From Odontocerum albicorne (lineage: Eukaryota; Arthropoda; Insecta; Trichoptera; Odontoceridae), in NCBI GenBank assembly GCA_949825065.1, contig OX463841.1, positions 21,509,381-21,573,380 on the forward strand: 64,000 nucleotides of DNA, read 5' to 3'. A program made the position numbers and the translations under genes. Position 1 is the stretch's first letter. Each line of letters begins with the position of its first letter. The notes below the pieces were generated by a model. The model worked only from the letters and a program-made list of their open reading frames with translations. It did not search any database and was not told the origin of the DNA. Positions 1 to 64,000 of this stretch are shown in pieces.

Positions 1-1328
1 ATATCTCATTTATCAAAGTATTTCATTAATGCTAAATTAAATGTTCATGAAGACTTACACAATGTTTTAATCTTGACTTTAAAAAATTGACCATTGTCTT
101 GAAATAATAGTATTGGTTTAAGCTCAAGATGTTAATACAATATAAGTAGTTCTTTTATTTTTAAAACTTATTAAAACATTCAATGAGAGATTATTTTTTT
201 TATCAACATCTTGATTTATAAGTCTGTTTTGCTATAAAATAAGTTGCATCATTATTTGGTAAAAAATACTGTTTGCATTTAATAATTTACTTTTAACATT
301 CACCGTATTTGATATCACACATATATTTATAATTATACGTATTTGATATCACACATATATTTATAATTAGTTGTAAACAACATGTGTAAACACACATATG
401 TAATTTTGTGATTTGCAAAGTTTTTGTAAAATATTTCTAATTGAAACTTTTATTGATATGCATATTGTTGTAGCTAAAATCCTTGGATACATAAAAACAT
501 TATAGTGGTTTCCGTGTGGTATTGATTAATGTTCATTAGATCAATGAGTATTCTAACCTTTTATAATTTATGAATATTTTCCTATAAAAGCATTTTTCAT
601 GTAAATAAATAATTTTTTTTTAATTTGAGAATTTGGGTTATGAAATTGCTTACTTTTTTATCGAAGTTTTGTCACTTTTTTTGTGATTTTACTAATTATT
701 TGATTGTTTGAGTTTTGAATTCAATGAATGCGCCTATTAACGTCTTTTACCGCAGTAACAATATTAAGTCATCAATTTAACTCAGATTTTGTTTCATATT
801 TTATCGATTTCATTAAAAAAATAAATCACTTTCATAAAGAGAACAAAACAGAAATCCATAGAAGTAGTTTAGCAAGCTTTTGGTATATTTAAAAAGCTGT
901 TTTTATATTAGTTTATCTTGAAAATTTTCTTAGTTCGTCATTCTCTAGCTTTCGAATGTCAGGTAAATACAACAGAAGAATGCATATCAAATGCGATAAT
1001 TGCTAATATCCAATAAAGAGGGACCCTAAAAGATGAATAACAGCCTAACATAAGTTGCATTAATATAAAATACAGTGTATCTCTTAAGATGTTTTTCAAG
1101 AGACCAGCCAATTTCTTATGTTTAAAGCAAACCTTTCAATACAGAGATTTTTTAGCAAAAAAAAAATATTATTCAATCTTCCATTTTGAATGCCACACCA
1201 CAAATATTAATAATTTCTTATTGTATACTTGAAAGTTCATTTTATTGTCAACATATATTTACAAGGACTACTATATGTTAATATGCTTCAATAAATCCAA
1301 CCTGTAATGTAATTATTCTTAATAATCT
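1..1328. other. AT-rich DNA without recognisable gene
   Basis: No reading frame, transposon end or RNA gene could be supported here. The only local structure is a short tandem duplication: a 34-bp unit containing TTTGATATCACACATATA occurs at about 304-337 and again at 338-371. Confidence 0.6.
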
Positions 1329-2126
1329 TGAACACGTTGATCGCCATGGGGGTCACCGGTGACCGGCACTGAATTGCTTTACGGTGCCGTGGGGGTCACC
1401 GATGACCGGCAAGGAAGAGTAGTTATTCAGTGCCAGCGGGCACGCGTACTGTGGATTTTTCTATATGCGGTGACCGGGATAGCCTTTCTGTATATTACTG
1501 CAACTTGGCCTGAGAATATTTCTTCCAAGTCACTAAATATAGGCTCGCAAATGTGATGAAAAAAAAACTACTTTTTTATAAAATCGTAAATGTGTTTTTA
1601 TTGATATAAAAATGAAAATTATATAAGTTATAAAAATGTAAGTTATAAAAATTACGAAAAATGAAAATTTAGCAATAACGATGTTCTTTATTGAAGTTTA
1701 TCACTATATTACCAGGTATCGTATCAGTATAGCTTATTCACTGTAACACGATAGGTATTGGTTTATTTTTAATGTGACACAACTCACGACACTGCTAATA
1801 AGAGTGACATGTGTGACTAATTGAAATCGAAATAAATAACGGTCAATGTTCTAACCATAAACAAACTAGCGCGCAGTCGCCCACGCATGGTAGAGCGAGA
1901 TAGGTGGCCGGCAAATTGGCTGGCCCTGCGCATTGCAATAAATCAATCTAATGGCGCCGTAAAGGACACCCGTGGCCGGCATATAAAAAAAACCAATAAT
2001 CCTCGTAAAAAGATCAAAATAAATAAAAACAATACATTCTTACATATCCTATCAAATACTACTAAAAAACAAATAATAATTTTTTTAACTGTTTTAAGTA
2101 AAACATGTTGGCGATCAACATGTTAA
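1329..2126. mobile_element. piggyBac-type non-autonomous element (MITE)
   Basis: The ends form an inverted repeat. The left end reads TGAACACGTTGATCGCC, and the right end, read on the minus strand, is TTAACATGTTGATCGCC. The right boundary is a TTAA, the target site of piggyBac elements; the left boundary TGAA looks like a mutated TTAA. Just inside the left end the motif GGGGGTCACCGGTGACCGGC, which contains a 14-bp palindrome, occurs twice with one change. Related GTGGCCGGC motifs lie near 1904 and 1970 towards the right end. Such GC-rich subterminal repeats in AT-rich DNA are usual for piggyBac-like elements. No transposase is encoded; the short frames at 1359-1556 and 1887-2126 are by-products of the GC-rich ends. 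Confidence 0.6.
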
Positions 2127-2495
2127 TATTTATTACTTATTCAGCTTATAGTATTCTTCCTGATGTAGGCACTTGTTAAAAAAAGTTTTTTCTATTTTGA
2201 AGTCTTTTTGTTATCAGCTTACTCTTACAGATTATTAATAAGACTTCAATCGACATAACCATTAGCTTATGACTACATAATGTTGTATGTGGTGTGAACA
2301 ATATTTGTGTCATATGAAACTATATATTGTATATTTTATCAGATGGTGCTATTTTGAATAATAGCCAAAATACTTAATGACATAATGAATTTCTCTAGAA
2401 TTGTTTAATGCCTAAAAGTCAGTCCGAGGGCCTATATTTGTTAGAAAAAGTACAAAAAGTTTTATTTAGTATACAAGAATAAAATATGCCTTATA

Positions 2496-3595
2496 CAGAC
2501 AGGGTGTCCCGTAACTCGACGTTAAGCCGGTATCGAGGAAAAGGCCAGCTTCGGTTCAGAGTTAAAAAAAAATTCTTGCAAAAGCCTTATACTTTTCGAG
2601 TTATAGGCATTTCTTTGAAAATTGTGAAAGTAGCTACCCTGCGCCAAATGTTTATATGCTGTGACTACAAATTGCCATACTTTATGATTTTCATGATTAT
2701 ATCGCAATCCTAGATAGCCCTGCGATTAGTCATAGTCTGATATAAAACAAAAAAAATCTTCATGTTCGAAAAAAAATTGTTTTTGTCCGATCATAAAAAT
2801 TAATATTTTTTATTAGCTAACTTTAACTCCTACTGTAAAAATAATGTACTACGCTAACCAGGCAAGTTACATCAAAAGATTGCCTGTTAAGTCAGGATTT
2901 CAAAATGGTACAATACATACCTAATACTTTAAAAATAATTTAAAAAAAATAATTCTGTACAATGATAACGCTTTTCAACAATCAAATTCAACACGTTTGA
3001 GCGAGGCAAACGATACAGCGCATGAACGAGTTAGTGTAAGACAGCATGTGTCGCCATTTGACATGAACTACCATGACACCATTCGACTTAAGTTAATATG
3101 ACGCTACATTGAAAAGTCTCATTATTAAATCAGTAATTTTTTTTAAAATTATTTTTAAAGAAAAAGTAGGTATGTATTGTACCATTTTGAAATCCTGACT
3201 AAACAGGCCATCTTTTGACGTAACTTCCCAGCGTAGTACATTATTTTTAAAGTATGAAGAGTTAAAGTTAGCTGATAAAAAATATTAATTTTTATGATCA
3301 GACAAAAACAATTTTTTTTTCGAACGTGTAGGTTTTGTTTTCTTTTATATCAGACTACGACTAATAGCAGGGCTATCTAGGATTGCGATACAACCATGAA
3401 AATTATAAAATATGGCAATTTGTTGTCATAGCATATAAACATTTGGCGCAGGGTAGCTACTTTCACAATTTTCAAAAAAATGCCTATAACTCGAAAAGTA
3501 TAAGGCTTTTACAAGATTTTTTTTAACTCTGAACCGTCATAACCTGGCCTTTTCCTCGATACCGGCTTGACGTCGAGTTACGTAGTGACACCCTG
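2496..3595. mobile_element. Long-terminal-inverted-repeat DNA element (foldback-like MITE)
   Basis: Two arms of about 460 bp (2496-2960 and 3140-3595) are inverted copies of each other at high but imperfect identity. The outer ends read CAGACAGGGTGTCCCGTAAC on the left and, reversed, CAGGGTGTCACTACGTAACT on the right. Both are flanked by TATA (2492-2495 and 3596-3599), the likely target duplication. The unique centre of about 180 bp holds no coding sequence. Open frames at 2486-2713 and 2522-2707 are accidental. The superfamily is uncertain because no transposase is present. Confidence 0.7.
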
Positions 3596-3599
3596 TATA

Positions 3600-4149
3600 A
3601 TGCTATTTATGGAAAACATAATTGTATTTTATCAAATTGTTTCTCATAATTTAGATTTTTTATTAATCCATTTTTGGAGGTATATTTTTATCAATTAATA
3701 CATTGGAAAAACTTAACATTTTTTTCTATTGATGAAAACCAATAGAAACACAGACCTCCATTTTATTTTAGATTTATATTGAATTATTCATTTATGCATA
3801 TTTATTGATTTTAATTACATCAAACTGCATATTTATTGATTTTATAAGTCTAACAATTTATTTAAATTAAAAAAAAGAAAGTATTTTTGATGTATTTCAA
3901 GGCTAGACTTTATGATACTTTTAAGGGATTTCATGATGTACCTTAAAGGGCAGGGAACTGAATTTTACTAAATAAGAGAGATAAAATTCTGAGAAATGGA
4001 AACAGTTTGGGATATGGTATATAGTTATGAATTTGTTTCCAGTCTTTCCAGGAAGTATTCAGTTATTTAATATTAAATAATGTAGCCAACCTGGGGCATG
4101 TATTCCGTAATTTAATATTAAATCATGTAGCAAACCTAGAATAATGGTG
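3600..4149. other. No gene seen
   Basis: AT-rich intergenic sequence between two transposon remnants. A short phrase (TATTCCGTAATTTAATATTA and a close copy) is repeated around 4055-4125. Nothing else is recognisable. Confidence 0.5.
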
Positions 4150-5010
4150 CCTTTCAAAGTCCCCTTCAAAGTATTCCCCTTGGGACCTCATACACTTATT
4201 CCAGTGTGTTTTCCACTTTCAAAACAGTCTGCAATGTCTTATTTCGGTATTGTCATTAGCTGTCTTGTCATGTTCTAAATCTCATCTATGGTTTTAAAAT
4301 CTCTTTTTCACCAGTGATTTAAGTTTTGAGAAAAGCCAGAAGACAAATCTAGTCTGTAGGGGGAATGACAGACCTGAATGATGCAATGTTTTGAAATTCT
4401 GCATGAACCATGAAAAATGAGCAGACACATTACCATGGTGAAACTACCAGTCACGGCTTACAGCAGAGGTTGTTTTCTTCTTACTACATCCCTGAAGAAC
4501 TCTGATGTACTTCTTCTTATTTATTGTCTAGTCTCAAGAACTGTGCTTGTTGTGGATAACACCTTCATGATAAAAAAACTTGACATTCGAAAAAAACTTT
4601 ACATCTCTTCAACTTTACCTCACCTTTAGACATGGAGACTAATGCTACTTGGAATATAGCTTTGTTTCACGGTCTTAACCGTAAACCCATGACTCATCTC
4701 TGGTTACCTTTTTAAGAAAATATTAGTCATTGTTAGCGGTTTCAAACAAGTCTTATGCCACTACAGCACGACATTTGTACAACTCTTGTAACAAGAGCTG
4801 GGAAACAAATTTTGCCACTACCCGTTTTAGATCCTCCGTCAAAATCTTGGTCAGTACCACAATTTTATGTGGGCTTTACTCATTGAATCTTATTTGAAAC
4901 CCTTCTTAATCGTTTGAATAGTTTCTGAGGAGGAATTTTCTAGTTGCCACTTTTCATAAAGGGCACATGAACAGTTTTTGAGATATTCAATATGGCTGGA
5001 TACTTTCCTG
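4150..5010 (-). pseudogene. Degenerate mariner-family transposase
   Basis: Read on the minus strand in shifting frames, this stretch follows the order of a mariner transposase. A catalytic-loop phrase VTRDESWVYGYDRETK lies near 4690. A decayed copy of the second catalytic segment follows (HHGNVSAH, where mariners have HHDNAPAH) near 4430. Next comes a WLFSKLKSL segment near 4330, matching the region after the third aspartate. The C-terminus KCMRSQGEYFEGDFERH lies at about 4150-4200. Many stops and frameshifts and the loss of the second aspartate show a long-dead copy. The N-terminal helix-turn-helix part is hardly readable and the ends of the element could not be placed. The small plus-strand frame at 4417-4629 is its shadow. 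Confidence 0.65.
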
Positions 5011-5847
5011 ACGGATCTAATATATTTAGTGCTCTGCCCTGATAAAAAATGGTACAGTGGTTTGCATATATAGTATAACCCTGATTTTACACTTGGCTGG
5101 GATGAGGCTAAAATGTAAAATAGGGGAAAGCGTAAGTTGTGGGAAATTATTGAACTGTGCCAAACTACTCATTAGTCATATAGGACATTATTCTATACCC
5201 CCCACCATCCCATCCCGGTGGCATAACTTCTGTCCGGTTGGTTTTACATTGACCATACCATACCATACCTCGTATGAATGTATCTGAAGTCTGCATTCAA
5301 GGCTAGACAATAACCTGCAAAATTATGTAGGTCTACGGAAAGTATTAATCAGTACCTGTAACAATATTTTGAATGTTTGTGAAGTGTGCTGAATTTGTGC
5401 TATGCAAAAATCCACGAAATTATAAATACTCCAGATCTACAAACAGTATCGATCATTTGTTGTATGATTTGTAAGAGAGTAGAAGTAATGATATACACCT
5501 TTTCATGAGGTAGTTTCATAACGTCGCGCTTGTCGATTTGAATCTCAGTATAACCAAAATGACAAAATTATGAAGTGGAGTAAGACATGATTTTTTTTAG
5601 AAGTTTTTTTTATTATTTTTTGGAAAAAATGTTTGTGAAATATGGGAATTATTTTATTGCGTGTTGTAAATTATGGAAAAATGTTATTCTGGATTGTATG
5701 GGATCGAAATGTGACTGATAAAAGTGGTGCAAATTGCAGGAAAACATGTGTTTATTACGGATTATCTGCTTATTTTCTGTGCAATGATTAGTAAAAAAAT
5801 ACATGCTTTGTTATTTTAGGGATGGTCTTTTTCCCAAATTCAGAAGA
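5011..5847. other. No gene seen
   Basis: AT-rich sequence. A 76-residue open frame at 5057-5287 has no recognisable motif and overlaps a low-complexity CCATACCATACC stretch, so it is not called as a gene. Confidence 0.5.
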
Positions 5848-5973
5848 TTGATTAGAAGGATTGAATATCACAAAGTACGAGTAATAGGTTTCTCCTAATT
5901 TAACTCTAAATTGATTAGAAGGAATGAATATCACAAAGTACTAGTAATAGGTTCTTCCTAATTTAACTCTAAA
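5848..5973 (+). repeat. 63-bp tandem duplication
   Basis: Two adjacent units (5848-5910 and 5911-5973) begin TTGATTAGAAGGAWTGAATA and differ at only a few positions. One difference lies inside the octamer at the same place in each unit: TACGAGTA at 5876-5883 and TACTAGTA at 5939-5946. Confidence 0.85.
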
Positions 5974-6149
5974 TTGCGGTTAAAGTTGTTTTACAAAATA
6001 AATAATGATTAGTTATGAATTATTTTTTAAAATGGTATACACACTTGAAATCAAATAAATATCATGCTTTAAGAATAGTTTCAAACTTTCTGTCGCACAA
6101 AATTAAAATTTGTACAATTTTTAATTATAATTTTGTCATTCTTCATTTT

Positions 6150-6395
6150 CTTAGCATCTCTTTCATCAACAGAAGTTGGCAATCATCGTTGCTATCTTTA
6201 GTTACTTTGAACAAGGATCTTGTATTCTTCATTTTCCAACAAAGCGTTGGTCTTGTATCTTCCTTTTCAGGACTATTAACTTGGAGTGTTTCATAATTAT
6301 TCTTACTCATTACTTGCACATAGTACTCCAATTTTGTGTTCTTGATAGTTAACAGTACTTCTTTTTCGTCATGAAATCCTCAGAATTCTCCTGCA
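6150..6395 (-). pseudogene. Non-LTR retrotransposon C-terminal fragment
   Basis: The minus strand is open for about 75 codons and contains KNTKLEYYVQVMSKNNYETL. This resembles the conserved segment K-x-KLEYFGHIMRN-x-KYELLQ near the C-terminus of a common arthropod endonuclease/reverse-transcriptase family. The following SLFKVTKDSND resembles the segment nearer the end of those proteins, but the spacing is shortened. No other part of the element remains. An unrelated host exon cannot be excluded, because the frame is clean over its short length. Confidence 0.45.
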
Positions 6396-7466
6396 GCACT
6401 GTGATTCAAAGACTTCTAGTCCTTTTATGGTAACTTGGGCTAGTGTCTAGGTCTATACACCATAAAGAGGTTCTGAAAATATGTAGCACTGTATAATTCA
6501 CATTTGTAATTAATTGTAGGTTGAAATTTTTATTACTGAGGATATTTCGCACTTAGAAGAACTTTCTCACTATCTTAATTCTGGTTTTAATCTTTTGATA
6601 ATGGTCCAATTCACAATTTCAAATTGTTGACGTAAGAAACTGAAAAGAAATATTACCTATGATATTGTTTTTTTGAGTAAAAATCCATTGGTTATAGTAA
6701 AATTTAAATATTTTTCTGTTGTAAACCAATGTTTTTTTATATAATAATTACTTTATCAATTTTTGGAAAATATTTGAAAAATCCCATCTATTGTACAGTT
6801 TTACCAATTGGTGTCATACATACTCGAGAACAAGTTCCACTTATTAATTAAAATAAATTATTTAATCAATTTGATACTTATTACTCTACTTGTATGTGTA
6901 TAAATGCAATTTTTTAGATTTTTATGAGTTCATCAAATTTTTTAAATCAGTCGAGCACTTGTTAAACAAATTGTGAGATAAGAAAATTATCATTCCACCT
7001 TCATTTTATCCATGTAATTGGATATTTTTTTTATTTTTGTGATAGATTTGTTTTATCATATTTTATGATATTATATTTTTAGTTTACTGTAGAATAAGTA
7101 CGAGTAAATTGTGAATTTTCTAGCATTCATTCACCTTATACCAATATGCTTTATTTGAGGTTCAACTTTATATTGTTACCTTTAATCTATCACAAAAATG
7201 AACCTGAGTTAAATAAAATGTTATTTTTTTATATTTAAGGTTTTTATTAATTAAAGTATTACAAGAAACTAAATAGTTTTATTTCCCACTATAAATTAAT
7301 CAATGATATTAAATATCTTAAGAAAACTAAAAAAGAAAAACAGCCAGGACATTTCTGGCAATAGCAAGCATAGTACTTGATGGCTGGAGTGCGGAGGCTT
7401 TCTCCATGGTATGTTAAGTATTCCCAATGCAATGAATTGAAATTCATAATTTTGAATTTTATATTA
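6396..7466. other. No gene seen
   Basis: AT-rich sequence containing one TACGAGTA octamer (7099-7106). A 61-residue minus-strand frame at 7289-7474 is not recognised and has no supporting motif. Confidence 0.5.
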
Positions 7467-7534
7467 AGGATCATCAGAAGTTGTCTAATTTACTATAATT
7501 TTTTATAGTAAATTAGACAACTTCTGATGATCCT
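7467..7534. repeat. Perfect 32-bp inverted repeat (hairpin)
   Basis: The left arm (7467-7498) and right arm (7503-7534) are exact reverse complements, separated by TTTT. The arms begin AGGATCATCAGAAGTTGTCT. The palindrome lies 46 bp upstream of the TTAA that begins the piggyBac remnant. It may be a MITE core or a fusion of two inverted ends; no flanking duplication was identified. Confidence 0.9.
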
Positions 7535-7580
7535 CTTCCTTGACTAAACACAACACTATTTAGATTGTGTTTATGTTTAT

Positions 7581-8760
7581 TTAACCGTTTTAGTGCTATC
7601 CAGCGATATCGCGCTGCATGAGTCACTCGCGAAAATTGCGACGCGGCGCTTACGCGCTGAGTCATTTAGTGCGAGTTTGTCGTTCGTCAGAAGAGCTCAT
7701 TTGGTGGATAATACGACATTAGCACAACCTGGCCACTCAGATTATGATCCTTGCGGCAGATTTGACTATCTTATAAAGCACGCAAATACCGTGTTCCGTC
7801 AACATTACATACCTCACCAACAATTGTGCATAGATGAATCGCTAGTTGGAACACACTGCAATTCACATATAAAGCAATATCTCCCTAACAAGAAACACTA
7901 CAAATGAGGAATCAAATTTTAGATGCTGTGTGATTCTATTACAAACTATTGTTTAGGATTTTTTTGTTACAAAGGAGTGAAATGCACAGATGATAAAAAT
8001 TCTATCCAAAAGAATGGTCTCGGATTTACAGTTGTTATTAGCAATGGGAAACTATCTCAGTAAGGGCTACCATTTATTTACTGATAACTTTTACACCAGC
8101 TTACGTTTGGCGAAAGCCCTGCTATTAAACCATACATACCTGACAGGAACAATACAACGCAACAGAAAAGAGATTCCTATTGATGCTAAAAAAGCTAATG
8201 TCGGAGAGCCAAAATGTTTTGCTAATGATAACGTTTTATTGTGCTCTTTCAAAGACAAGAAGTCCAAACCCCACCCAGTGTTACTGATATCAACCAATGC
8301 AGACACCAATAGTGTAACCATAAAGAAAAAGCGAGGTAATTTTGAATCACAAAAAGCAAAGCCTTCAATGATTCATGATTACAATAAATACATGGGAGGA
8401 TTGGACGAATCGGACAAAATGTTGTACGTATATTTGGATGAACGAAGAACACTAAAATACTGGAAAAAAGTTGCATTCAACATATTCGGAAGAATGGTGA
8501 CCAGACTTCAGTTTATATCTGAAATTATAGAAGATATTGAAAAAGAATGGATGTTTCACAAAAACAGTGAACCGATACAACCAACTTCATCCAATAAAAA
8601 AAATTGTTTAGAAAAATTGTCCGGGCGCAATTTACGCCAGTGTGTAGTGTGCAGCAAAAAAATGAGATAAGACGATTCAACCTCGTATGCGCTCGCTGTA
8701 AAAAGGGACTACATGGACTTTGCGCGGGTAAACACAATTGTTAAGCGAGATAATTATATA
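7581..8760 (+). mobile_element. piggyBac-superfamily element, internally deleted
   Basis: The left end is placed at TTAA (7581-7584), followed by CCGTTTTAGTGC, a typical piggyBac-like terminus. A GC-rich subterminal region rich in GCG follows at about 7600-7690. The transposase pseudogene begins abruptly in mid-protein after this leader, so the N-terminal half has been deleted. No matching right terminus was found after the coding region; it is lost or lies undetected near 8760-8830. Confidence 0.65.
7593..8743 (+). pseudogene. piggyBac transposase (DDE_Tnp_1_7 family) pseudogene
   Basis: A piggyBac transposase cuts and pastes DNA at TTAA sites using three aspartates. All three contexts are visible here: LCIDESLVGTHC (near 7840), HLFTDNFYTSLRL (near 8085) and YMGGLDESDKML (near 8400). 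The C-terminal cysteine-rich finger is split by a one-base shift in an A run near 8657: RQCVVCSKK in one frame, then NLVCARCKKGLHGLCAGKHN in the next, ending at the stop at about 8743. Other lesions are a stop replacing a tryptophan codon near 7907, a frameshift near 8030, and a small deletion after FGRMV near 8495. The N-terminal half is missing. The conserved parts read well, suggesting moderate age. It cannot be active. Confidence 0.9.
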
Positions 8761-9360
8761 TTTTTTGTAGTTGTAAATGTGTAGTTTTTTTATTAGAAGC
8801 ATAAAATATCATTCTTTACTTGTTAAAATGCAAAAAGAATCAGATTGGAATTCTGTTTGAAAAAAATGGCTACCAACGGAAATCGAACCCGTAACGCGGG
8901 CTGGAAATGAGGCGTTTACCACGACGGTTTTTTTTTGTGTTTTTAGACTTTTAATGAAACGTAACATTCTTCTGGATGGAATATAAAATAAACGGATTTC
9001 TATCATGAAATACACACTTTACTGTTTTCGAAATAATAAAATCCAAATTAAAAATAAAACAAAAAAAGGCAATGTAAGATCATTATGTAAGTAGTACAAA
9101 TCAATAATTCCACTATATTCACTGTAGTATTCAGTCAGAGATAAAAAAATATGTATGCAATTCAGCATTGGAAATATTCGACATGCTGGAAAACGCAGCT
9201 GAAGTATTTTTGTTTATTAGTGCGAAACATAGCAGATGGGTGCACGTGCACGCAGTATATAGGTAGAGTGCAGCTTCTTTGTTACAGGGTTACTGTAAAC
9301 TATTTGAACAAAATTAAGGTTTACATTTTTTTATACGAGTATATATGTAAATAATTTCTT
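8761..9360. other. No gene seen apart from a SINE scrap
   Basis: Apart from the SINE head fragment at 8866-8928 this is AT-rich DNA. It contains one TACGAGTA octamer at 9334-9341. Small frames at 8809-9015 and 9151-9354 have no support. Confidence 0.45.
8866..8928 (-). mobile_element. tRNA-derived SINE, head fragment
   Basis: On the plus strand CTACCAACGGAAATCGAACC is the reverse complement of the SINE B-box region (GGTTCGATTCCCGTTGGTA in better copies). The A-box side breaks off into a T run near 8928. Only the tRNA-like head remains. Confidence 0.55.
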
Positions 9361-9681
9361 ATTTACTTTGATATCGAGTGAAGAATTCTATATTGATGCG
9401 CCCATAGGCGTCACCTGTATCAATCACCCGTCGTGAAGAGATTCATCATTTCGAAGGAAGAAAGAAACATCCAAAATAAAAAAATAAAATAAATTAATTC
9501 AGCACGCCGCTGAATCGGCCTTATCTATCTAAAGGTCCTTAGCCACGCCCTAACCATGAAAAGAGTCAGATGCCGATTCAAGTCGCGACCGTAACGGAAA
9601 AGGTATGGTAACAACGAATTGGGAAAATTCTTGACATGATAAACGGACTACTTACGCTGTTCGACAATACATCGTGGTCGC

Positions 9682-9688
9682 TATAAAA
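9682..9688 (+). promoter_or_regulatory. TATA box of the LTR-like repeat
   Basis: TATAAAA lies within GTCGCTATAAAAAG. The same context recurs on the minus strand at 11274-11280 in the partner repeat, so it is conserved between the two copies. Function is inferred only. Confidence 0.4.
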
Positions 9689-9964
9689 AGGAAGGATCCG
9701 GATCAAAAGAGATTCACTTTTCACCCGGCTGCCTCCATCAGCGAAAATTCACTCTTCACCCGGGTAGATTATCCATCTGGTTACCTATAAGACTGATCTT
9801 CACTTCACCTGAGATCTGTGCTTGCACCAGCGCCAAGCTGGTATAAAACAACTGCCAATTCTAGCCAAGGATTAGTCACTAGCCAACAGCCGACCACCCA
9901 AGACGTCTCTACTACAGCTCTCCAGCTTTCTTCACGTGGTTGACTTCCCCGGCTACCTTCATCC

Positions 9965-10300
9965 TGTCTGGACCACTGTTGCCGCCTGCTAAAGCCGCCT
10001 CACCGTCCTGTCTGGACCATCTTTGCCGCTGCCTAGCGCCGCCCTGCCATCCCGCCTGGACAAGTGTTGTCGCTTGTTAGAGCCGCTTCGCCGTCCCACC
10101 CGGACCAGCATTGCTGCTGCCTGGAGCCGCCCTGCCGTTCTACCGGAACCAACGTTGCTACCTGCTAGAGCCGCCTTGCCATGTAGCCCGGACCAGCATT
10201 GCCGCTTGCTGGAGCCGCGCTACCGTCCTGCCCAGACCTGCAGTACCGCCCTGTCGTCTTGCTTGGACCACTATTGCCGCCCACCTCGAGCCATGCTAGC
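9965..10300 (+). repeat. GC-rich minisatellite, about 44-bp unit
   Basis: About seven diverged units of roughly 44 bp follow the pattern CCGGACCAGCATTGCCGCT, then TGCTGGAGCCGCCCTGCCGT. They sit inside the plus-oriented LTR-like repeat. The proline/alanine-rich frames at 10023-10316 and 10111-10299 are a by-product. The minus-oriented partner holds a shorter, more degenerate version at about 10790-10925. Confidence 0.7.
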
Positions 10301-10558
10301 GCCATTCTCGGGCTAACGCGGCTAACCTACCTGAACCACTATCGGCCTACTGTAATGCCTTTATATTCAAAATAATTTATAAAAATTATTTTGTTGTGTT
10401 ATCACTGTCGTCCTGAGTCCCTCGAATACACTCCTCCAGTCACGGTAATAGTACCATAGAGACATTTTTATTATCGGGAAGGCGTATCAATATCTATGCT
10501 AAATGACACTGATATCCCCTCCTAGTAATAATAGGCTATAAGAACTATATCCGTGTGG

Positions 10559-11300
10559 GGAGGAGTGTATCAAAATGATCAAACAATTTATTTTCAACAG
10601 TAACACGAAATTATTATTATTAAAGTTTAAGTATCTTTGCGCAAACGGGCTATTGTCTTTTGCCACTGAATTCACTGGTTTCTGAAGTTATGACGGAAGG
10701 TCAAGACGTGGTCACGCTCACGTGAGGTGATCCGGCAGGCTGGTCGCGGTCCGGACAGGTCAGCAGTGGTGGCCTGAACATGCCGCTAGGGTGGCTCTAG
10801 AAAAGCGGCAATGCTAGTTCAAGTAGGAGGCCCGGGGTGGCTCTAGCAAAATGGCAGAGTGGCTCTAGCAAAGCGGCAGGGCGGTTCGAGAAAAGCGGCA
10901 GGCTTGTCCAAGCAGGATGGCATGGTTGCTGGCTAGACCAGCAGGGCAATGGAGTAGAGACGGCTGGCCGGCTGGTGACTAGTTCTTGGATGGAGCTGGT
11001 GGTTATTTTTATTCCAGTTGGGCGGTTCACTCTTCCCCTCCAGGGTGAGGTCATAGGAGCAGTCAGGAGCGAGCCCCCGGCGAAGTGAAGATCCGTTTGG
11101 TAGTATAGGCAGCCAATCAGGCGGAGAGTTTCTTTCTGTGGGACAGCCAGGTGGAGAATCCACTCGGAAAGGCAGTCGAGTGGAGAGTTGTTCCCGGAAA
11201 AGTAGACGGTTAGAGGTCCTATCAGTTAAGTGGTTGGTTGATTAGTCCTATTTCGCTGATCCCGGTCCACGCTTTTTATAGCGACTACGGTAAATCACTA
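10559..11300 (-). repeat. LTR-like repeat, minus orientation (right arm of the tail-to-tail pair)
   Basis: Read on the minus strand this begins with CGTAGTCGCTATAAAAAGCG and runs through GGATCTTCACTTCGCC, AACTAGTCACCAGCCGGCC and GCCGTCTCTAC, then a short GC-rich repeat. It ends GATACACTCCTCC at 10559. The order matches the plus-oriented copy at 9400-10438, so the two form an imperfect inverted repeat with a spacer of about 120 bp. Similarity fades upstream of the TATA motif, so this copy may be 5'-truncated. The overlapping frames at 10797-11163 are incidental. Confidence 0.45.
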
Positions 11301-11502
11301 TAATATTTAAGAAAAAAATAGGTTTTAACTAACAATTTGAACTTTATAATGTAATCTTCGCTAAATTGGAAATATAAGCTACTGAGTTGAGCTACGCTAT
11401 CGATAGCGACATAGATTATACAACAGTAATACCAGTTGACTCTCACCCAGCAGAAGTCGAAAACATCCATAAGGAAGTAGAATTGTTTGTATAGGTTCAT
11501 CA

Positions 11503-11592
11503 GAGTATATACCTTAGTTGAAAAATTTATTTAAAGTTTACATTAGCTCAGATGCAAACTTTAAATAAAAATTTTAACTTAGGTATATACTC
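11503..11592. repeat. 40-bp imperfect inverted repeat (small MITE or hairpin)
   Basis: The arms at 11503-11542 and 11553-11592 begin GAGTATATACCT and pair with about five mismatches around a 10-nt loop. The size is typical of a minimal MITE. No target duplication is clear. Confidence 0.7.
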
Positions 11593-12120
11593 TTATTATC
11601 TATATATATTAATATTTTTTTGCCAACTACTCAACTAATAGTGATTTTGTGTTAACACTGTACATGCAATCGCTGCGACTGTGTATATATTTGACACAAT
11701 TTGTGCATTTGTGTGTGTATGTGCGTTTCCACGTGCCGAATTTTCGTAGGGGATGAAAGGAACGCTATAAATTTATAAGAGCTCAAGTGAAACCGGGATT
11801 AATCAATTTAGATATTTGTGCACTGTGAATTAAAGCATAGAACTGTTTGAATATATGGTATGTTTTTCAACGAGAATGGGATGAAGTTTACGCGATTTGC
11901 TTTTTCTAATGCAGTTAACTGGACCAGTATAGTAGTAGTATTCAAAAGTGATTACTTTATAATAAGATTATTTTTTAATTCTTAACTAAGATAAAAAAAA
12001 TCTATTTTAAACCAAAAGAGGGGTTTAATAAAGGATGTGCGCCAATTCACTAGTTTTAAAAGTTATTAGGGACATTTTGGTTAATTAGTAGATCAGATAT
12101 AAAAAAATGTTAAATTTGTT
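11593..12120. other. No gene seen
   Basis: AT-rich sequence with a short TG-rich stretch near 11700. No frame, repeat or terminus was supported. Confidence 0.5.
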
Positions 12121-12129
12121 GTTTAAATA

Positions 12130-12565
12130 CTCGTAGGATACAAATGAAAGTAAACTAAATGCAGTAGAAATGAGAGCGTTGCGCAGAATGTCTGTTATAC
12201 AATGTACTCGTATGATAGAATAAGGAATGCGGACATTAAGAAATAATATAGATTGAAAAATATGCCGTGTTTGAGTTTAAGAAAGGAGCGTTAAGGTTTG
12301 GTCACGTAGAAATAATGAATCATGAAAGATTTACATAATAAATTTATACGAGTAGTAAATAATGTACGAGAAGTCTGGGAAGCCCTAGAAAAACGTCGCA
12401 CGATTAAATTAATCAAATTCTTAAAGGAGGAAGAGTGAAATGTCTTCATAATGAGAAAGTGTACATGACGAGGTGTATAGACGTGGCTAGAATATGGATG
12501 CTAGGATAGAATGAAGTGGAGATTTGTTTTTCTCCTAATCCCAACAGGAATATGACGTGATGGTG
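12130..12565 (+). mobile_element. RTE-like non-LTR retrotransposon, 3' end
   Basis: Broken frames read VEMRALRRMS near 12160 and MTRCIDVARIW near 12470, followed by FSPNPNRNMT. These match the last part of a common arthropod RTE-type protein, which usually reads like MRALRRI-x-GV and later MKRCMDV. The copy ends in GATGGTGATGATGA, the trinucleotide tail characteristic of RTE-type elements. The octamers TACTCGTA (12128 and 12205) and TACGAGTA (12347) interrupt it. Confidence 0.6.
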
Positions 12566-12768
12566 ATGATGACTATGCAGTGCTCGTAGGTTTAATGGTC
12601 AAATGATGAATGAAGAATAAAATTAGATTAGATAGAAGCATATCAATGAGGGTGAACAGTGCTACCAAATGTGGTGAACTGCTTGAAGCTATTTAATTTA
12701 TAGACGTTCATTACACGATATAGACATATAGTATGTTACACGTATCAATATGTTGGTGTCTTCAATGA

Positions 12769-13270
12769 TTACCTCCGTTGCTTACTTAGTAAGACATTTG
12801 ACTTTTGCTCCTAGGGTTTCGGGATCGATTACCAATGGAACCTAATCAATTTATGCTTCTAGTCTGGTTTAACACGTCGGCAAAGTAATTGTTATCTTTC
12901 TGTGTGTGGCAAGACTGTTTCGTCGTTGTTGCTGGGCCTAGTAGTTCGATCCGGCGACCTTTATACGGAAGTCCAGCGCGTTATCGCGCGACCATGCACC
13001 TCGTTAAAGCGATACTATGCACCGCGCGACCAGGCAGGACTGTTTATACACGTACGTGAGTCTTTTGGCTCTAACACAAAGGCTCGACGAATGGGTTCTT
13101 TCCTATCCACGCTCGGAGAGTACCACACAAATCAATAAATAATACGAAAACACCTCACAATATATGGTTTTCACTTAAGCCTTTCTGGTTGGATGGAAGA
13201 GATTACTACATGGTAATAGACTAACCAGGCTGTACTTCATAAAATGAAAGTGTAATACGATACAATACAA
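12769..13270 (+). mobile_element. tRNA-derived SINE interrupted by a second insertion
   Basis: The head (12769-12870) has an eroded A box and a B box in TTTCGGGATCGATTACC. The body resumes at 13166 with TTCACTTAAGCCTTTCTGG and runs to the AATACGATACAATAC tail near 13270. The missing join is filled by 12871-13165, flanked by the duplicated pentamer GGTTT (12866-12870 and 13166-13170). Joined, the flanks restore the family phrase AGTCTGGTTTTCACTTAAG. Confidence 0.75.
12871..13165 (-). mobile_element. Second SINE-like insertion nested in the SINE
   Basis: This 295-bp block is more GC-rich than its surroundings and bounded by a 5-bp duplication. On the minus strand it contains GCGCGATAACGCGCTGGACT, then AAGGTCGCCGGATCGAACT. 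That resembles the anticodon-arm to T-arm half of a tRNA, with a B-box-like GGATCGAACT. It could be a second tRNA-derived SINE family. No poly-A tail or terminal repeat is clear. The 78-residue plus-strand frame at 12902-13138 lies wholly inside it and is not called as a gene. Confidence 0.45.
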
Positions 13271-14395
13271 AAAGCGTTTTGTTAAATTGATGAAGGAAAA
13301 TATTATGTAACTGTTTTTCATTAATGTAAATAAAAATATTTGTCTGCTAGAAAATGGTTCTTTAATATAAAAAAAATAAAATAAGGTGTAGAAATAATTA
13401 AATATTCGATATTTATTACTTCTTTATGTTATATTTAATTCATTTAAACCATTTTTAAATTAATATTGTATTTCGAATAAAAAATATCAGATTTTTTTAT
13501 AAAAAAATAATGGATGGTGTAAAAATTACCTGAAATTTAAATCAAAATCTAATATATAAATTATTACACCAAGATCCGTAGTTTCAAGTAACAAAAATCT
13601 AATCAAGAGAAGCCTCTTTTTTCAATCGATCGACCTTACGTGCCAAGAGCTACGAGTATGTTGTGGTGTAGAACTCGGAAGGCGCTTTGCTCTTTTCATA
13701 GTTCTCTTTAGCATTTAGTTTTGTGTCGGTGCTGATAGCGGTAGGGTCGGTTGCCGCGCTTTCCAATTTCCCGCGCAGCGCGTGTTCCATTTTCAAAATG
13801 ACATGAAATTTACTGAATAATGATGTAAGGAAGTTTTTCTGAGAAAAAAATGTACCAAATTTTTTACTATAATAAATAATTGTTTAGATTAACATTAAAT
13901 CGAAATTAGGCATAACGAGCGGTTTTGTACGATATTTTTATGAAGAAAATTGACTACTTATCACGAAGTTACCACTGTGAACTAATAATTATTTTGTAAG
14001 GGTGGATTACATTCTCAAGTTTCTTTGCATGTGCGTATTTAAAAAGTAAATAAACCTGTAACATGATCTTTGAAATAATTATAAGACTACGAAAGTGTAA
14101 GCCGATCAAGCAAGTGAAAATGAATTACTTAGCCTATTGCGTACTTCATTGGTTTCTTTAGAGGACTCAATGCGATTAAATGACGTGATCCAATAAAAAA
14201 AGTTTTGTTTTAATCTAACAAAAATAAGTTAAGAAAAAATAATGAATAAAAGAGGTGTTTATTTTTTGAAACGCGACCGCAGTATAGGCATTAAAATGTG
14301 TTCATTTTATTCTGTGCCTTAAATTGTGATGAAGGTTCTGTTTTGTGAACGTTTTTGAAGGCTTTTGATGGGAACTTGTGATGTGAGACTGTAAG
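13271..14395. other. Upstream region of the host exon, no gene seen
   Basis: Mostly AT-rich, with a GC-richer patch at 13620-13800 containing CCGCGCTTTCC and CCCGCGCAGCGCGTG. This could be promoter-proximal or 5'-untranslated sequence for the exon at 14396, but no transcription start is identifiable. A TACGAGTA octamer lies at 13651-13658. Confidence 0.35.
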
Positions 14396-14525
14396 ATGGT
14401 TTTGGAGCCATGCCTCGGGAAGAAGCCATCTACATACGAGTGCCGACTGCCTCAAAGTTTTAAGTGGTTGGTCCGCTGGTGTCTGTTTCTTGGAATATGC
14501 AACATTGCTATTTGTGGTTATATAG
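14396..14525 (+). CDS. Probable first coding exon of a host gene, unidentified
   Basis: The exon starts at ATG 14396, with an in-frame TGA twelve bases upstream. It encodes 43 codons plus one base and stops at an excellent donor (ATAG, then GTAAGT) at 14526. The protein begins MVLEPCLGKKPSTYECRLPQ and continues FKWLVRWCLFLGICNIAICG. A soluble, lysine- and cysteine-bearing N-terminus is thus followed from about residue 24 by a hydrophobic segment of about 20 residues flanked by K and R. This looks like a signal anchor or first membrane segment. Base composition is balanced, unlike the AT-rich flanks, and the frame fits no transposon family I know. I do not recognise the protein. No convincing second exon was found downstream, so later exons lie beyond the window or in sequence I could not distinguish. 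An uncapped chance frame is the alternative. Confidence 0.5.
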
Positions 14526-15084
14526 GTAAGTGCTATTTTTTGTCAATAATTATGATTGTTTAAGTTAATTAAAATATTTAAAAAATAAGAAATAAAAGTT
14601 TAGTAAATATTTTTTATAAATTAAATTTTTTTATAGTATCTGAAAAAATATCTTATCGTAATTTTGTATGTCATCATCAATAGTCTAAATGTTAATTATT
14701 TTATAATTTTTACTACAAACAATATAAAATTTTCCATCGATAGAGCCATAATAATGAAACGAAATGATTTCGCGATTGTATTGACAGTTTTTTTTCATAA
14801 GTTAATTTTAAGGGTTTGTAGCTTAAAGCTTAAATTTTTTCGTAACGTTACACCTTTAAATTGCAATATTTCGCATACCATCGATGTTGCGTAATCTTTT
14901 GCTGCAGTGCCTTAATGGGGAATCTTTTGTAATATATGACTATGTAAAAAATGATTTTTAAATAAGAAAAGCATTGAGAAAAAGCTTTTTTATCCATAAA
15001 ATATATCATTGGTTCAAAACTTTTGTTCATACGAGTATGTACGTGGTTTTGTTTATTACTTTCCGTCCTTAAGTGGTTTATTCA
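14526..15084. other. Start of putative intron, no gene seen
   Basis: AT-rich sequence immediately after the splice donor. Two small opposite-strand frames (14664-14894, 14848-15030) have no motif. The octamer TACGAGTA lies at 15030-15037. Confidence 0.4.
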
Positions 15085-15222
15085 TTGTATTGCATTTTCA
15101 TTGTATACTACAACTCGGCGGATATATTCCCGTTTGGAAATCTCTTTCAACCAACCAGGAAAGTGTTAAACAAGCCTTAAGTGAAATATAGACTAGATCT
15201 TTTATAAAAGTCTGGATACCAA
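15085..15222 (-). mobile_element. tRNA-derived SINE, 5'-truncated
   Basis: Plus-strand order is the tail (TTGTATTGCATTTTCATTG), CTCTTTCAACCAACCAGG, GCCTTAAGTGAAATATAGAC and TACCAACGGAAAT. This is the reverse of the SINE body and the end of its B-box region. The tRNA-like head is missing. Confidence 0.75.
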
Positions 15223-15689
15223 CGGAAATCTTTAAATTTACCACAAAGAAAATGCATAAAAATTACTGTTGCTTTTCAGATTTCATTAATTTGATTTGAT
15301 ATCATAAGGTAAAACTTCTATTGAATATGTTATTTGTTAAATCTCACCTTTTAACCGAAATTATATTTCAATAAAAAATCGTGAGATAAAGTTTCATAAG
15401 TATTTTCAGACAGTTTTAATTTAACTAAATGAGCTTGTTATACGAAATTCGTTACACCTACATGTAGCATCTAAGTATATACTCGATGAGTGTGAAACGT
15501 TTGCCGATACGTAAACATATGAATTCCAATTTGAAATACTGAATACCTCAATCCTTTATGTGTAAAATATACCAAGTTAGTGAAATTTGTATATATGCTT
15601 GTTTTAATTTTACCCTAAACACACCCATAAAAATTGTGTTATGTTTACCTTATTATTTCAATACAGATAAAATGAGGGTCGGATCCTAT
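15223..15689. other. No gene seen
   Basis: AT-rich DNA between a SINE and the satellite array. The frame opening at 15558 runs into the satellite and is not a gene. Confidence 0.45.
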
Positions 15690-17135
15690 TTGTATTTTTA
15701 TATTACTTCCACATTATGTATTCCACAGCAAATATTCATATTATACCTATACTACCGAGGTATTATGTTAAGATTACTTCCACATTATGTATTCCACAGC
15801 AAATCTTTATATTATACCTATACATACTACCGAGGTATAATGTTAAGATTACTTCCACATTATGTATTCCACAGCAAATCTTAATATTATACCTATACTA
15901 CCGAGGTATAATGTTAAGATTACTTCCACATTATGTATTCCACAGCAAATCTTAATATTATACCTATACTACCGAGGTATAATGTTAAGATTACTTCCAC
16001 ATTATGTATTCCACAGCAAATCTTAATATTATACCTATACTACCGAGGTATAATGTTAAGATTACTTCCACCTTATGTATTCCACAGCAAATCTTAATAT
16101 TATACCCATACTACCGAGGTATAATGTTAAGATTACTTCCACATTATGTATTCCACAGCAAATCTTAATATTATACCTATACTACCGAGGTATAATGTTA
16201 AGATTACTTCCACATTATGTATTCCACAGCAAATCTTAATATTATACCTATACTACCGAGGTATAATGTTAAGATTACTTCCACATTATGTATTCCACAG
16301 CAAATCTTAATATTATACCTATACTACCGAGGTATAATGTTAAGATTACTTCCACATTATGTATTCCACAGGAAATCTTAATATTATACCTATACTACCG
16401 AGGTATAATGTTAAGATTACTTCCACATTATGTATTCCACAGGAAATCTTAATATTATACCTATACTACCGAGGTTTAATGTTAAGATTACTTCCACATT
16501 ATGTATTCCACAGGAAATCTTAATATTATACCTATACTACCGAGGTATAATGTTAAGATTACTTCCACATTATGTATTCCACAGGAAATCTTAATATTAT
16601 ACCTATACTACCGAGGTATAATGTTAAGATTACTTCCACATTATGTATTCCACAGGAAATCTTAATATTATACCTATACTACCGAGGTATAATGTTAAGA
16701 TTACTTCCACATTATGTATTCCACAGCAAATCTTAATTTTATACCTATTCTACCGAGGTATAATGTTAAGATTACTTCCACATTATGTATTCCACAGCAA
16801 ATCTTAATATTATACCTATACTACCGAGGTATAATGTTAAGATTACTTCCACATTATGTATTCCACAGCAAATCTTAATATTATACCTATACTACCGAGG
16901 TATAATGTTAAGATTACTTCCACATTATGTATTCCACAGCAAATCTTAATATTATACCTATACTACCGAGGTGTAATGTTAAGATTACTTCCACATTATG
17001 TATTCCACAGCAAATCTTAATATAGTAGTATACCTACACTACCGAGGTATTATGTTAAGATTACTTCCACATTATGTATTCCACAGCAAATCTTTACATT
17101 ATACCTAACATATACTACCGAGGTATAATGTTAAG
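15690..17135 (+). repeat. 71-bp satellite array, about 20 units
   Basis: Units recur every 71 bp; the phrase CCGAGG was placed at 20 successive positions from 15755 to 17118. Central units are nearly identical, with a few one-base variants such as AGGAAATC for AGCAAATC. The first and last two or three units are more diverged and carry 4- to 5-nt length changes. Each unit folds: ATCTTAATATTATACCT pairs with AGGTATAATGTTAAGAT around a 9-nt loop (ATACTACCG) with one mismatch. The rest of the unit is TACTTCCACATTATGTATTC plus CACAGCAA. Frames at 15558-15955 are by-products. Confidence 0.97.
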
Positions 17136-17200
17136 ATTTGTTGTTATTGATTGTTTTATTTTATTTTGAAATGTCTCGTGTTGAAACGTCGTTAATTGTA

Positions 17201-18387
17201 ACACATCGATCAATAAGTCCCGGGACTTACCCGAGATGGCAAATAATTAATACAAATACATACCATTCTCAGTTTGTATCAGCCTTTAGAAGTTACGTGT
17301 CAAACTTTCATGACATTCCGACATTGAGTTACAGTGGTTTTAGTGACGCTACTTTTGCTATTTTCAAAACAATGGAAAAACCGAATTTCGTGTGTTGATA
17401 AAACATTGCTTTTTAATGGGAAAAAATACCGTTCAAACTCAGCGATGGCTTGAAAAGTGGTATCCGGGCTCTGCTCCGTCGAAAACAACCATTTGTCGGT
17501 GGTATGCTGATTTCAAACCGGTCGTACAGACACAAATGATGCTGAACGCTCTGGTCGTCCAAATGAGGCTGTTACACCAGAAAACATAAAAAAACCCTCA
17601 AAATCGTGATGAAAAATCCCAAAGTAAAGTTGTGTGAGATAGCTGACATCCTGAAGATATCATTTGGTAGTGTTTACACTATTTTGCATGAATATTTGGT
17701 CATGAAAAAGCTTTTTTCGAAATGGGTGCCGCGTTTGCTCACAACGGAACAGAAACAACAACGCATCGATGATTCAGAGCGCTGTTTGGCACTGTTTACG
17801 CGAAATAAACATAAGTTTTTGCGTCAGTATGTGACAATGGATGAAACTTGGATCCACCACTATACTCCGGAATCAAATCGGCAGGGTTATGGCCTCCGTA
17901 TTTTGGGATGCGCATGGTATAATATTCATCGATCACCTTTAAAAGGGAAAAACCATCAATAGCGAATATTACATAGCGTTATTGCAGCGTTTGAAGGCAG
18001 AAATTACAAAAAAACGGCCCCATATGAAGAAGAAAAAAGTTCTCTTTCATCAGGACAATGCACCGTGTCACAAGTCGATGGTAACGATGCCCAAATTGCA
18101 TGAGTTGAACTTCGAATTGCTTCCGCACCCACCGTATTCTCCAGATTTGGCTCCCAGCGACTATTGGCTGTTCGCAGACCTCAAAAAGATGCTCCAGGGA
18201 AAGAGATTTGGCTCCAATGAAGAAATGATTGCCGAAACTAACGCCTATTTTGAAACCAAAGATAAATCGTTCTACACGGCTGGCATAGAAAAGTTAGGAA
18301 AGCGTTGGAATGAATGTATCGCTCTTGAAGGAGACTATGTTGATGAATAAAGAAGAATTTTGGATGAATGAATAAAGAACGATGTGT
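17201..18387 (+). mobile_element. mariner element, damaged
   Basis: The element lies immediately after the satellite. The left end after TA reads ACACATCGATCAATAAGTCC. The right end, before TA (18388-18389), is AACGATGTGT, the complement of ACACATCG. Only about nine terminal bases match, so the rest of the right inverted repeat has been deleted. An internal deletion also removed roughly thirty codons of the transposase. Confidence 0.75.
17372..18350 (+). pseudogene. mariner transposase pseudogene
   Basis: The protein starts MEKPNF and continues, one frame over, as RVLIKHCFLMGKNTVQTQRW, the first helix-turn-helix of a mariner transposase. A linker reading DAERSGRPNEAVTPENIKK is in yet another frame. 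The catalytic core has the first aspartate in TMDETWIHHYTPE (near 17840), a beta-strand FWDAHGIIF (near 17910), the second aspartate in LFHQDNAPCH (near 18050) and the third in YSPDLAPSDYWLF (near 18140-18175). The C-terminus ends ALEGDYVDE with a normal stop. At least four frameshifts, a stop near 17935 and a deletion after ESNR make it inactive. The three aspartates themselves persist. Confidence 0.92.
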
Positions 18388-18486
18388 TAACCATGCCATT
18401 GAACGCCAGCAAATAGTTTGAAGAATTAATGTTTAGATTTTAATGGCAAGAAGCTGTAAACTTCAGGAAGATCGGACAGGCACGAT

Positions 18487-18706
18487 TTGTATTATTGTAT
18501 CGTATAGCACTGTATAACCTGGAGGGTTTATTACTATGTGGAAATCTCTTCCATCCAACTAGAGATGTGTTAAGAGGCCTTAAGAAAAAGCTAAACTGAA
18601 ACCCCTTTAAAATAATTGGGTACCAACGGGAATTGAACCAGCAACACCCGGGCTGGAACACAGTTGTTTTACCAACCAGGCTACTGAGGTCGTCGTTTTC
18701 TTCTCT
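18487..18706 (-). mobile_element. tRNA-derived SINE, near full length
   Basis: Reverse order of the family on the plus strand: TTGTATCGTATAG tail, CTCTTCCATCCAACTAGAG, AAGAGGCCTTAAG, then GGTACCAACGGGAATTGAAC (B box) and ACCAACCAGGCTACTGAGGT (A box and 5' end). About 220 bp. The minus-strand frame at 18440-18781 runs through it and is not a gene. Confidence 0.85.
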
Positions 18707-19565
18707 ACGTAAACCAGGTTTTTGTCGATCCAGAATGCTGAAAGAATATATGTAAAACATACATACTATATATGTTACCATATTATCACGCTGTGTTTGT
18801 TACAAAACTTTCACCTCCTTTACGTTCATATATCTCGTCATGCACAATTTTCAATATGTAAAACAGCTTACTAATAATTTGAAATTAGTTGAATTAAGGT
18901 CTGCAAATTAAATCAGCCGGATAACATCAGAAATATGGAACATCTGGTAACTTAGCAGGCATACCATACAGTACCAATGTACCAGAGATTTTTTTTCGAA
19001 AAAAATGTAAAAGTATACTCATAATCCGATTTAAATTTAAATATTTGTAGGATTTAAAATAATTGCTTGGTGAGAAGTTTGGCATGGAATTACATAAAGA
19101 AACTTTTGACATAGATTGCCTGTCGCACAACAAAATACAATGAAAATAGCTTTTATTGTTGGTATGTTATGTTATGTGTACATGTTGAATGGCTAGCGTG
19201 ACATTAACGGATTGAAATTGAATGAATTGTTTGTTAATAGGTTTTGTTATTCTCTAGTTATTTTATGGATAACCACGTTTTCTCTGGCTGGAAAACGAAG
19301 AATCTTTTGTCCTATTTACTCGTATTATAAAAAATATAAAATATATTTACTTTCTTTATTAATTGTAATATTGATACCTACTAGTTACACCCAATTATAT
19401 CACACATCAAAAGAAAATATAACAATAATTTGAGATAGTCAATAATTCAAGCTTTTCTGTGAAGTGTCTTAAAAATACTGTATTTTAGTAAAATTTTTTA
19501 TCTATTCATCGATTTGTGGAAAATATCTATTAAGCGGATTTACTGAATGGCATTATACAGCGTCT
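18707..19565. other. No gene seen
   Basis: AT-rich sequence between two SINE copies, with TACTCGTA at 19317-19324. No supported coding sequence. Confidence 0.5.
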
Positions 19566-19786
19566 TTTATTGTATTGTATTACACTTTCGTTTTAAACAG
19601 TACGATCTAGCAGGCGTAGTGCCATATAGCAATCTCTTCCAACCAACCAAAAAGGTGTTAAACAAGCCTTAAGTAAAAAACATACAAGATTACTTTTAAC
19701 AAGTCTTGGTACCAACGGGAATCGAGCTCGCAATCCCTGGGTTGGAAGATGGACGTCTTACCAACTAGTTTACGGAGGTCATCTTA
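19566..19786 (-). mobile_element. tRNA-derived SINE, near full length
   Basis: On the plus strand: TATTGTATTGTATTACACTT tail, CTCTTCCAACCAACC, GCCTTAAGTAAAAAAC, GGTACCAACGGGAATCGAGC (B box) and CTTACCAACTAG plus ACGGAGGTCATC (A box and head). One of the best-preserved copies here. Confidence 0.9.
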
Positions 19787-22589
19787 ACTTAGAAGCTAAT
19801 TAAAGGTCTACTCAAATGATAATCTAACCTTAGCTACAAATTATTGACAGATACTACGAATCAAACAATCGAAACATAAAAATAATATAAGTACATAATT
19901 TTAATAATATCTTTTCAAGGGTTTTCATCATTTGAATATAGAGGAAAACATCGACTGTGGTCTTTATTTAGGAACTTACCTGCAGGTGTATGATATATTT
20001 TACTAATACATTTTTATTTAATTTCAGCGGTCAAAATGACCTTTTTGATACAAAATACCTATAATAAAAAAACATGAACTGATAAAATCTAACATTGACA
20101 TGTATAATAAGCAGTGTTATACAATACCAAAATACTAGCAAGAGACGAACACCACAACAAGGCAAACCTATATAATTCAATCAATTCACCTCGGCAAGAA
20201 CAACTTCTTCACTTTACTTCTGTAAGTAGTTACGTGAAAAACCATATAATGCCCTTATTGATTGCCTAATATTTGCAGTCTTATTATGTAAGAGTTGTAC
20301 AAATAATTAGAATCAACCACTTCACAAGGAATTTGTAACATGAGATGCTGAGTTAGTTCCGGACTATTGAAATATGATCTGACAATCTTAAATAATGTTG
20401 TCAGGTCAGATACCTAGTTATATCTGACAAGGTTGTAAGACTTATCACTCCTAACAATATACCACATGCATTAGGTATGAAAACCATAACTAACTTATCA
20501 AGGCAATACGAACTACAATACAATACAAAGAAAATATTTCCAAATTTTCCAATACGTAATCGTTATAATTTTGTCATTTTTGTAATTTGTGAAATTGTAT
20601 GTGTGGTTTGTGTTCGTGTTCAAGGCGGTCTTCTTACTATTTTATAAGTTTCTGTTACTCTCGGGAGTTGAATAAAATAGTGCAAGTGTGAGGGGTTATT
20701 TAGTTTCACTTCCTCTCCCTCCGAACAGCAAACGAATGGTCATTCTTAAACTAAACGAGTGTTTTTATAGTGCCTCATTAAATTGATGGGGATTTTTCGG
20801 CATTCGTGTTCACAAAAAAATATGGTAGGCATATTTACAAGCATTACACATCACAAACAAGTGTTAACTTTTTTATGTTTTATTTTCATTGAATAATTCC
20901 TTCATAATTAAACTTAGAATGGTAATTATAAAAGTATCAAAAAATTAATATATAACCAAAAAATATTTAATTTGATAAAAATAATCAATTACGAGTATAA
21001 TCAGAAATACTTTATGAATTAGAAGTTAGAAATACTTTGAGGTGAAGTAAAATAAAAACATTTGACATATGGTATATCAATGACGATATATGTAGCGAAT
21101 TGGTGGAAAGCTTTTCTTCCTCCCTTTGTTCTTTTTCCATTTAACCTTTGACTCACTTTTATTTTCTTTTTTTAAAAGTTAGAAACTGATATGTCCAGTC
21201 TTTTTTTCTCATTCGGTCCTTTAAATATCTTTTTTCTCTCTCTTGTTTTTTGCCATTTACATTCACGCACTTTAAGTAGCCTTCTGATGGTTGGAATAGA
21301 TTGTCAATATGGTAATACACCCGCTAGATTATACGTGTGTTTTATACACAATCGAAAAAATAACGTGAATGGATAACATGGATTTTAATTCAAAATATAA
21401 AAAAAACATCTTTCTAAGTTTCCTACTTATTTAGGGAACCCAAATTGTCATTTATTTTCTTATTAAAACTTCCAAAAGAATTAACAATTTCAAATCGTTT
21501 TATTTTCCAACTATCACGATTGCCCTTATTTTATTCGTTTCTAAGAAAGAACGAAGCTAAAAAATTTGAAACTTTTCCAATTAGAGTAGACATTTTTTTA
21601 TTCTAAAAAATCTGAAATTAAAAACATATTACTGGTGTGATTCACGATGATTTGAATATTTTAGAAAATTTCATTGTGTTATTGAATTCTAGAGTTGTGT
21701 TCTATTTCCACAATTCGTCTATAAATGATCTTATTTTTAAATAATAGAATACCTTTCCCGTCATATTGCATACAAAAATTAAAATACAACGCTTCATCAC
21801 TTGACACTGGCGTATACTTCTTCATATATAGAAAACAAGCAAAGCTTTTATCATTCTGCCAACAATGCCAATTTGAGTATATTAAATGGAACAACCAGGG
21901 ATTTAGGTTTTTAAGGGTATTATTCAGTTGAACGGTTTCTCTACACGTTCGATTATATTATAAATACATCGACACGATCAATGTGTGTCAAAAATATTGT
22001 ATGAAGTTTTCATTTATATTCACAAATTTTGAGACCATTCAAAACAGATTGTCTTCAAGTGCACTTCTTAAATTCACGCCACAGGATCGGCAACGGCAAC
22101 AGCTCTGTTATATTACCCCTCCCTATTGAATCGATTTGAAACAATTAATTCGATGAAGATAAAATCGATGTCAGAGCTCTACATCTTTCCGAAGGAACAT
22201 CTCAGACACAGATTCGAAAGATATAATGAAAACATCCCATTAAGGGACTTGAATAATACAAAAAGATCAAGTTTGAAAATTTATGAATCAGAAAATTGTG
22301 GTATATGGGTATTTATTCATTCTTTCTAGTATCATAGTTTAATTGAACTAACCAACACAATTCAACATAAGATAAGCAAATTATGATAAATCTACATAAC
22401 GTATTTTTTTAATGGTTATTCTCCCAAATTTTGGTGATCCCTGCCAGTGAGCGTTGATGGGTTGATTACATCAATCGAGAATACATAATATATTCTAGAA
22501 GCGCAATCACAGTGATCTCACGCTATCAAAATTTAAAATAATGCCTCGTTTATCAAATAAGAATACTAATTTTATATCACTAATTTATT
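19787..22589. other. No gene seen over 2.8 kb
   Basis: AT-rich sequence. It holds one TACGAGTA (20990-20997) and a few short open frames (21191-21376, 21679-21931, 22126-22329) without any motif, splice context or repeat support. A short ACAATACAATACAAAG phrase near 20516 could be a SINE tail scrap. Confidence 0.45.
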
Positions 22590-22870
22590 AGAAACTATAA
22601 AAATATTATCATTGTTTGCTTTATAAATTTCATACGTTCCTTTTTACATATAAAAAAATTGAAATAACTGGAAACCTTTTGAAGTAAAGCTTGGGATCCC
22701 TGTAATAAATATTTTCTAAATATTTTAGAATATACCTTTTCCACGTCGCAAGTAGAATAATCCTCAATATATCGCCTGCCCCAGCGTGCTTTCCCGGGGT
22801 AAAGCATTTCGAGACACGTTTTTTCCATTTGTCTCTTCAGCAAAGATGTTACAGTGTAAGTGTTTGTCTC
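22590..22870 (-). pseudogene. Possible non-LTR retrotransposon C-terminal scrap
   Basis: The minus frame reads KTCLEMLYPGKARWGRRYIE at about 22780-22840. This has the spacing of the CLEKLIIQGKVEGRRGRGRP-type segment found near the C-terminus of arthropod endonuclease/reverse transcriptases. The neighbouring sequence is not recognisable, so the assignment is tentative. Confidence 0.35.
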
Positions 22871-23488
22871 TCATCCTGGTCCGCCTCTGGTACATTTAGA
22901 ACCTGAACGATAAATTTGGCGTTGTTAAATAGTTGGAAATAAACTAAATAGAGAATATGAAAAACTTTTTAATACTTTTATGATGCGAATTCGAGATTGT
23001 TTTTATTTTTTGTGATGCAGAGTAAGTTGGTTTCTATCGTAAATGAGATATTCATATCGTATACGTCCTGTTAGATGTGTGATTAATGATCTACAATACT
23101 TTTATTTTTGGCAAAAGTCATATATTTTATTTTTGGAGCCAAATGGGATTGATAGGCATGGATAGAAAATGAAAGACTTCTAGATAGTTCTTTTCTAAGA
23201 TATCTATTGTATATAATATTGTATCAGACATCTAACTATGCGGTGTTGATGATGAACACTGAGGATCACTAGGACTGATATGCGTACAAACTATTGTATT
23301 ATAATATGGAGGAGCTCCAAAAATATATGTTTTAATTATTTAAATGTTTACATATTCTATAAATACGACCGGCCTATATCAGCTGTTTCACTAGAATTAT
23401 TGTCTATACGGAGACACCTGATTTACACCTGCGAAATTCACTAATAACAATCCAAGCCCCAGCTGCAGCCGCTCGCGAGATAACTATC
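22871..23488. other. No gene seen
   Basis: AT-rich DNA with no supported feature before the mariner-type MITE. Confidence 0.5.
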
Positions 23489-23992
23489 AGGTCAGTTCAT
23501 AAATTCGTGCGTATTGATGTCACTTGTATGATTCACCATGACTCATTTCGTAGAACAATACACTAAAAAAGTCGCATTCTGTTTTGAAATGTCCACTCAA
23601 GTGGCCAGTGTATCATCGATTTTTGTAAAATCGGCCGTAAATAAGAGCCTTTAAAAATGAATATAGATATCAGTACAAACGGCACGTTCTAAATGGAATA
23701 TTTTTAAATGGTAAAGTGCAAGTTCCGCGCGGGAAAAATAACAGTGTTTAACAATAATAGTGTTTTTAAAAATAATAGTTTCAAAGATTTGAAGATCGAA
23801 AAATAAGTTTCCAGTTTTTTTACATCAAAACCAGAGTTGGAGTTAAAATGGAATAAAAAAAACTATCTGTAAGATTGCAACACATTGTTGATAATCAAGG
23901 AAAATATATAATCGATTAATAAAGTAAAGTGCGTTTTATTTTCATTGTTTAAAAAAAATCTAAAAAATACCCACGAATTTATGGACTGACCT
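23489..23992. mobile_element. mariner-type MITE (504 bp)
   Basis: Terminal inverted repeats: left AGGTCAGTTCATAAATTCGT, and right, reversed, AGGTCAGTCCATAAATTCGT, continuing to matching GTATT. The right end is followed by TA (23993-23994); the left flank is TC where TA is expected. The interior has a short in-frame stretch (MTHFVEQYTKKVAFCF) that may be the relic of a transposase start, but no catalytic region survives. Confidence 0.8.
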
Positions 23993-24109
23993 TAATTTTT
24001 TTTAATATATTGGCAATATTTCATTGAAACACTCAAAAGCTAAACATGTTTACATTAAACCCAGCCTGTCAAAATGATATAAAAATTAGTTTGACTGTCA
24101 AACTAGATT

Positions 24110-24360
24110 TTCGACCATTTGCCTGAGGCATACTCTGGCCAAAATGACTCGGAGAGGGAATGACAGCCTCGAGAGACTTGTTGTGATTGTTAGCATCTAT
24201 GAAATAATAGAAAAGGGGAGATCACTATCGTGGTAGATTTATCAAGTCAAGACTGCGGCAGGATTTTTGGTGATATTAGCACTCCATTCAGCTTAGTCTA
24301 GGAAGAAGGAGGAGAGTCGTAAACTGAGTTACGAGGCAACGACTAAGAATAATTTCAACT
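24110..24360 (+). pseudogene. Non-LTR retrotransposon C-terminal fragment
   Basis: In one broken frame the sequence reads RRGNDSLERLVVI. Further on are a DCGRIFGDIS-like segment (read KTAAGFLVILALHSA in another frame) and RRVVN near the end. This order matches the C-terminus of an RTE-like family that also appears at 31535-31760 and, reversed, at 51370-51780. It lies directly 5' of a SINE. Confidence 0.45.
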
Positions 24361-24364
24361 AACT

Positions 24365-24566
24365 AGACGACTTCCGTGGCCTAGTCGGTAAGATGCTCAA
24401 ATTGGATTCACACTGATAACCATTTTTTAAAGAGCTTCAGTCTGATATTCACTTAAGGCCTCTTTAACATATTTTTGGTTGGTTGGAAAATATTGTATAA
24501 ATAAATCCGCCAGGTTATACTGCATACAAAACAAGCGTATTACAATTCAATAATTAATTACAATAC
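24365..24566 (+). mobile_element. tRNA-derived SINE
   Basis: The head is CTTCCGTGGCCTAGTCGGTA (A box). The B-box region is eroded. The body has CAGTCTGATATTCACTTAAG, GGTTGGTTGGAAAATATTG and CCGCCAGGTTATACTGC, and ends in ATTACAATACG. Confidence 0.8.
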
Positions 24567-25031
24567 GTATTAGATTTTTCCTTTACATTTTTATTGAATT
24601 TCTTTATAAAGAGAGACACGCACTAGTATTACGGGTCAAGACATTGTATATCTTAATGATGTTGAGCCGAGATACTTCACATTTCAGGTAAGAGTTGGTT
24701 GGATTTTTTGTATAGCAAGTTTGGCTGAAATGTGCTGTTACATAGATCAAAACGCTGCCATTTTTGATACACATCCAATATTCAATTCGTGCCGCGTGTA
24801 TCGGACTAGCAAACTATCATATATAGTTCAGTTTTTTCCATGTTCTTCTAGCAAAAAAACCGTAGCATATTTCTTAACTTATTTCCAGCATTCACAAGCA
24901 ACTTTAGAAAAACCTCTTACACAATTTTAAATTCTCTGGAATAATAGGTTGAAAAACAGTAATCCGTGAAAATAAAATTTCTTTATGTATCTGTAAAAAA
25001 ATACAACTTTTAATAATTATAGCACTTGTTT
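24567..25031. other. No gene seen
   Basis: AT-rich flank of the jockey-like insertion. The 69-residue frame at 24721-24930 is unrecognised. Confidence 0.45.
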
Positions 25032-26447
25032 AAGATACACTCTTATAATACATTCCCTCATGAGCAATTTGGATTGAGAACAAGACACAACACGGTCCAG
25101 CAACTTACCCGTGTCGTGGAAGACGTGTCGATGGGCTTCAATAGGAACAGAAGTACTGGCATGGTACTGCTGGACCTTGAGAAGGCTTTTGATACTGTCT
25201 GGCATGATGGCCTTCTTCACAAACTTCTCCTCACTGGCACTCCACTCTATCTCGTGAAACTACTTCAATCCTACCTTTCCAATAGAAGTTTCACAGTCAC
25301 CACTCATCATTCTACGTCATCCGCCAGGCCCATCCCTATGGGTGTCCCCCAAGGCAGTATACTTGGACCATGTCTATTTAACATTTACACACACGACATT
25401 CCTACTCCCCCAAACTGTAAACTCGCACTCTTTGCTGACGATGCGGCATGCTACGCATCGTCACTCAAGGTGGATCGAGCTGGTCGCCGTCTTCAGATTG
25501 CTCTTGAGATCCTTGAGAAATACTACCAGGACTGGAGGCTCAAAATCAATGACGCCAAAACTGAGGCCATCATGTTCTCCCGAAAAATCAAGGAAAGAGT
25601 GCCATCGATGCCCTTATTCATCGGTGGTTGCCTGGTTGAGTGGCAGGACGTGGTTAAATACTTCGGCCTGCACCTTGACCGGCGACTGACGTGGAAAACC
25701 CATTTGAATACCATCAGACAGAAGGGTCACAAGGGCATAGGGGCTATCAGTTCGATATTTCATCGACGCAGCTTCCTTTCACCCAAAAATAAGCTCCTCC
25801 TCTATAAAACCCTTATTCGTCCTATCTTGACCTATGCTGCACCCGTTTGGGGTAGTGTGAGCAACACGGATCACCTGAAACTCCAGAGAGTGCAGAACAA
25901 GGCATTCAAGATATCTTTTAACACCCATCCCAGAACAAATCTTACCCGACTTCACGCTGAACAGCGAGAAGAAACCCTACAACACCACATTCTCGCTTGG
26001 ACCGTGAAGTTCTATAAAAGCCAACAAAATCACAGAAATCCCTTAGTCGCTGCCCTGGGGGCTTACGAGAGTAAATCCGACCTACCCTTCCGTTATAAGC
26101 ACAAGCTCCCGAAGCATTATCTGTTGCCTGACTAGTCCACCTTCAGTATTAGCTGGGACGACCAAGGTCTGAGTGAATGTGATGGAATACAAGTAGCCTG
26201 AACGAGTGGACTTGTTTTTGCTGAATAATTAGTGTAAGAATTGTTATCTAGTTATAAGTAGTATGTAGGTGTTAATTATTTCTAAGATCTCATATATTAA
26301 GATTGAATAAATAAAATAAAATGATATGTAGGAAAATAAGATTAAATAAGTTCATAAATTATAACATATAATTAAGATTAGTTAAGTAATAAATTTGTAC
26401 ATAGGTATAGCCTCAACAAATGTTTGTATAATAATTTACTTGTTTAA

Positions 26448-26478
<31 letters not shown>

Positions 26479-26494
26479 AAAAAAGATACACTCT
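25032..26494 (+). mobile_element. 5'-truncated jockey-like non-LTR retrotransposon with target duplication
   Basis: The insertion runs from about 25044 to an A-rich tail ending at about 26482. It is flanked by direct copies of AAGATACACTCT (25032-25043 and 26483-26494). The 5' end falls inside the reverse transcriptase, as usual for incomplete target-primed insertion. The 3' untranslated region (26136-26450) is AT-rich and ends in a run of more than 20 A. The uninterrupted reading frame and clean duplication make this one of the youngest elements in the window. Confidence 0.93.
25044..26135 (+). pseudogene. Reverse transcriptase of jockey-like element, N-terminally truncated
   Basis: The open frame encodes the C-terminal part of ORF2: the reverse transcriptase fingers/palm from HEQFGLRTRHNTVQQL onward. 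Motif A is VLLDLEKAFDTVWHDGLL, motif B is PMGVPQGSILGPCLFN and the catalytic motif C is ALFADDAACY. Then come LKINDAKTEAIMFSR, KYFGLHLDRRLTWKTHLN, the LLYKTLIRPILTYAAPVWG segment, and a C-terminal domain ending KHYLLPD. The frame has no stop or shift, so the insertion is recent, but the endonuclease and ORF1 were never copied. The TTG-initiated upstream codons belong to the flanking target site, so no true start exists. Confidence 0.93.
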
Positions 26495-26867
26495 AAGTAT
26501 TTGATAGGTTAACGTTTTACTTGAGTCGGCCCAGTTCTCGGCATCTTATTCCCAAGTCATCAATAATTATTTTACTACGTAGATAGGCCTCTGTCTACAT
26601 TATAACATCGATAAACCGAGCAATGATTATTGGAAATAATTTTCTTTCCTAACTGTTATCGGTTGTGAAACGAAGCGTCTGGAAACTTCCTTCGTGTTTT
26701 CATCGAAAATTTGAAATGAATGCTAAATAACATTTTCATAAAATTTTAACAGAGAAATTTTAGATATCGAAAGCAAAGTTCGCGAGTTTGAAAAGTGCTT
26801 AGTTTTCTCGACGAGTTTTAAACATACTCTTCTCGATATGTTTCCGTATACGATTATGTGATATTTA
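26495..26867. other. No gene seen
   Basis: AT-rich DNA between two unrelated retrotransposon fragments. Confidence 0.45.
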
Positions 26868-27440
26868 ACACAGTGCCGCTAGGATCTGGGAATCCTTGTC
26901 GATGAATTTTTGACTTGGTGCAATCATCTCTCCGATAATTTTTTCACAAGTCTCTATTCTCTCAAATGATTACGTATTTTCATCCCTATCCAAAGCAGAA
27001 TCTTGCTAACCCAAAGTCTCAATTTGCCCTAATTGGCTATGAGGATATTTGTTATCTCGATGCTAGTGAGAAGTTGTTGGATATACTGGAGACTCCAACA
27101 TATTTGTGCTCGGTTTATTTTGAATCTAAATTCATATGATCGTGTATCCAAATATCGTGCCAGACTTCCATACCTTAAAAATAAGACAGCGAAGAAATCT
27201 CCACGTTCTGTCAACTCAGTGTTCAACAATCCAAACTGTGCTCAGTAATTGCTACAAAATGTCAATATTCTTTTTGAGCATGGACCATCCTTCCTATCTC
27301 GTGGTGGCAGAATCCTTTGTATATCAACGCATCACACATCATCTCCATGGCTCGATTAGGTGCGCTTCATTCTTATCAATATTTAATAATAAAGTAAATA
27401 AGTATTATTTACCTCAAAATATTCCTCTTCTGTAACTGGC
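26868..27440 (+). pseudogene. Degenerate non-LTR retrotransposon (reverse transcriptase C-terminal part)
   Basis: Three frames in turn follow one protein: LGILVDEFLTWCNHLSD (about 26890), then RLQHICARFILNLNSYDRVS near 27080 and YRARLPYLK, then IRQRRNLHVLST and SNCYKMSIFF. This is the post-catalytic region of a CR1/jockey-type reverse transcriptase; the YLG-V-LD, LTW and RLQ-IQN-C-RFI landmarks are in order. At least three frameshifts are present. No tail or target duplication was identified. The overlapping frames at 27029-27435 are parts of it. Confidence 0.6.
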
Positions 27441-27569
27441 ATACAATTCCCGCCTAAATCCTTATTTTACTTTAGATTTATTCTTTATATTATCTTTTTA
27501 CTTTTTCTACTATTGTTATCATAAATTAAGTTAAAGATACGGTCACGTACATCGATAATTATTTTGAAG

Positions 27570-27752
27570 CACTGCGGCCTAGTTGGTAAGACGCCTGTCT
27601 TCCAAACCGGTGCTTGTGCGTTAAATTCTCATTAGAACCCAGATTATTTAAACAAAAAGGATTCCAGTCTGATAGTTGAAATAGATTGACACATGACAAT
27701 AGGTTCGCTAGGTTATACTGTATACAACGAATGTTTAATACAGTAATACAAA
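27570..27752 (+). mobile_element. tRNA-derived SINE
   Basis: The head CTGCGGCCTAGTTGGTAAGA gives a clear A box; the B box is eroded (GCGTTAAATTCTC). The body has ACCCAGATTATTTAAAC and GGATTCCAGTCTGATAG, then TTCGCTAGGTTATACTG and a TACAGTAATACAA tail. The central GGTTGGTTGG part has decayed. Confidence 0.75.
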
Positions 27753-27834
27753 CAAAAGTTAGTTGATTGGAAGAAATTGCTTTAAAGCAATACATTCACC
27801 AGATGTGTAATATATGCAAGAAAGTGTTCAATTA

Positions 27835-27961
27835 CTAGGTAAGTCCAGAAAGTAAGTGTACTGAATTTTTGTAGGTTACAATTTTTTTTATTTAAACAAT
27901 TTAAAATAAAATCCATCCGGTCGTGAGAGCCTCAGTACACTTACTTTCTGGATACGCCTCG
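27835..27961. mobile_element. 127-bp Tc1/mariner-type MITE ending in CGAG
   Basis: The right end, read inward on the minus strand, is CGAGGCGTATCCAGAAAGTA. The left end is CTAGGTAAGTCCAGAAAGTA. Both continue into GTGTACTGA, so about 28 bp of inverted repeat are conserved. TA flanks both sides (27833-27834 and 27962-27963). The interior has no coding capacity. The terminal tetranucleotide CGAG is the one left behind at many other places in this window. Confidence 0.85.
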
Positions 27962-28089
27962 TATAATATGTTTTGAAAGCTATGCTAAAGGAATTCGGAA
28001 TCAACTTTTATGAAATTTTGTGACTATGTGTATATTATTATATTATTTAAAGTTGAATGTTATTTTGATGTTTTTTGAAACATAAATTA

Positions 28090-28232
28090 TTTATGGGACA
28101 ATCTTTTCCAACCAACCAACCACAAAGATGTTTAAGATGCCTTAAGTAAAAACATTTTTTTTTAAACTATGTACCGATGGTAATCGAACCCACACCCCCG
28201 GGTCAAAAGACAATCGCCACCTGTCATGGTAA
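28090..28232 (-). mobile_element. tRNA-derived SINE, truncated at both ends
   Basis: Plus-strand order is CAATCTTTTCCAACCAACC, ATGCCTTAAGTAAAAAC and GTACCGATGGTAATCGAACC (B-box region), ending near 28232 without the A box. The 3' tail is missing. Confidence 0.7.
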
Positions 28233-28339
28233 AGGGAATGAATCTGAAATACATACCATACATACGGTGATGTATTATGTTTCGATATTTTTCTTTTCTT
28301 ACACCCTTGATTCATATAATTCATAAATAATTTACGTAT

Positions 28340-28545
28340 TGTAGTGTATTGTATAATGTATTGCTTTCGTTACTGTACAACCTGGCAGATTTATTACAAT
28401 ATGACAATCTCATACAACCAACCAGAAAGATGTTAAAGAGGCTTACATTGAAATACATACTGATACCATTCTAAAAAAATGGGCAATAACGGGAATCGAT
28501 CCCTCAACCTCCGTGTCGGAAAATAGAATTACGCGAAACCGTGAA
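28340..28545 (-). mobile_element. tRNA-derived SINE
   Basis: Tail ATTGTAGTGTATTGTATAAT, then GTACAACCTGGCAGATTTAT, CAACCAACCAGAAAGATG and GGCAATAACGGGAATCGATC (B box). The A box is eroded. Adjacent to another copy in the same orientation. Confidence 0.75.
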
Positions 28546-29689
28546 AATTCATATATCTTTCTTCCTCTAAAAAAATCTGTCTGTTTCTGTTTTAATTTGA
28601 TCATATTAGGTTATTAAGGCATTTCTACCAGCCTTACGGATTAAATATCGTTATAATGTCTTCATTTTTTATAGAAGTAAAATATGTACAAGTATTCATT
28701 TTGATACCGAAGAAGTAATTTCTTTTCATTTAATCGCATGACGTAGAGATTATACTCCACCACTAAAAAAAATCGACAGATTAATTGCATAAGAGTTTTA
28801 TTGATCAGGTCATAATTACATTCTATAATACATTGACCTTGCAAAATATGTCAGTAGCTCGAGCCTTGTGTATTCCAGCCCCCAGCTTTGCAATTTCCTC
28901 ACATTGTGCTATTGCAAACCTTGGATGTGTATGTATATTAGTCTGTAGTTATGGCAACACATTTGGGAGGGCTAAATTAGCCCTCCCCCATTTGTTTCGG
29001 AACGTGTGGGGTAGCTATCCCTCGCTAAATCCTTGGCGTTTATTTTCATTTTATGACTGCCGGATAAATTATATGCGCATCTATTATCCCAAATGCATAG
29101 AAATTCATTTGGATAAATGCCACTATTAATAGAGAAGTAAACACCAAGGAAATTGAAATGTTGTATGCACATAAGCTGTTTTTATTCAGACGAGGATTTA
29201 TATAAAATAGGGCATGCCCTTGTACTAAAGCGCGAGTTACCTTAATGTTTATTGCTTTATAAAGTTTACATTACACGCCTTCACACCTATTTTGTACTAT
29301 TACAACATTTTCCTCATCAGTTAGTCAGAGAGGAGATATGCCTTCTGATGCATTTGCCGTGGGCTTTCTTATTTAAACATCACAAAAAAATATAATATAG
29401 GTATAAATTTATTTTTTACGTGTAAAAGTTATCCAAAGTTACTTCGTTCTTACTTCGTTTTAAGGCATTCAAATATTGATATGCTTATTAATTTAAAAAA
29501 TACATGTGTCCGAAAAAAGTTGACCAACCCTAATCTACTCGTATATTATAAAACCACGTCTAGTAGATATTCTTAATAACCACCGGAAATTTTCTACATA
29601 TTTTTATTAACGAAAGATTAATACAATAAGTAGCGGGTGAAATGTGTAATTCATATTTACATATATACATCCACACCCTCACACCATTT
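28546..29689. other. No gene seen
   Basis: AT-rich DNA. One small palindrome (GGGAGGGCTAA, A, TTAGCCCTCCC) is at 28965-28987 and one TACTCGTA at 29536-29543. A 114-residue frame at 28785-29129 has no recognisable motif. Confidence 0.4.
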
Positions 29690-30290
29690 CCCTGTTGGGG
29701 TAGGCAAAGAGGATATAGCGCCAGACTTTACTATCACCATCACACACACGAACACTTCTACATCCATATACCTCATCATAAAACTCCTATGATTTATTTG
29801 ACTTTTTACATTTTCAACATTCACATAATCCAACCATGCTTTTCTTTATATTTTTCTCTTTCAACTTCCATTCGTTTTTGCACAGTATATTTTTTGTAAG
29901 CCTTTATTTTTCATTCGTTCTGTATGCCCAAACCATCTCAGAGTGATTTTCTTTATCATACTCAACACATTAGCTTGAAGTTCCCATTCACCCCTTTACA
30001 CTTGATTCCATATTCTGTCTTACATTGTCACTCCATGTATTCTTTTCAATGCTCGCATTTCTACAGCATTTATTTAGTTCCTATCAGTCTTTTTTCACAT
30101 ACACCAATGATGACACCAATACATTGTTGTGGACTATCATTTAAGCAGATTTTGATATTGTGTGGTTCGAGTAATATATGTTCTAGTGCCCCATTGACTT
30201 TGTTTCCTTTCGCTACACGCTGATCGATGCCCCCTTTTAATTTTTCTTTTGTCTGAAAAAATAGTTCCCAAACAGCAGAATTCGTCAACT
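29690..30290 (-). mobile_element. RTE-like non-LTR retrotransposon, 3' end
   Basis: On the minus strand the frames read NAVEMRALKRIHGVT near 30070-30110, TLRWFGHTERMKNK near 29935, KAWLDYVN and FMMRYMDVEVF near 29760, then SSLPTPTG at the 3' end. This is the C-terminal order of an RTE-type protein (MR-LRRI-GV, LRWFGH-RM, MMRYMDV). Fragments of the same family are at 12130, 39175 (minus) and 41395 (plus). Plus-strand frames at 29642-30223 are its shadow. Confidence 0.65.
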
Positions 30291-30519
30291 TGCTCCAATA
30301 TTACATTGTTCACATTTTAATTCTTAATAGGTTATTCATTCTTATAAGCCCATATTTGAAGATCTTATATGACAACGGTTAGATATTTTGACAGTAATGT
30401 GTTGAATTATACTGAGTTTTGCTTCGTTTGAGATATTTCAAAACTTAGGAAAGAAAAGGTGTCATTAGATTTCTTATTAACCTTACGTATAAATCCGCAG
30501 AACACATTCTGTGGTATTG

Positions 30520-30790
30520 CGATGAAAGTCGAGTCAGTAATTTGCGAAGGGAACTCCACTTAGCCTTACATCAAATATAAATTTAAAATGAATGTAGAGT
30601 GATGGAAGACGTATGCCGAAAAAAATGGAAGGAGAGAGTTGGTGAAAACTTAATTGAGTGAAAGGTACCAAGTATAAACATCAGGAGAGCATGTAAGACA
30701 AGATCTGTGAACGTGAACGAAGCGGCAACTCTGTACAGGATAGAAAGGCGTGGAGATCTGCCTGCCCCAAAGGGACATATCATGATGCTA
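30520..30790 (+). mobile_element. RTE-like non-LTR retrotransposon fragment
   Basis: Reads KKWKERVGENLIE, then RACKTRSVNVNEAATLYR and, one frame over, DRKAWRSACPKGTYHDAM. The last segment matches the DR-x-WR segment that closes many RTE-like proteins. Adjacent to a copy of a related family in the opposite orientation. Confidence 0.5.
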
Positions 30791-31534
30791 TGTAAGTAAG
30801 ATTAAAAATTATGTGTTTTAATAACTTATCACATAACATGCAAGTACGAGTATGTTACATTACTAGAATATTTATGTGTTTTCATAACTTACCCTATAAA
30901 AAGTCGTTCAAAATAAATGGTTTGATAAATCGCTCAAAAAATTAAGTCTTACGTAAAAAAGGTCGAAGAAAATTGAGGCTATAGAAAATGATTGTACTCG
31001 GATAACAAAGAACATTTGGTATACTCGTATTATGTGTAATGGATTCGTATTCCCGTGCGATGAATCTTGAATATATTTTCTTTTTTTCTTTAGATGTTCG
31101 AGTTTTCCAAGAATAAAAAGTTTTTGTCTGACTCATATTCCGAATGAAAAACTTGTTTGCGATGTAACGTAATCAATCAAACCGTGATACGGTTCAACTT
31201 TTATGAGTATCTGAGATTACTGCGATATATCTCGACCTTTTTAAGGCTCACATAGGTTCATGTTATGTAACATACATCGGAAGAAAAAATATTATTTATT
31301 TTTATTTGTAATTTTAACAAGATATTTCATACGTGGATGGCTAAGGGAACGATGAGTTGTCTGGAAGTGTCGAGGAATCCTAATAAAAACCAAGACTCGA
31401 TTAGCCCTAACCTTCGTTTTCTCCACTTTTTATATGATCAGGGCACGTAAAATACAAAAAAATGATGCTTTTCAGATGTAGCAACTCTCGTGCGTTCCAC
31501 AAACTGCCAGATGAACCAATTTGTCGATTATTGA
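30791..31534. other. No gene seen
   Basis: AT-rich DNA with two octamers, TACGAGTA (30845-30852) and TACTCGTA (31022-31029). No coding signal. Confidence 0.45.
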
Positions 31535-31760
31535 CGAGCTCGGAATTGAGACACGTCTCTCTGTGCTGTGTGTAAGAATAATCTTACGATACTTTGAACA
31601 CAGCGTGGGTGGAGGACGACAGTCTTAAGCGGTCAATTCTGGCGGGAAGTGTGAATGGTAAAAGGTACATAGGCCGAGCACACATCCGATGGAGTGACTA
31701 GATCAAAAAGCAGTCGGGTGTTCATTTCCAGAGTCAATATATGGTGTATATTGTAGTGGG
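31535..31760 (+). pseudogene. Non-LTR retrotransposon C-terminal fragment
   Basis: Broken frames read RILRYFEHSVGGGRQS, then SGGKCEW, and SFPESIYGVY at the end. The order is that of the RILRFFGH, GRGRSP-RW and F-EAL segments of an RTE-like protein. Confidence 0.45.
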
Positions 31761-31886
31761 GTTTAATGGTTGATGAATATGGTGATCACGGTCCTCAGAA
31801 TTGAGGGAATGATCAAAACGACGAAGATATTAAAAAAAATAGCACATTTATTAATAAAAAACTATAAAATAGTAAAAAAATAATCT

Positions 31887-31982
31887 ATGAGTGGTTTAAT
31901 TATTTTCCTATGAGTGGTTTTGGGGCATGAGTGGTTCAACTTTTTGAGCATGAGTGGTCCAACTTTCTATGAGTGATCCAAT
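31887..31982 (+). repeat. Short tandem motif ATGAGTGGTY
   Basis: Five imperfect copies of ATGAGTGGTTYAACTTT occur within 96 bp. It is a local minisatellite with no associated frame. Confidence 0.7.
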
Positions 31983-32189
31983 AGTTTTTGTGGGAGAATT
32001 TAGTTATTAAGCGTAGTTTACGTTTATTTTTTCAGTATTCAGGAAATTGATATAAGTTTAATATATATTTTTAAATTTTATTTTGTCATAAGCTAGAAAT
32101 ATTTTTCAGCAAAACTTAATAAATGAAATGCTTAATTCTTTCTTCTCTTCAGACTCTGCTTTGATGTTAGATGACTAACAAAAACCTTT

Positions 32190-32745
32190 GAATATTAGGG
32201 GTCGCACATATATAGTGAGGGTAGAAATGAGTATGACACTCGTATGACTAGCAGGATACAAGCATGGTGTAAGTGCCGACAGATAACTACAGTAACATGT
32301 GATAAAAGAATACCCATGAAAGTAAAAGGAAAAATGTATAAAAGCGTTATAAGACCTGTACTCTTATATGGAGTTGAGTGTTGGGTAATAACTATACCCC
32401 AAGAACAGATTTGACATGTTACCGAAATGCGCATATTGCGATGGGTTCCAGGATTAAACAAGAAAGAAACAATAAGGAATGAGCCCTGAAAGTTGTTCCA
32501 ATCTTGCTGTAATTGAGAGAGGTTAAGCTTCGGTGGTACTCGTATGGGCACGTACAAACGAAACCAGCTGAATATGTGGGAAACCAGACACTGGGAATGA
32601 ATGTTCTTGGAAATAGAGGAAGATGTCGTTCAAAGAAACAATGGAAGAATGGTATCGACTCCGGCGATGGCTTGGATCGAGCACGATAGAGTCACGGAGA
32701 CGCCAAACAAATGAGAAAATGCAAGGATGTTGATGATAATCTTTT
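32190..32745 (+). mobile_element. RTE-like non-LTR retrotransposon, 3' end
   Basis: Reading across frames gives IKEYP then KVKGKMYKSVIRPVLLYGVE (about 32300-32375) and HVTEMRILRWVPGLNKKETI (about 32410-32475). Next come LRWYGHV, visible only if CTCGTA at 32539-32544 is ignored, and NMWETRHWE. The copy ends ATGAGAAAATGCAAGGATG, then TTGATGATAATC, the trinucleotide-type tail. This is the family whose proteins carry K-KGK-YK-AIRP-LLYG-E and EMRMLRWM-GV. Many stops are present. Confidence 0.75.
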
Positions 32746-33369
32746 TTTGCTTGTTATGATTCCCTTTATCACCTCTTCTAATATTTATCATCAAGTATCA
32801 GTCACCCTAAAACAATGAAACATACATATGTTATTCACATTTTAAGTTGTCACACCTTAATGGACGATAAACGATTGCACATTGTAATAAAAACATATAT
32901 GTATGCTGTGCTTCCACTGCAAGAAATATTTTTATCATCGTTAAAAAAAATTTAATTAATGTTTTTTGAACAAAGAAATGTTGGAAATGGTCAAAAAACA
33001 GACGTGAGAAATAATGATAAGAAATTAAATGAAAAATAAGGCTAAACAAGAAACCTCCCACAAGAAAAAAAACTTGAGCAAAGGATTAACGTGTTTTTGG
33101 ACAGAATATGTCACAATTTCAACTTATATTTTTTACGTTTGACATAGAAATGTCAGACCTTTGTCTGAAGATAAACAAAGTTTAAATATTTATGTAAGGG
33201 TTCATTTCTTTGTGGTTTGTTTTGGGTCATAAGTTTTCAACATAGGAAATGGAAAGAATGGTAATATTTAAATAAAAAGAATGTTTTTTACTTCGAATAT
33301 TAACACAAAAATGGTTATTACTCACTCACCATCATCATAAATCTTGTAAGGTTGATTACGATGATGATG
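32746..33369. other. No gene seen
   Basis: AT-rich DNA. Around 33325-33375 there is an imperfect palindrome with CATCATCAT on one side and GATGATGATG on the other. Confidence 0.45.
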
Positions 33370-33660
33370 AGTAAGCTGAGAATTTTGAATATAGAGTCGA
33401 TACGAGCATTTATCTTTATCAGTCCTATAACCGAGGATGGGTCTTGTCTACCTGCAGGATTCTCTATCACCTATCTATCTCAGCAGCATTCCTTCTTTTA
33501 TTGTTTATACCCAGCGATCAGTCGCAACTGATCGCTGAACAATGCTTTCCTTATAGGGTTAGTGTCATACATGCGGTGTATAAGTGCCCAAACCAGCGTA
33601 GTCTACCAATTTTCATAACATTTGTTACGTTAACTTCGCTATTGCTCACAGACAATAAAT
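33370..33660 (-). mobile_element. Non-LTR retrotransposon 3' fragment
   Basis: The minus strand reads GRLRWFGHL in one frame and HRMYDTNPIRKALFSDQL in the next. Together these give the LRWFGH-x-x-RM-D-x-x-P-x-x-ALF order of a common C-terminal segment. It terminates near a CATCATC run (33325-33375), consistent with the trinucleotide tail of RTE-type elements. Confidence 0.45.
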
Positions 33661-33774
33661 GATCAAAAAACATTTTTTAAAGAATCAAATAAACACATAC
33701 GTTAATTTTTCATAAAAATTTCATGTTTTACAAAACATTTTTCAAGATTTATGAAATATTGTATTTCTTAACTA

Positions 33775-34330
33775 AAGGGTCTTTCAAATTGAGCGTTTTT
33801 TTAAATTCTTGGATAAAATACAGATGGCGTCGCAAACTTGCCTGGGTCTTGTGACGTTTGAAAGTGTAATGTATGACATTTATTAAAATGGAGTCGTATA
33901 CAATACAACAACGCGTTCAAATGGATAATTATTTTATGTATTGTAATCTCCGGAAACGGTGATGTTAATTGGCCAGCAAGATCATGTGATCTGACACCGT
34001 TGGACTATTTTATCTGGGGTTACGTGTAAAGCCAGGTCTATAAGAATGATTCCCAATCAATTTCTGAGCTGAAGGACGAAATTATTCGCGTTATTGGTGA
34101 GTTAGAATCGCAATTATGCAAAAATGTCATCTAAAATTTTGACAAAAGAGTGGACATCTGTGGAGCTGCATGAGATGGCCATTTGGCGGATATTGTTTTT
34201 TGTGTTTAAATGTTATACATTATACTTCAATGACCAATAAAAAGTTTTTTGAAATCAAAGCAAATTGTGTGTTTTATTAAAGAATTTAAAAAAATTGAAT
34301 TAAAAAAACCGGCCAATTTGAAATACCCTA
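33775..34330 (+). mobile_element. Internally deleted Tc1/mariner-superfamily element
   Basis: Terminal inverted repeats: left AAGGGTCTTTCAAATTGAGC, and right, reversed, TAGGGTATTTCAAATTGGCC; both continue into a run of T. TA flanks each end. The N-terminus survives as MESYTIQQRVQMD (about 33893-33930), and the coding region resumes at about 33965 with NWPARSCDLTPLDYFIWGYV. That carries the third catalytic aspartate context, followed by SISELKDEIIRVIGELESQL and a C-terminus ADIVFCV. A large central deletion plus several stops make it non-functional. The sequence belongs to the DDE branch with LTPLDYFLWG rather than classical mariner. Confidence 0.85.
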
Positions 34331-34934
34331 TATATGTTAAGCTATGAAATGGTATTTGTATATTGTTGAACATTTGTATGGTTCTGATTTTTTAATTTTT
34401 TTATATAATATATAGTTTAATATTGTAAGTTGTTTTACTTTATATTCAATTAAATTTTGTTGAATCAACTTTTCTAATGTCTTAAATATTATATTATTGG
34501 TTATTTTTTACAATTGTTTTGTTTCATGATATACGATTTTAAATAATTCATAAATGAAAATATACGTATACGAAAATATGTTATTTTGGAACTGGATTTT
34601 CTATGACGTGGAAAATTATTTTAATATTTTTAGCACAAATGCAACGATCCAAAAATCATTTTATTTTTCACTCGCACATTCATGAGTTGAATAATGCAAA
34701 CATAAATTTTTCGTAATGATTCTTCTGAGAAACGTAATTTCCAAGCAAATTTCTCAATTAAGTATACCAAATAGCCTGCATGGGAAGCGGAATATGAAAA
34801 TGCGCAATACCAACCTGTACTTGGGCTTAAAATTTAACGTCATAAATTAGGGAGAACCGAGTTCAATGGGGGAGTCCTGCTCTCCTGTCTCCTTTTCATT
34901 GAAGACTTGTCTCTCCCTATTGCAGTCCTATCTC
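34331..34934. other. No gene seen
   Basis: Very AT-rich DNA without supported features. Confidence 0.5.
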
Positions 34935-35709
34935 CAGTGGCGTGACTAGCAATTTTTCACTCGGGATATTAAAAAAACTTCGCCATTAATGTTAGCGTCA
35001 AATTAAAACTTCCATCTTTAGATAATTATAAATTTTACTAATGGAGACGCAATTAAAAATGTAAATTACCTGATAAAATTTAATTTTAAGTAGTTAAAAA
35101 AGGCGTCAAGAAAAACTTTATTTTATTCATTATACTTGTCATTATTGAAGTCATATTTCACTGCTTTCTAGTACGCCTTCTTTCTTATTTCTATTAAGTT
35201 ATACCTGTGGTATGTTATCATCAGGACTTTCTCTCTGAGATGTTGACTTCCTGCTAGTCTTCCACCTTTTTGAAGCTCTCTCTGGGGGACGACCTGCCAG
35301 CGGTTATTTCACGCATTGCTACCTAGGAAATTCTTGTGTTATCTATCCTTGCCTCATGCTTCGCCAGTGTATTTTGCGGTTTCAACCTAACAATAGCTTC
35401 TTCACATATTTTTCGGATACGGAATCAGAGAAAAATCTAAATATGTAGCATTTTTTATAGGATCATACTTTCATTAAATACAATAGTCGGGCTTTTTGCC
35501 ATGATACAATTATTTCCAACTATCCAGAAATATTGTAATAGCTGCTGTAAAAAAAACTAACACGATTTTTTTCGGTACATTTGGGAAACCCGAAATCTCA
35601 AAATTGTCGTTTTATTCAGAAGGATACATTCGAATATCTAGTTCTGCGCTCCCTCTCGGATAAAGCTCGGGGCGGTCGCCTCGCTTGCTCACCCCTAGTC
35701 ACGCTTCTG
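34935..35709. mobile_element. Possible hAT-type non-autonomous element
   Basis: The left end reads CAGTGGCGTGACTAG and the right end, reversed, CAGAAGCGTGACTAG. Both have the CAG start and a following GCGTGACTAG match. The flanks CCTATCTC and GCCCTCTC agree at 5 of 8 positions, so a decayed 8-bp duplication is possible. A short minus-strand frame inside (RKICEEAIVRLKPQN and REITAGRSSPRESFKK, about 35250-35420) is not recognised. Confidence 0.4.
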
Positions 35710-36287
35710 GCCCTCTCTCCCTACTGACGGGCTCTCTCCCTTTCGTTGTCCTCTCATTCTATTGAATGCCCTCTTTGCACAGCACATCCGGAGATGGACC
35801 TATTATGCTAGCGCTTGTCGACTCCTCAACTGCAGTCTTTTGTGTAAGATTGATGCTTATTTGACGGTAAAATGACCATAATTCGATATGCTACTTGTAG
35901 TTATATACGTACAATATATTAGACTATTATCTATTTCATTTAGTCTTGAATGGAAAACTTCTTTATGAAATTCAAAAGATCAAATCTTTTGATTGATGAG
36001 TAAACTCATTATTTACTTATTGAATAATTTCTGGGAAGTTCTTGAATAAAAATTACATCTGATACCTTCGGCTCATCACACTTGCTAGAACTTTTTAAGG
36101 GATATTATTTTTTATTAATTTAACCATTTTTCTTTTCTTTAATTTTAGAATTTTGGTGAGCAGCTTTAGGAAGCACTTAAAGATGACCGTTTTTGGGAGA
36201 TCGTATCAAAATTCATGATTATATACTCGTATAAACACTACACATATACACTGCACTCTGCTTAAAGCCGAATGTATTATTATCACA
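35710..36287. other. No gene seen
   Basis: AT-rich DNA with TACTCGTA at 36224-36231. Confidence 0.45.
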
Positions 36288-36530
36288 TATCAGAAGATTT
36301 ATAAAGGTTTTTTTGTAGTTTATATTTTATTGGTATGTTTTCTGCGGTTTTCTCATCAAACATGTTTTTCTAAACGTATGTACCTAATCTAATGGCCGCA
36401 GCCCCCTCCTTATATGTATTTATTTTGTAATAGCTTTCAACTTTCATTAAAAGTGAGTTCGAATCTCGAGTTAGAGCGCCCTTGAGGAGAGTGGTCTCTA
36501 AATGGGACTTAATTTTTTTCTTTTAATTAT
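36288..36530 (+). mobile_element. Second SINE-like family, copy 1
   Basis: Shares an ordered set of phrases with 44150-44455 and, reversed, 54890-55165: TGCGGTTTTCT, TCTAATGGCCGCAGCC, then a B-box-like GAGTTCGAATCTCG and GAGCGCCCTTGAGGAGAGT. It ends in a TTTTATTATTATT-type tail. Length and tail suggest a SINE. The 5' head is not clearly tRNA-like. Confidence 0.6.
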
Positions 36531-37179
36531 TATTATTAATTCAGAGATTTTTTCAAGAATTTAAATCACTGTTTCGATTCTAAATAAAGTCGAGATAAGA
36601 TTATTTTTACCGCTATTTAGGTGCGGTCACTTGCTAAATGACGCTGTATAATATTATTTTTTAATATATCTTAAAATTAAAACCAGTCCAGTGATTGCAT
36701 CTTATGTTAAAACACTATTATTATAAATAATATGTAAAAAGCGTAGTATTTTTTATTTGTAAATTTTAATTACTTATGACTTTTTAAAAACATTATTTTC
36801 CTTATCTGCATAATTCTAATCTATCTTCAACCATTAATATTAAAATATTTTTTAATTCAAAACCTTATTAATATAAATATATTGTTTTATCACTTTAAAA
36901 AAATTAAAATAACTTATTTTTCTTAAAATACAAAAAAAAACTATTTGACTGACTATAAACTAATGTAGAAAATTAGAGAAATGAGAAATATATGTTTTTT
37001 TCGCCAACTGAAGGCAATTGGTGTTAAAAATTGTCTCGAGGGTTTCGTTACTCGCTTATAGAACTTATAATTCTGCCTTTATACAAGATCTTAATGATCT
37101 GGATATATGTCGGAACATTTGGGCAGTATTGTCCGAATGTTCTGGTGAATAATGGAATCCTTCTTCATGAAGGAAAAAA
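36531..37179. other. No gene seen
   Basis: Extremely AT-rich DNA to about 37000, then ordinary sequence up to a SINE fragment. Confidence 0.45.
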
Positions 37180-37255
37180 ATCTGGGTTCTAACGTGAATC
37201 GAAGCTGAAATTCCGAGGCTGGAAGATAAACGTCTTACCGACTAGGCCACATAAG
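37180..37255 (-). mobile_element. tRNA-derived SINE, head only
   Basis: CTGGGTTCTAACGTGAATCG (B-box region) followed by GTCTTACCGACTAGGCCAC (A box), reversed relative to the family. Confidence 0.65.
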
Positions 37256-37329
37256 TAATTTATTATTCGTGATTTTTGTTCTTTCAAATCTTGGTGTACG
37301 TGGTTCATTACATTGTGCTTTACTTGTCA

Positions 37330-38005
37330 TTTAATTAATACCGAAAAAACAATATTTAGTTCTATATGGTTCATTGCATTATGTTACATAAGTAATTTAA
37401 TAATTGTTATTTTGTTTATTAACAATTATTAAGTTCCTTATGTAGCATAATGATTGACTTATGTAGTTAATATTATGCTACATAAGTAATTTAATAATTG
37501 TTATTTTGTTTATTAACAATTATTAAATTACTTATGTAGCATAATGATTGACTTACGTAGTTAATATTATACTACTCGTACATAAGTAATTTCATAATTG
37601 TTATTAAGAAATTTAAAAAATAATGTTTTGTTTTACATGGCTCGTTACATTGTGTTACAGAAACCATTTAATAATTTTTATTATTTTGAATACTGGAAAA
37701 ATAATATTTTGTTTTACATATTTCGTTAAATTGTGTTCCACAAGTCAAGTAATAAATGTTATTATTTTGATTACCGGAAAACAATATTTCATTCTGCATG
37801 GTTTGTTATATTGTATTACCGAAGTCATGTAATATTCTACATGGTTTGTTATATTGTATTACAGAAGTCATGTAGTATTTTTTTTGTTTTGAATACCAAA
37901 AAACAATATTTTGTTTTATCATACATGGTTCGTTACATTGTGTTAGAGAAATCATTTGCTTATTGACATTATTTTGAATACCGGAAAAACAATATTTTGT
38001 TCACA
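37330..38005 (+). repeat. Complex tandem repeat with two long hairpins
   Basis: Imperfect units share AATACCGGAAAAACAATATT, TTTTACATGGTTCGTTACA and TGTGTTACAGAAGTCATT. Near the left end two 68-bp hairpins (37381-37448 and 37475-37542), 94 bp apart, each pair ATGCTACATAAGTAATTTAA with its complement. The second is perfect over about 29 bp. A third, partial unit starts near 37570 and carries an extra CTCGTA. Frames at 37623-37966 arise from the repeats. Confidence 0.85.
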
Positions 38006-38089
38006 TCTCACCAATTAGATACAAATGTTTTTGTAGATAATTAATTGCCTTAATTTTGTCTTTTTGCGGCGCAACATAATGGGAAATAT

Positions 38090-38265
38090 TTTGTATTGTA
38101 TTATTGTATTACGCTTTCGTTGTAAACAATGCAATTTGGCGGGTTAAGAAGCCTGAACTAACAAAAAGACTGATGTCCTTTTACAAAAGTTAGTTACAAT
38201 GATAACCGAACTCACAGCTCCCGAGTTAGAAGACAACCTTCTTACCAACTAGGCCATAAATATCA
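38090..38265 (-). mobile_element. tRNA-derived SINE
   Basis: Tail TATTGTATTACGCTTTCGTTG, a shortened middle (GGCGGGTTAAGAAGCCTG), B-box remnant GATAACCGAACTCACAGC and A box CTTACCAACTAGGCCAT. Confidence 0.75.
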
Positions 38266-38647
38266 CAAAGCTTCATCACCGATTATTTTATATTAAAGTG
38301 CAATTGAATTTAACCTCTTGAGTATTTGGAGTTTTAAAAAAATATTCTTGTTTGTGAGTGTATTATTTACACTAAATGCAACATTATGTCGTATTAGTTT
38401 AGATAGATGGCGCCCAAAACGTTCAAAGTCGATAATACAGTATCCTATTCTTCATTTGTTATCAGAAAACAGAAACATACTACAAAGTTGTTTACAAAGT
38501 GCATACGAACTCTGTGTCCATCATAATGGACGCCAGACCTGAAAGAGTTAAACTACATTATGTTGTGTTTTGTTCAATAGGTAAAAAAACATTCAAAAGC
38601 TTTATCTAAGAGTGAATGAGGAAATCTTTTTAAAAATATAGTACTAA
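38266..38647. other. No gene seen
   Basis: AT-rich DNA. A 74-residue frame at 38318-38542 (MSIWSFKKIFLFVSVLF start) is unrecognised. Its composition is not clearly coding and no splice or promoter context was found. Confidence 0.4.
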
Positions 38648-38715
38648 AATTAACCGAGCCCGCAATTTCGGTCGGAAGGCAGGTGTCTTATTAACCAAGT
38701 CACGGAGGATCGTCC
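38648..38715 (-). mobile_element. tRNA-derived SINE, head only
   Basis: AATTAACCGAGCCCGCAATT (B-box side) then GTCTTATTAACCAAGTCACG plus GAGGATCGTC, the reversed A box and head. Confidence 0.6.
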
Positions 38716-39174
38716 GGTTTTTTTTCAAAAATGTTTAGTCATTGAAAAGACAATTTAACGAGTTAAAACTAGTTATTAGGAAATATTACCCACTTCTTTA
38801 ATATTCAATTTTGTTAATTTTCAGGTACGTAAAAGGCAATTACCTTTATATGAAAGCCTTTTATCGAAAAGGATAAGACTTATTGAATCAGCATTCAGAG
38901 CAGCGCTTGTCTAACCGCTAATTTATCGTTCCGTATAATTGAAACATGCTTGGAATCGCTGACATAATATTTGCTAAAATTGCTTTTATTTTGCAGACCT
39001 TAAGCAAGAAAAGTTCCAAATAATAATCGATTTTTATTTTTATAAGTTGTAGGAGTTTTTCCTCTCTTGTTAACGTTATCAGGTTATTCCTATTTTATAT
39101 GCTTTATTAATATAGAATTTATAAAAAAATATTTTTATTTTCACAAATCCTAATATGCATACAAATCATCAAGC
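38716..39174. other. No gene seen
   Basis: AT-rich DNA without supported features. Confidence 0.5.
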
Positions 39175-39612
39175 CGTCTCTCTATCGGGGTAGGTAGAAA
39201 TGAGAGAGAGAGTCAGACTTTTCTATCGCGACATACATCTTTCGCCTCATCTACATTCATACACCTACTCATACAGCTCTTACGATATCTCTGACTTTTT
39301 ACGTTTCTTTCTTTAACTTGATCCAACCATACTTTCCTTGGTCTTTGTCTACCACCCATTCCACTCAAATTTGCACTGTATAGTTTTTAGTCTTTTTTCA
39401 TTCGTTCGTTCCACGTGTCTAAACTATCTCAAAGTGCTCTTCTTCATCTTGCTCAACACATCCGCTTTACGTTCACATTCATCTCTAACCATTTCATTCC
39501 GTATTCTGTCATAAATTGTTGTCACATTCATACTTATAAGTGCACCTATTTCTACAACATTTCACAAGACAAGTCACCCATTTCTATTTTACATACATTA
39601 TCGCGTTTTAAT
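39175..39612 (-). mobile_element. RTE-like non-LTR retrotransposon, 3' end
   Basis: Collinear with 29690-30290. Shared plus-strand landmarks are GGGGTAGG near 39187, ACATTCATACACCTACTCAT, GATCCAACCATACTTTCC, TCATTCGTTC, CTAAACTATCTCAAAGTG and CATTTCATTCCGTATTCTGTC. On the minus strand these encode a decayed version of the same C-terminal protein segment. Confidence 0.6.
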
Positions 39613-40180
39613 ACTTGTAAAGAAAGGTAACGAGCATACGTTATATACAATCACCATTTCTTCTCCTGTAGATTGTTGAAAACATTTCGTAATATTGAAG
39701 CATTCATCTCTCTGCCTTTGATTTGTTCCATAGCAGAAATGTCTTAGTGTAATCGCTACCCTTGTTTGTCACTAAAGGAGCCACAGTTTTCAGGTGAAGA
39801 AATTAATATGTTAGTACAGAAGGTGTGAAACGTTAGAACTTGCTGATGCGTTGAAAGTTACATATAGGCCATACAATAAAACGTTTGTGAGTATTTTAAG
39901 TTAAGTTTCCTTGTTTAACATGTCATTTTATAATTTAGCCCTTCTAAATTTATAAATAGGCTTCTATCGTTTCTGTGAAAAAAATATTGTTTAACAGTGT
40001 AATCGAAGCACGATTGAGGAACGTTTTATCTATATGAATAGTATAATATATACGCGATTCAGGTATGTAGATAAAGCTATCAAGTGAAAACTTTAGGAAA
40101 CCATAAATTGTATAATTTTGATGCAAATCTGGACGGTAGCACATTTCCACTCAACTATGCATCCACTTTGAGAGAGCGAG
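39613..40180. other. No gene seen
   Basis: AT-rich DNA flanking a retrotransposon insertion. The 66-residue minus frame at 39950-40150 is unsupported. Confidence 0.45.
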
Positions 40181-40189
40181 ATTATTAAA

Positions 40190-40190
40190 A

Positions 40191-40221
<31 letters not shown>

Positions 40222-40912
40222 ATCCACTTTGCACGGATTTCTCCTGTTACACAAAGAGGGTTTGCTTCTAGCGTTAGCTTATTCGTTAGGAATAATATCA
40301 GCCAGGATTCTTCTCATACTGCTAGACGGTACTGAGAATATATCAACCGTGTCATTCAGTTGGTTCAATATCTCTATACCACGCGTGACTGAGTGTTTAG
40401 CCATGATATTCGTCCTGTAAGTTGGTATGTAGAACAGAGGGTGATTCCTTGCACGGATATATTTATTGGGTACATATAAGCTTAGTGCTTCTAGAATCGC
40501 GGGACAGTTAAAGGAACCTTGGAAAACCTTTATTAGGAATATCGCAATGGATTCTTGCCTTCTTGTTTCAAGGCTTCTATAGTTACACACCGTGAGAAGT
40601 TCGGCATGGTGAGCATATTTTGGGTAATCGCCCTTTGTTCTGTACCATAGATATCTGAGGAATTTTTTTTGTATTTGTTCTATATTGTTTTTGTATTTGA
40701 GCTGGTGAGGAGCCCAAACCGTAGATGCATATTCTAATTTGGTTCTAATTAGATAATTATATAAATTTCGGAGGATATCGGTGCTGTTAAATTCTCTTGA
40801 TATTCTCATTACAAAACCGAGTAGTTTGTAACAGTCCGATATCAAACGTGAGACATGGTTAACGAACGTGCATGAAATCCATTGCTTAAGTGAGTTTGCA
40901 AACTAACGAGGT
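40190..40912 (-). mobile_element. 5'-truncated non-LTR retrotransposon (CR1/jockey-like)
   Basis: The minus-strand poly-A tail appears as a T run at about 40195-40220. The coding part extends to about 40912, where similarity ends. Possible target duplication ATTATTAAA is at 40181-40189 and 40913-40921. The short insertion contains only the extreme 3' end of the element. Confidence 0.7.
40279..40912 (-). pseudogene. Reverse transcriptase C-terminal fragment
   Basis: The minus frame begins in KQWISCTFVNHVSRLISDCY and continues KLLGFVMRISREF. It then passes through TKLEYASTVWAPHQLKYKNN, IEQIQKKFLRYLWYRTKGDY, LLTVCNYRSLETRRQESIAI and IRARNHPLFYIP to a stop at 40279. This is the thumb and C-terminal region after the catalytic palm of a CR1/jockey-type reverse transcriptase. 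The frame is unbroken over about 210 codons, so the insertion is fairly young, but it lacks all catalytic motifs because of 5' truncation. Confidence 0.85.
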
Positions 40913-40921
40913 ATTATTAAA

Positions 40922-41394
40922 TCTCCAAGTCTGATGTGACAATTTCGTTCCGCTTAGAAAACTTCATTTCAATACTTGTACTTAGCTGCGGAGAACTTTT
41001 ATAACGGAGTATTCTTCGGACCATGTGTTCTAAACTGCATCTGTAATTTGGCGCATACTCGTAGATCCAACTGGAAAGTGTTTTTTAAACTTATTTTGAT
41101 TCTGGTTATGGATACAATTGCTGTTGAGTTTGTATTTTTTTAATACGTTTAAAATAGAACTTGATATAAACCTAAATAAATAAAATTAAATTAAAACATA
41201 AATTCTTAAGTTATTATTATGTGAATCACTCTAGTAAATTGGATATAAGCAGATTAACCAAACGTTTAAAGTTAGCATATTAAAATTTCTTCTATTAATG
41301 AACGACGTGTAACGATAGGAAACGAAGCCAAAGCCCTTAAACACATGTACTCAAATCTTGCAATAATAAAATCTCCTAAGATGATAGTTCACAA
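40922..41394. other. No gene seen
   Basis: AT-rich DNA with TACTCGTA at 41056-41063. Confidence 0.45.
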
Positions 41395-41690
41395 TTAAGC
41401 ACCAAATATAGTGTATATGAGTGAAACGTCGATGTGGAAAAAGACTGAAAGGAGCCGAATAAATACTGTAGAAGTACGTACGTGCACTGAGAAGAATACA
41501 CGGGGTGACAAACGGATGACATAATATGGAATGAAGTGATTAGGAATAATGTGAACTTAAGATTTATGTGTTGAGTATGACGATAACGAACACTCTGAAA
41601 CGGTTTGGGCATGTAAAACGAATGAATGAAGAAATACTTACAAAACAAATACATATATATGTACAAACAAATACATATATATGTATAGTT
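41395..41690 (+). mobile_element. RTE-like non-LTR retrotransposon fragment
   Basis: Frames read VEVRTCTEKNTRG (VEVRALRRIHGVT after frame changes) near 41470 and TLKRFGHVKRMNEEILTKQI near 41590-41655. This matches the LRWFGH-KRM segment of the family at 29690 and 39175. It ends in two copies of ACAAACAAATACATATATAT. Confidence 0.6.
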
Positions 41691-42015
41691 CAACTGTGAT
41701 AATAATTGAGATAGTGTATTTTAAGTACTTTAAATAAAGTACAATAATTTTTATTTTTTACTTTTGTGTTGATATAAATTTGATTAAATTGATTTTAAAA
41801 ATTGTAGCACCTAATTTTAGCCAAAAACTGAGATGTTATTGTTAGTGCTTTGCGCGACGATTTGTTTAAAAAAATTATACAACTTATTCGTGTACTCGTT
41901 AAAGAAGCCAATAGCACTTAAACATTTTCTTTAAAAAAAGCAGATACTATTTATATTGCAATTTAATTTTCTTGTCTCTCCAGTGCGGTTATATTTTGTT
42001 CCAGCGCTTTCATTA
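41691..42015. other. No gene seen
   Basis: AT-rich DNA up to the hAT MITE. The minus frame at 41931-42197 straddles the MITE boundary and is not a gene. Confidence 0.45.
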
Positions 42016-42023
42016 CTATAGGC

Positions 42024-42446
42024 CAGTGCTCCGCAACCTTTTCTCACCTGCGACACACCAAAATTCTTCCTAGAATTCCGCGGCACACCAAAAGCTAAAA
42101 TATATAGTATAACGCATGCGCATGAGTCTTCAGCGACGCGCATAAGGGTAATTTTTCTTTCTCTATGACTAATTTGGTGCGGCCATGGTGTGTACAAAGC
42201 ACACTACGCAGTTTTCAACAGTTGGCACCAGGCGCTGGGGGACCATTGAAAAATTATTTAGTTATAATAATTATTCTATACTACATTTTGAAAAATAGAC
42301 AATATTATGAAAATTAATTTGTCATTGTGTATTAAATACATAATGAAAAATTGTAAAATGTCAAATACATTGAATTTGACCGCGGCACACCTGTATCCGG
42401 CTCAAGGCACACCAGTGTGCCACGGCACACCGGTTGCGGAGCACTG
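42024..42446. mobile_element. hAT-type MITE with perfect 8-bp target duplication
   Basis: CAGTGCTCCGCAACC at the left is the exact complement of GGTTGCGGAGCACTG at the right. Both are flanked by CTATAGGC (42016-42023 and 42447-42454). Subterminal repeats of CGGCACACC occur near both ends. The 423-bp interior is AT-rich and non-coding. Confidence 0.95.
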
Positions 42447-42454
42447 CTATAGGC

Positions 42455-42904
42455 CAATACACGTATAATTAAGCAAAGCGTTGCACCCGCAAAGTAATTG
42501 GCTCCGAGTAAAGACCCTTAACCTTGTACATATTTTAGTTAAAAACTTAAATAGAAGACGCCAAGAGGATAGATAAAGTGAATTGCTGACTTTAAACAAA
42601 ATTTATGTGAATCTCTGAAGTTTTATTTTTGAATTATCACAAGACTTTTTACAATAATATTGAAAAAAATGCTCTATCCAAGTCTTTCCATCTTTTTTAT
42701 TTGGATAGAAGTTAAGATGAAACCAAAAATAGGAATTATTTATTTATTTAAATACTTTACAGAGTATATTATGATAGCCAATCTCTTCCAACCAACCATA
42801 CTATTATTTTAAAAATTTGTTTGGAGTGAAAGGTGCAAGATTTACATTATTAATATATAAAATAATTAAAATGAATGTAACATAATAATGAATATAAAAA
42901 TAAA
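42455..42904. other. No gene seen
   Basis: AT-rich DNA. A scrap of the SINE body, AATCTCTTCCAACCAACCAT, lies at about 42780-42799 in minus orientation. Confidence 0.5.
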
Positions 42905-43155
42905 TTCAAATCCAATAATGGCTACGACACGGAAAGGGAGATTAGAAAACAAGGAAAAATACGATACGTCATTCCAGAGAATCAATACGAAATTCAATAA
43001 TACATCTAATTAGCTTATTAAACCTTTCCTTTACTGTCCATGCAGTGAGACTCTGTAATCAGTTACAAATCAACATAAGACACGCTCCGTCCTCGGCATG
43101 CTATAAGAAGCTATTGAAAAAAATCTTAATTTCTAGTCAGTAAAATAACGTGTTT
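42905..43155 (+). pseudogene. Non-LTR retrotransposon reverse transcriptase, C-terminal scrap
   Basis: Near 43030-43135 one frame reads LSFTVHAVRLCNQLQINIRH, then APSSACYKKLLKKILISSQ. This matches the SFTV-AVRLWN-LP--IR---S---FK--LK segment that ends many jockey/CR1-type reverse transcriptases. Upstream, LENKEKYDTSF is consistent with the preceding segment but shifted in frame. Confidence 0.5.
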
Positions 43156-43367
43156 CATTCCTCATATTTTTTTCTTTTCCTTTCCTCTCCCCCATCCCTT
43201 CCTTTTCCTTTGATTAATGATATCTCACTTTATATTAAAAGAAATGTTCGGGTGATTGTCCGTCTTTGTGGGGTTTGTGGGCATATGCTCACATATGTGT
43301 TTATGAATTTCATGTGGATGGATAGTCATTTGAATAATTTATGAAACCATGCTTGCTTCATTTACTT

Positions 43368-43455
43368 TTGTCTGGTTGGTTGGAAGAGATTGCCTCTGGC
43401 AATAAGTCCGCCAGATTGTATTTGCAATAAAAGTGTAACATAAATAAATACAAAT
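43368..43455 (+). mobile_element. tRNA-derived SINE, 3' part
   Basis: GTCTGGTTGGTTGGAAGAGA, then GGCAATAAGTCCGCCAGATT and a TAAATAAATACAAATAAATA tail. The head is missing. Confidence 0.75.
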
Positions 43456-44149
43456 AAATAAGTTTATCGTCTATGTCATAAAATCTAGATTATTAAATTA
43501 TCTGTTAAACACATACTCGTACTTAAGTTTTCCTTAGATGAATTTCTGTTTAAATATAGCAATAACGTAAATCTAACAACACTAAGTTATAAGTACTCTT
43601 AGAAAATTTAAGTTTTGGCGCTTTGTCCTTAAAAAAGATACTAGTTACTATATTAAACATACTTAAATTGTAGTAAGGATTTGGAAAATAACCGAAAAAA
43701 GGAAATACGAGAAAGAATATCCATAGTGTTGAAGAACATCTGATTGAGTTAGCAAAATCGTTCAGAAGTCGAGCCGAGTGAACCGCCAAAGATGATGGTA
43801 ATGAGTTGGTATACAAATGGTAATGAGTTGGTTGGAGTTGGTAATGAGGTGGTATACAAAATATTGCGTAATGAGTTGGTATACAAAACATTATCCCGTC
43901 ATTACATCGAAGGGATAGCCCATGCTCAGAAAGAAAATTTATTTTCAACCCTTTTTGAAATGTTGACGGAACGTGGAAATTTTTACAGTAACTTAAAAAG
44001 TCTTTTGAATTTTATATACTATAACTTTTAAAGTGTTAATCGTAAATTGTTTGTAAACGTATGTTTTTGTACGTTTTAAAAATTTATTTCGATTGAATTT
44101 CACTATGGCCCGAGTTGGCCGCGGAGGTCGTTGCATGTTGTTAAAAATA
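43456..44149. other. No gene seen; short direct repeats inside
   Basis: Between about 43795 and 43890 the phrase GTAATGAGTTGGTATACAAA is repeated four times with variation. The opposing frames at 43550-43948 and 43792-44031 arise from this region. TACTCGTA is at 43514-43521. Confidence 0.5.
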
Positions 44150-44455
44150 TACCTGAAGTGTTTTAATATCACATACCTGAAGATCTACAAGGGTTTCGTC
44201 GTATTTCATCTTCCCTTAGTAAATCTTTTGCGGTTTTCTTACCAAATACGTTATTTCCAAAGTTTATGCAGATGCGGGGTAGTTATTAATCTAATGGCCT
44301 CAGCCATCATCTTCCAATCCTTACATTCAACTTGCTTTGTTATAATATTTTTAATTTGTCAATAATAGTGGGTTTGAATCCAAAGTTAGAGCACCCTTGA
44401 GGAGAGTCGGCTTTTTAAACGGCGCTATATAAATTGTCTTTTATTATTATTATGA
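44150..44455 (+). mobile_element. Second SINE-like family, copy 2
   Basis: The most complete plus-strand copy: GAAGATCTACAAGGGTTTCG, TTGCGGTTTTCTTACCAAAT, ATGCAGATGCGGG, TAATGGCCTCAGCCATC, TTTTTAATTTGTCAATAAT, GTGGGTTTGAATCCAAAG (B-box-like), GAGCACCCTTGAGGAGAGTC, CGCTATATAAATTGTC and a TTATTATTATTAT tail. Confidence 0.65.
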
Positions 44456-44519
44456 AGCCAACCTTAGTCTGCTCATTAAGTGCCATGTCAGAGCTACTAA
44501 TTAACTAGTTTTTTAATAC

Positions 44520-44985
44520 GCAAATTTAGTATATCCTTGGACGTATTTATCATTTCGCTTTATAATCAGTTTCGTTCAAATGTATGACATAGATACAATT
44601 GTTGTACGCACACTATTTTTAACTCATGTTACTCTACAGAGTTTTTTTCACTCGTGCGTGTCATAATTTGTGGTATTATAACTGTGCGATTCATTTGCAC
44701 CAAACTGATTATAAAGCGTAACGAGAAATACGTATTGGGACAACCTTAGCCTGTGCATTCATTCATTGGTATGTTATATCACTGTTAGTGCCAGTTATTA
44801 TATCTATGTCATACTTTTGAACTAAACTGATTATAAAACGTAACAATAAATAGGGCTAACCTTAGCATCAAATACCACTGTTAGTGCCAGTTATTACGCA
44901 TGTACTTAGACATATTTCTCGTTATACTTTATAATCAATTTGATTCAAATATATGACAAAGACAGAATCGCTACCAATGATGACA
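44520..44985. repeat. Cluster of four alternating 50-bp repeats
   Basis: A segment containing TTTATAATCAGTTTCGTTCA appears at about 44545-44592 and 44925-44975 in plus orientation. It appears reversed (CAAACTGATTATAAAGCGTA) at about 44690-44745 and 44806-44858. GTTAGTGCCAGTTATTA also occurs twice (about 44784 and 44879). The pattern suggests rearranged inverted repeats of a small DNA element. Confidence 0.6.
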
Positions 44986-46059
44986 ATCATTCTACAATAT
45001 TTAAACTTCGTGTAACCTCCACATGTTACTCATTCTATTTAACACCTTAATCATTCTATTTTAAACACCTTCGTTTTTTTTTTACTTATAATTGTGATAA
45101 GAAAATTTAGCTGTCTCCTGTCTCCCTATTCCGATAGGGAAATGGCTTCATAGTATGTTACGTATACATAATTATCTTACGTTTATGTTCGGTAGCCGAG
45201 CTGACGCCATTTGCCCAATTTTTGTACGGATTCAAAAAAGAGTAAACAAGTATATTTATGTGAATTCAGAAAAGGTTTTTTTGGTTTACTTAATGTAAAA
45301 CCTCCGTGGAATCTTAAATTCTAACTGACCAAGAAATGTATTTAAGTATGTTTTTCACATACCTACACGTTATTTAACAACTTTTTAGTTATTTGGAACA
45401 TATTCGTATAATGATTGACCCATGTTAATAAACCCGTCAGGTTGTAATTTTTTATTAATTTTTTTTATTTATTATTACACATGACAAGAAATATACATAA
45501 TTTGCGAAAAAACTACAGGTAATTTAATTTAGACATCCATTATTTTAATGGATCTGGGTTTGTCACCTTTCATTTGTCGTTCCCCATTAAACTAGGCTTT
45601 TGCCTGTATCTCACTGAGGATATATAGCATGAAATTTTTTTTTTCGATTTTTGATAACACAAAAACCAAACCCCGTTGCACGTTCTCATCAACCTTACAA
45701 ACAGTGACACTTCAATTACAACTGGAAACATCATGCGGAATCAAATTCTTCACACATCATCACTCCAGAAAGACCAAACTTGTTCATCCCATAATATACC
45801 GCACACAATCATAAGAATAAAAACAAAAACAAAAAATGAACCCAAAATGAAACAAAAATAAAACCAAAAATGTTCATCCCATAATATACCGCACACAATC
45901 ATAAGAATAAAAATTAACACAAAAATATACAGAAACGCAAATACAAAACAACAAAAATCAAAACAACAAGAAGAAACCCACACTCAAGAGCCCACACAAA
46001 TCTTTTCCACACGTCATTCATCCTGAGAGCCCAAGTACTCAAAATCCTGTCGCAATAAC
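44986..46059. other. No gene seen; one duplicated segment
   Basis: TTCATCCCATAATATACCGC plus ACACAATCATAAGAATAAAAA occurs at about 45783 and again at about 45870. The opposing frames at 45629-45983 come from this A-rich repeat. Elsewhere AT-rich. Confidence 0.45.
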
Positions 46060-48540
46060 AACCACGCTCCGATCGACTATCTTAATGGTTTTCCTTCCTT
46101 TATCTTTATTAAATTCGGCACGCCATTGTACGTCATGGGAGCCAAATAAGCATATTGCCTTTGGGCAAAAGAGGTTTTAACTCTAGGGTTGGTGAACATT
46201 TCATTAGTTGCCTTGCGTGTCATGTGTCTCTGCTGAGTCTGCATCTTCCCTTCCTTTCGATGGTAGTGCCAGAGAATGGATTTGTGATGCAAATTGGCTA
46301 TATTCAGGACTCGATACTCTCTGAAAAGCTCCGCCGTGGGATACCGGGCAGGAAGTTAATTAATTATTTCCACCCAAATATATCCCCCCAAACTGATATA
46401 CCGTAGGAAAGTGCTGACTGACATAAGGCGAAGTATGTACTCGTACTTTCAAGAATATTTTTACTGAGCACATTTCGAATCATACGGAATATGTATCCTA
46501 GTTTTTTGATTTTTGTGCTCAAAGTGTTAATATGGACCTCTCAACGAAGGAACTGATCAACATAAACTCCGAGGTACTTTATACTATCAACCCTTTCCAA
46601 AGAAACACAACTACAGTCAGCCATGGGTGAACAAGTGTGCAGTGTTATGTATTTATTTGTAAGTGCTTGAGTTCTTGTAGATATACTAAATGTAATGTAT
46701 TTAGTTTTTTGGGAATTTAGAGTCAATAAATTTGAGTCCATCCATTCTTAAACTACACGTAATTCTTCGTTAGCCTTTGAAAATACATCATCCCATGTTC
46801 GGCCCTCGAACAGAAGAACCGTGTCGTCCGCAAAAGTAATAATCTTACCCCTGATAGAAAGATTACACAACTGATTGACATATATCAAGAACAATATAGG
46901 TCCCAGAACACTACCTTGGGGTACTCCGAATGTCACAAAAAGGGGCTCATCAAATACACTATCACCCAATTTGACTCTCTGAGTTCTATCAGATAAGTAT
47001 GAAGAGAACCAACTAGAAGAGCGCCCACATATGCCCACCTCCATCAATCCGGTAAGTAATATTTGGCGAGACACTGTATCAAAAGCCTTTGCAAGGTCCA
47101 AAAAAACTGCCAAACATGCTTTCTTATTATCCAAAGTGGTGGTAACGCTGTTTACTAGACTAAGCAAAGCAGTTTCAGTTCCCACATTCTTTTGGAACCC
47201 AAACTGATTAGGAGAGATAATGTTGTGCATATTGAAAAATTTCATCAGTCGGTCTTTCACTACTTTCTCAATAATTTTTGAGAGAATGCTTAATAACGAT
47301 ATGGGTCTATAATTTTTTAAATCGTCCATTGAGCCTCCCTTGTGTATTGGGACAATATGCGAACGTTTTAATGCAGTTGGGAAAGTTACACTTCTAAAAC
47401 TCAAATTTATTACATGTTTCAGTGGTAGTGCTATAAATCTTTGAGTGTGTTTTACCATTGCAGATGTAATCTGATCAGGCCCTGGGGCGCTACTTGCCTT
47501 AAGTGTACTAATAGTAGCTAGAACTTATTTTTCCGACGTTGGCGTCAGATAAAAAGTATATTTGGGTACCTTTAAAGAATGAAGAATAGCGTTATTCAAT
47601 TACTGTTCAGTCGTTTTATTCCCATCAATTATGTTACGTGAGAGATTATTGCCTACATTGGCGAAATATTCGTTAATGCCACTACAAATTTTTTGTGGTT
47701 CCTGTGTCAATGATATTTTTGTGCCATCAATGTTTAATGTAGAAGGGGCATTTTTCTCTCTCACTGTTCCGGTGATGTCCCTGATAACATTCCAAATTAT
47801 CTTTTGATCATTGTTTGAGGCTTCAATTTTTGCTGTATAGAAATTTTCCTTTGCTTTTGGATGATTCTCTTGCATGTATTTCTGTATTGCTTGTAAAATG
47901 TTATTGAGTGTGGATCACTGCATGTCTTGAGTTCCCGGTGCGGACGATCTCTTTTGCGTATACAATAAATCAATCCATCAGTGATCCAAGGTTTGAGTTT
48001 TGGTTACCTTCTGCTTCTAATGTGTATTGTCTGTGTGGCTGAGTTGATATGGAAGTTAAAAGCATTAACAAAGCTCTCCATAGCTTCATTTACATTATGG
48101 GACTTGAGAGTATCTTGCCAATTATCCGATTCAAGGGAGTGCAAGAGCTCTGGTATGCTCGTAATTATTTTACTTTTCATGCACATCCTTCTTTGTCTAC
48201 TTGCACCCTCTGAAAACCCCAATATAATTGCGTAATGGTCAGTAATTGTTGTCTCATACACTACCGCTCTAGCCTTCTGCCGAGTTCTTACCATTGCGTG
48301 ATCAATGCAGGAACCCGAACCTAAAGTCACGCGTGTGGGAGTCGTGATAAAAGGAATCAATCTAATGTTGGGACCAATACTCCATTATGAGGAGACAGCA
48401 TTGTTTCTCTTAAAATGCTCCGGTCGGTTAACATATTGTATAGCTCACCATTCACTTTATTGCCTGCTGCTTCTCTTCTTTGAATATCGCACATCGCGCG
48501 GTCCTCCGATGGGAACATTCTTCCGAGATTTAAATTTCTT
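46060..48540 (-). mobile_element. CR1/jockey-type non-LTR retrotransposon, degenerate
   Basis: A single element can be followed on the minus strand: endonuclease C-terminus (48360-48004), linker (47875-47600), reverse transcriptase (47458-46541), thumb region (about 46540-46380) and a final segment (46292-46077) reading NPRVKTSFAQRQYAYLAP. The junction near 46380-46290 appears shortened. The 5' end is missing beyond about 48540, and no poly-A tail or target duplication was seen. Frameshifts lie at about 47880, 47470-47590 and 46745. The octamer TACTCGTA (46438-46445) interrupts the thumb region. Confidence 0.85.
46541..48360 (-). pseudogene. Endonuclease/reverse transcriptase (ORF2) pseudogene
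   Basis: The minus strand encodes, in order, the end of an AP-like endonuclease (TPTRVTLGSGSCIDHAMVRT, with the SCIDH motif, and TTITDHYAIILGF) and a linker. The reverse transcriptase follows: GGSMDDLKNYRPISLLSILS, motif A CLAVFLDLAKAFDTVSRQIL, motif B FGVPQGSVLGPILFLIYVNQ and motif C KIITFADDTVLLFEG, with both catalytic aspartates present. Then, after a frame change at about 46745, come NLLTLNSQKTKYITFSI and KYLGVYVDQFLR. Known biology: ORF2 nicks target DNA and reverse-transcribes its own RNA. This copy is dead from frameshifts at the domain junctions, yet the motifs are well preserved. Confidence 0.9.
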
Positions 48541-49690
48541 CAAATTGTTCTGATGTTTTCGTTTTCCACTTTTTTTGTAAGACACGCTCTTACTTCCTGT
48601 CTCAATAACCATAACTAAGTAAAATAATTAACGATTCCCCATTCTGGCATCTAATTTAACAAAATCAAAACTTAATCCCAGTTTTTTACCTTTTACGACT
48701 GTGAATGAATATTTCAGTGTTTAGATTAATTAAATATAGACGAAGCCAGGAAGGCAATAAATAAAGACCAGTGTTTAGCAAACCTTAAGCAAGATATATA
48801 TGTCTCGTCTCTCCCACTGAGGGAGGCTAGTTAGCCATCTTAAGTTGTTTTCCTCCTAGAACAGTGGTCCTAAATCTTTTTTTACCGTAGAACACATTAA
48901 CCGCAATGCAACGGAATCTTTTTACCGTTTTTACGCTTAATATCATTACGATATGATTAATCATTCACATAAAAAAAACTATAAATGAAGAGTATTTTTT
49001 GCACGTAAGATTTGCCGATGTACTTCTTCTGTTTGCCAACCGAGATGTTAATGTGTAAAAAAAATGACTTTTTCAAGAATATAATTAAAAAATAACAGGC
49101 TCGAAATGAAAGCAGTGGCAAATTTTCCTGTTCACAAGAAATTGTCAGTTATGAAACACAAATAAAGAAAGTGAAATATATCCTTCATAAATAAAAATAT
49201 AATTCGTAAGAAGCATTCAACTTGAGGAAGTATCCCAAATAATCCAACTTGGATAGTCTGTCTTTTTTTTCTTCTCACCAACCTCCCTGTAGGGGGTAGC
49301 GAATGTATCATATACGATACACTGGGTCTGTACCACAACATTCATCGTCATATATCAACAAAACACATACATTAAAAACTGCATTTGTTTATTTGAAAAA
49401 TGTACATATTATTAAACAACATTTTGTAAAAAGACAATACTATTATATTATTTTTACTCTTAAAACAAGGATAAGCTTGACATTCGAGACAAAAAATACA
49501 ATTATTAAAAAAAAATATTACATAATTGTATTTTGTGAAAATACATAAAATAATTGCGTTCATCCGAAGAACATAGGTAAATTTTACACTCGGGACATGG
49601 AACATGTCGGTAAAACAGTTTACTGCTGTGCGTGAGAAATTGGTCTCAATGAGTAAACTTAAATAGGATAGTGTAAATCATCTAAAAACT
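48541..49690. other. No gene seen
   Basis: AT-rich DNA. GTATCATATACGATACA (about 49306) resembles the subterminal motif of the piggyBac-like end near 49700. A lone hAT-like start (CAGTGGTCCTAAATC, about 48861) has no partner. Confidence 0.4.
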
Positions 49691-49730
49691 CGATGTATCA
49701 AATATGATACATGGGGCCCGAAGAGGTTAA
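49691..49730 (-). mobile_element. Possible piggyBac-like terminus
   Basis: Read on the minus strand the stretch begins at TTAA (49727-49730) with TTAACCTCTTCGGGCCCCAT, followed by GTATCATATTTGATACATCG, a palindrome. This is the layout of a piggyBac-like end. The opposite terminus was not found. Confidence 0.35.
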
Positions 49731-51369
49731 TATGCCCTACGATTCTAATCTCTACCAAAATACCTCAATAGTATTATGTTCCACCAGTGTATTATTATAC
49801 GGTAAAATATTTTCTCAAATTGATCACCAAGAACAAGCGATAATTAGTGTGTCACACTGTCAGAAGGCAAGTTGATAGATGTGATTATAAGGTTCTTTAT
49901 TTCAGATCTCGAATCGAAGTCTAGAGCGTTGGGACTGGGAGGTAAGCAATGAGGTGGATACGAGTATATGATATAGCCCAAGTTGTTGGCTTGAACTGGA
50001 TGCATAACACATAACGACCTAGCGACAGTTGTGAAAAGATATGTCTTGATTCAGCAGAAGGGGAGACAGGAAGATTGAAAGTACAAATTACAAAATACAT
50101 TTAGTATTTCAAGTACTTTCACACATAAAATATTGCTTATATTCTTATATAAAATCAATCCAATTATGCACACAAAAAAATATTTTGAACGAGGAAAACT
50201 GGAATTGGAATCTTAATCAGATAAAAAGGTAATGTAATATTAGACACTGCATTTAATGTTCCAGTAAACAATCATCATAATGTTCTAGTAAATATGACAC
50301 ATGATTTATTCTTTGATTTTACAATATTCATTATCGAAAACAATGATTCAAATAAACGTATAAAAAAACTTATATCATATTGTGTGCTTAACTTTTAAAG
50401 AATGTCGACGTTTTTTAATTACCAAATCCAAGATTTTTTTTATTAATAAATTTATTACAATACCATTCTGAAATTTAAAAATATTTAGTTCGAGTTTTTC
50501 TGGGAAAACAATCAATTGATCTTGATCATTCTACATCATAATTTGTTTTTAATAAACTTGAAGAAGTCTATGAAGAGGGTGGAGGAGTGTGTGTCGAGGT
50601 ATATCATACACGCGTGTCAATTGAAATGTGTTAATGAAGTTTACGTGCTGCTTTTTGTTCTTGCGCGTCATATGGGGCTGTACCTTTTGGGCCCTGGCCT
50701 GTTGTGTGATGTAGCACTATATACTTAGTTTTGCAAGCAAATTGTACGAATAATGTTAATGTTTTATGTACATTATTAAAACATCTAGTATTTCTCTATT
50801 GAGTCGCACGTTTTGTAAAAATAATCAATGGTCGAAATCGCAAGTAAATAAATAAATACGTATCCGTCCAAATTTTCGGAATAGCATTGTCAACATGTTC
50901 TCTTTCAATATACTCAGCTCTTATTCATCCTGACTTTATTGAGTTGCCATTTTCAAGATTAAAATCTGGCCCTCACGAGGTTATTTTTATTACGGAACAA
51001 CATACATCAACAACATTTATTAACGAGTATTTTAAGTTGCTATCGAAAATTTATTTACTCTGTAGCTGCCACACATAAATGCACCGGTTGATACAAAGGT
51101 GCCCCGGGCACAGGGCTGGTGACCCCTGTCTCGGGGCATCTTAGTAAATGAAACGCAGCGGGAATCCTCACAGGAGCTTTCCCCTGTGGTAAATGTTTTA
51201 TAATGTTCTGTGATTAAATTGCACAATTTCCTTGGTTTTAAGTGCAATTTCCCATTTTTACTTTTAGGGTGAAAGATAAAAGACTTAATTAATTATATTT
51301 TTTAAGCTTTAATGTCTCTCATATTATCTCAGATTTACATTTTCATTTTAAACATATAGTAGGTCTTCT
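49731..51369. other. No gene seen over 1.6 kb
   Basis: AT-rich DNA with TACGAGTA at 49959-49966. A 70-residue frame at 50516-50728 and a 63-residue frame at 50887-51078 are unrecognised. A GC-richer patch at 51085-51180 contains short inverted phrases (CACAGG and CCTGTG) but no coding signal. Confidence 0.4.
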
Positions 51370-51780
51370 TCTGCGTCGTGACTCTCGCTGGAATTGCCGT
51401 ACGTCGTGCACATTTGTTTCTAAAACTCACTATTTACAGAGCTTGTGGCAATGACAGGCCTGTATCACTCTTCACCGCTCCAGCGCATAAATTAAATCTG
51501 ACGTTAAAAGTCTCTTCGAGACGTTAAGTTCTTGTGGTATAAAGGAATTCGTTCGTCGTTTTGTCCACGAAACACTCAGAAATCGTCTTCTTCACTACAT
51601 TTCGAAAGAGTATCCTTGATCTTTCTCTGGCTTTTATTGTTCAAGTTTCTGAGTCATACTGGAATACAAAGAAAATCGAGGTTTCAACAAGCTGTATTTT
51701 CACCCTTCGAGACATGCGTCTGTTTCTACAGATCAGTCCTAACCTTGAAATCGCACTCCACGTCATAACTATTCTTCTCT
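51370..51780 (-). pseudogene. RTE-like retrotransposon fragment
   Basis: The minus strand reads KAREKDQGYSFEM, then RRFLSVSWTKRRTNSFI, then ELNVSKRLLTSDL. This follows the order W-x-R-R-x-LGVSWT-KRTN found in RTE-like proteins. The end is heavily decayed. The plus frames at 51532-51782 are shadows. Confidence 0.45.
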
Positions 51781-52109
51781 AGGTTATACAGTAGGTAGGT
51801 AATTTTGATTGAACTATTAAAAAAATAAATAAAAAACAAATAAAGTAGCTGCTTCATTATTTGGGTGTGTAATGAGTTTTGTTACTATTTTAACGATCAA
51901 ACAACCCTTCTCATTTGAACATAAGATTATTGAGAGATGTTACAAAATCGCCAATTTACAGTCAGTTTAAAAAAAAAAACAAAAAAAAATATAGTGTAAC
52001 AAAAAAGGGTACTATATTGCTATTGATCTCTTCAATATACACACTAAGGACAAATCCAGGGGTTTATAGACAAAATTCTTTGTTTACACTGAAGATCTCA
52101 CCCTTTCTG
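51781..52109. other. No gene seen
   Basis: AT-rich DNA with a long A-rich run near 51970-51990. Confidence 0.45.
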
Positions 52110-52970
52110 CACAGATATATACCTTTGGGCTAGTTGAAACAAACTTATCCAGGGCACTTGAATCAATGGCCAATTATTACAAAGAGAATGAGCTAAAACC
52201 AAACCCTTCTAAAACACGAGTTTGCGCTTTCCACATGCGCAACTGAGAAGCAAGTACAATATTATTTGGAATCATACAATACTGGAACACTGTCCCATAC
52301 CTAAATACGAGTATATTGGTGTCACTCTCGACCTAACGCTTTCATTCAATGTCCATTGTGCAATGTGAAACGAAAGGTTAGCGTTCGGAACACCCTGATC
52401 AGAAAATTAACGAACTTTTCCTGTTGCACAAAATCTTCCGTCATCCTAATCTCAACACTGGCCTTGTGCTACTCAGCTGGTGAATACGCATGTCCTGTCT
52501 GGAGTAGATCGACTCATGCAGGACAGGTGAATATTTCCCGGGTTGCCTTAAACACGCCGCAAGAAATATGGTGCACGTCCTCACCGGGATTGTTCCACCG
52601 AAAAGCAGAAGAGACATTGGAAGCAGTACTGAGTCATCCAACATCGGACTGAGATAGAAACATCGGACCCCGGCGGGAAGATTTTGCCTGTTGAATCATT
52701 GTCACTTGGCTCTGAACTGCCCTGGAGAACCTGGAAATCTTTTTACTGACTCCGGATAGGAATTGAGAGAACCAAGGACAAATTTCGAAATGGGGAATGT
52801 TACGTGATGGATTATCTCTCTGTATTTGTGGTGAGATGCAGTTAATGCGACATTTGTTACAGTATCCGAGGAGCCCAGTGTCTTGCACTACAGAGGACTT
52901 GATTTGTGGAACGCCCAGTGCTCTCAAGGTGGCAGAATTCTGGGCGGAAGTAGTATGGTGTTTTATACAC
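52110..52970 (+). pseudogene. Jockey-like reverse transcriptase, C-terminal half, degenerate
   Basis: Across several frames the plus strand reads LSRALESMANYYKENELKPN and PSKTRVCAFHMRN (about 52150-52245), then KYIGV-LD when CGAGTA at 52308-52313 is ignored. TLALCYSAGEYACPVWSRST follows at about 52450-52515, and the C-terminal zinc-knuckle-like SLCICGEMQLMRHLLQYPRS plus VSCTTEDLICG to KVAEFWAEVV (about 52807-52950). The order corresponds to the post-catalytic part of a jockey-type element. The catalytic palm lies 5' of the fragment and is absent. Confidence 0.75.
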
Positions 52971-53487
52971 GTAAAGAAGAAGAATTATTATATAGTGTTT
53001 TTTCTTAATCTCATTAAGTATTGTACTTTTGATAAATGTAGGGATCGCCTCAGGTGGACCCATAGCTCAATTAGTAATTAACCCCCCCAAGTTGTATTCA
53101 CGTCGCGTTCCTTTGTAATATAACTGAAAAATAACTGCTAATGGTTAAAATGAAATAAATGTCTCGAAAGTTTTGAAGTAGTTTAATGATTATATTTCGA
53201 AAAGTTCATGAAATATCGTTTAAAAAATTCCAATTCAAATGGTAGAAGTTAAATGATTTAGCCTAAGGCTCGTATACTTCAAGCAGTGGACTCTAACTCT
53301 CAAAATGGTTTTGTTGATCTAACTGTAGCAGTCAAAATACTGTCCGTCAATTCAAATAAATGGAGATAAGTTTGTCAAAGCCGCTTGTGGGCGTTGTATA
53401 AACTGAAAAGAAATTATGTGTAATTTGATTTAATTTAATTTGATAGTAAAATTATTTTAATTGATATTTTGATATCGGTGGTTTCTG
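52971..53487. other. No gene seen
   Basis: AT-rich DNA without supported features. Confidence 0.5.
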
Positions 53488-53714
53488 CCTATGTATTATA
53501 TTGCATTATATAGTATGTGATGTGTACAGTATAACTAAAAAGCTTATTGCCATGCATCAATCTTTTCTAATCAACCAAAAATATGTAAGAAGAAAAAATA
53601 TGTTGAGGAAAAATCAGACAATACTTTTTTTTTTTATCTGGGGTCTAACGAGAATTGACCCCGCAACCCCTGGAGTATAAGACATACGTCTTACCAACTA
53701 GGGCTCGGAGGTTA
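53488..53714 (-). mobile_element. tRNA-derived SINE, near full length but diverged
   Basis: Tail TATTATATTGCATTATATAG, AAGCTTATTGCCATGCATCA, then GGGTCTAACGAGAATTGACC (B box) and CTTACCAACTAGGGCTCGGA (A box and head). Confidence 0.75.
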
Positions 53715-53861
53715 TATTTCGATCTGTGGGAGCAAATCCACGAAATTGAAATGTCTTAAAATCAGAATAATTGCATGCTTAGTGTAGAATATCTGGTTTT
53801 ACGAAGTTTGGAATGACCTGGAAAAATGATAACTGATTGTTAGAGACGGACATTTTGTAAA

Positions 53862-53994
53862 ATATTGTATAATATTACACATTCGATATGTACAGTACAA
53901 TATTGTGGACTTACTATCATGTATAAAATCTCTTCCAGAATCGAACCCATAACCACCGGTCGGAAGACGTCTTTTCAACTAGGCCACAAAAGTC
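53862..53994 (-). mobile_element. tRNA-derived SINE, internally deleted
   Basis: Tail ATTGTATAATATTACACATT, GTACAGTACAATATTGTGGA, AAATCTCTTCCAG, then directly AATCGAACCCATAACCACCG (B-box side) and CTTTTCAACTAGGCCACAA (A box). About 90 bp of the middle are missing. Confidence 0.75.
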
Positions 53995-54889
53995 GTGCTT
54001 TTTTGCGTACACGATCATAAATATTGTCGTTATCTCTTTGTCACATTTGATATCAATAATTTTGCTATACCCATATATGTAATACTTTTTTGTATTCGTA
54101 TTTACTAGCTTACTTCAACCGCGAAACGTCCTTGAGTCAATAACCCCTTAGGATAAAGGCAAAATGCCTTTCCCAAGACGTCAATAGACCATTCCTTTTG
54201 TAAAACTTCTTTTCATATTTCAAACGACAATGTTGTTTGCCCTTTGTGTGCCTATTTTGGGCTACCTTCAAAATGTGATCTGAATAAACAGAAAAGCATT
54301 GTGGAGGCGATTAACTTTGTGATTTGTTGACAATTCAAACAAAAGTCTAAGACGGATGATGGATGCGTTTATTTTATCAATACTCCATGTAAAAGCTTTA
54401 TCCCGAAATTCCTTGCAAAGTCACCTCTTCTTGTGTCATTGAAGGCGAGGCTTATTGATAAGGTATTTTATCAATAGCGTGACTATTGAGGAGTGTGACG
54501 TCAACGATAATTTCGATCACGAACCCAGCATAGTTGAGACGTGGCTACTTTTTTAGTCAGGAATATTATGTGAAAAGAATACGTATTTCAAGTTTTGTTA
54601 TCTGTTTGAAAGTTGTATCCAAAATAATAGCCGCAGCCACTTGCTATGTACTCATACTTAAAAGTTTTGAATTTTTTGAGTTGAATTAACTTACAGTCTG
54701 TTTGACAAGAACGTGTTCGACGAAACCCGAAAAACTATTTGGAATAATAAAATTCAGGCTGATACACGTGTTTCATCCCACTCAAAAGTAGAGCCGAGCC
54801 AAGGGCAAAGCTACCAAGGGGTGATAGCGACAGTGGATTAAAAGCGAATGATAAAATCGATTGAAGAAATATATGATACAAAATAAAAA
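53995..54889. other. No gene seen
   Basis: Mostly AT-rich. A phrase TAATAGCCGCAGCCACTTGC near 54627 resembles the second SINE-like family and may be a scrap of it. Confidence 0.4.
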
Positions 54890-55165
54890 ATAAATAAAAA
54901 AAGAACAATTTATATAGCGCCATTTAGAGAGCGGACTCTCCTCAAGGACGCTAAATTCGGAATTCGAACCTACTATTATTGACAAATTAAAAATATTACA
55001 AAAAAACAAGCTAAGTGTAGCAAAAGGAAGGAGGGGGGCATTATATTGAGTACTTTCCAGCATCTGCATATGTTAAGAAGTACATATTTGGTAAGAAAAC
55101 CGCAGCAAACTTACCAAGGTAAGACGAACTAAAAAGAAAACTTTGTAGATCTTCTTTCTACATAT
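54890..55165 (-). mobile_element. Second SINE-like family, copy 3
   Basis: Reverse complement of the phrases listed for 44150-44455: ACAATTTATATAGCGCCATT, GACTCTCCTCAAGGACGC, GAATTCGAACCTACTATTAT (B-box-like), TTGACAAATTAAAAATATTA, GCATCTGCATATG, TTTGGTAAGAAAACCGCAGC and AACTTTGTAGATCTTC. This is the least shortened copy at its 5' side. Confidence 0.65.
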
Positions 55166-55924
55166 TTAAAAAATATTTACTTCCGTCATTATTGACGGTT
55201 TATTACTAGTATTCATATGTTTTCAGATATTTTATATTTATCCAAAAATCTCAAAACTGATAGAATATGTGTAAGATGTTTTTTTGTGCATATTTATTTA
55301 CCTCCAAACGTCATAATAGAAGTAGCAGTCTTCGAATCATATAATAGTAATGATTTCTACGAGTAGTCTTTGAATCATATTAAAGAAGCAAAAGCCTTGG
55401 AATCATAACAGTAGGAATAGTCTTTGAATCACAATAAAAGTAACAATCTTTGAATAAAAATAAATGTAATAAATAGTATTTGAACCATAATAGAAAACTA
55501 CATCAACGATTCCAGAGTATAGTCCAAGAATTGATGAGTTAGGCGCTAAAATACCTCGCGTAGACTCGACATTAAAGTTGTCAAAACTTAATAATTGAAA
55601 TTCATATTTCGAGAAATACTTGAGCCCACACAATTCAAACATACTCAAGTTGACAGATTAAAAATAATCCTTAAACATTCAAATTAATGAATTCGTATTG
55701 TACCTCTCAACATTCCGAATTGGTGATACGGACATATTAAGGAGCGTGGACATTGTCTTCGGCCCTATTAGTTAAGCCTTCGGGTTTAAAACCACTAGAG
55801 TAGGCATGAATCTCGCAATTTGACAATACTACAATACGTGAAGAGGTAACAACACTCGCATACGTCAAGCGCGCGATTATTCTTACCAGACGAACTACGA
55901 GTATGTACAAAACGGAATCCAAAT
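55166..55924. other. No gene seen; short minisatellite inside
   Basis: At about 55318-55500 a 25-30 bp unit (AGTCTTTGAATCATAATARA type) is repeated about six times with variation. One unit carries TACGAGTA at 55358-55365. A second octamer is at 55896-55903. Confidence 0.5.
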
Positions 55925-56125
55925 GTTCAATTATTATTTTACATTCGTTCCATGTAGTACAACATGATGGGCTTATTGCCATATGGCAATCTTTTCCAAT
56001 CTACCAGAAAGATGTTGAGCCTTAGTAAGAATTAAACTTCTCTTTTTTATTATTTAAACCTGGGTTTCAACGGGAATCGATTCAGCAGCCCCCGGGTTGG
56101 AAGATAGGCGTCATATCAACTAGGT

Positions 56126-57151
56126 CAGTGGTCCCCAACCTTTTTGTCGCCGCGGACCGGTCAACGTTTCATAATTTTACCGCGGCCCACTGGGGGGGGG
56201 GGGTGGGGGGGGCACATTGAATGTAGTTTTTTTTTAAATTTAATAACAATATATTTGTACAATATATAATAATAAAATTCACAACTGTGGTACATAAGTT
56301 ATAGTAACAAATAATAGTAGAGAAAACGCAAGGTTTGTGGGAAAAATGAAGAAAAAATATATAATAACAATGAAGGATTATTAAGTTTCAGATAATTTTT
56401 TAATTTTCTTTTGGATTCATGGGTATTTTCAATATTTTTAAGGTTCAACGGAAGGTTGAAAGTATTTTTTTCCAAGATAGAGAAAATAATTTTGAGAATG
56501 CTTAGGGTTTAATATCGGGATTTTAATGTTATTCTGATATCTTGCAGATATATTAACTTGAAAGTTATTTATCTATTTTCTTTAAAAGTTTTGATGTTGA
56601 AGTTTTATGTGTTTTGATTTAATATTTTTAATTGAATCGTGTTTAAACATGCCTTCAAAATAAAATACAGTTTTAATATTTTAACTTAATGCTAAATCAA
56701 TGAGAACCCTGAGCTTGCTTCATTGAAACGGGATGGTTCCATCTGGGGGTAATAGGAGATTGTGACACCCGAAGTGTCTTGCTTATGTCCAGTTTATTTC
56801 TTTGTTTTGTTTTGGTTGCTGTCACTGCAGAAAACCCCGCTTCACATAGATAGGATGTCGGAAATGGCAATAGGGATTTTAGTGCTGTGGTGGCAATCTC
56901 AGGGTATTCCGCCATGACTCTAATCCAGAACACCGGCAGAGTTGTTGTCTCGAACAGCTATTGTCGGAAGGTCGGTGGTAACTTAGCGTGAAGGGGTTTT
57001 CAACGGAATAATTATTTTAAGCTATAAGTTTTATTGGGTATGTTCGATTTTTCAAAAGTAATTTTGATTTTTAAGCAGGCCCTTGCGCGGCCCAGTACCA
57101 TTTGGTCCACGGCCCGGTACCGGGCCGCGGCCCGGGGGTTGGGGACCACTG
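56126..57151 (-). mobile_element. hAT element, non-autonomous, nested in a SINE
   Basis: The left end is CAGTGGTCCCCAACCTTTTT and the right end, reversed, CAGTGGTCCCCAACCCCCGG. Both are flanked by AACTAGGT (56118-56125 and 57152-57159). The two subterminal regions are rich in CCGCGG. A G run lies near 56192-56210. The 1026-bp interior retains only the extreme C-terminus of a transposase, on the minus strand. Confidence 0.95.
56697..56933 (-). pseudogene. hAT transposase C-terminal (dimerisation) remnant
   Basis: The minus frame reads FWIRVMAEYPEIATTALKSL, LPFPTSYLCEAGFSAVTATK and TKQRNKLDISKTLRVSQSPI, ending QAQGSH. This is the conserved C-terminal block of the hAT dimerisation region, in the style of ZBED5/FAM200-like proteins: PFPT-YLCE-GFS----TK-R-RLD. 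The DNA-binding BED finger and the catalytic residues are absent, so the element could only have moved with help from a full copy elsewhere. The 78-residue length is a fragment of a protein normally several hundred residues long. Confidence 0.85.
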
Positions 57152-57172
57152 AACTAGGTCACGGAGGTCGTT

Positions 57173-58204
57173 AATTTAGGTAATAAGTTTGATTGTACAA
57201 ATCATTATATTATTTGGACATAAACATGTAAAAGGATGTAACATAAGAAAGAATCAAACCTTTACTTTATAACTAAACATTTAATACTTTCTTAAAATAA
57301 TTATTCTGTACAAACAAAAAAAATCAAAGCGACCCTCATTGTCTTGGAAACGTATTATCTGTGGGCTAGATTATGTATTGCTTATAACCGTCCATTAACT
57401 ATGCTGGTTTTGACATGTAAAATTCAGTACTGTACCCCAATACATTTTTGTATTCAAAATTACAAAACTTTTATTCCCGAAGTGTGAAAGTTTTTTTGCG
57501 TACATTTATAAAGATTATATGATTTTGATATTTATGGATACTGTTAAAGCCTAAATTTGGTAATATTTTGAGATTTCTACATAGTAGTGAATTGGGTTAG
57601 TAAAATTTTACTTCCATTCTGAATATTTGTTTTGAAATTGTCAGGTTATGAAAACCATAAGCAACCATTTAAAAGCTTATAGTGGCTGTGAATTAATGAA
57701 CATTTGTAATTGATTTTTATCAAACACTGTTTATTCCACTTTTTTGTAATGAACATTTATTTTCATATGCTTAACATTGAACTTAAGCTTCATGTATGTT
57801 GTACGTTAAGTGGTCAAATGTGACTAGCATTTTTTTAGATTTTGAAAGGTGAGCTATTTTTACGCGACTCAAGAATTGCTTATGAGGGAATTTTCGGGGT
57901 TCAGATGTATAATTAGGCAAATTACTTTTAAAACGACCGTGATATAATTATTTTTTTTTAATTAAAGATTTTATCTTTGTTTATTTAACATTTCCAGTGA
58001 TTTAATTTCTTTCTTTTTTCATTTTATAGAGAATTTTAATGTATATTTTTGCTAAGGGAATAACGAAGTATGAAATTCACGATTTTTCGCAAACATACTG
58101 AGATATCACTATGCTTGATATATAACTTTAAGGTACGTTCCTTTGGAAATTGTCTCGAGAGTTGGTTTGTTTTAGTAAATATGAAATATCCATACCCGCT
58201 TTAT
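57173..58204. other. No gene seen
   Basis: AT-rich DNA. The short frame at 58070-58267 runs into a SINE head and is not a gene. Confidence 0.45.
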
Positions 58205-58323
58205 ACAAGACCTCTGTCGCTTAGTTGGAAAGACGCCTGTATTCCGACTCGGGGGTTGTGGGTTTGATTCTCGTTGGTACCTAGTTTTTTTAAAAGTCTG
58301 GTTCCAGTCTGGTTCAAAAAAAA
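58205..58323 (+). mobile_element. tRNA-derived SINE, 5' half
   Basis: AGACCTCTGTCGCTTAGTTG (A box), then GGGTTTGATTCTCGTTGGTA (B box) and GTCTGGTTCCAGTCTGGTTC. It breaks off exactly where the satellite array begins. Confidence 0.85.
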
Positions 58324-58670
58324 ATTCCATGTCATTATGCTTACATATTTTCTGCCAAGAGACATGTCATTATGCTTACACCATTTCCGTCCAAGAGATA
58401 TGTCATTATGCTTACACATTTTCCGTCTAAGAGACATGTCATTGTGTTGACACCTTTTCCGTCCAAGATATATGTCATTATGCTTACACACCTTCCGTCT
58501 AAGAGACGTGTCATTGTGTTGACACCTTTTCCGTCCAAGAGATATTTCATTATGCTTACACATTTTCCGTCTAAGAGACGTGTCATTGTGTTGACACCTT
58601 TTCCGTCCAAGAGATATGTCATTATGCAAACATATTTTCCATGTAAGAGACGTGCCGTCGTGCTTACACC
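58324..58670 (+). repeat. 36/72-bp satellite, older diverged block
   Basis: About nine to ten 36-bp half-units of the form GTCATTATGCTTACACATTT, then TCCGTCTAAGAGAYGT. Half-units alternate so that the true period is 72 bp, but they are more diverged than in the main block. It ends with the flank CTTACACCTTTTCAACGATA (58663 on). Confidence 0.9.
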
Positions 58671-58721
58671 TTTTCAACGATAGTATATTTCAACGAGTAC
58701 ATGGTACATTTAAGAGACTTG

Positions 58722-60270
58722 CCTTTTCCATTTAAGAGAATTGCCATAGTGCTTACACCTTTTCCGTTCAAGAGATATGTCATTATGCTAACATATTTTC
58801 CATGTAAGAGACTTGCCATAGTGCTTACACCTTTTTCGTCCAAGAGATATGTCATTATGCTAACATACTTTCCATGTAAGAGACTTGCCATAGTGCTTAC
58901 ACTTTTTCCGTCCAAGAGATATGTCATTATGCTAACATACTTTCCATGTAAGAGACTTGCCATAGTGCTTACACCTTTTCCGTCCAAGAGATATGTCATT
59001 ATGCTAACATACTTTCCATGTAAGAGACTTGCCATAGTGCTTACACCTTTTCCGTCCAAGAGACATGTCATTGTGATAACATATTTTCCATGTAAGATAC
59101 TTGCCATAGTGCTTACACCTTTTCCGTCCAAGAGATATGTCATTATGCTAACATACTTTCCATGTAAGAGACTTGCCATAGTGCTTACACCTTTTCCGTC
59201 CAAGAGATATGTCATTATGCTAACATACTTTCCATGTAAGAGACTTGCCATAGTGCTTACACCTTTTCCGTCCAAGAGATATGTCATTATGCTAACATAC
59301 TTTCCATGTAAGAGACTTGCCATAGTGCTTACACCTTTTCCGTCCAAGAGATATGTCATTATGCTAACATACTTTCCATGTAAGAGACTTGCCATAGTGC
59401 TTACACCTTTTCCGTCCAAGAGATATGTCATTATGCTAACATACTTTCCATGTAAGAGACTTGCCATAGTGCTTACACCTTTTCCGTCCAAGAGATATGT
59501 CATTATGCTAACATACTTTCCATGTAAGAGACTTGCCATAGTGCTTACACCTTTTCCGTCCAAGAGATATGTCATTATGCTAACATACTTTCCATGTAAG
59601 AGACTTGCCATAGTGCTTACACCTTTTCCGTCCAAGAGACATGTCATTGTGATAACATATTTTCCATGTAAGATACTTGCCATAGTGCTTACACCTTTTC
59701 CGTCCAAGAGATATGTCATTATGCTAACATACTTTCCATGTAAGAGACTTGCCACAGTGCTTACACCTTTTCCATCCAAGAGATATGTCATTATGCTAAC
59801 ATACTTTCCATGTAAGAGACTTGCCATAGTGCTTACACCTTTTCCGTCCAAGAGACATGTCATTGTGATAACATATTTTCCATGTAAGATACTTGCCATA
59901 GTGCTTACACCTTTTCCGTCCAAGAGATATGTCATTATGCTAACATACTTTCCATGTAAGAGACTTGCCATAGTGCTTACACCTTTTCCGTCCAAGAGAT
60001 ATGTCATTATGCTAACATACTTTCCATGTAAGAGACTTGCCATAGTGCTTACACCTTTTCCGTCCAAGAGACATGTCATTGTGATAACATATTTTCCATG
60101 TAAGATACTTGCCATAGTGCTTACACCTTTTCCGTCCAAGAGATATGTCATTATGCTAACATACTTTCCATGTAAGAGACTTGCCATAGTGCTTACACCT
60201 TTTCCGTCCAAGAGACATGTCATTGTGATAACATATTTTCCATGTAAGATACTTGCCATAGTGCTTACAC
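58722..60270 (+). repeat. 36/72-bp satellite, main block of about 21 units
   Basis: The 72-bp unit is two related 36-bp halves: CATAGTGCTTACACCTTTTC (continuing CGTCCAAGAGATATGT) and CATTATGCTAACATACTTTC (continuing CATGTAAGAGACTTGC). Because 72 is a multiple of three and the units lack stops, both strands stay open for about 530 codons. On the minus strand the product would be repeats of MASLLHGKYVSI and MTYLLDGKGVST. No start context, splice sites or non-repetitive coding sequence accompany it, so it is annotated as satellite. A variant unit with GACATGTCATTGTGATAAC recurs at about 59059, 59635, 59851, 60067 and 60211, spacings of 8, 3, 3 and 2 units. Confidence 0.95.
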
Positions 60271-60300
60271 CTTTTCAACGATAGTATATTTCAATGAGTA

Positions 60301-61726
60301 TATAGTAAACAAATTATTTAATAAATTCATTTATTAATTGGAGTCAGTCTAGTATATTAAATGAGAAATTCTTCAAGTTGGACAGGTGTAGGATTTTAAT
60401 GGTTACATTTAAAAGAACAATAAAGAGTATTTTCCTACATTTTTAATAACCTGATGGTGAGGGGCACACCTTAGATACTCTTAAATATAAATTTTTTTTA
60501 TTTGATAATTTCTTTCTCCTTCTCTCTATTGTAATTTTTTTTCTTTTTTATTTATATAACCTGTTTATAATAATTTTATAGTGATTTTATTTATTAATTT
60601 TCTATGAAAACTTCACCGGTCATGATTAAGTAAAGATACTATTTGTTTTATAATAAATCATGAATAATAGTGTCTTTATGAAAATTTTAAACGTCCTTAT
60701 AAAAACACAAAATATTAAGGATAATATCAATATAAGAGATGTTGCGAAAATATTTCACACGAGAGACAACTATTATTGTATTGACAAGTTCAAGTATCAC
60801 GAATCATTACAGTGTTTTTTGCTGTTTCTGTTCTCGATATCATGAAACGTCAGAACCCATAAAGTTTTGGAAAAGTGACAGCCATTGAAAGTTGAAACCT
60901 ATTTGCGGTTAACACAAATACTGCACAATGAAATCAATACGTGTCCGTCCATTGGCGGAGCTTCATCAAGCCGGCTAGTCGGCTAGTTGTGCGTGCGAGT
61001 AGCGTGTTGTGTTGACAAAGGGAATATATAATAGGTAAATACAATAAACCGAATCCTAGGTGGAAGTGTTGAAAGGAGATGCGTACTGTAATTTTAAATA
61101 AGGGTATTTTAATTATGAGTTTGAGATCATTGTGTTAATTATAAGTTATTAAGCAAACTAAATACTCTTACAATTCAATAAAAGTTAGGTTTCATAGGAA
61201 AGAAATGAATAAATAAAGAATGGTTATTCGAGATATTCGAGGTATTATTATCAAACGAGAGAAAGCCGAGATAATGAAAATATCAAAAACTATCCACGAA
61301 CATTTGGTGAAGCCTGGTTACGTGAATCGCTAGGATTTTGATTTAAAAATATGAAATTACTTTCAAGACGATCAATCAATGAATTCAGTTTCTTTTATTT
61401 ATTTAATAGTGTAATACATACCCGTATAATACAAACATTTGCCAATCGAATTTATATCTTAAGAACTAATCTAATTTATGTATTATAACTATTATTGTTT
61501 TGTATTAGTTACTTGATTTGTATTAGTTGCAATGTATTTAAAATATTGGTTTTCAGTCGTAGTAGCTACAGTACGTTTGAAATATGCTGTAAATGGAAAA
61601 AAATTGCGATAGTTCTTAAAATTTATCTTGAAACGATACTTGCCAAAAATATCAATTGCAATATCGATTGTTTTGTTTTAAATCATTTTCATTTTACTTA
61701 TCAAAAAATATATGTATTTTTTTTTA
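60301..61726. other. No gene seen over 1.4 kb
   Basis: AT-rich DNA. The small frames (60660-60845, 61495-61746) carry no motif. A GC-richer phrase with repeated CGGCTAGT lies near 60975-60992. Confidence 0.45.
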
Positions 61727-61728
61727 TA

Positions 61729-62817
61729 TTAGGTCCTTACATATGAAATTGGCGTTTTGCCGTACTGGCAACTTTGATCTCAAATATCTTCTCTTTGGTT
61801 AGGAATTCCAAATTAAAATTTATACAGCTATTTACTCAAGTATTTGTGTTTCGAAAATTATAATTCATTTGTTTTTTCCTCAATTGTTTTTTTTTCTTTG
61901 CGTCACTCAGTTTACAAAATGGAAAACTTGAAATATCGCGTTATTTACGAGTACGAGTTCCACCGTGGCACCAGTGCTGCAGAAACGGCTCGAAGGATTA
62001 ATGATGTGTATGGCGACGGTGCCGCAAGCAAATTGGGAAGGTGAAAAAGCTTGAAAGGTGGGTACCTCACGAATTGAGTGAAGCAAATCAACAAACGCGC
62101 GTTGACTGCTGCGTTGCATTACTCAACCGGCACAATAATGAAGGGATTTTGAATCGAATCATTACCTGTGATGAAAAGTGGATCCTGTATGATAATCGGA
62201 AGCGCTCATCGCAATGGCTGAACCCTGCCGAACCAGCCAAACCATGCCCCAAGCGAAAATTGACTCCAAAAAAGTTACTTGTGAGCGTTTGGTGGACTAG
62301 TGCTGGTGTCGTTCACTACAGCTTTCTTAAATCTGGCCAGACGATTACGGCAGATGTCTATTGTCAGCAACTGCAAACCATGATGGAAAAGCTAGCTGCT
62401 AAACAACCGAGGCTGGTTAATCGCTCTAGGCCACTGCTGCTTCATGATAACGCTAGACCACACACTGTACAACAGACGGCTACCAAATTAGAAGAGCTTC
62501 AATTGGAATGTCTAAGACATCCACCGTACTCTCCGGACCTTGCCCCAACAGATTACTATTTTTTTCGAAATTTGGATAACTTCTTGCAAGGGAAAAAATT
62601 CAACTCCGATGGGGCAGTCCAAACCGACTTCAAAGATTTTATTGATTCCCGTCCGAATAGTTTTTTTAGTAAAGGGATCGATGAACTACCTATGAGATGG
62701 CAAAAGTGCATAGATAGCAATGGTACATACTTTGATTAAATAAATATATTATATTAAAAAAAAATCAACTTTATGTTCCTCCCAAACAAAACGCCAATTT
62801 CATATGTAAGGACCTAA
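61729..62817 (+). mobile_element. mariner element with perfect 31-bp terminal repeats
   Basis: Both ends begin TTAGGTCCTTACATATGAAA and continue identically through TTGGCGTTTTG, giving 31 perfect base pairs. TA flanks each side (61727-61728 and 62818-62819). Length is 1089 bp against about 1.3 kb for intact mariners, explained by one internal deletion. Perfect terminal repeats suggest recent mobility. Confidence 0.97.
61919..62739 (+). pseudogene. mariner transposase with internal deletion
   Basis: The start is MENLKYRVIYEYEFHRGTSA, then AETARRINDVYGDGAA, the first helix-turn-helix. At about 62020 the frame jumps from GDGAA to KQIGKVKKLERWVPHELSEA, losing roughly seventy codons (the second helix-turn-helix and linker) and changing frame, so translation stops at 62042. 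From 62041 the rest is intact. The first catalytic aspartate is in IITCDEKWILYDN, the second in LLLHDNARPHTVQQ, and the third in PPYSPDLAPTDYYFF. There are 34 residues between the last two, the DD34D spacing of mariner. It ends SNGTYFD. The catalytic half is well preserved, but the missing DNA-binding region makes this copy non-autonomous. Confidence 0.95.
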
Positions 62818-62819
62818 TA

Positions 62820-63382
62820 TTAATATTTCTAATGTTTTGGGCATTATCATTAACTTATAATTGAGGTATAGGGAGCTTTGTTGGCTTAGTGCATGAGTGT
62901 TCAATCTTTAAGGTTCACTGGGTCACATCGAGTCCATGAGAATTTATCATGGGCTGCTTGTAAAATCGAACATTTATTAATATATAACCCATAATATTTT
63001 TTCAGTAAAATATATGTATATTTACTAGAAAAAAAAACTATAAATATAAAATTAATTACATATTTGAGCTTTTTGTTGTGAAACTGCATCTACCATATAT
63101 CAGACTTACTGTATGCAGCTGCAATTTAAATCGAACTTTCAAAATGGTCATCAGAAGTTTTGATCCGCATGTTGCTTTTCGTGTGCTTCATTCTGGAGAA
63201 AAGTTATTCACAAATGTACAATATGTGCTATAAAAATGTGAACACATGAATACGGCATTTACGTTAAGCAAAGAATTTTTCGTTCGGAAGAAACAGCTTA
63301 TCAAAACCCAACACATATTGCATAGAATTGCATATTTAATTGCAGCTCGACACATTCCATTTGCAAATTCGCATGTAAACAC
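62820..63382. other. No gene seen
   Basis: AT-rich DNA. The frames at 62901-63089 and 63188-63497 are unsupported, and the latter overlaps a SINE. Confidence 0.45.
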
Positions 63383-63515
63383 ATTGTATTGTATTACACT
63401 TTCATTGTATACAGTACAACCTGATGGGCTTATTGCCAAGTGGCAATATCTTCCAAACAATCAGAAATATGTTAAAGAGGCCTTAAGTGAAAACTAGACT
63501 GGAATCCTTTTTAAA
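63383..63515 (-). mobile_element. tRNA-derived SINE, 3' part
   Basis: CATTGTATTGTATTACACTT tail, GTACAACCTGATGGGCTTAT, ATATCTTCCAAACAATCAG and AGAGGCCTTAAGTGAAAACT, then GACTGGAATCCTTT. The tRNA-like head is absent. The sequence is close to the family consensus. Confidence 0.8.
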
Positions 63516-64000
63516 GAAAAACAAAATAGCAAAATAATACAGTGACATCCCTTTGGCTGCAACAACAGGCGATAAAGGCCGTATGCGATAAGCGGCCCGC
63601 GGGCTGGACAAGTATGGCTTAGTGTATATGATTGTATATGAGTGATTGCCAATTATTTTTTAGCCCGAAATAATTTTTATCAAGTCAAAATAAAAATTAT
63701 CTCGGGCTACAGGTTTAACTTTCAGATTCTATAAAACAATATCTTCAAGAAGCTTGAGTTGTTTTAGTTACAATGTATTTTAAAAATACTCGTACGTTTG
63801 AATTTGACTGTACCATATATAGGACATGCTTTTACGATTCGTCTTTCAGGCCTGTAACGAAACTTCCTAAAAAATAACGGTTTCTATGAGTATATTGATG
63901 ATTCCGTATCCCATTATTTTCATAAAAAAATGTATGGAAAGTTTTCATTATTCTTTGGATAGTAATATTTCAAGTATTTAGTTCCATAATATTAGTACCT
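63516..64000. other. No gene seen; one short hairpin
   Basis: A 20-bp inverted repeat (TAGCCCGAAATAATTTTTAT at 63661-63680 and its near complement at 63690-63709) has one mismatch and a 9-nt loop. The octamer TACTCGTA lies at 63787-63794. Confidence 0.5.

What the first reader, a model, noticed from the sequence alone, without database searches (positions are those of the whole stretch)
5876..63794. Window-wide excess of TACGAGTA/TACTCGTA, consistent with Minos-type transposon excision footprints
Seen in sequence (hand count): 24 octamers outside conserved coding sequence, 12 in each orientation. Starts are 5876, 7099, 9334, 12128, 12205, 12347, 13651, 15030, 19317, 20990, 29536, 30845, 31022, 32537, 36224, 37573, 41056, 43514, 46438, 49959, 52306, 55358, 55896 and 63787. 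With about two-thirds A+T, chance predicts roughly two or three. Established knowledge: the Tc1-family transposon Minos inserts at TA, and excision typically leaves a 6-bp footprint made of its terminal CGAG (or CTCG) plus the duplicated TA. Inference: this genome suffered many waves of insertion and precise-but-scarring excision of a Minos-like element, and the scars are now a dispersed signature.
Basis: partly seen in the sequence, partly recalled or inferred. Interest (0 to 1): 0.92.

Follow-up and report, generated by a model that had tools for sequence, protein, structure and literature searches.

The report
Dispersed excision scars of Minos-like transposon
An eight-letter DNA word is about nineteen times commoner than chance in this stretch, and at three of the four places where the original state could be read it is a six-letter scar of the kind a jumping gene leaves when it quits a TA site, so the word looks like a fossil record of jumps by an element no longer seen there.

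Summary
Observation confirmed: TACGAGTA/TACTCGTA occurs 25 times (all 24 listed sites plus 61946) against 1.3 in dinucleotide shuffles. With six tandem stretches masked it is the most over-represented octamer (24 vs 1.6, z 16.6; next 9.1) and the only strongly enriched TA-N4-TA word. Is it an insertion or ancestral? Four of 25 sites could be polarised. At 37573 a neighbouring repeat copy is the exact empty site (94.4% over 72 bp). At 46438 (116 of 116 spanning reverse transcriptases) and 52306 (16 of 16) the octamer is an in-frame two-residue insertion. With the six bases removed, flanks resemble a palindromic Tc1/mariner-type target A-Y-A-TA-T-R-T (p=3e-5; consensus recalled). Best reading: excision footprints of a Tc1-family element with CGAG ends, i.e. 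Minos-like. Not shown: the donor element (none found in the window), genome-wide extent, species, separate 'waves'. Footprints are known; a density near 350 per Mb (95% 218-536) and the use of the word as an activity record seem new, as far as the few open-access listings seen can tell.

The parts
37573..37580 (-). Scar shown at DNA level: CTCGTA inserted at a TA of a repeat copy
   Evidence: Paralogous copy at 37434-37505 is 94.4% identical over 72 bp with exactly six bases absent; three further copies of the core (37384 +, 37525 -, 37431 -) also lack them
37434..37505 (+). Empty-site copy of the repeat that carries the 37573 scar
46438..46445 (-). Scar shown at protein level: in-frame two-residue insertion in a non-LTR reverse transcriptase relic
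   Evidence: 116 of 116 spanning homologues (of 120 aligned; 4 do not span, P0113 aligns poorly here) lack the two residues; the only two-residue insertion in the 385-aa query
46367..47521 (-). Non-LTR retrotransposon reverse transcriptase relic, host of the 46438 scar; two in-frame stops
   Evidence: Pfam RVT_1 E=1.5e-31 on 46748-47521; translation
52306..52313 (+). Scar shown at protein level: in-frame two-residue insertion in a second reverse transcriptase relic
   Evidence: 16 of 16 homologues with residues on both sides lack it, of 25 aligned; the only insertion in the 143-aa query
61946..61953 (+). Octamer in a mariner transposase ORF; ancestral, not a scar
   Evidence: Gap-free alignment with SETMAR 7s03_A; Pfam HTH_48 residues 6-37 to profile 4-35, same length
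5876..5883 (+). Presumed scar, later duplicated with its 63-bp unit; second copy at 5939 reads TACTAGTA
   Evidence: empty state not available
32537..32544 (-). Candidate scar in a reverse transcriptase C-terminal relic on the + strand (LRW[YS]YGHV; the usual LRWFGHV is recalled)
   Evidence: translation; no relative found in viral contigs
49959..49966 (+). Candidate scar in a reverse transcriptase C-terminal relic (RWI[RV]YDI; the usual RWxDDI is recalled)
   Evidence: translation; not tested with homologues
12205..12212 (-). Candidate scar in a reverse transcriptase relic at 12.1-12.5 kb, + strand (motif recalled)
   Evidence: translation; homologue search empty
12347..12354 (+). Candidate scar in the same relic (motif recalled)
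   Evidence: translation; homologue search empty
12128..12135 (-). Octamer, presumed scar, not polarisable; third within 227 bp
7099..7106 (+). Octamer, presumed scar, not polarisable here
9334..9341 (+). Octamer, presumed scar, not polarisable here
13651..13658 (+). Octamer, presumed scar, not polarisable here
15030..15037 (+). Octamer, presumed scar, not polarisable here
19317..19324 (-). Octamer, presumed scar, not polarisable here
20990..20997 (+). Octamer, presumed scar, not polarisable here
29536..29543 (-). Octamer, presumed scar, not polarisable here
30845..30852 (+). Octamer, presumed scar, not polarisable here
31022..31029 (-). Octamer, presumed scar, not polarisable here
36224..36231 (-). 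Octamer, presumed scar, not polarisable here
41056..41063 (-). Octamer, presumed scar, not polarisable here
43514..43521 (-). Octamer, presumed scar, not polarisable here
55358..55365 (+). Octamer, presumed scar, not polarisable here
55896..55903 (+). Octamer, presumed scar, not polarisable here
63787..63794 (-). Octamer, presumed scar, not polarisable here

Best explanation
Most of the octamers are excision footprints of a Tc1-family cut-and-paste transposon whose ends read CGAG...CTCG next to the duplicated TA, as recalled for Minos. The element inserted at TA and later left. Transposase cut inside each end so that the four terminal bases stayed on each flank as 3' overhangs (inferred). End joining annealed the overhangs, whose outer C and G pair while the inner two bases mismatch, and repair kept one strand, giving TA-CGAG-TA or TA-CTCG-TA, a net gain of six bases. 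Shown here: the excess, its specificity, the six-base insertion at three loci, and the target-like flanks. Inferred: the cut geometry, that excision made the scars, that the donor was of the Minos lineage (perhaps mostly short non-autonomous copies), and that scars built up as neutral leftovers of repeated jumps while the element stayed rare.
For: 25 vs 1.3 expected; top octamer after masking six tandem stretches; only strongly enriched TA-N4-TA word, next z 4.3. Six-base insertion at 37573, 46438 (116 of 116) and 52306 (16 of 16). In the 46 kb relic the DNA holds 12 TA-N4-TA words; the octamer is the only one at which one search finds an insertion. Flanks of 24 sites (without 61946): A at -1 25/48 with T only 4/48 (Fisher p=2e-5), Y at -2 29/48, A at -3 29/48; score 1.73 vs 1.22 at 650 control TA-N4-TA sites, p=3e-5. 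Mixed repair forms are rare: TACGCGTA 0 and TACTAGTA 2 (one is the duplicate at 5939), against 13 and 12. Minos leaves a six-bp footprint (PMC3386967, PMC10992017, passages), and one of three sequenced Minos excision alleles gained 6 bp (PMC6980720, passages).
Against: 21 of 25 octamers are not polarised: 16 have no comparison at all, four rest on recalled motifs, one is only duplicated. One polarised octamer is ancestral. No CGAG-ended donor was found (decayed ends could be missed) and the genome was not available. The automated empty-site screen does not by itself favour the octamer: 1 of 25 octamers against 26 of 676 TA-N4-TA sites (that count includes 37573); 21 of the 26 lie in the 71-bp satellite and were not inspected, and the four others are not clean empty sites. 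The flank consensus was compared after seeing the flanks, its literature form is recalled, and the left half alone is weak (1.50 vs 1.96 right). Natural excision repair can be far messier: in rice 8 of 94 excisions left just the duplicated target (PMC4423477, passages), and the other two sequenced Minos alleles gained 4 and 8 bp (PMC6980720).
Confidence: 0.84

Rival explanations
1. The octamer is a functional or ancestral motif (for example a binding site) repeated across the window, not an insertion.
For: 61946 shows that at least one copy is ancestral coding sequence. The near-palindromic core and the lack of a clear one-mismatch cloud (49 vs 41) would also suit a maintained motif.
Against: At three loci the octamer is a six-base addition inside dead retrotransposon or repeat DNA, where no conserved site is expected. 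Placement is even along the window.
Confidence: 0.07
2. The scars come from another TA-targeting element that also ends in CGAG but is not of the Minos lineage. This is compatible with the footprint reading and competes only with the Minos label.
For: Only four terminal bases are recorded in a scar, and no donor was found. The window holds other TA-flanked elements with other ends: mariner 61729-62817 and a foldback beginning ACAGGGTGTC.
Against: As recalled, a four-base footprint CGAG is the Minos product, while other studied Tc1/mariner elements leave two or three bases.
Confidence: 0.3
3. The six-base additions arise by short tandem duplication or replication slippage.
For: TACGAGTA contains a repeated TA, and small in-frame insertions are common in relics.
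Against: Slippage copies neighbouring bases, but the empty copy at 37434-37505 holds no CTCG at that place to copy. No other TA-N4-TA word is comparably enriched.
Confidence: 0.03
4. Chance or a compositional artefact.
For: At Markov order 6 the expected count is 20.6, but that model is fitted to the octamer's own 7-mers.
Against: 0 of 100 dinucleotide shuffles reach 25; expected 1.4 to 2.4 at orders 1-4.
Confidence: 0.01

Closest known systems
Minos (Drosophila hydei, Tc1 family) excision footprint
   Different: The cases seen in print are laboratory mobilisations; here natural scars are dispersed at about one per 2.8 kb with no donor in view
Sleeping Beauty footprints and target preference
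   Same: [quoted passage not shown] the flank pattern here resembles its palindromic AT-rich target (recalled)
   Different: Three-base overhang and a different footprint (recalled)
Stowaway MITE footprints in Triticeae (Tc1/mariner)
   Same: Natural fossil footprints of 1-4 terminal-repeat bases beside TA duplications (PMC1925063, passages)
   Different: One intron compared across species, with several different footprints, not one uniform word spread through unrelated sequence
Rice DNA transposon excisions (Asian vs African rice)
   Same: Excisions scored across aligned genomes (PMC4423477, passages)
   Different: Mostly messy repair: 8 of 94 perfect excisions; no over-represented footprint word in the passages seen

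Membership tests
Tc1/mariner excision footprint | Short insertion relative to the empty site | tested here: met
   Met at 37573, 46438, 52306; not met at 61946; 21 sites not polarised
Tc1/mariner excision footprint | Insertion lies between two TA copies, one of them pre-existing | tested here: met
   The copy at 37434-37505 has a single TA where 37573 has TACTCGTA; one locus at DNA level
Tc1/mariner excision footprint | Target-site preference of the family around TA | tested here: met
   A-Y-A-TA flanks, p=3e-5 vs 650 control sites; the consensus itself is recalled and was compared after seeing the data
Minos lineage | Footprint of four terminal bases CGAG/CTCG plus TA, six bases net | tested here: met
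   Length and letters seen directly; six-bp length of Minos scars from PMC3386967 passages; that Minos ends in CGAG is recalled
Minos lineage | Donor element with CGAG ends, long inverted repeats and DD34D transposase | tested here: inconclusive
   None found in 64 kb by exact-end scans; genome not available
Minos lineage | Both repair outcomes of the overhangs present | tested here: inconclusive
   13 vs 12, but each word is the reverse complement of the other, so this says nothing without a strand reference

The most novel reading that the evidence does not exclude
In this genome the excision scars of one Tc1-family element are so dense (about 350 per Mb if the window is typical; 95% interval 218-536) that the footprint word alone counts past jumps, far outnumbering surviving copies; a footprint-word census could read out the jump history of cut-and-paste families, even extinct ones, from any single assembly.
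Probability: 0.5. Interest if true: 0.75.

Novelty: new variant of a known kind. Interest (0 to 1): 0.62.

Why it matters
Transposon copy number records only survivors. Excision scars record departures, which usually leave too little sequence to recognise. A CpG-bearing eight-letter footprint in AT-rich DNA stands out statistically, so here departures can be counted. That would make the ratio of departures to survivors, the fidelity of repair at transposon breaks, and the share of six-base insertions caused by transposons measurable from an assembly alone.

Tried and rejected
Relatives in viral contigs: none confirmed for two queries. Homologue search for the 12 kb relic: 1 candidate, none significant, so 12128, 12205 and 12347 stay untested. 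In-window alignments among the 12, 32 and 49 kb relics were uninformative. Self-BLAST of the 25 flanks (250 bp a side, matches overlapping the query stretch dropped) gave none spanning an octamer. The empty-site BLAST with joined 45-bp flanks gave 37573 only among 25 octamers, but also 25 other TA-N4-TA sites of 676 in all; 21 of these are in the 71-bp satellite and were not inspected; in 45812 and 45902 the matched copy carries the word itself, 3150 and 55455 are weak gapped matches. Donor in the window: one TACGAG...CTCGTA pair passes a loose 15/30 cut, but both ends are themselves octamers (9334, 12128) and the match is AT-rich, so rejected; of the 40 best TA-bounded inverted repeats with exact 10-bp ends that were printed, none begins CGAG directly after TA. 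Second footprint class TACAATA (57 vs 24.7): flank score 1.30 vs 1.23 control, though T at -1 is 0.19 vs 0.35; 2 of 59 sites gave an empty-site match, at 81-83% identity; not claimed. TACACGTA (7 vs 1.9): one copy, 46754, lies in the 46 kb relic with no insertion there; not claimed. Literature: ten searches of open-access full text; 0 papers hold TACGAGTA or TACTCGTA as a whole word; no genome-wide footprint-word study appeared in the 9 and 2 papers listed. The age estimate is crude: 0.043 substitutions per site, up to 0.12 at two sd, and rests on a neighbour excess within noise.
Full report
WHAT WAS CHECKED. The window is 64,000 bases, 66% A+T, CpG near expectation (0.94), without an Rfam match at gathering scores, and holds relics of transposable elements: reverse transcriptases, mariner and piggyBac-like transposases. 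The named homologues of one relic among the 120 listed are from moths and butterflies, but most hits are unnamed and the species was not determined.

THE COUNT. Dinucleotide shuffles give 1.33, largest 5 in 100. Markov expectations are 1.4 to 2.4 at orders 1-4, rising to 9.2 and 20.6 at orders 5 and 6, where the model contains most of the word. In the raw window words from tandem arrays score higher. With six chosen tandem stretches masked (which removes 37573 and keeps 61946) the octamer is first, 24 vs 1.6, z 16.6, next 9.1; its 24 one-mismatch neighbours are near expectation, 49 vs 41. Among TA-N4-TA words the next has z 4.3. The signal is sharp and not a composition effect.

INSERTION OR ANCESTRAL? 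(a) 37573 lies at the end of a repeat array. An upstream copy aligns with exactly six bases missing; with the six bases removed the match is 94.4% over 72 bp without a gap. Three further copies of the core also lack them. (b) 46438 lies in a non-LTR reverse transcriptase relic. Of 120 aligned homologues 116 span the site and all 116 lack the two extra residues; one of them, P0113, aligns poorly there; four do not reach it. The 385-aa query has one other insertion, of one residue. That stretch of DNA holds 11 other TA-N4-TA words, and none coincides with an insertion. (c) 52306 lies in a second relic; 16 of 25 aligned homologues have residues on both sides and all 16 lack the two residues; one search counts 18 of 18 by a looser span rule. 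It is the only insertion in that query; a two-residue deletion sits beside the place where I joined two reading frames. (d) 61946 in the mariner ORF aligns without a gap to SETMAR and to HTH_48 over equal lengths: ancestral. Chance predicts one or two such sites, so one ancestral copy is expected.

A CONTROL THAT DOES NOT HELP. The automated empty-site screen found 1 of 25 octamers and 26 of 676 TA-N4-TA sites in all, 37573 included, so the rate is no higher for octamers. Of the 26, 21 lie in the 71-bp satellite and were not inspected; four others were, and none is a clean empty site: in two the matched copy carries the word itself, two are weak gapped matches. The case at 37573 rests on its alignment, not on the screen.

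UNTESTED SITES. 32537, 49959, 12205 and 12347 sit in reverse transcriptase C-terminal relics where leaving out six bases gives motifs that I know from memory. No homologues were obtained for the 12 kb and 32 kb relics and none was sought for 49959, so these are leads only. 5876 was duplicated with its 63-bp unit, and the second copy at 5939 has one changed base. The other 16 have no comparison sequence here.

FLANKS. For the 24 sites without 61946, half-sites read towards the TA have A at -1 in 25 of 48 (T in 4), T or C at -2 in 29, A at -3 in 29. The combined score is 1.73 vs 1.22 at 650 control TA-N4-TA sites, p=3e-5; left and right halves score 1.50 and 1.96. An earlier run with all 25 sites and masking gave 1.68 vs 1.23, p=1e-4. 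The form A-Y-A-TA-T-R-T matches the Sleeping Beauty target as I recall it; the comparison was made after seeing the flanks, so it supports rather than proves.

MECHANISM. Tc1/mariner elements insert at TA, and end joining after excision leaves a footprint (PMC2874221 and PMC7827188, passages). Minos leaves six bases, or a deletion (PMC3386967; PMC10992017; passages); of three sequenced lethal Minos excision alleles one gained 6 bp, the others 4 and 8 (PMC6980720, passages). That the letters are CGAG/CTCG is recalled. With four-base overhangs the outer bases pair and the inner two mismatch; independent repair would also give TACGCGTA and TACTAGTA, seen 0 and 2 times, one of the two being the duplicate at 5939. 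The mismatches therefore seem to be resolved together. This step is inference.

DENSITY AND AGE. (24 - 1.4)/0.064 Mb is 353 per Mb, 95% 218-536. The crude age is about 0.04 substitutions per site, at most 0.12, on a neighbour excess within noise. Sites are evenly spread (KS p=0.96); three starts within 219 bp at 12 kb is not significant (p=0.064). Separate waves cannot be told from one long period.

MISSING DONOR. No CGAG-ended element was found in the window by scans that need exact ends. This fits an element that stays rare while its scars accumulate, but it also means that Minos membership rests on four letters and a length.

VERDICT. It looks like a natural, dense and clean footprint record of a known kind of process. 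Its genome-wide extent and donor remain to be shown.

Noticed in passing
2499-3597: Long foldback with arms of about 490 bp at 88% identity, beginning ACAGGGTGTC next to a T-rich TA context; looks like a non-autonomous Tc1/pogo-type element (recalled resemblance).
   Followed up: partly
61729-62817: Mariner element with TA-flanked inverted repeats and transposase pieces (Transposase_1, HTH_48).
   Followed up: partly
window-wide: TACAATA occurs 57 times vs 24.7 expected after masking; a possible second, five-base footprint class, but flank and empty-site tests gave no clear support.
   Followed up: partly
12128-12354: Three octamers within 227 bp of one decayed reverse transcriptase relic; could be local hopping, but not significant (p=0.064).
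   Followed up: partly
58328-60276: 72-bp tandem array giving long open frames on both strands (531 and 527 aa); probably repeat artefacts, not genes.
   Followed up: no
15702-17138: 71-bp satellite, 20 copies at 96% match, with an internal near-palindrome around ACCGAGGT.
   Followed up: no
7990-8667: piggyBac-like transposase relic (DDE_Tnp_1_7).
   Followed up: no
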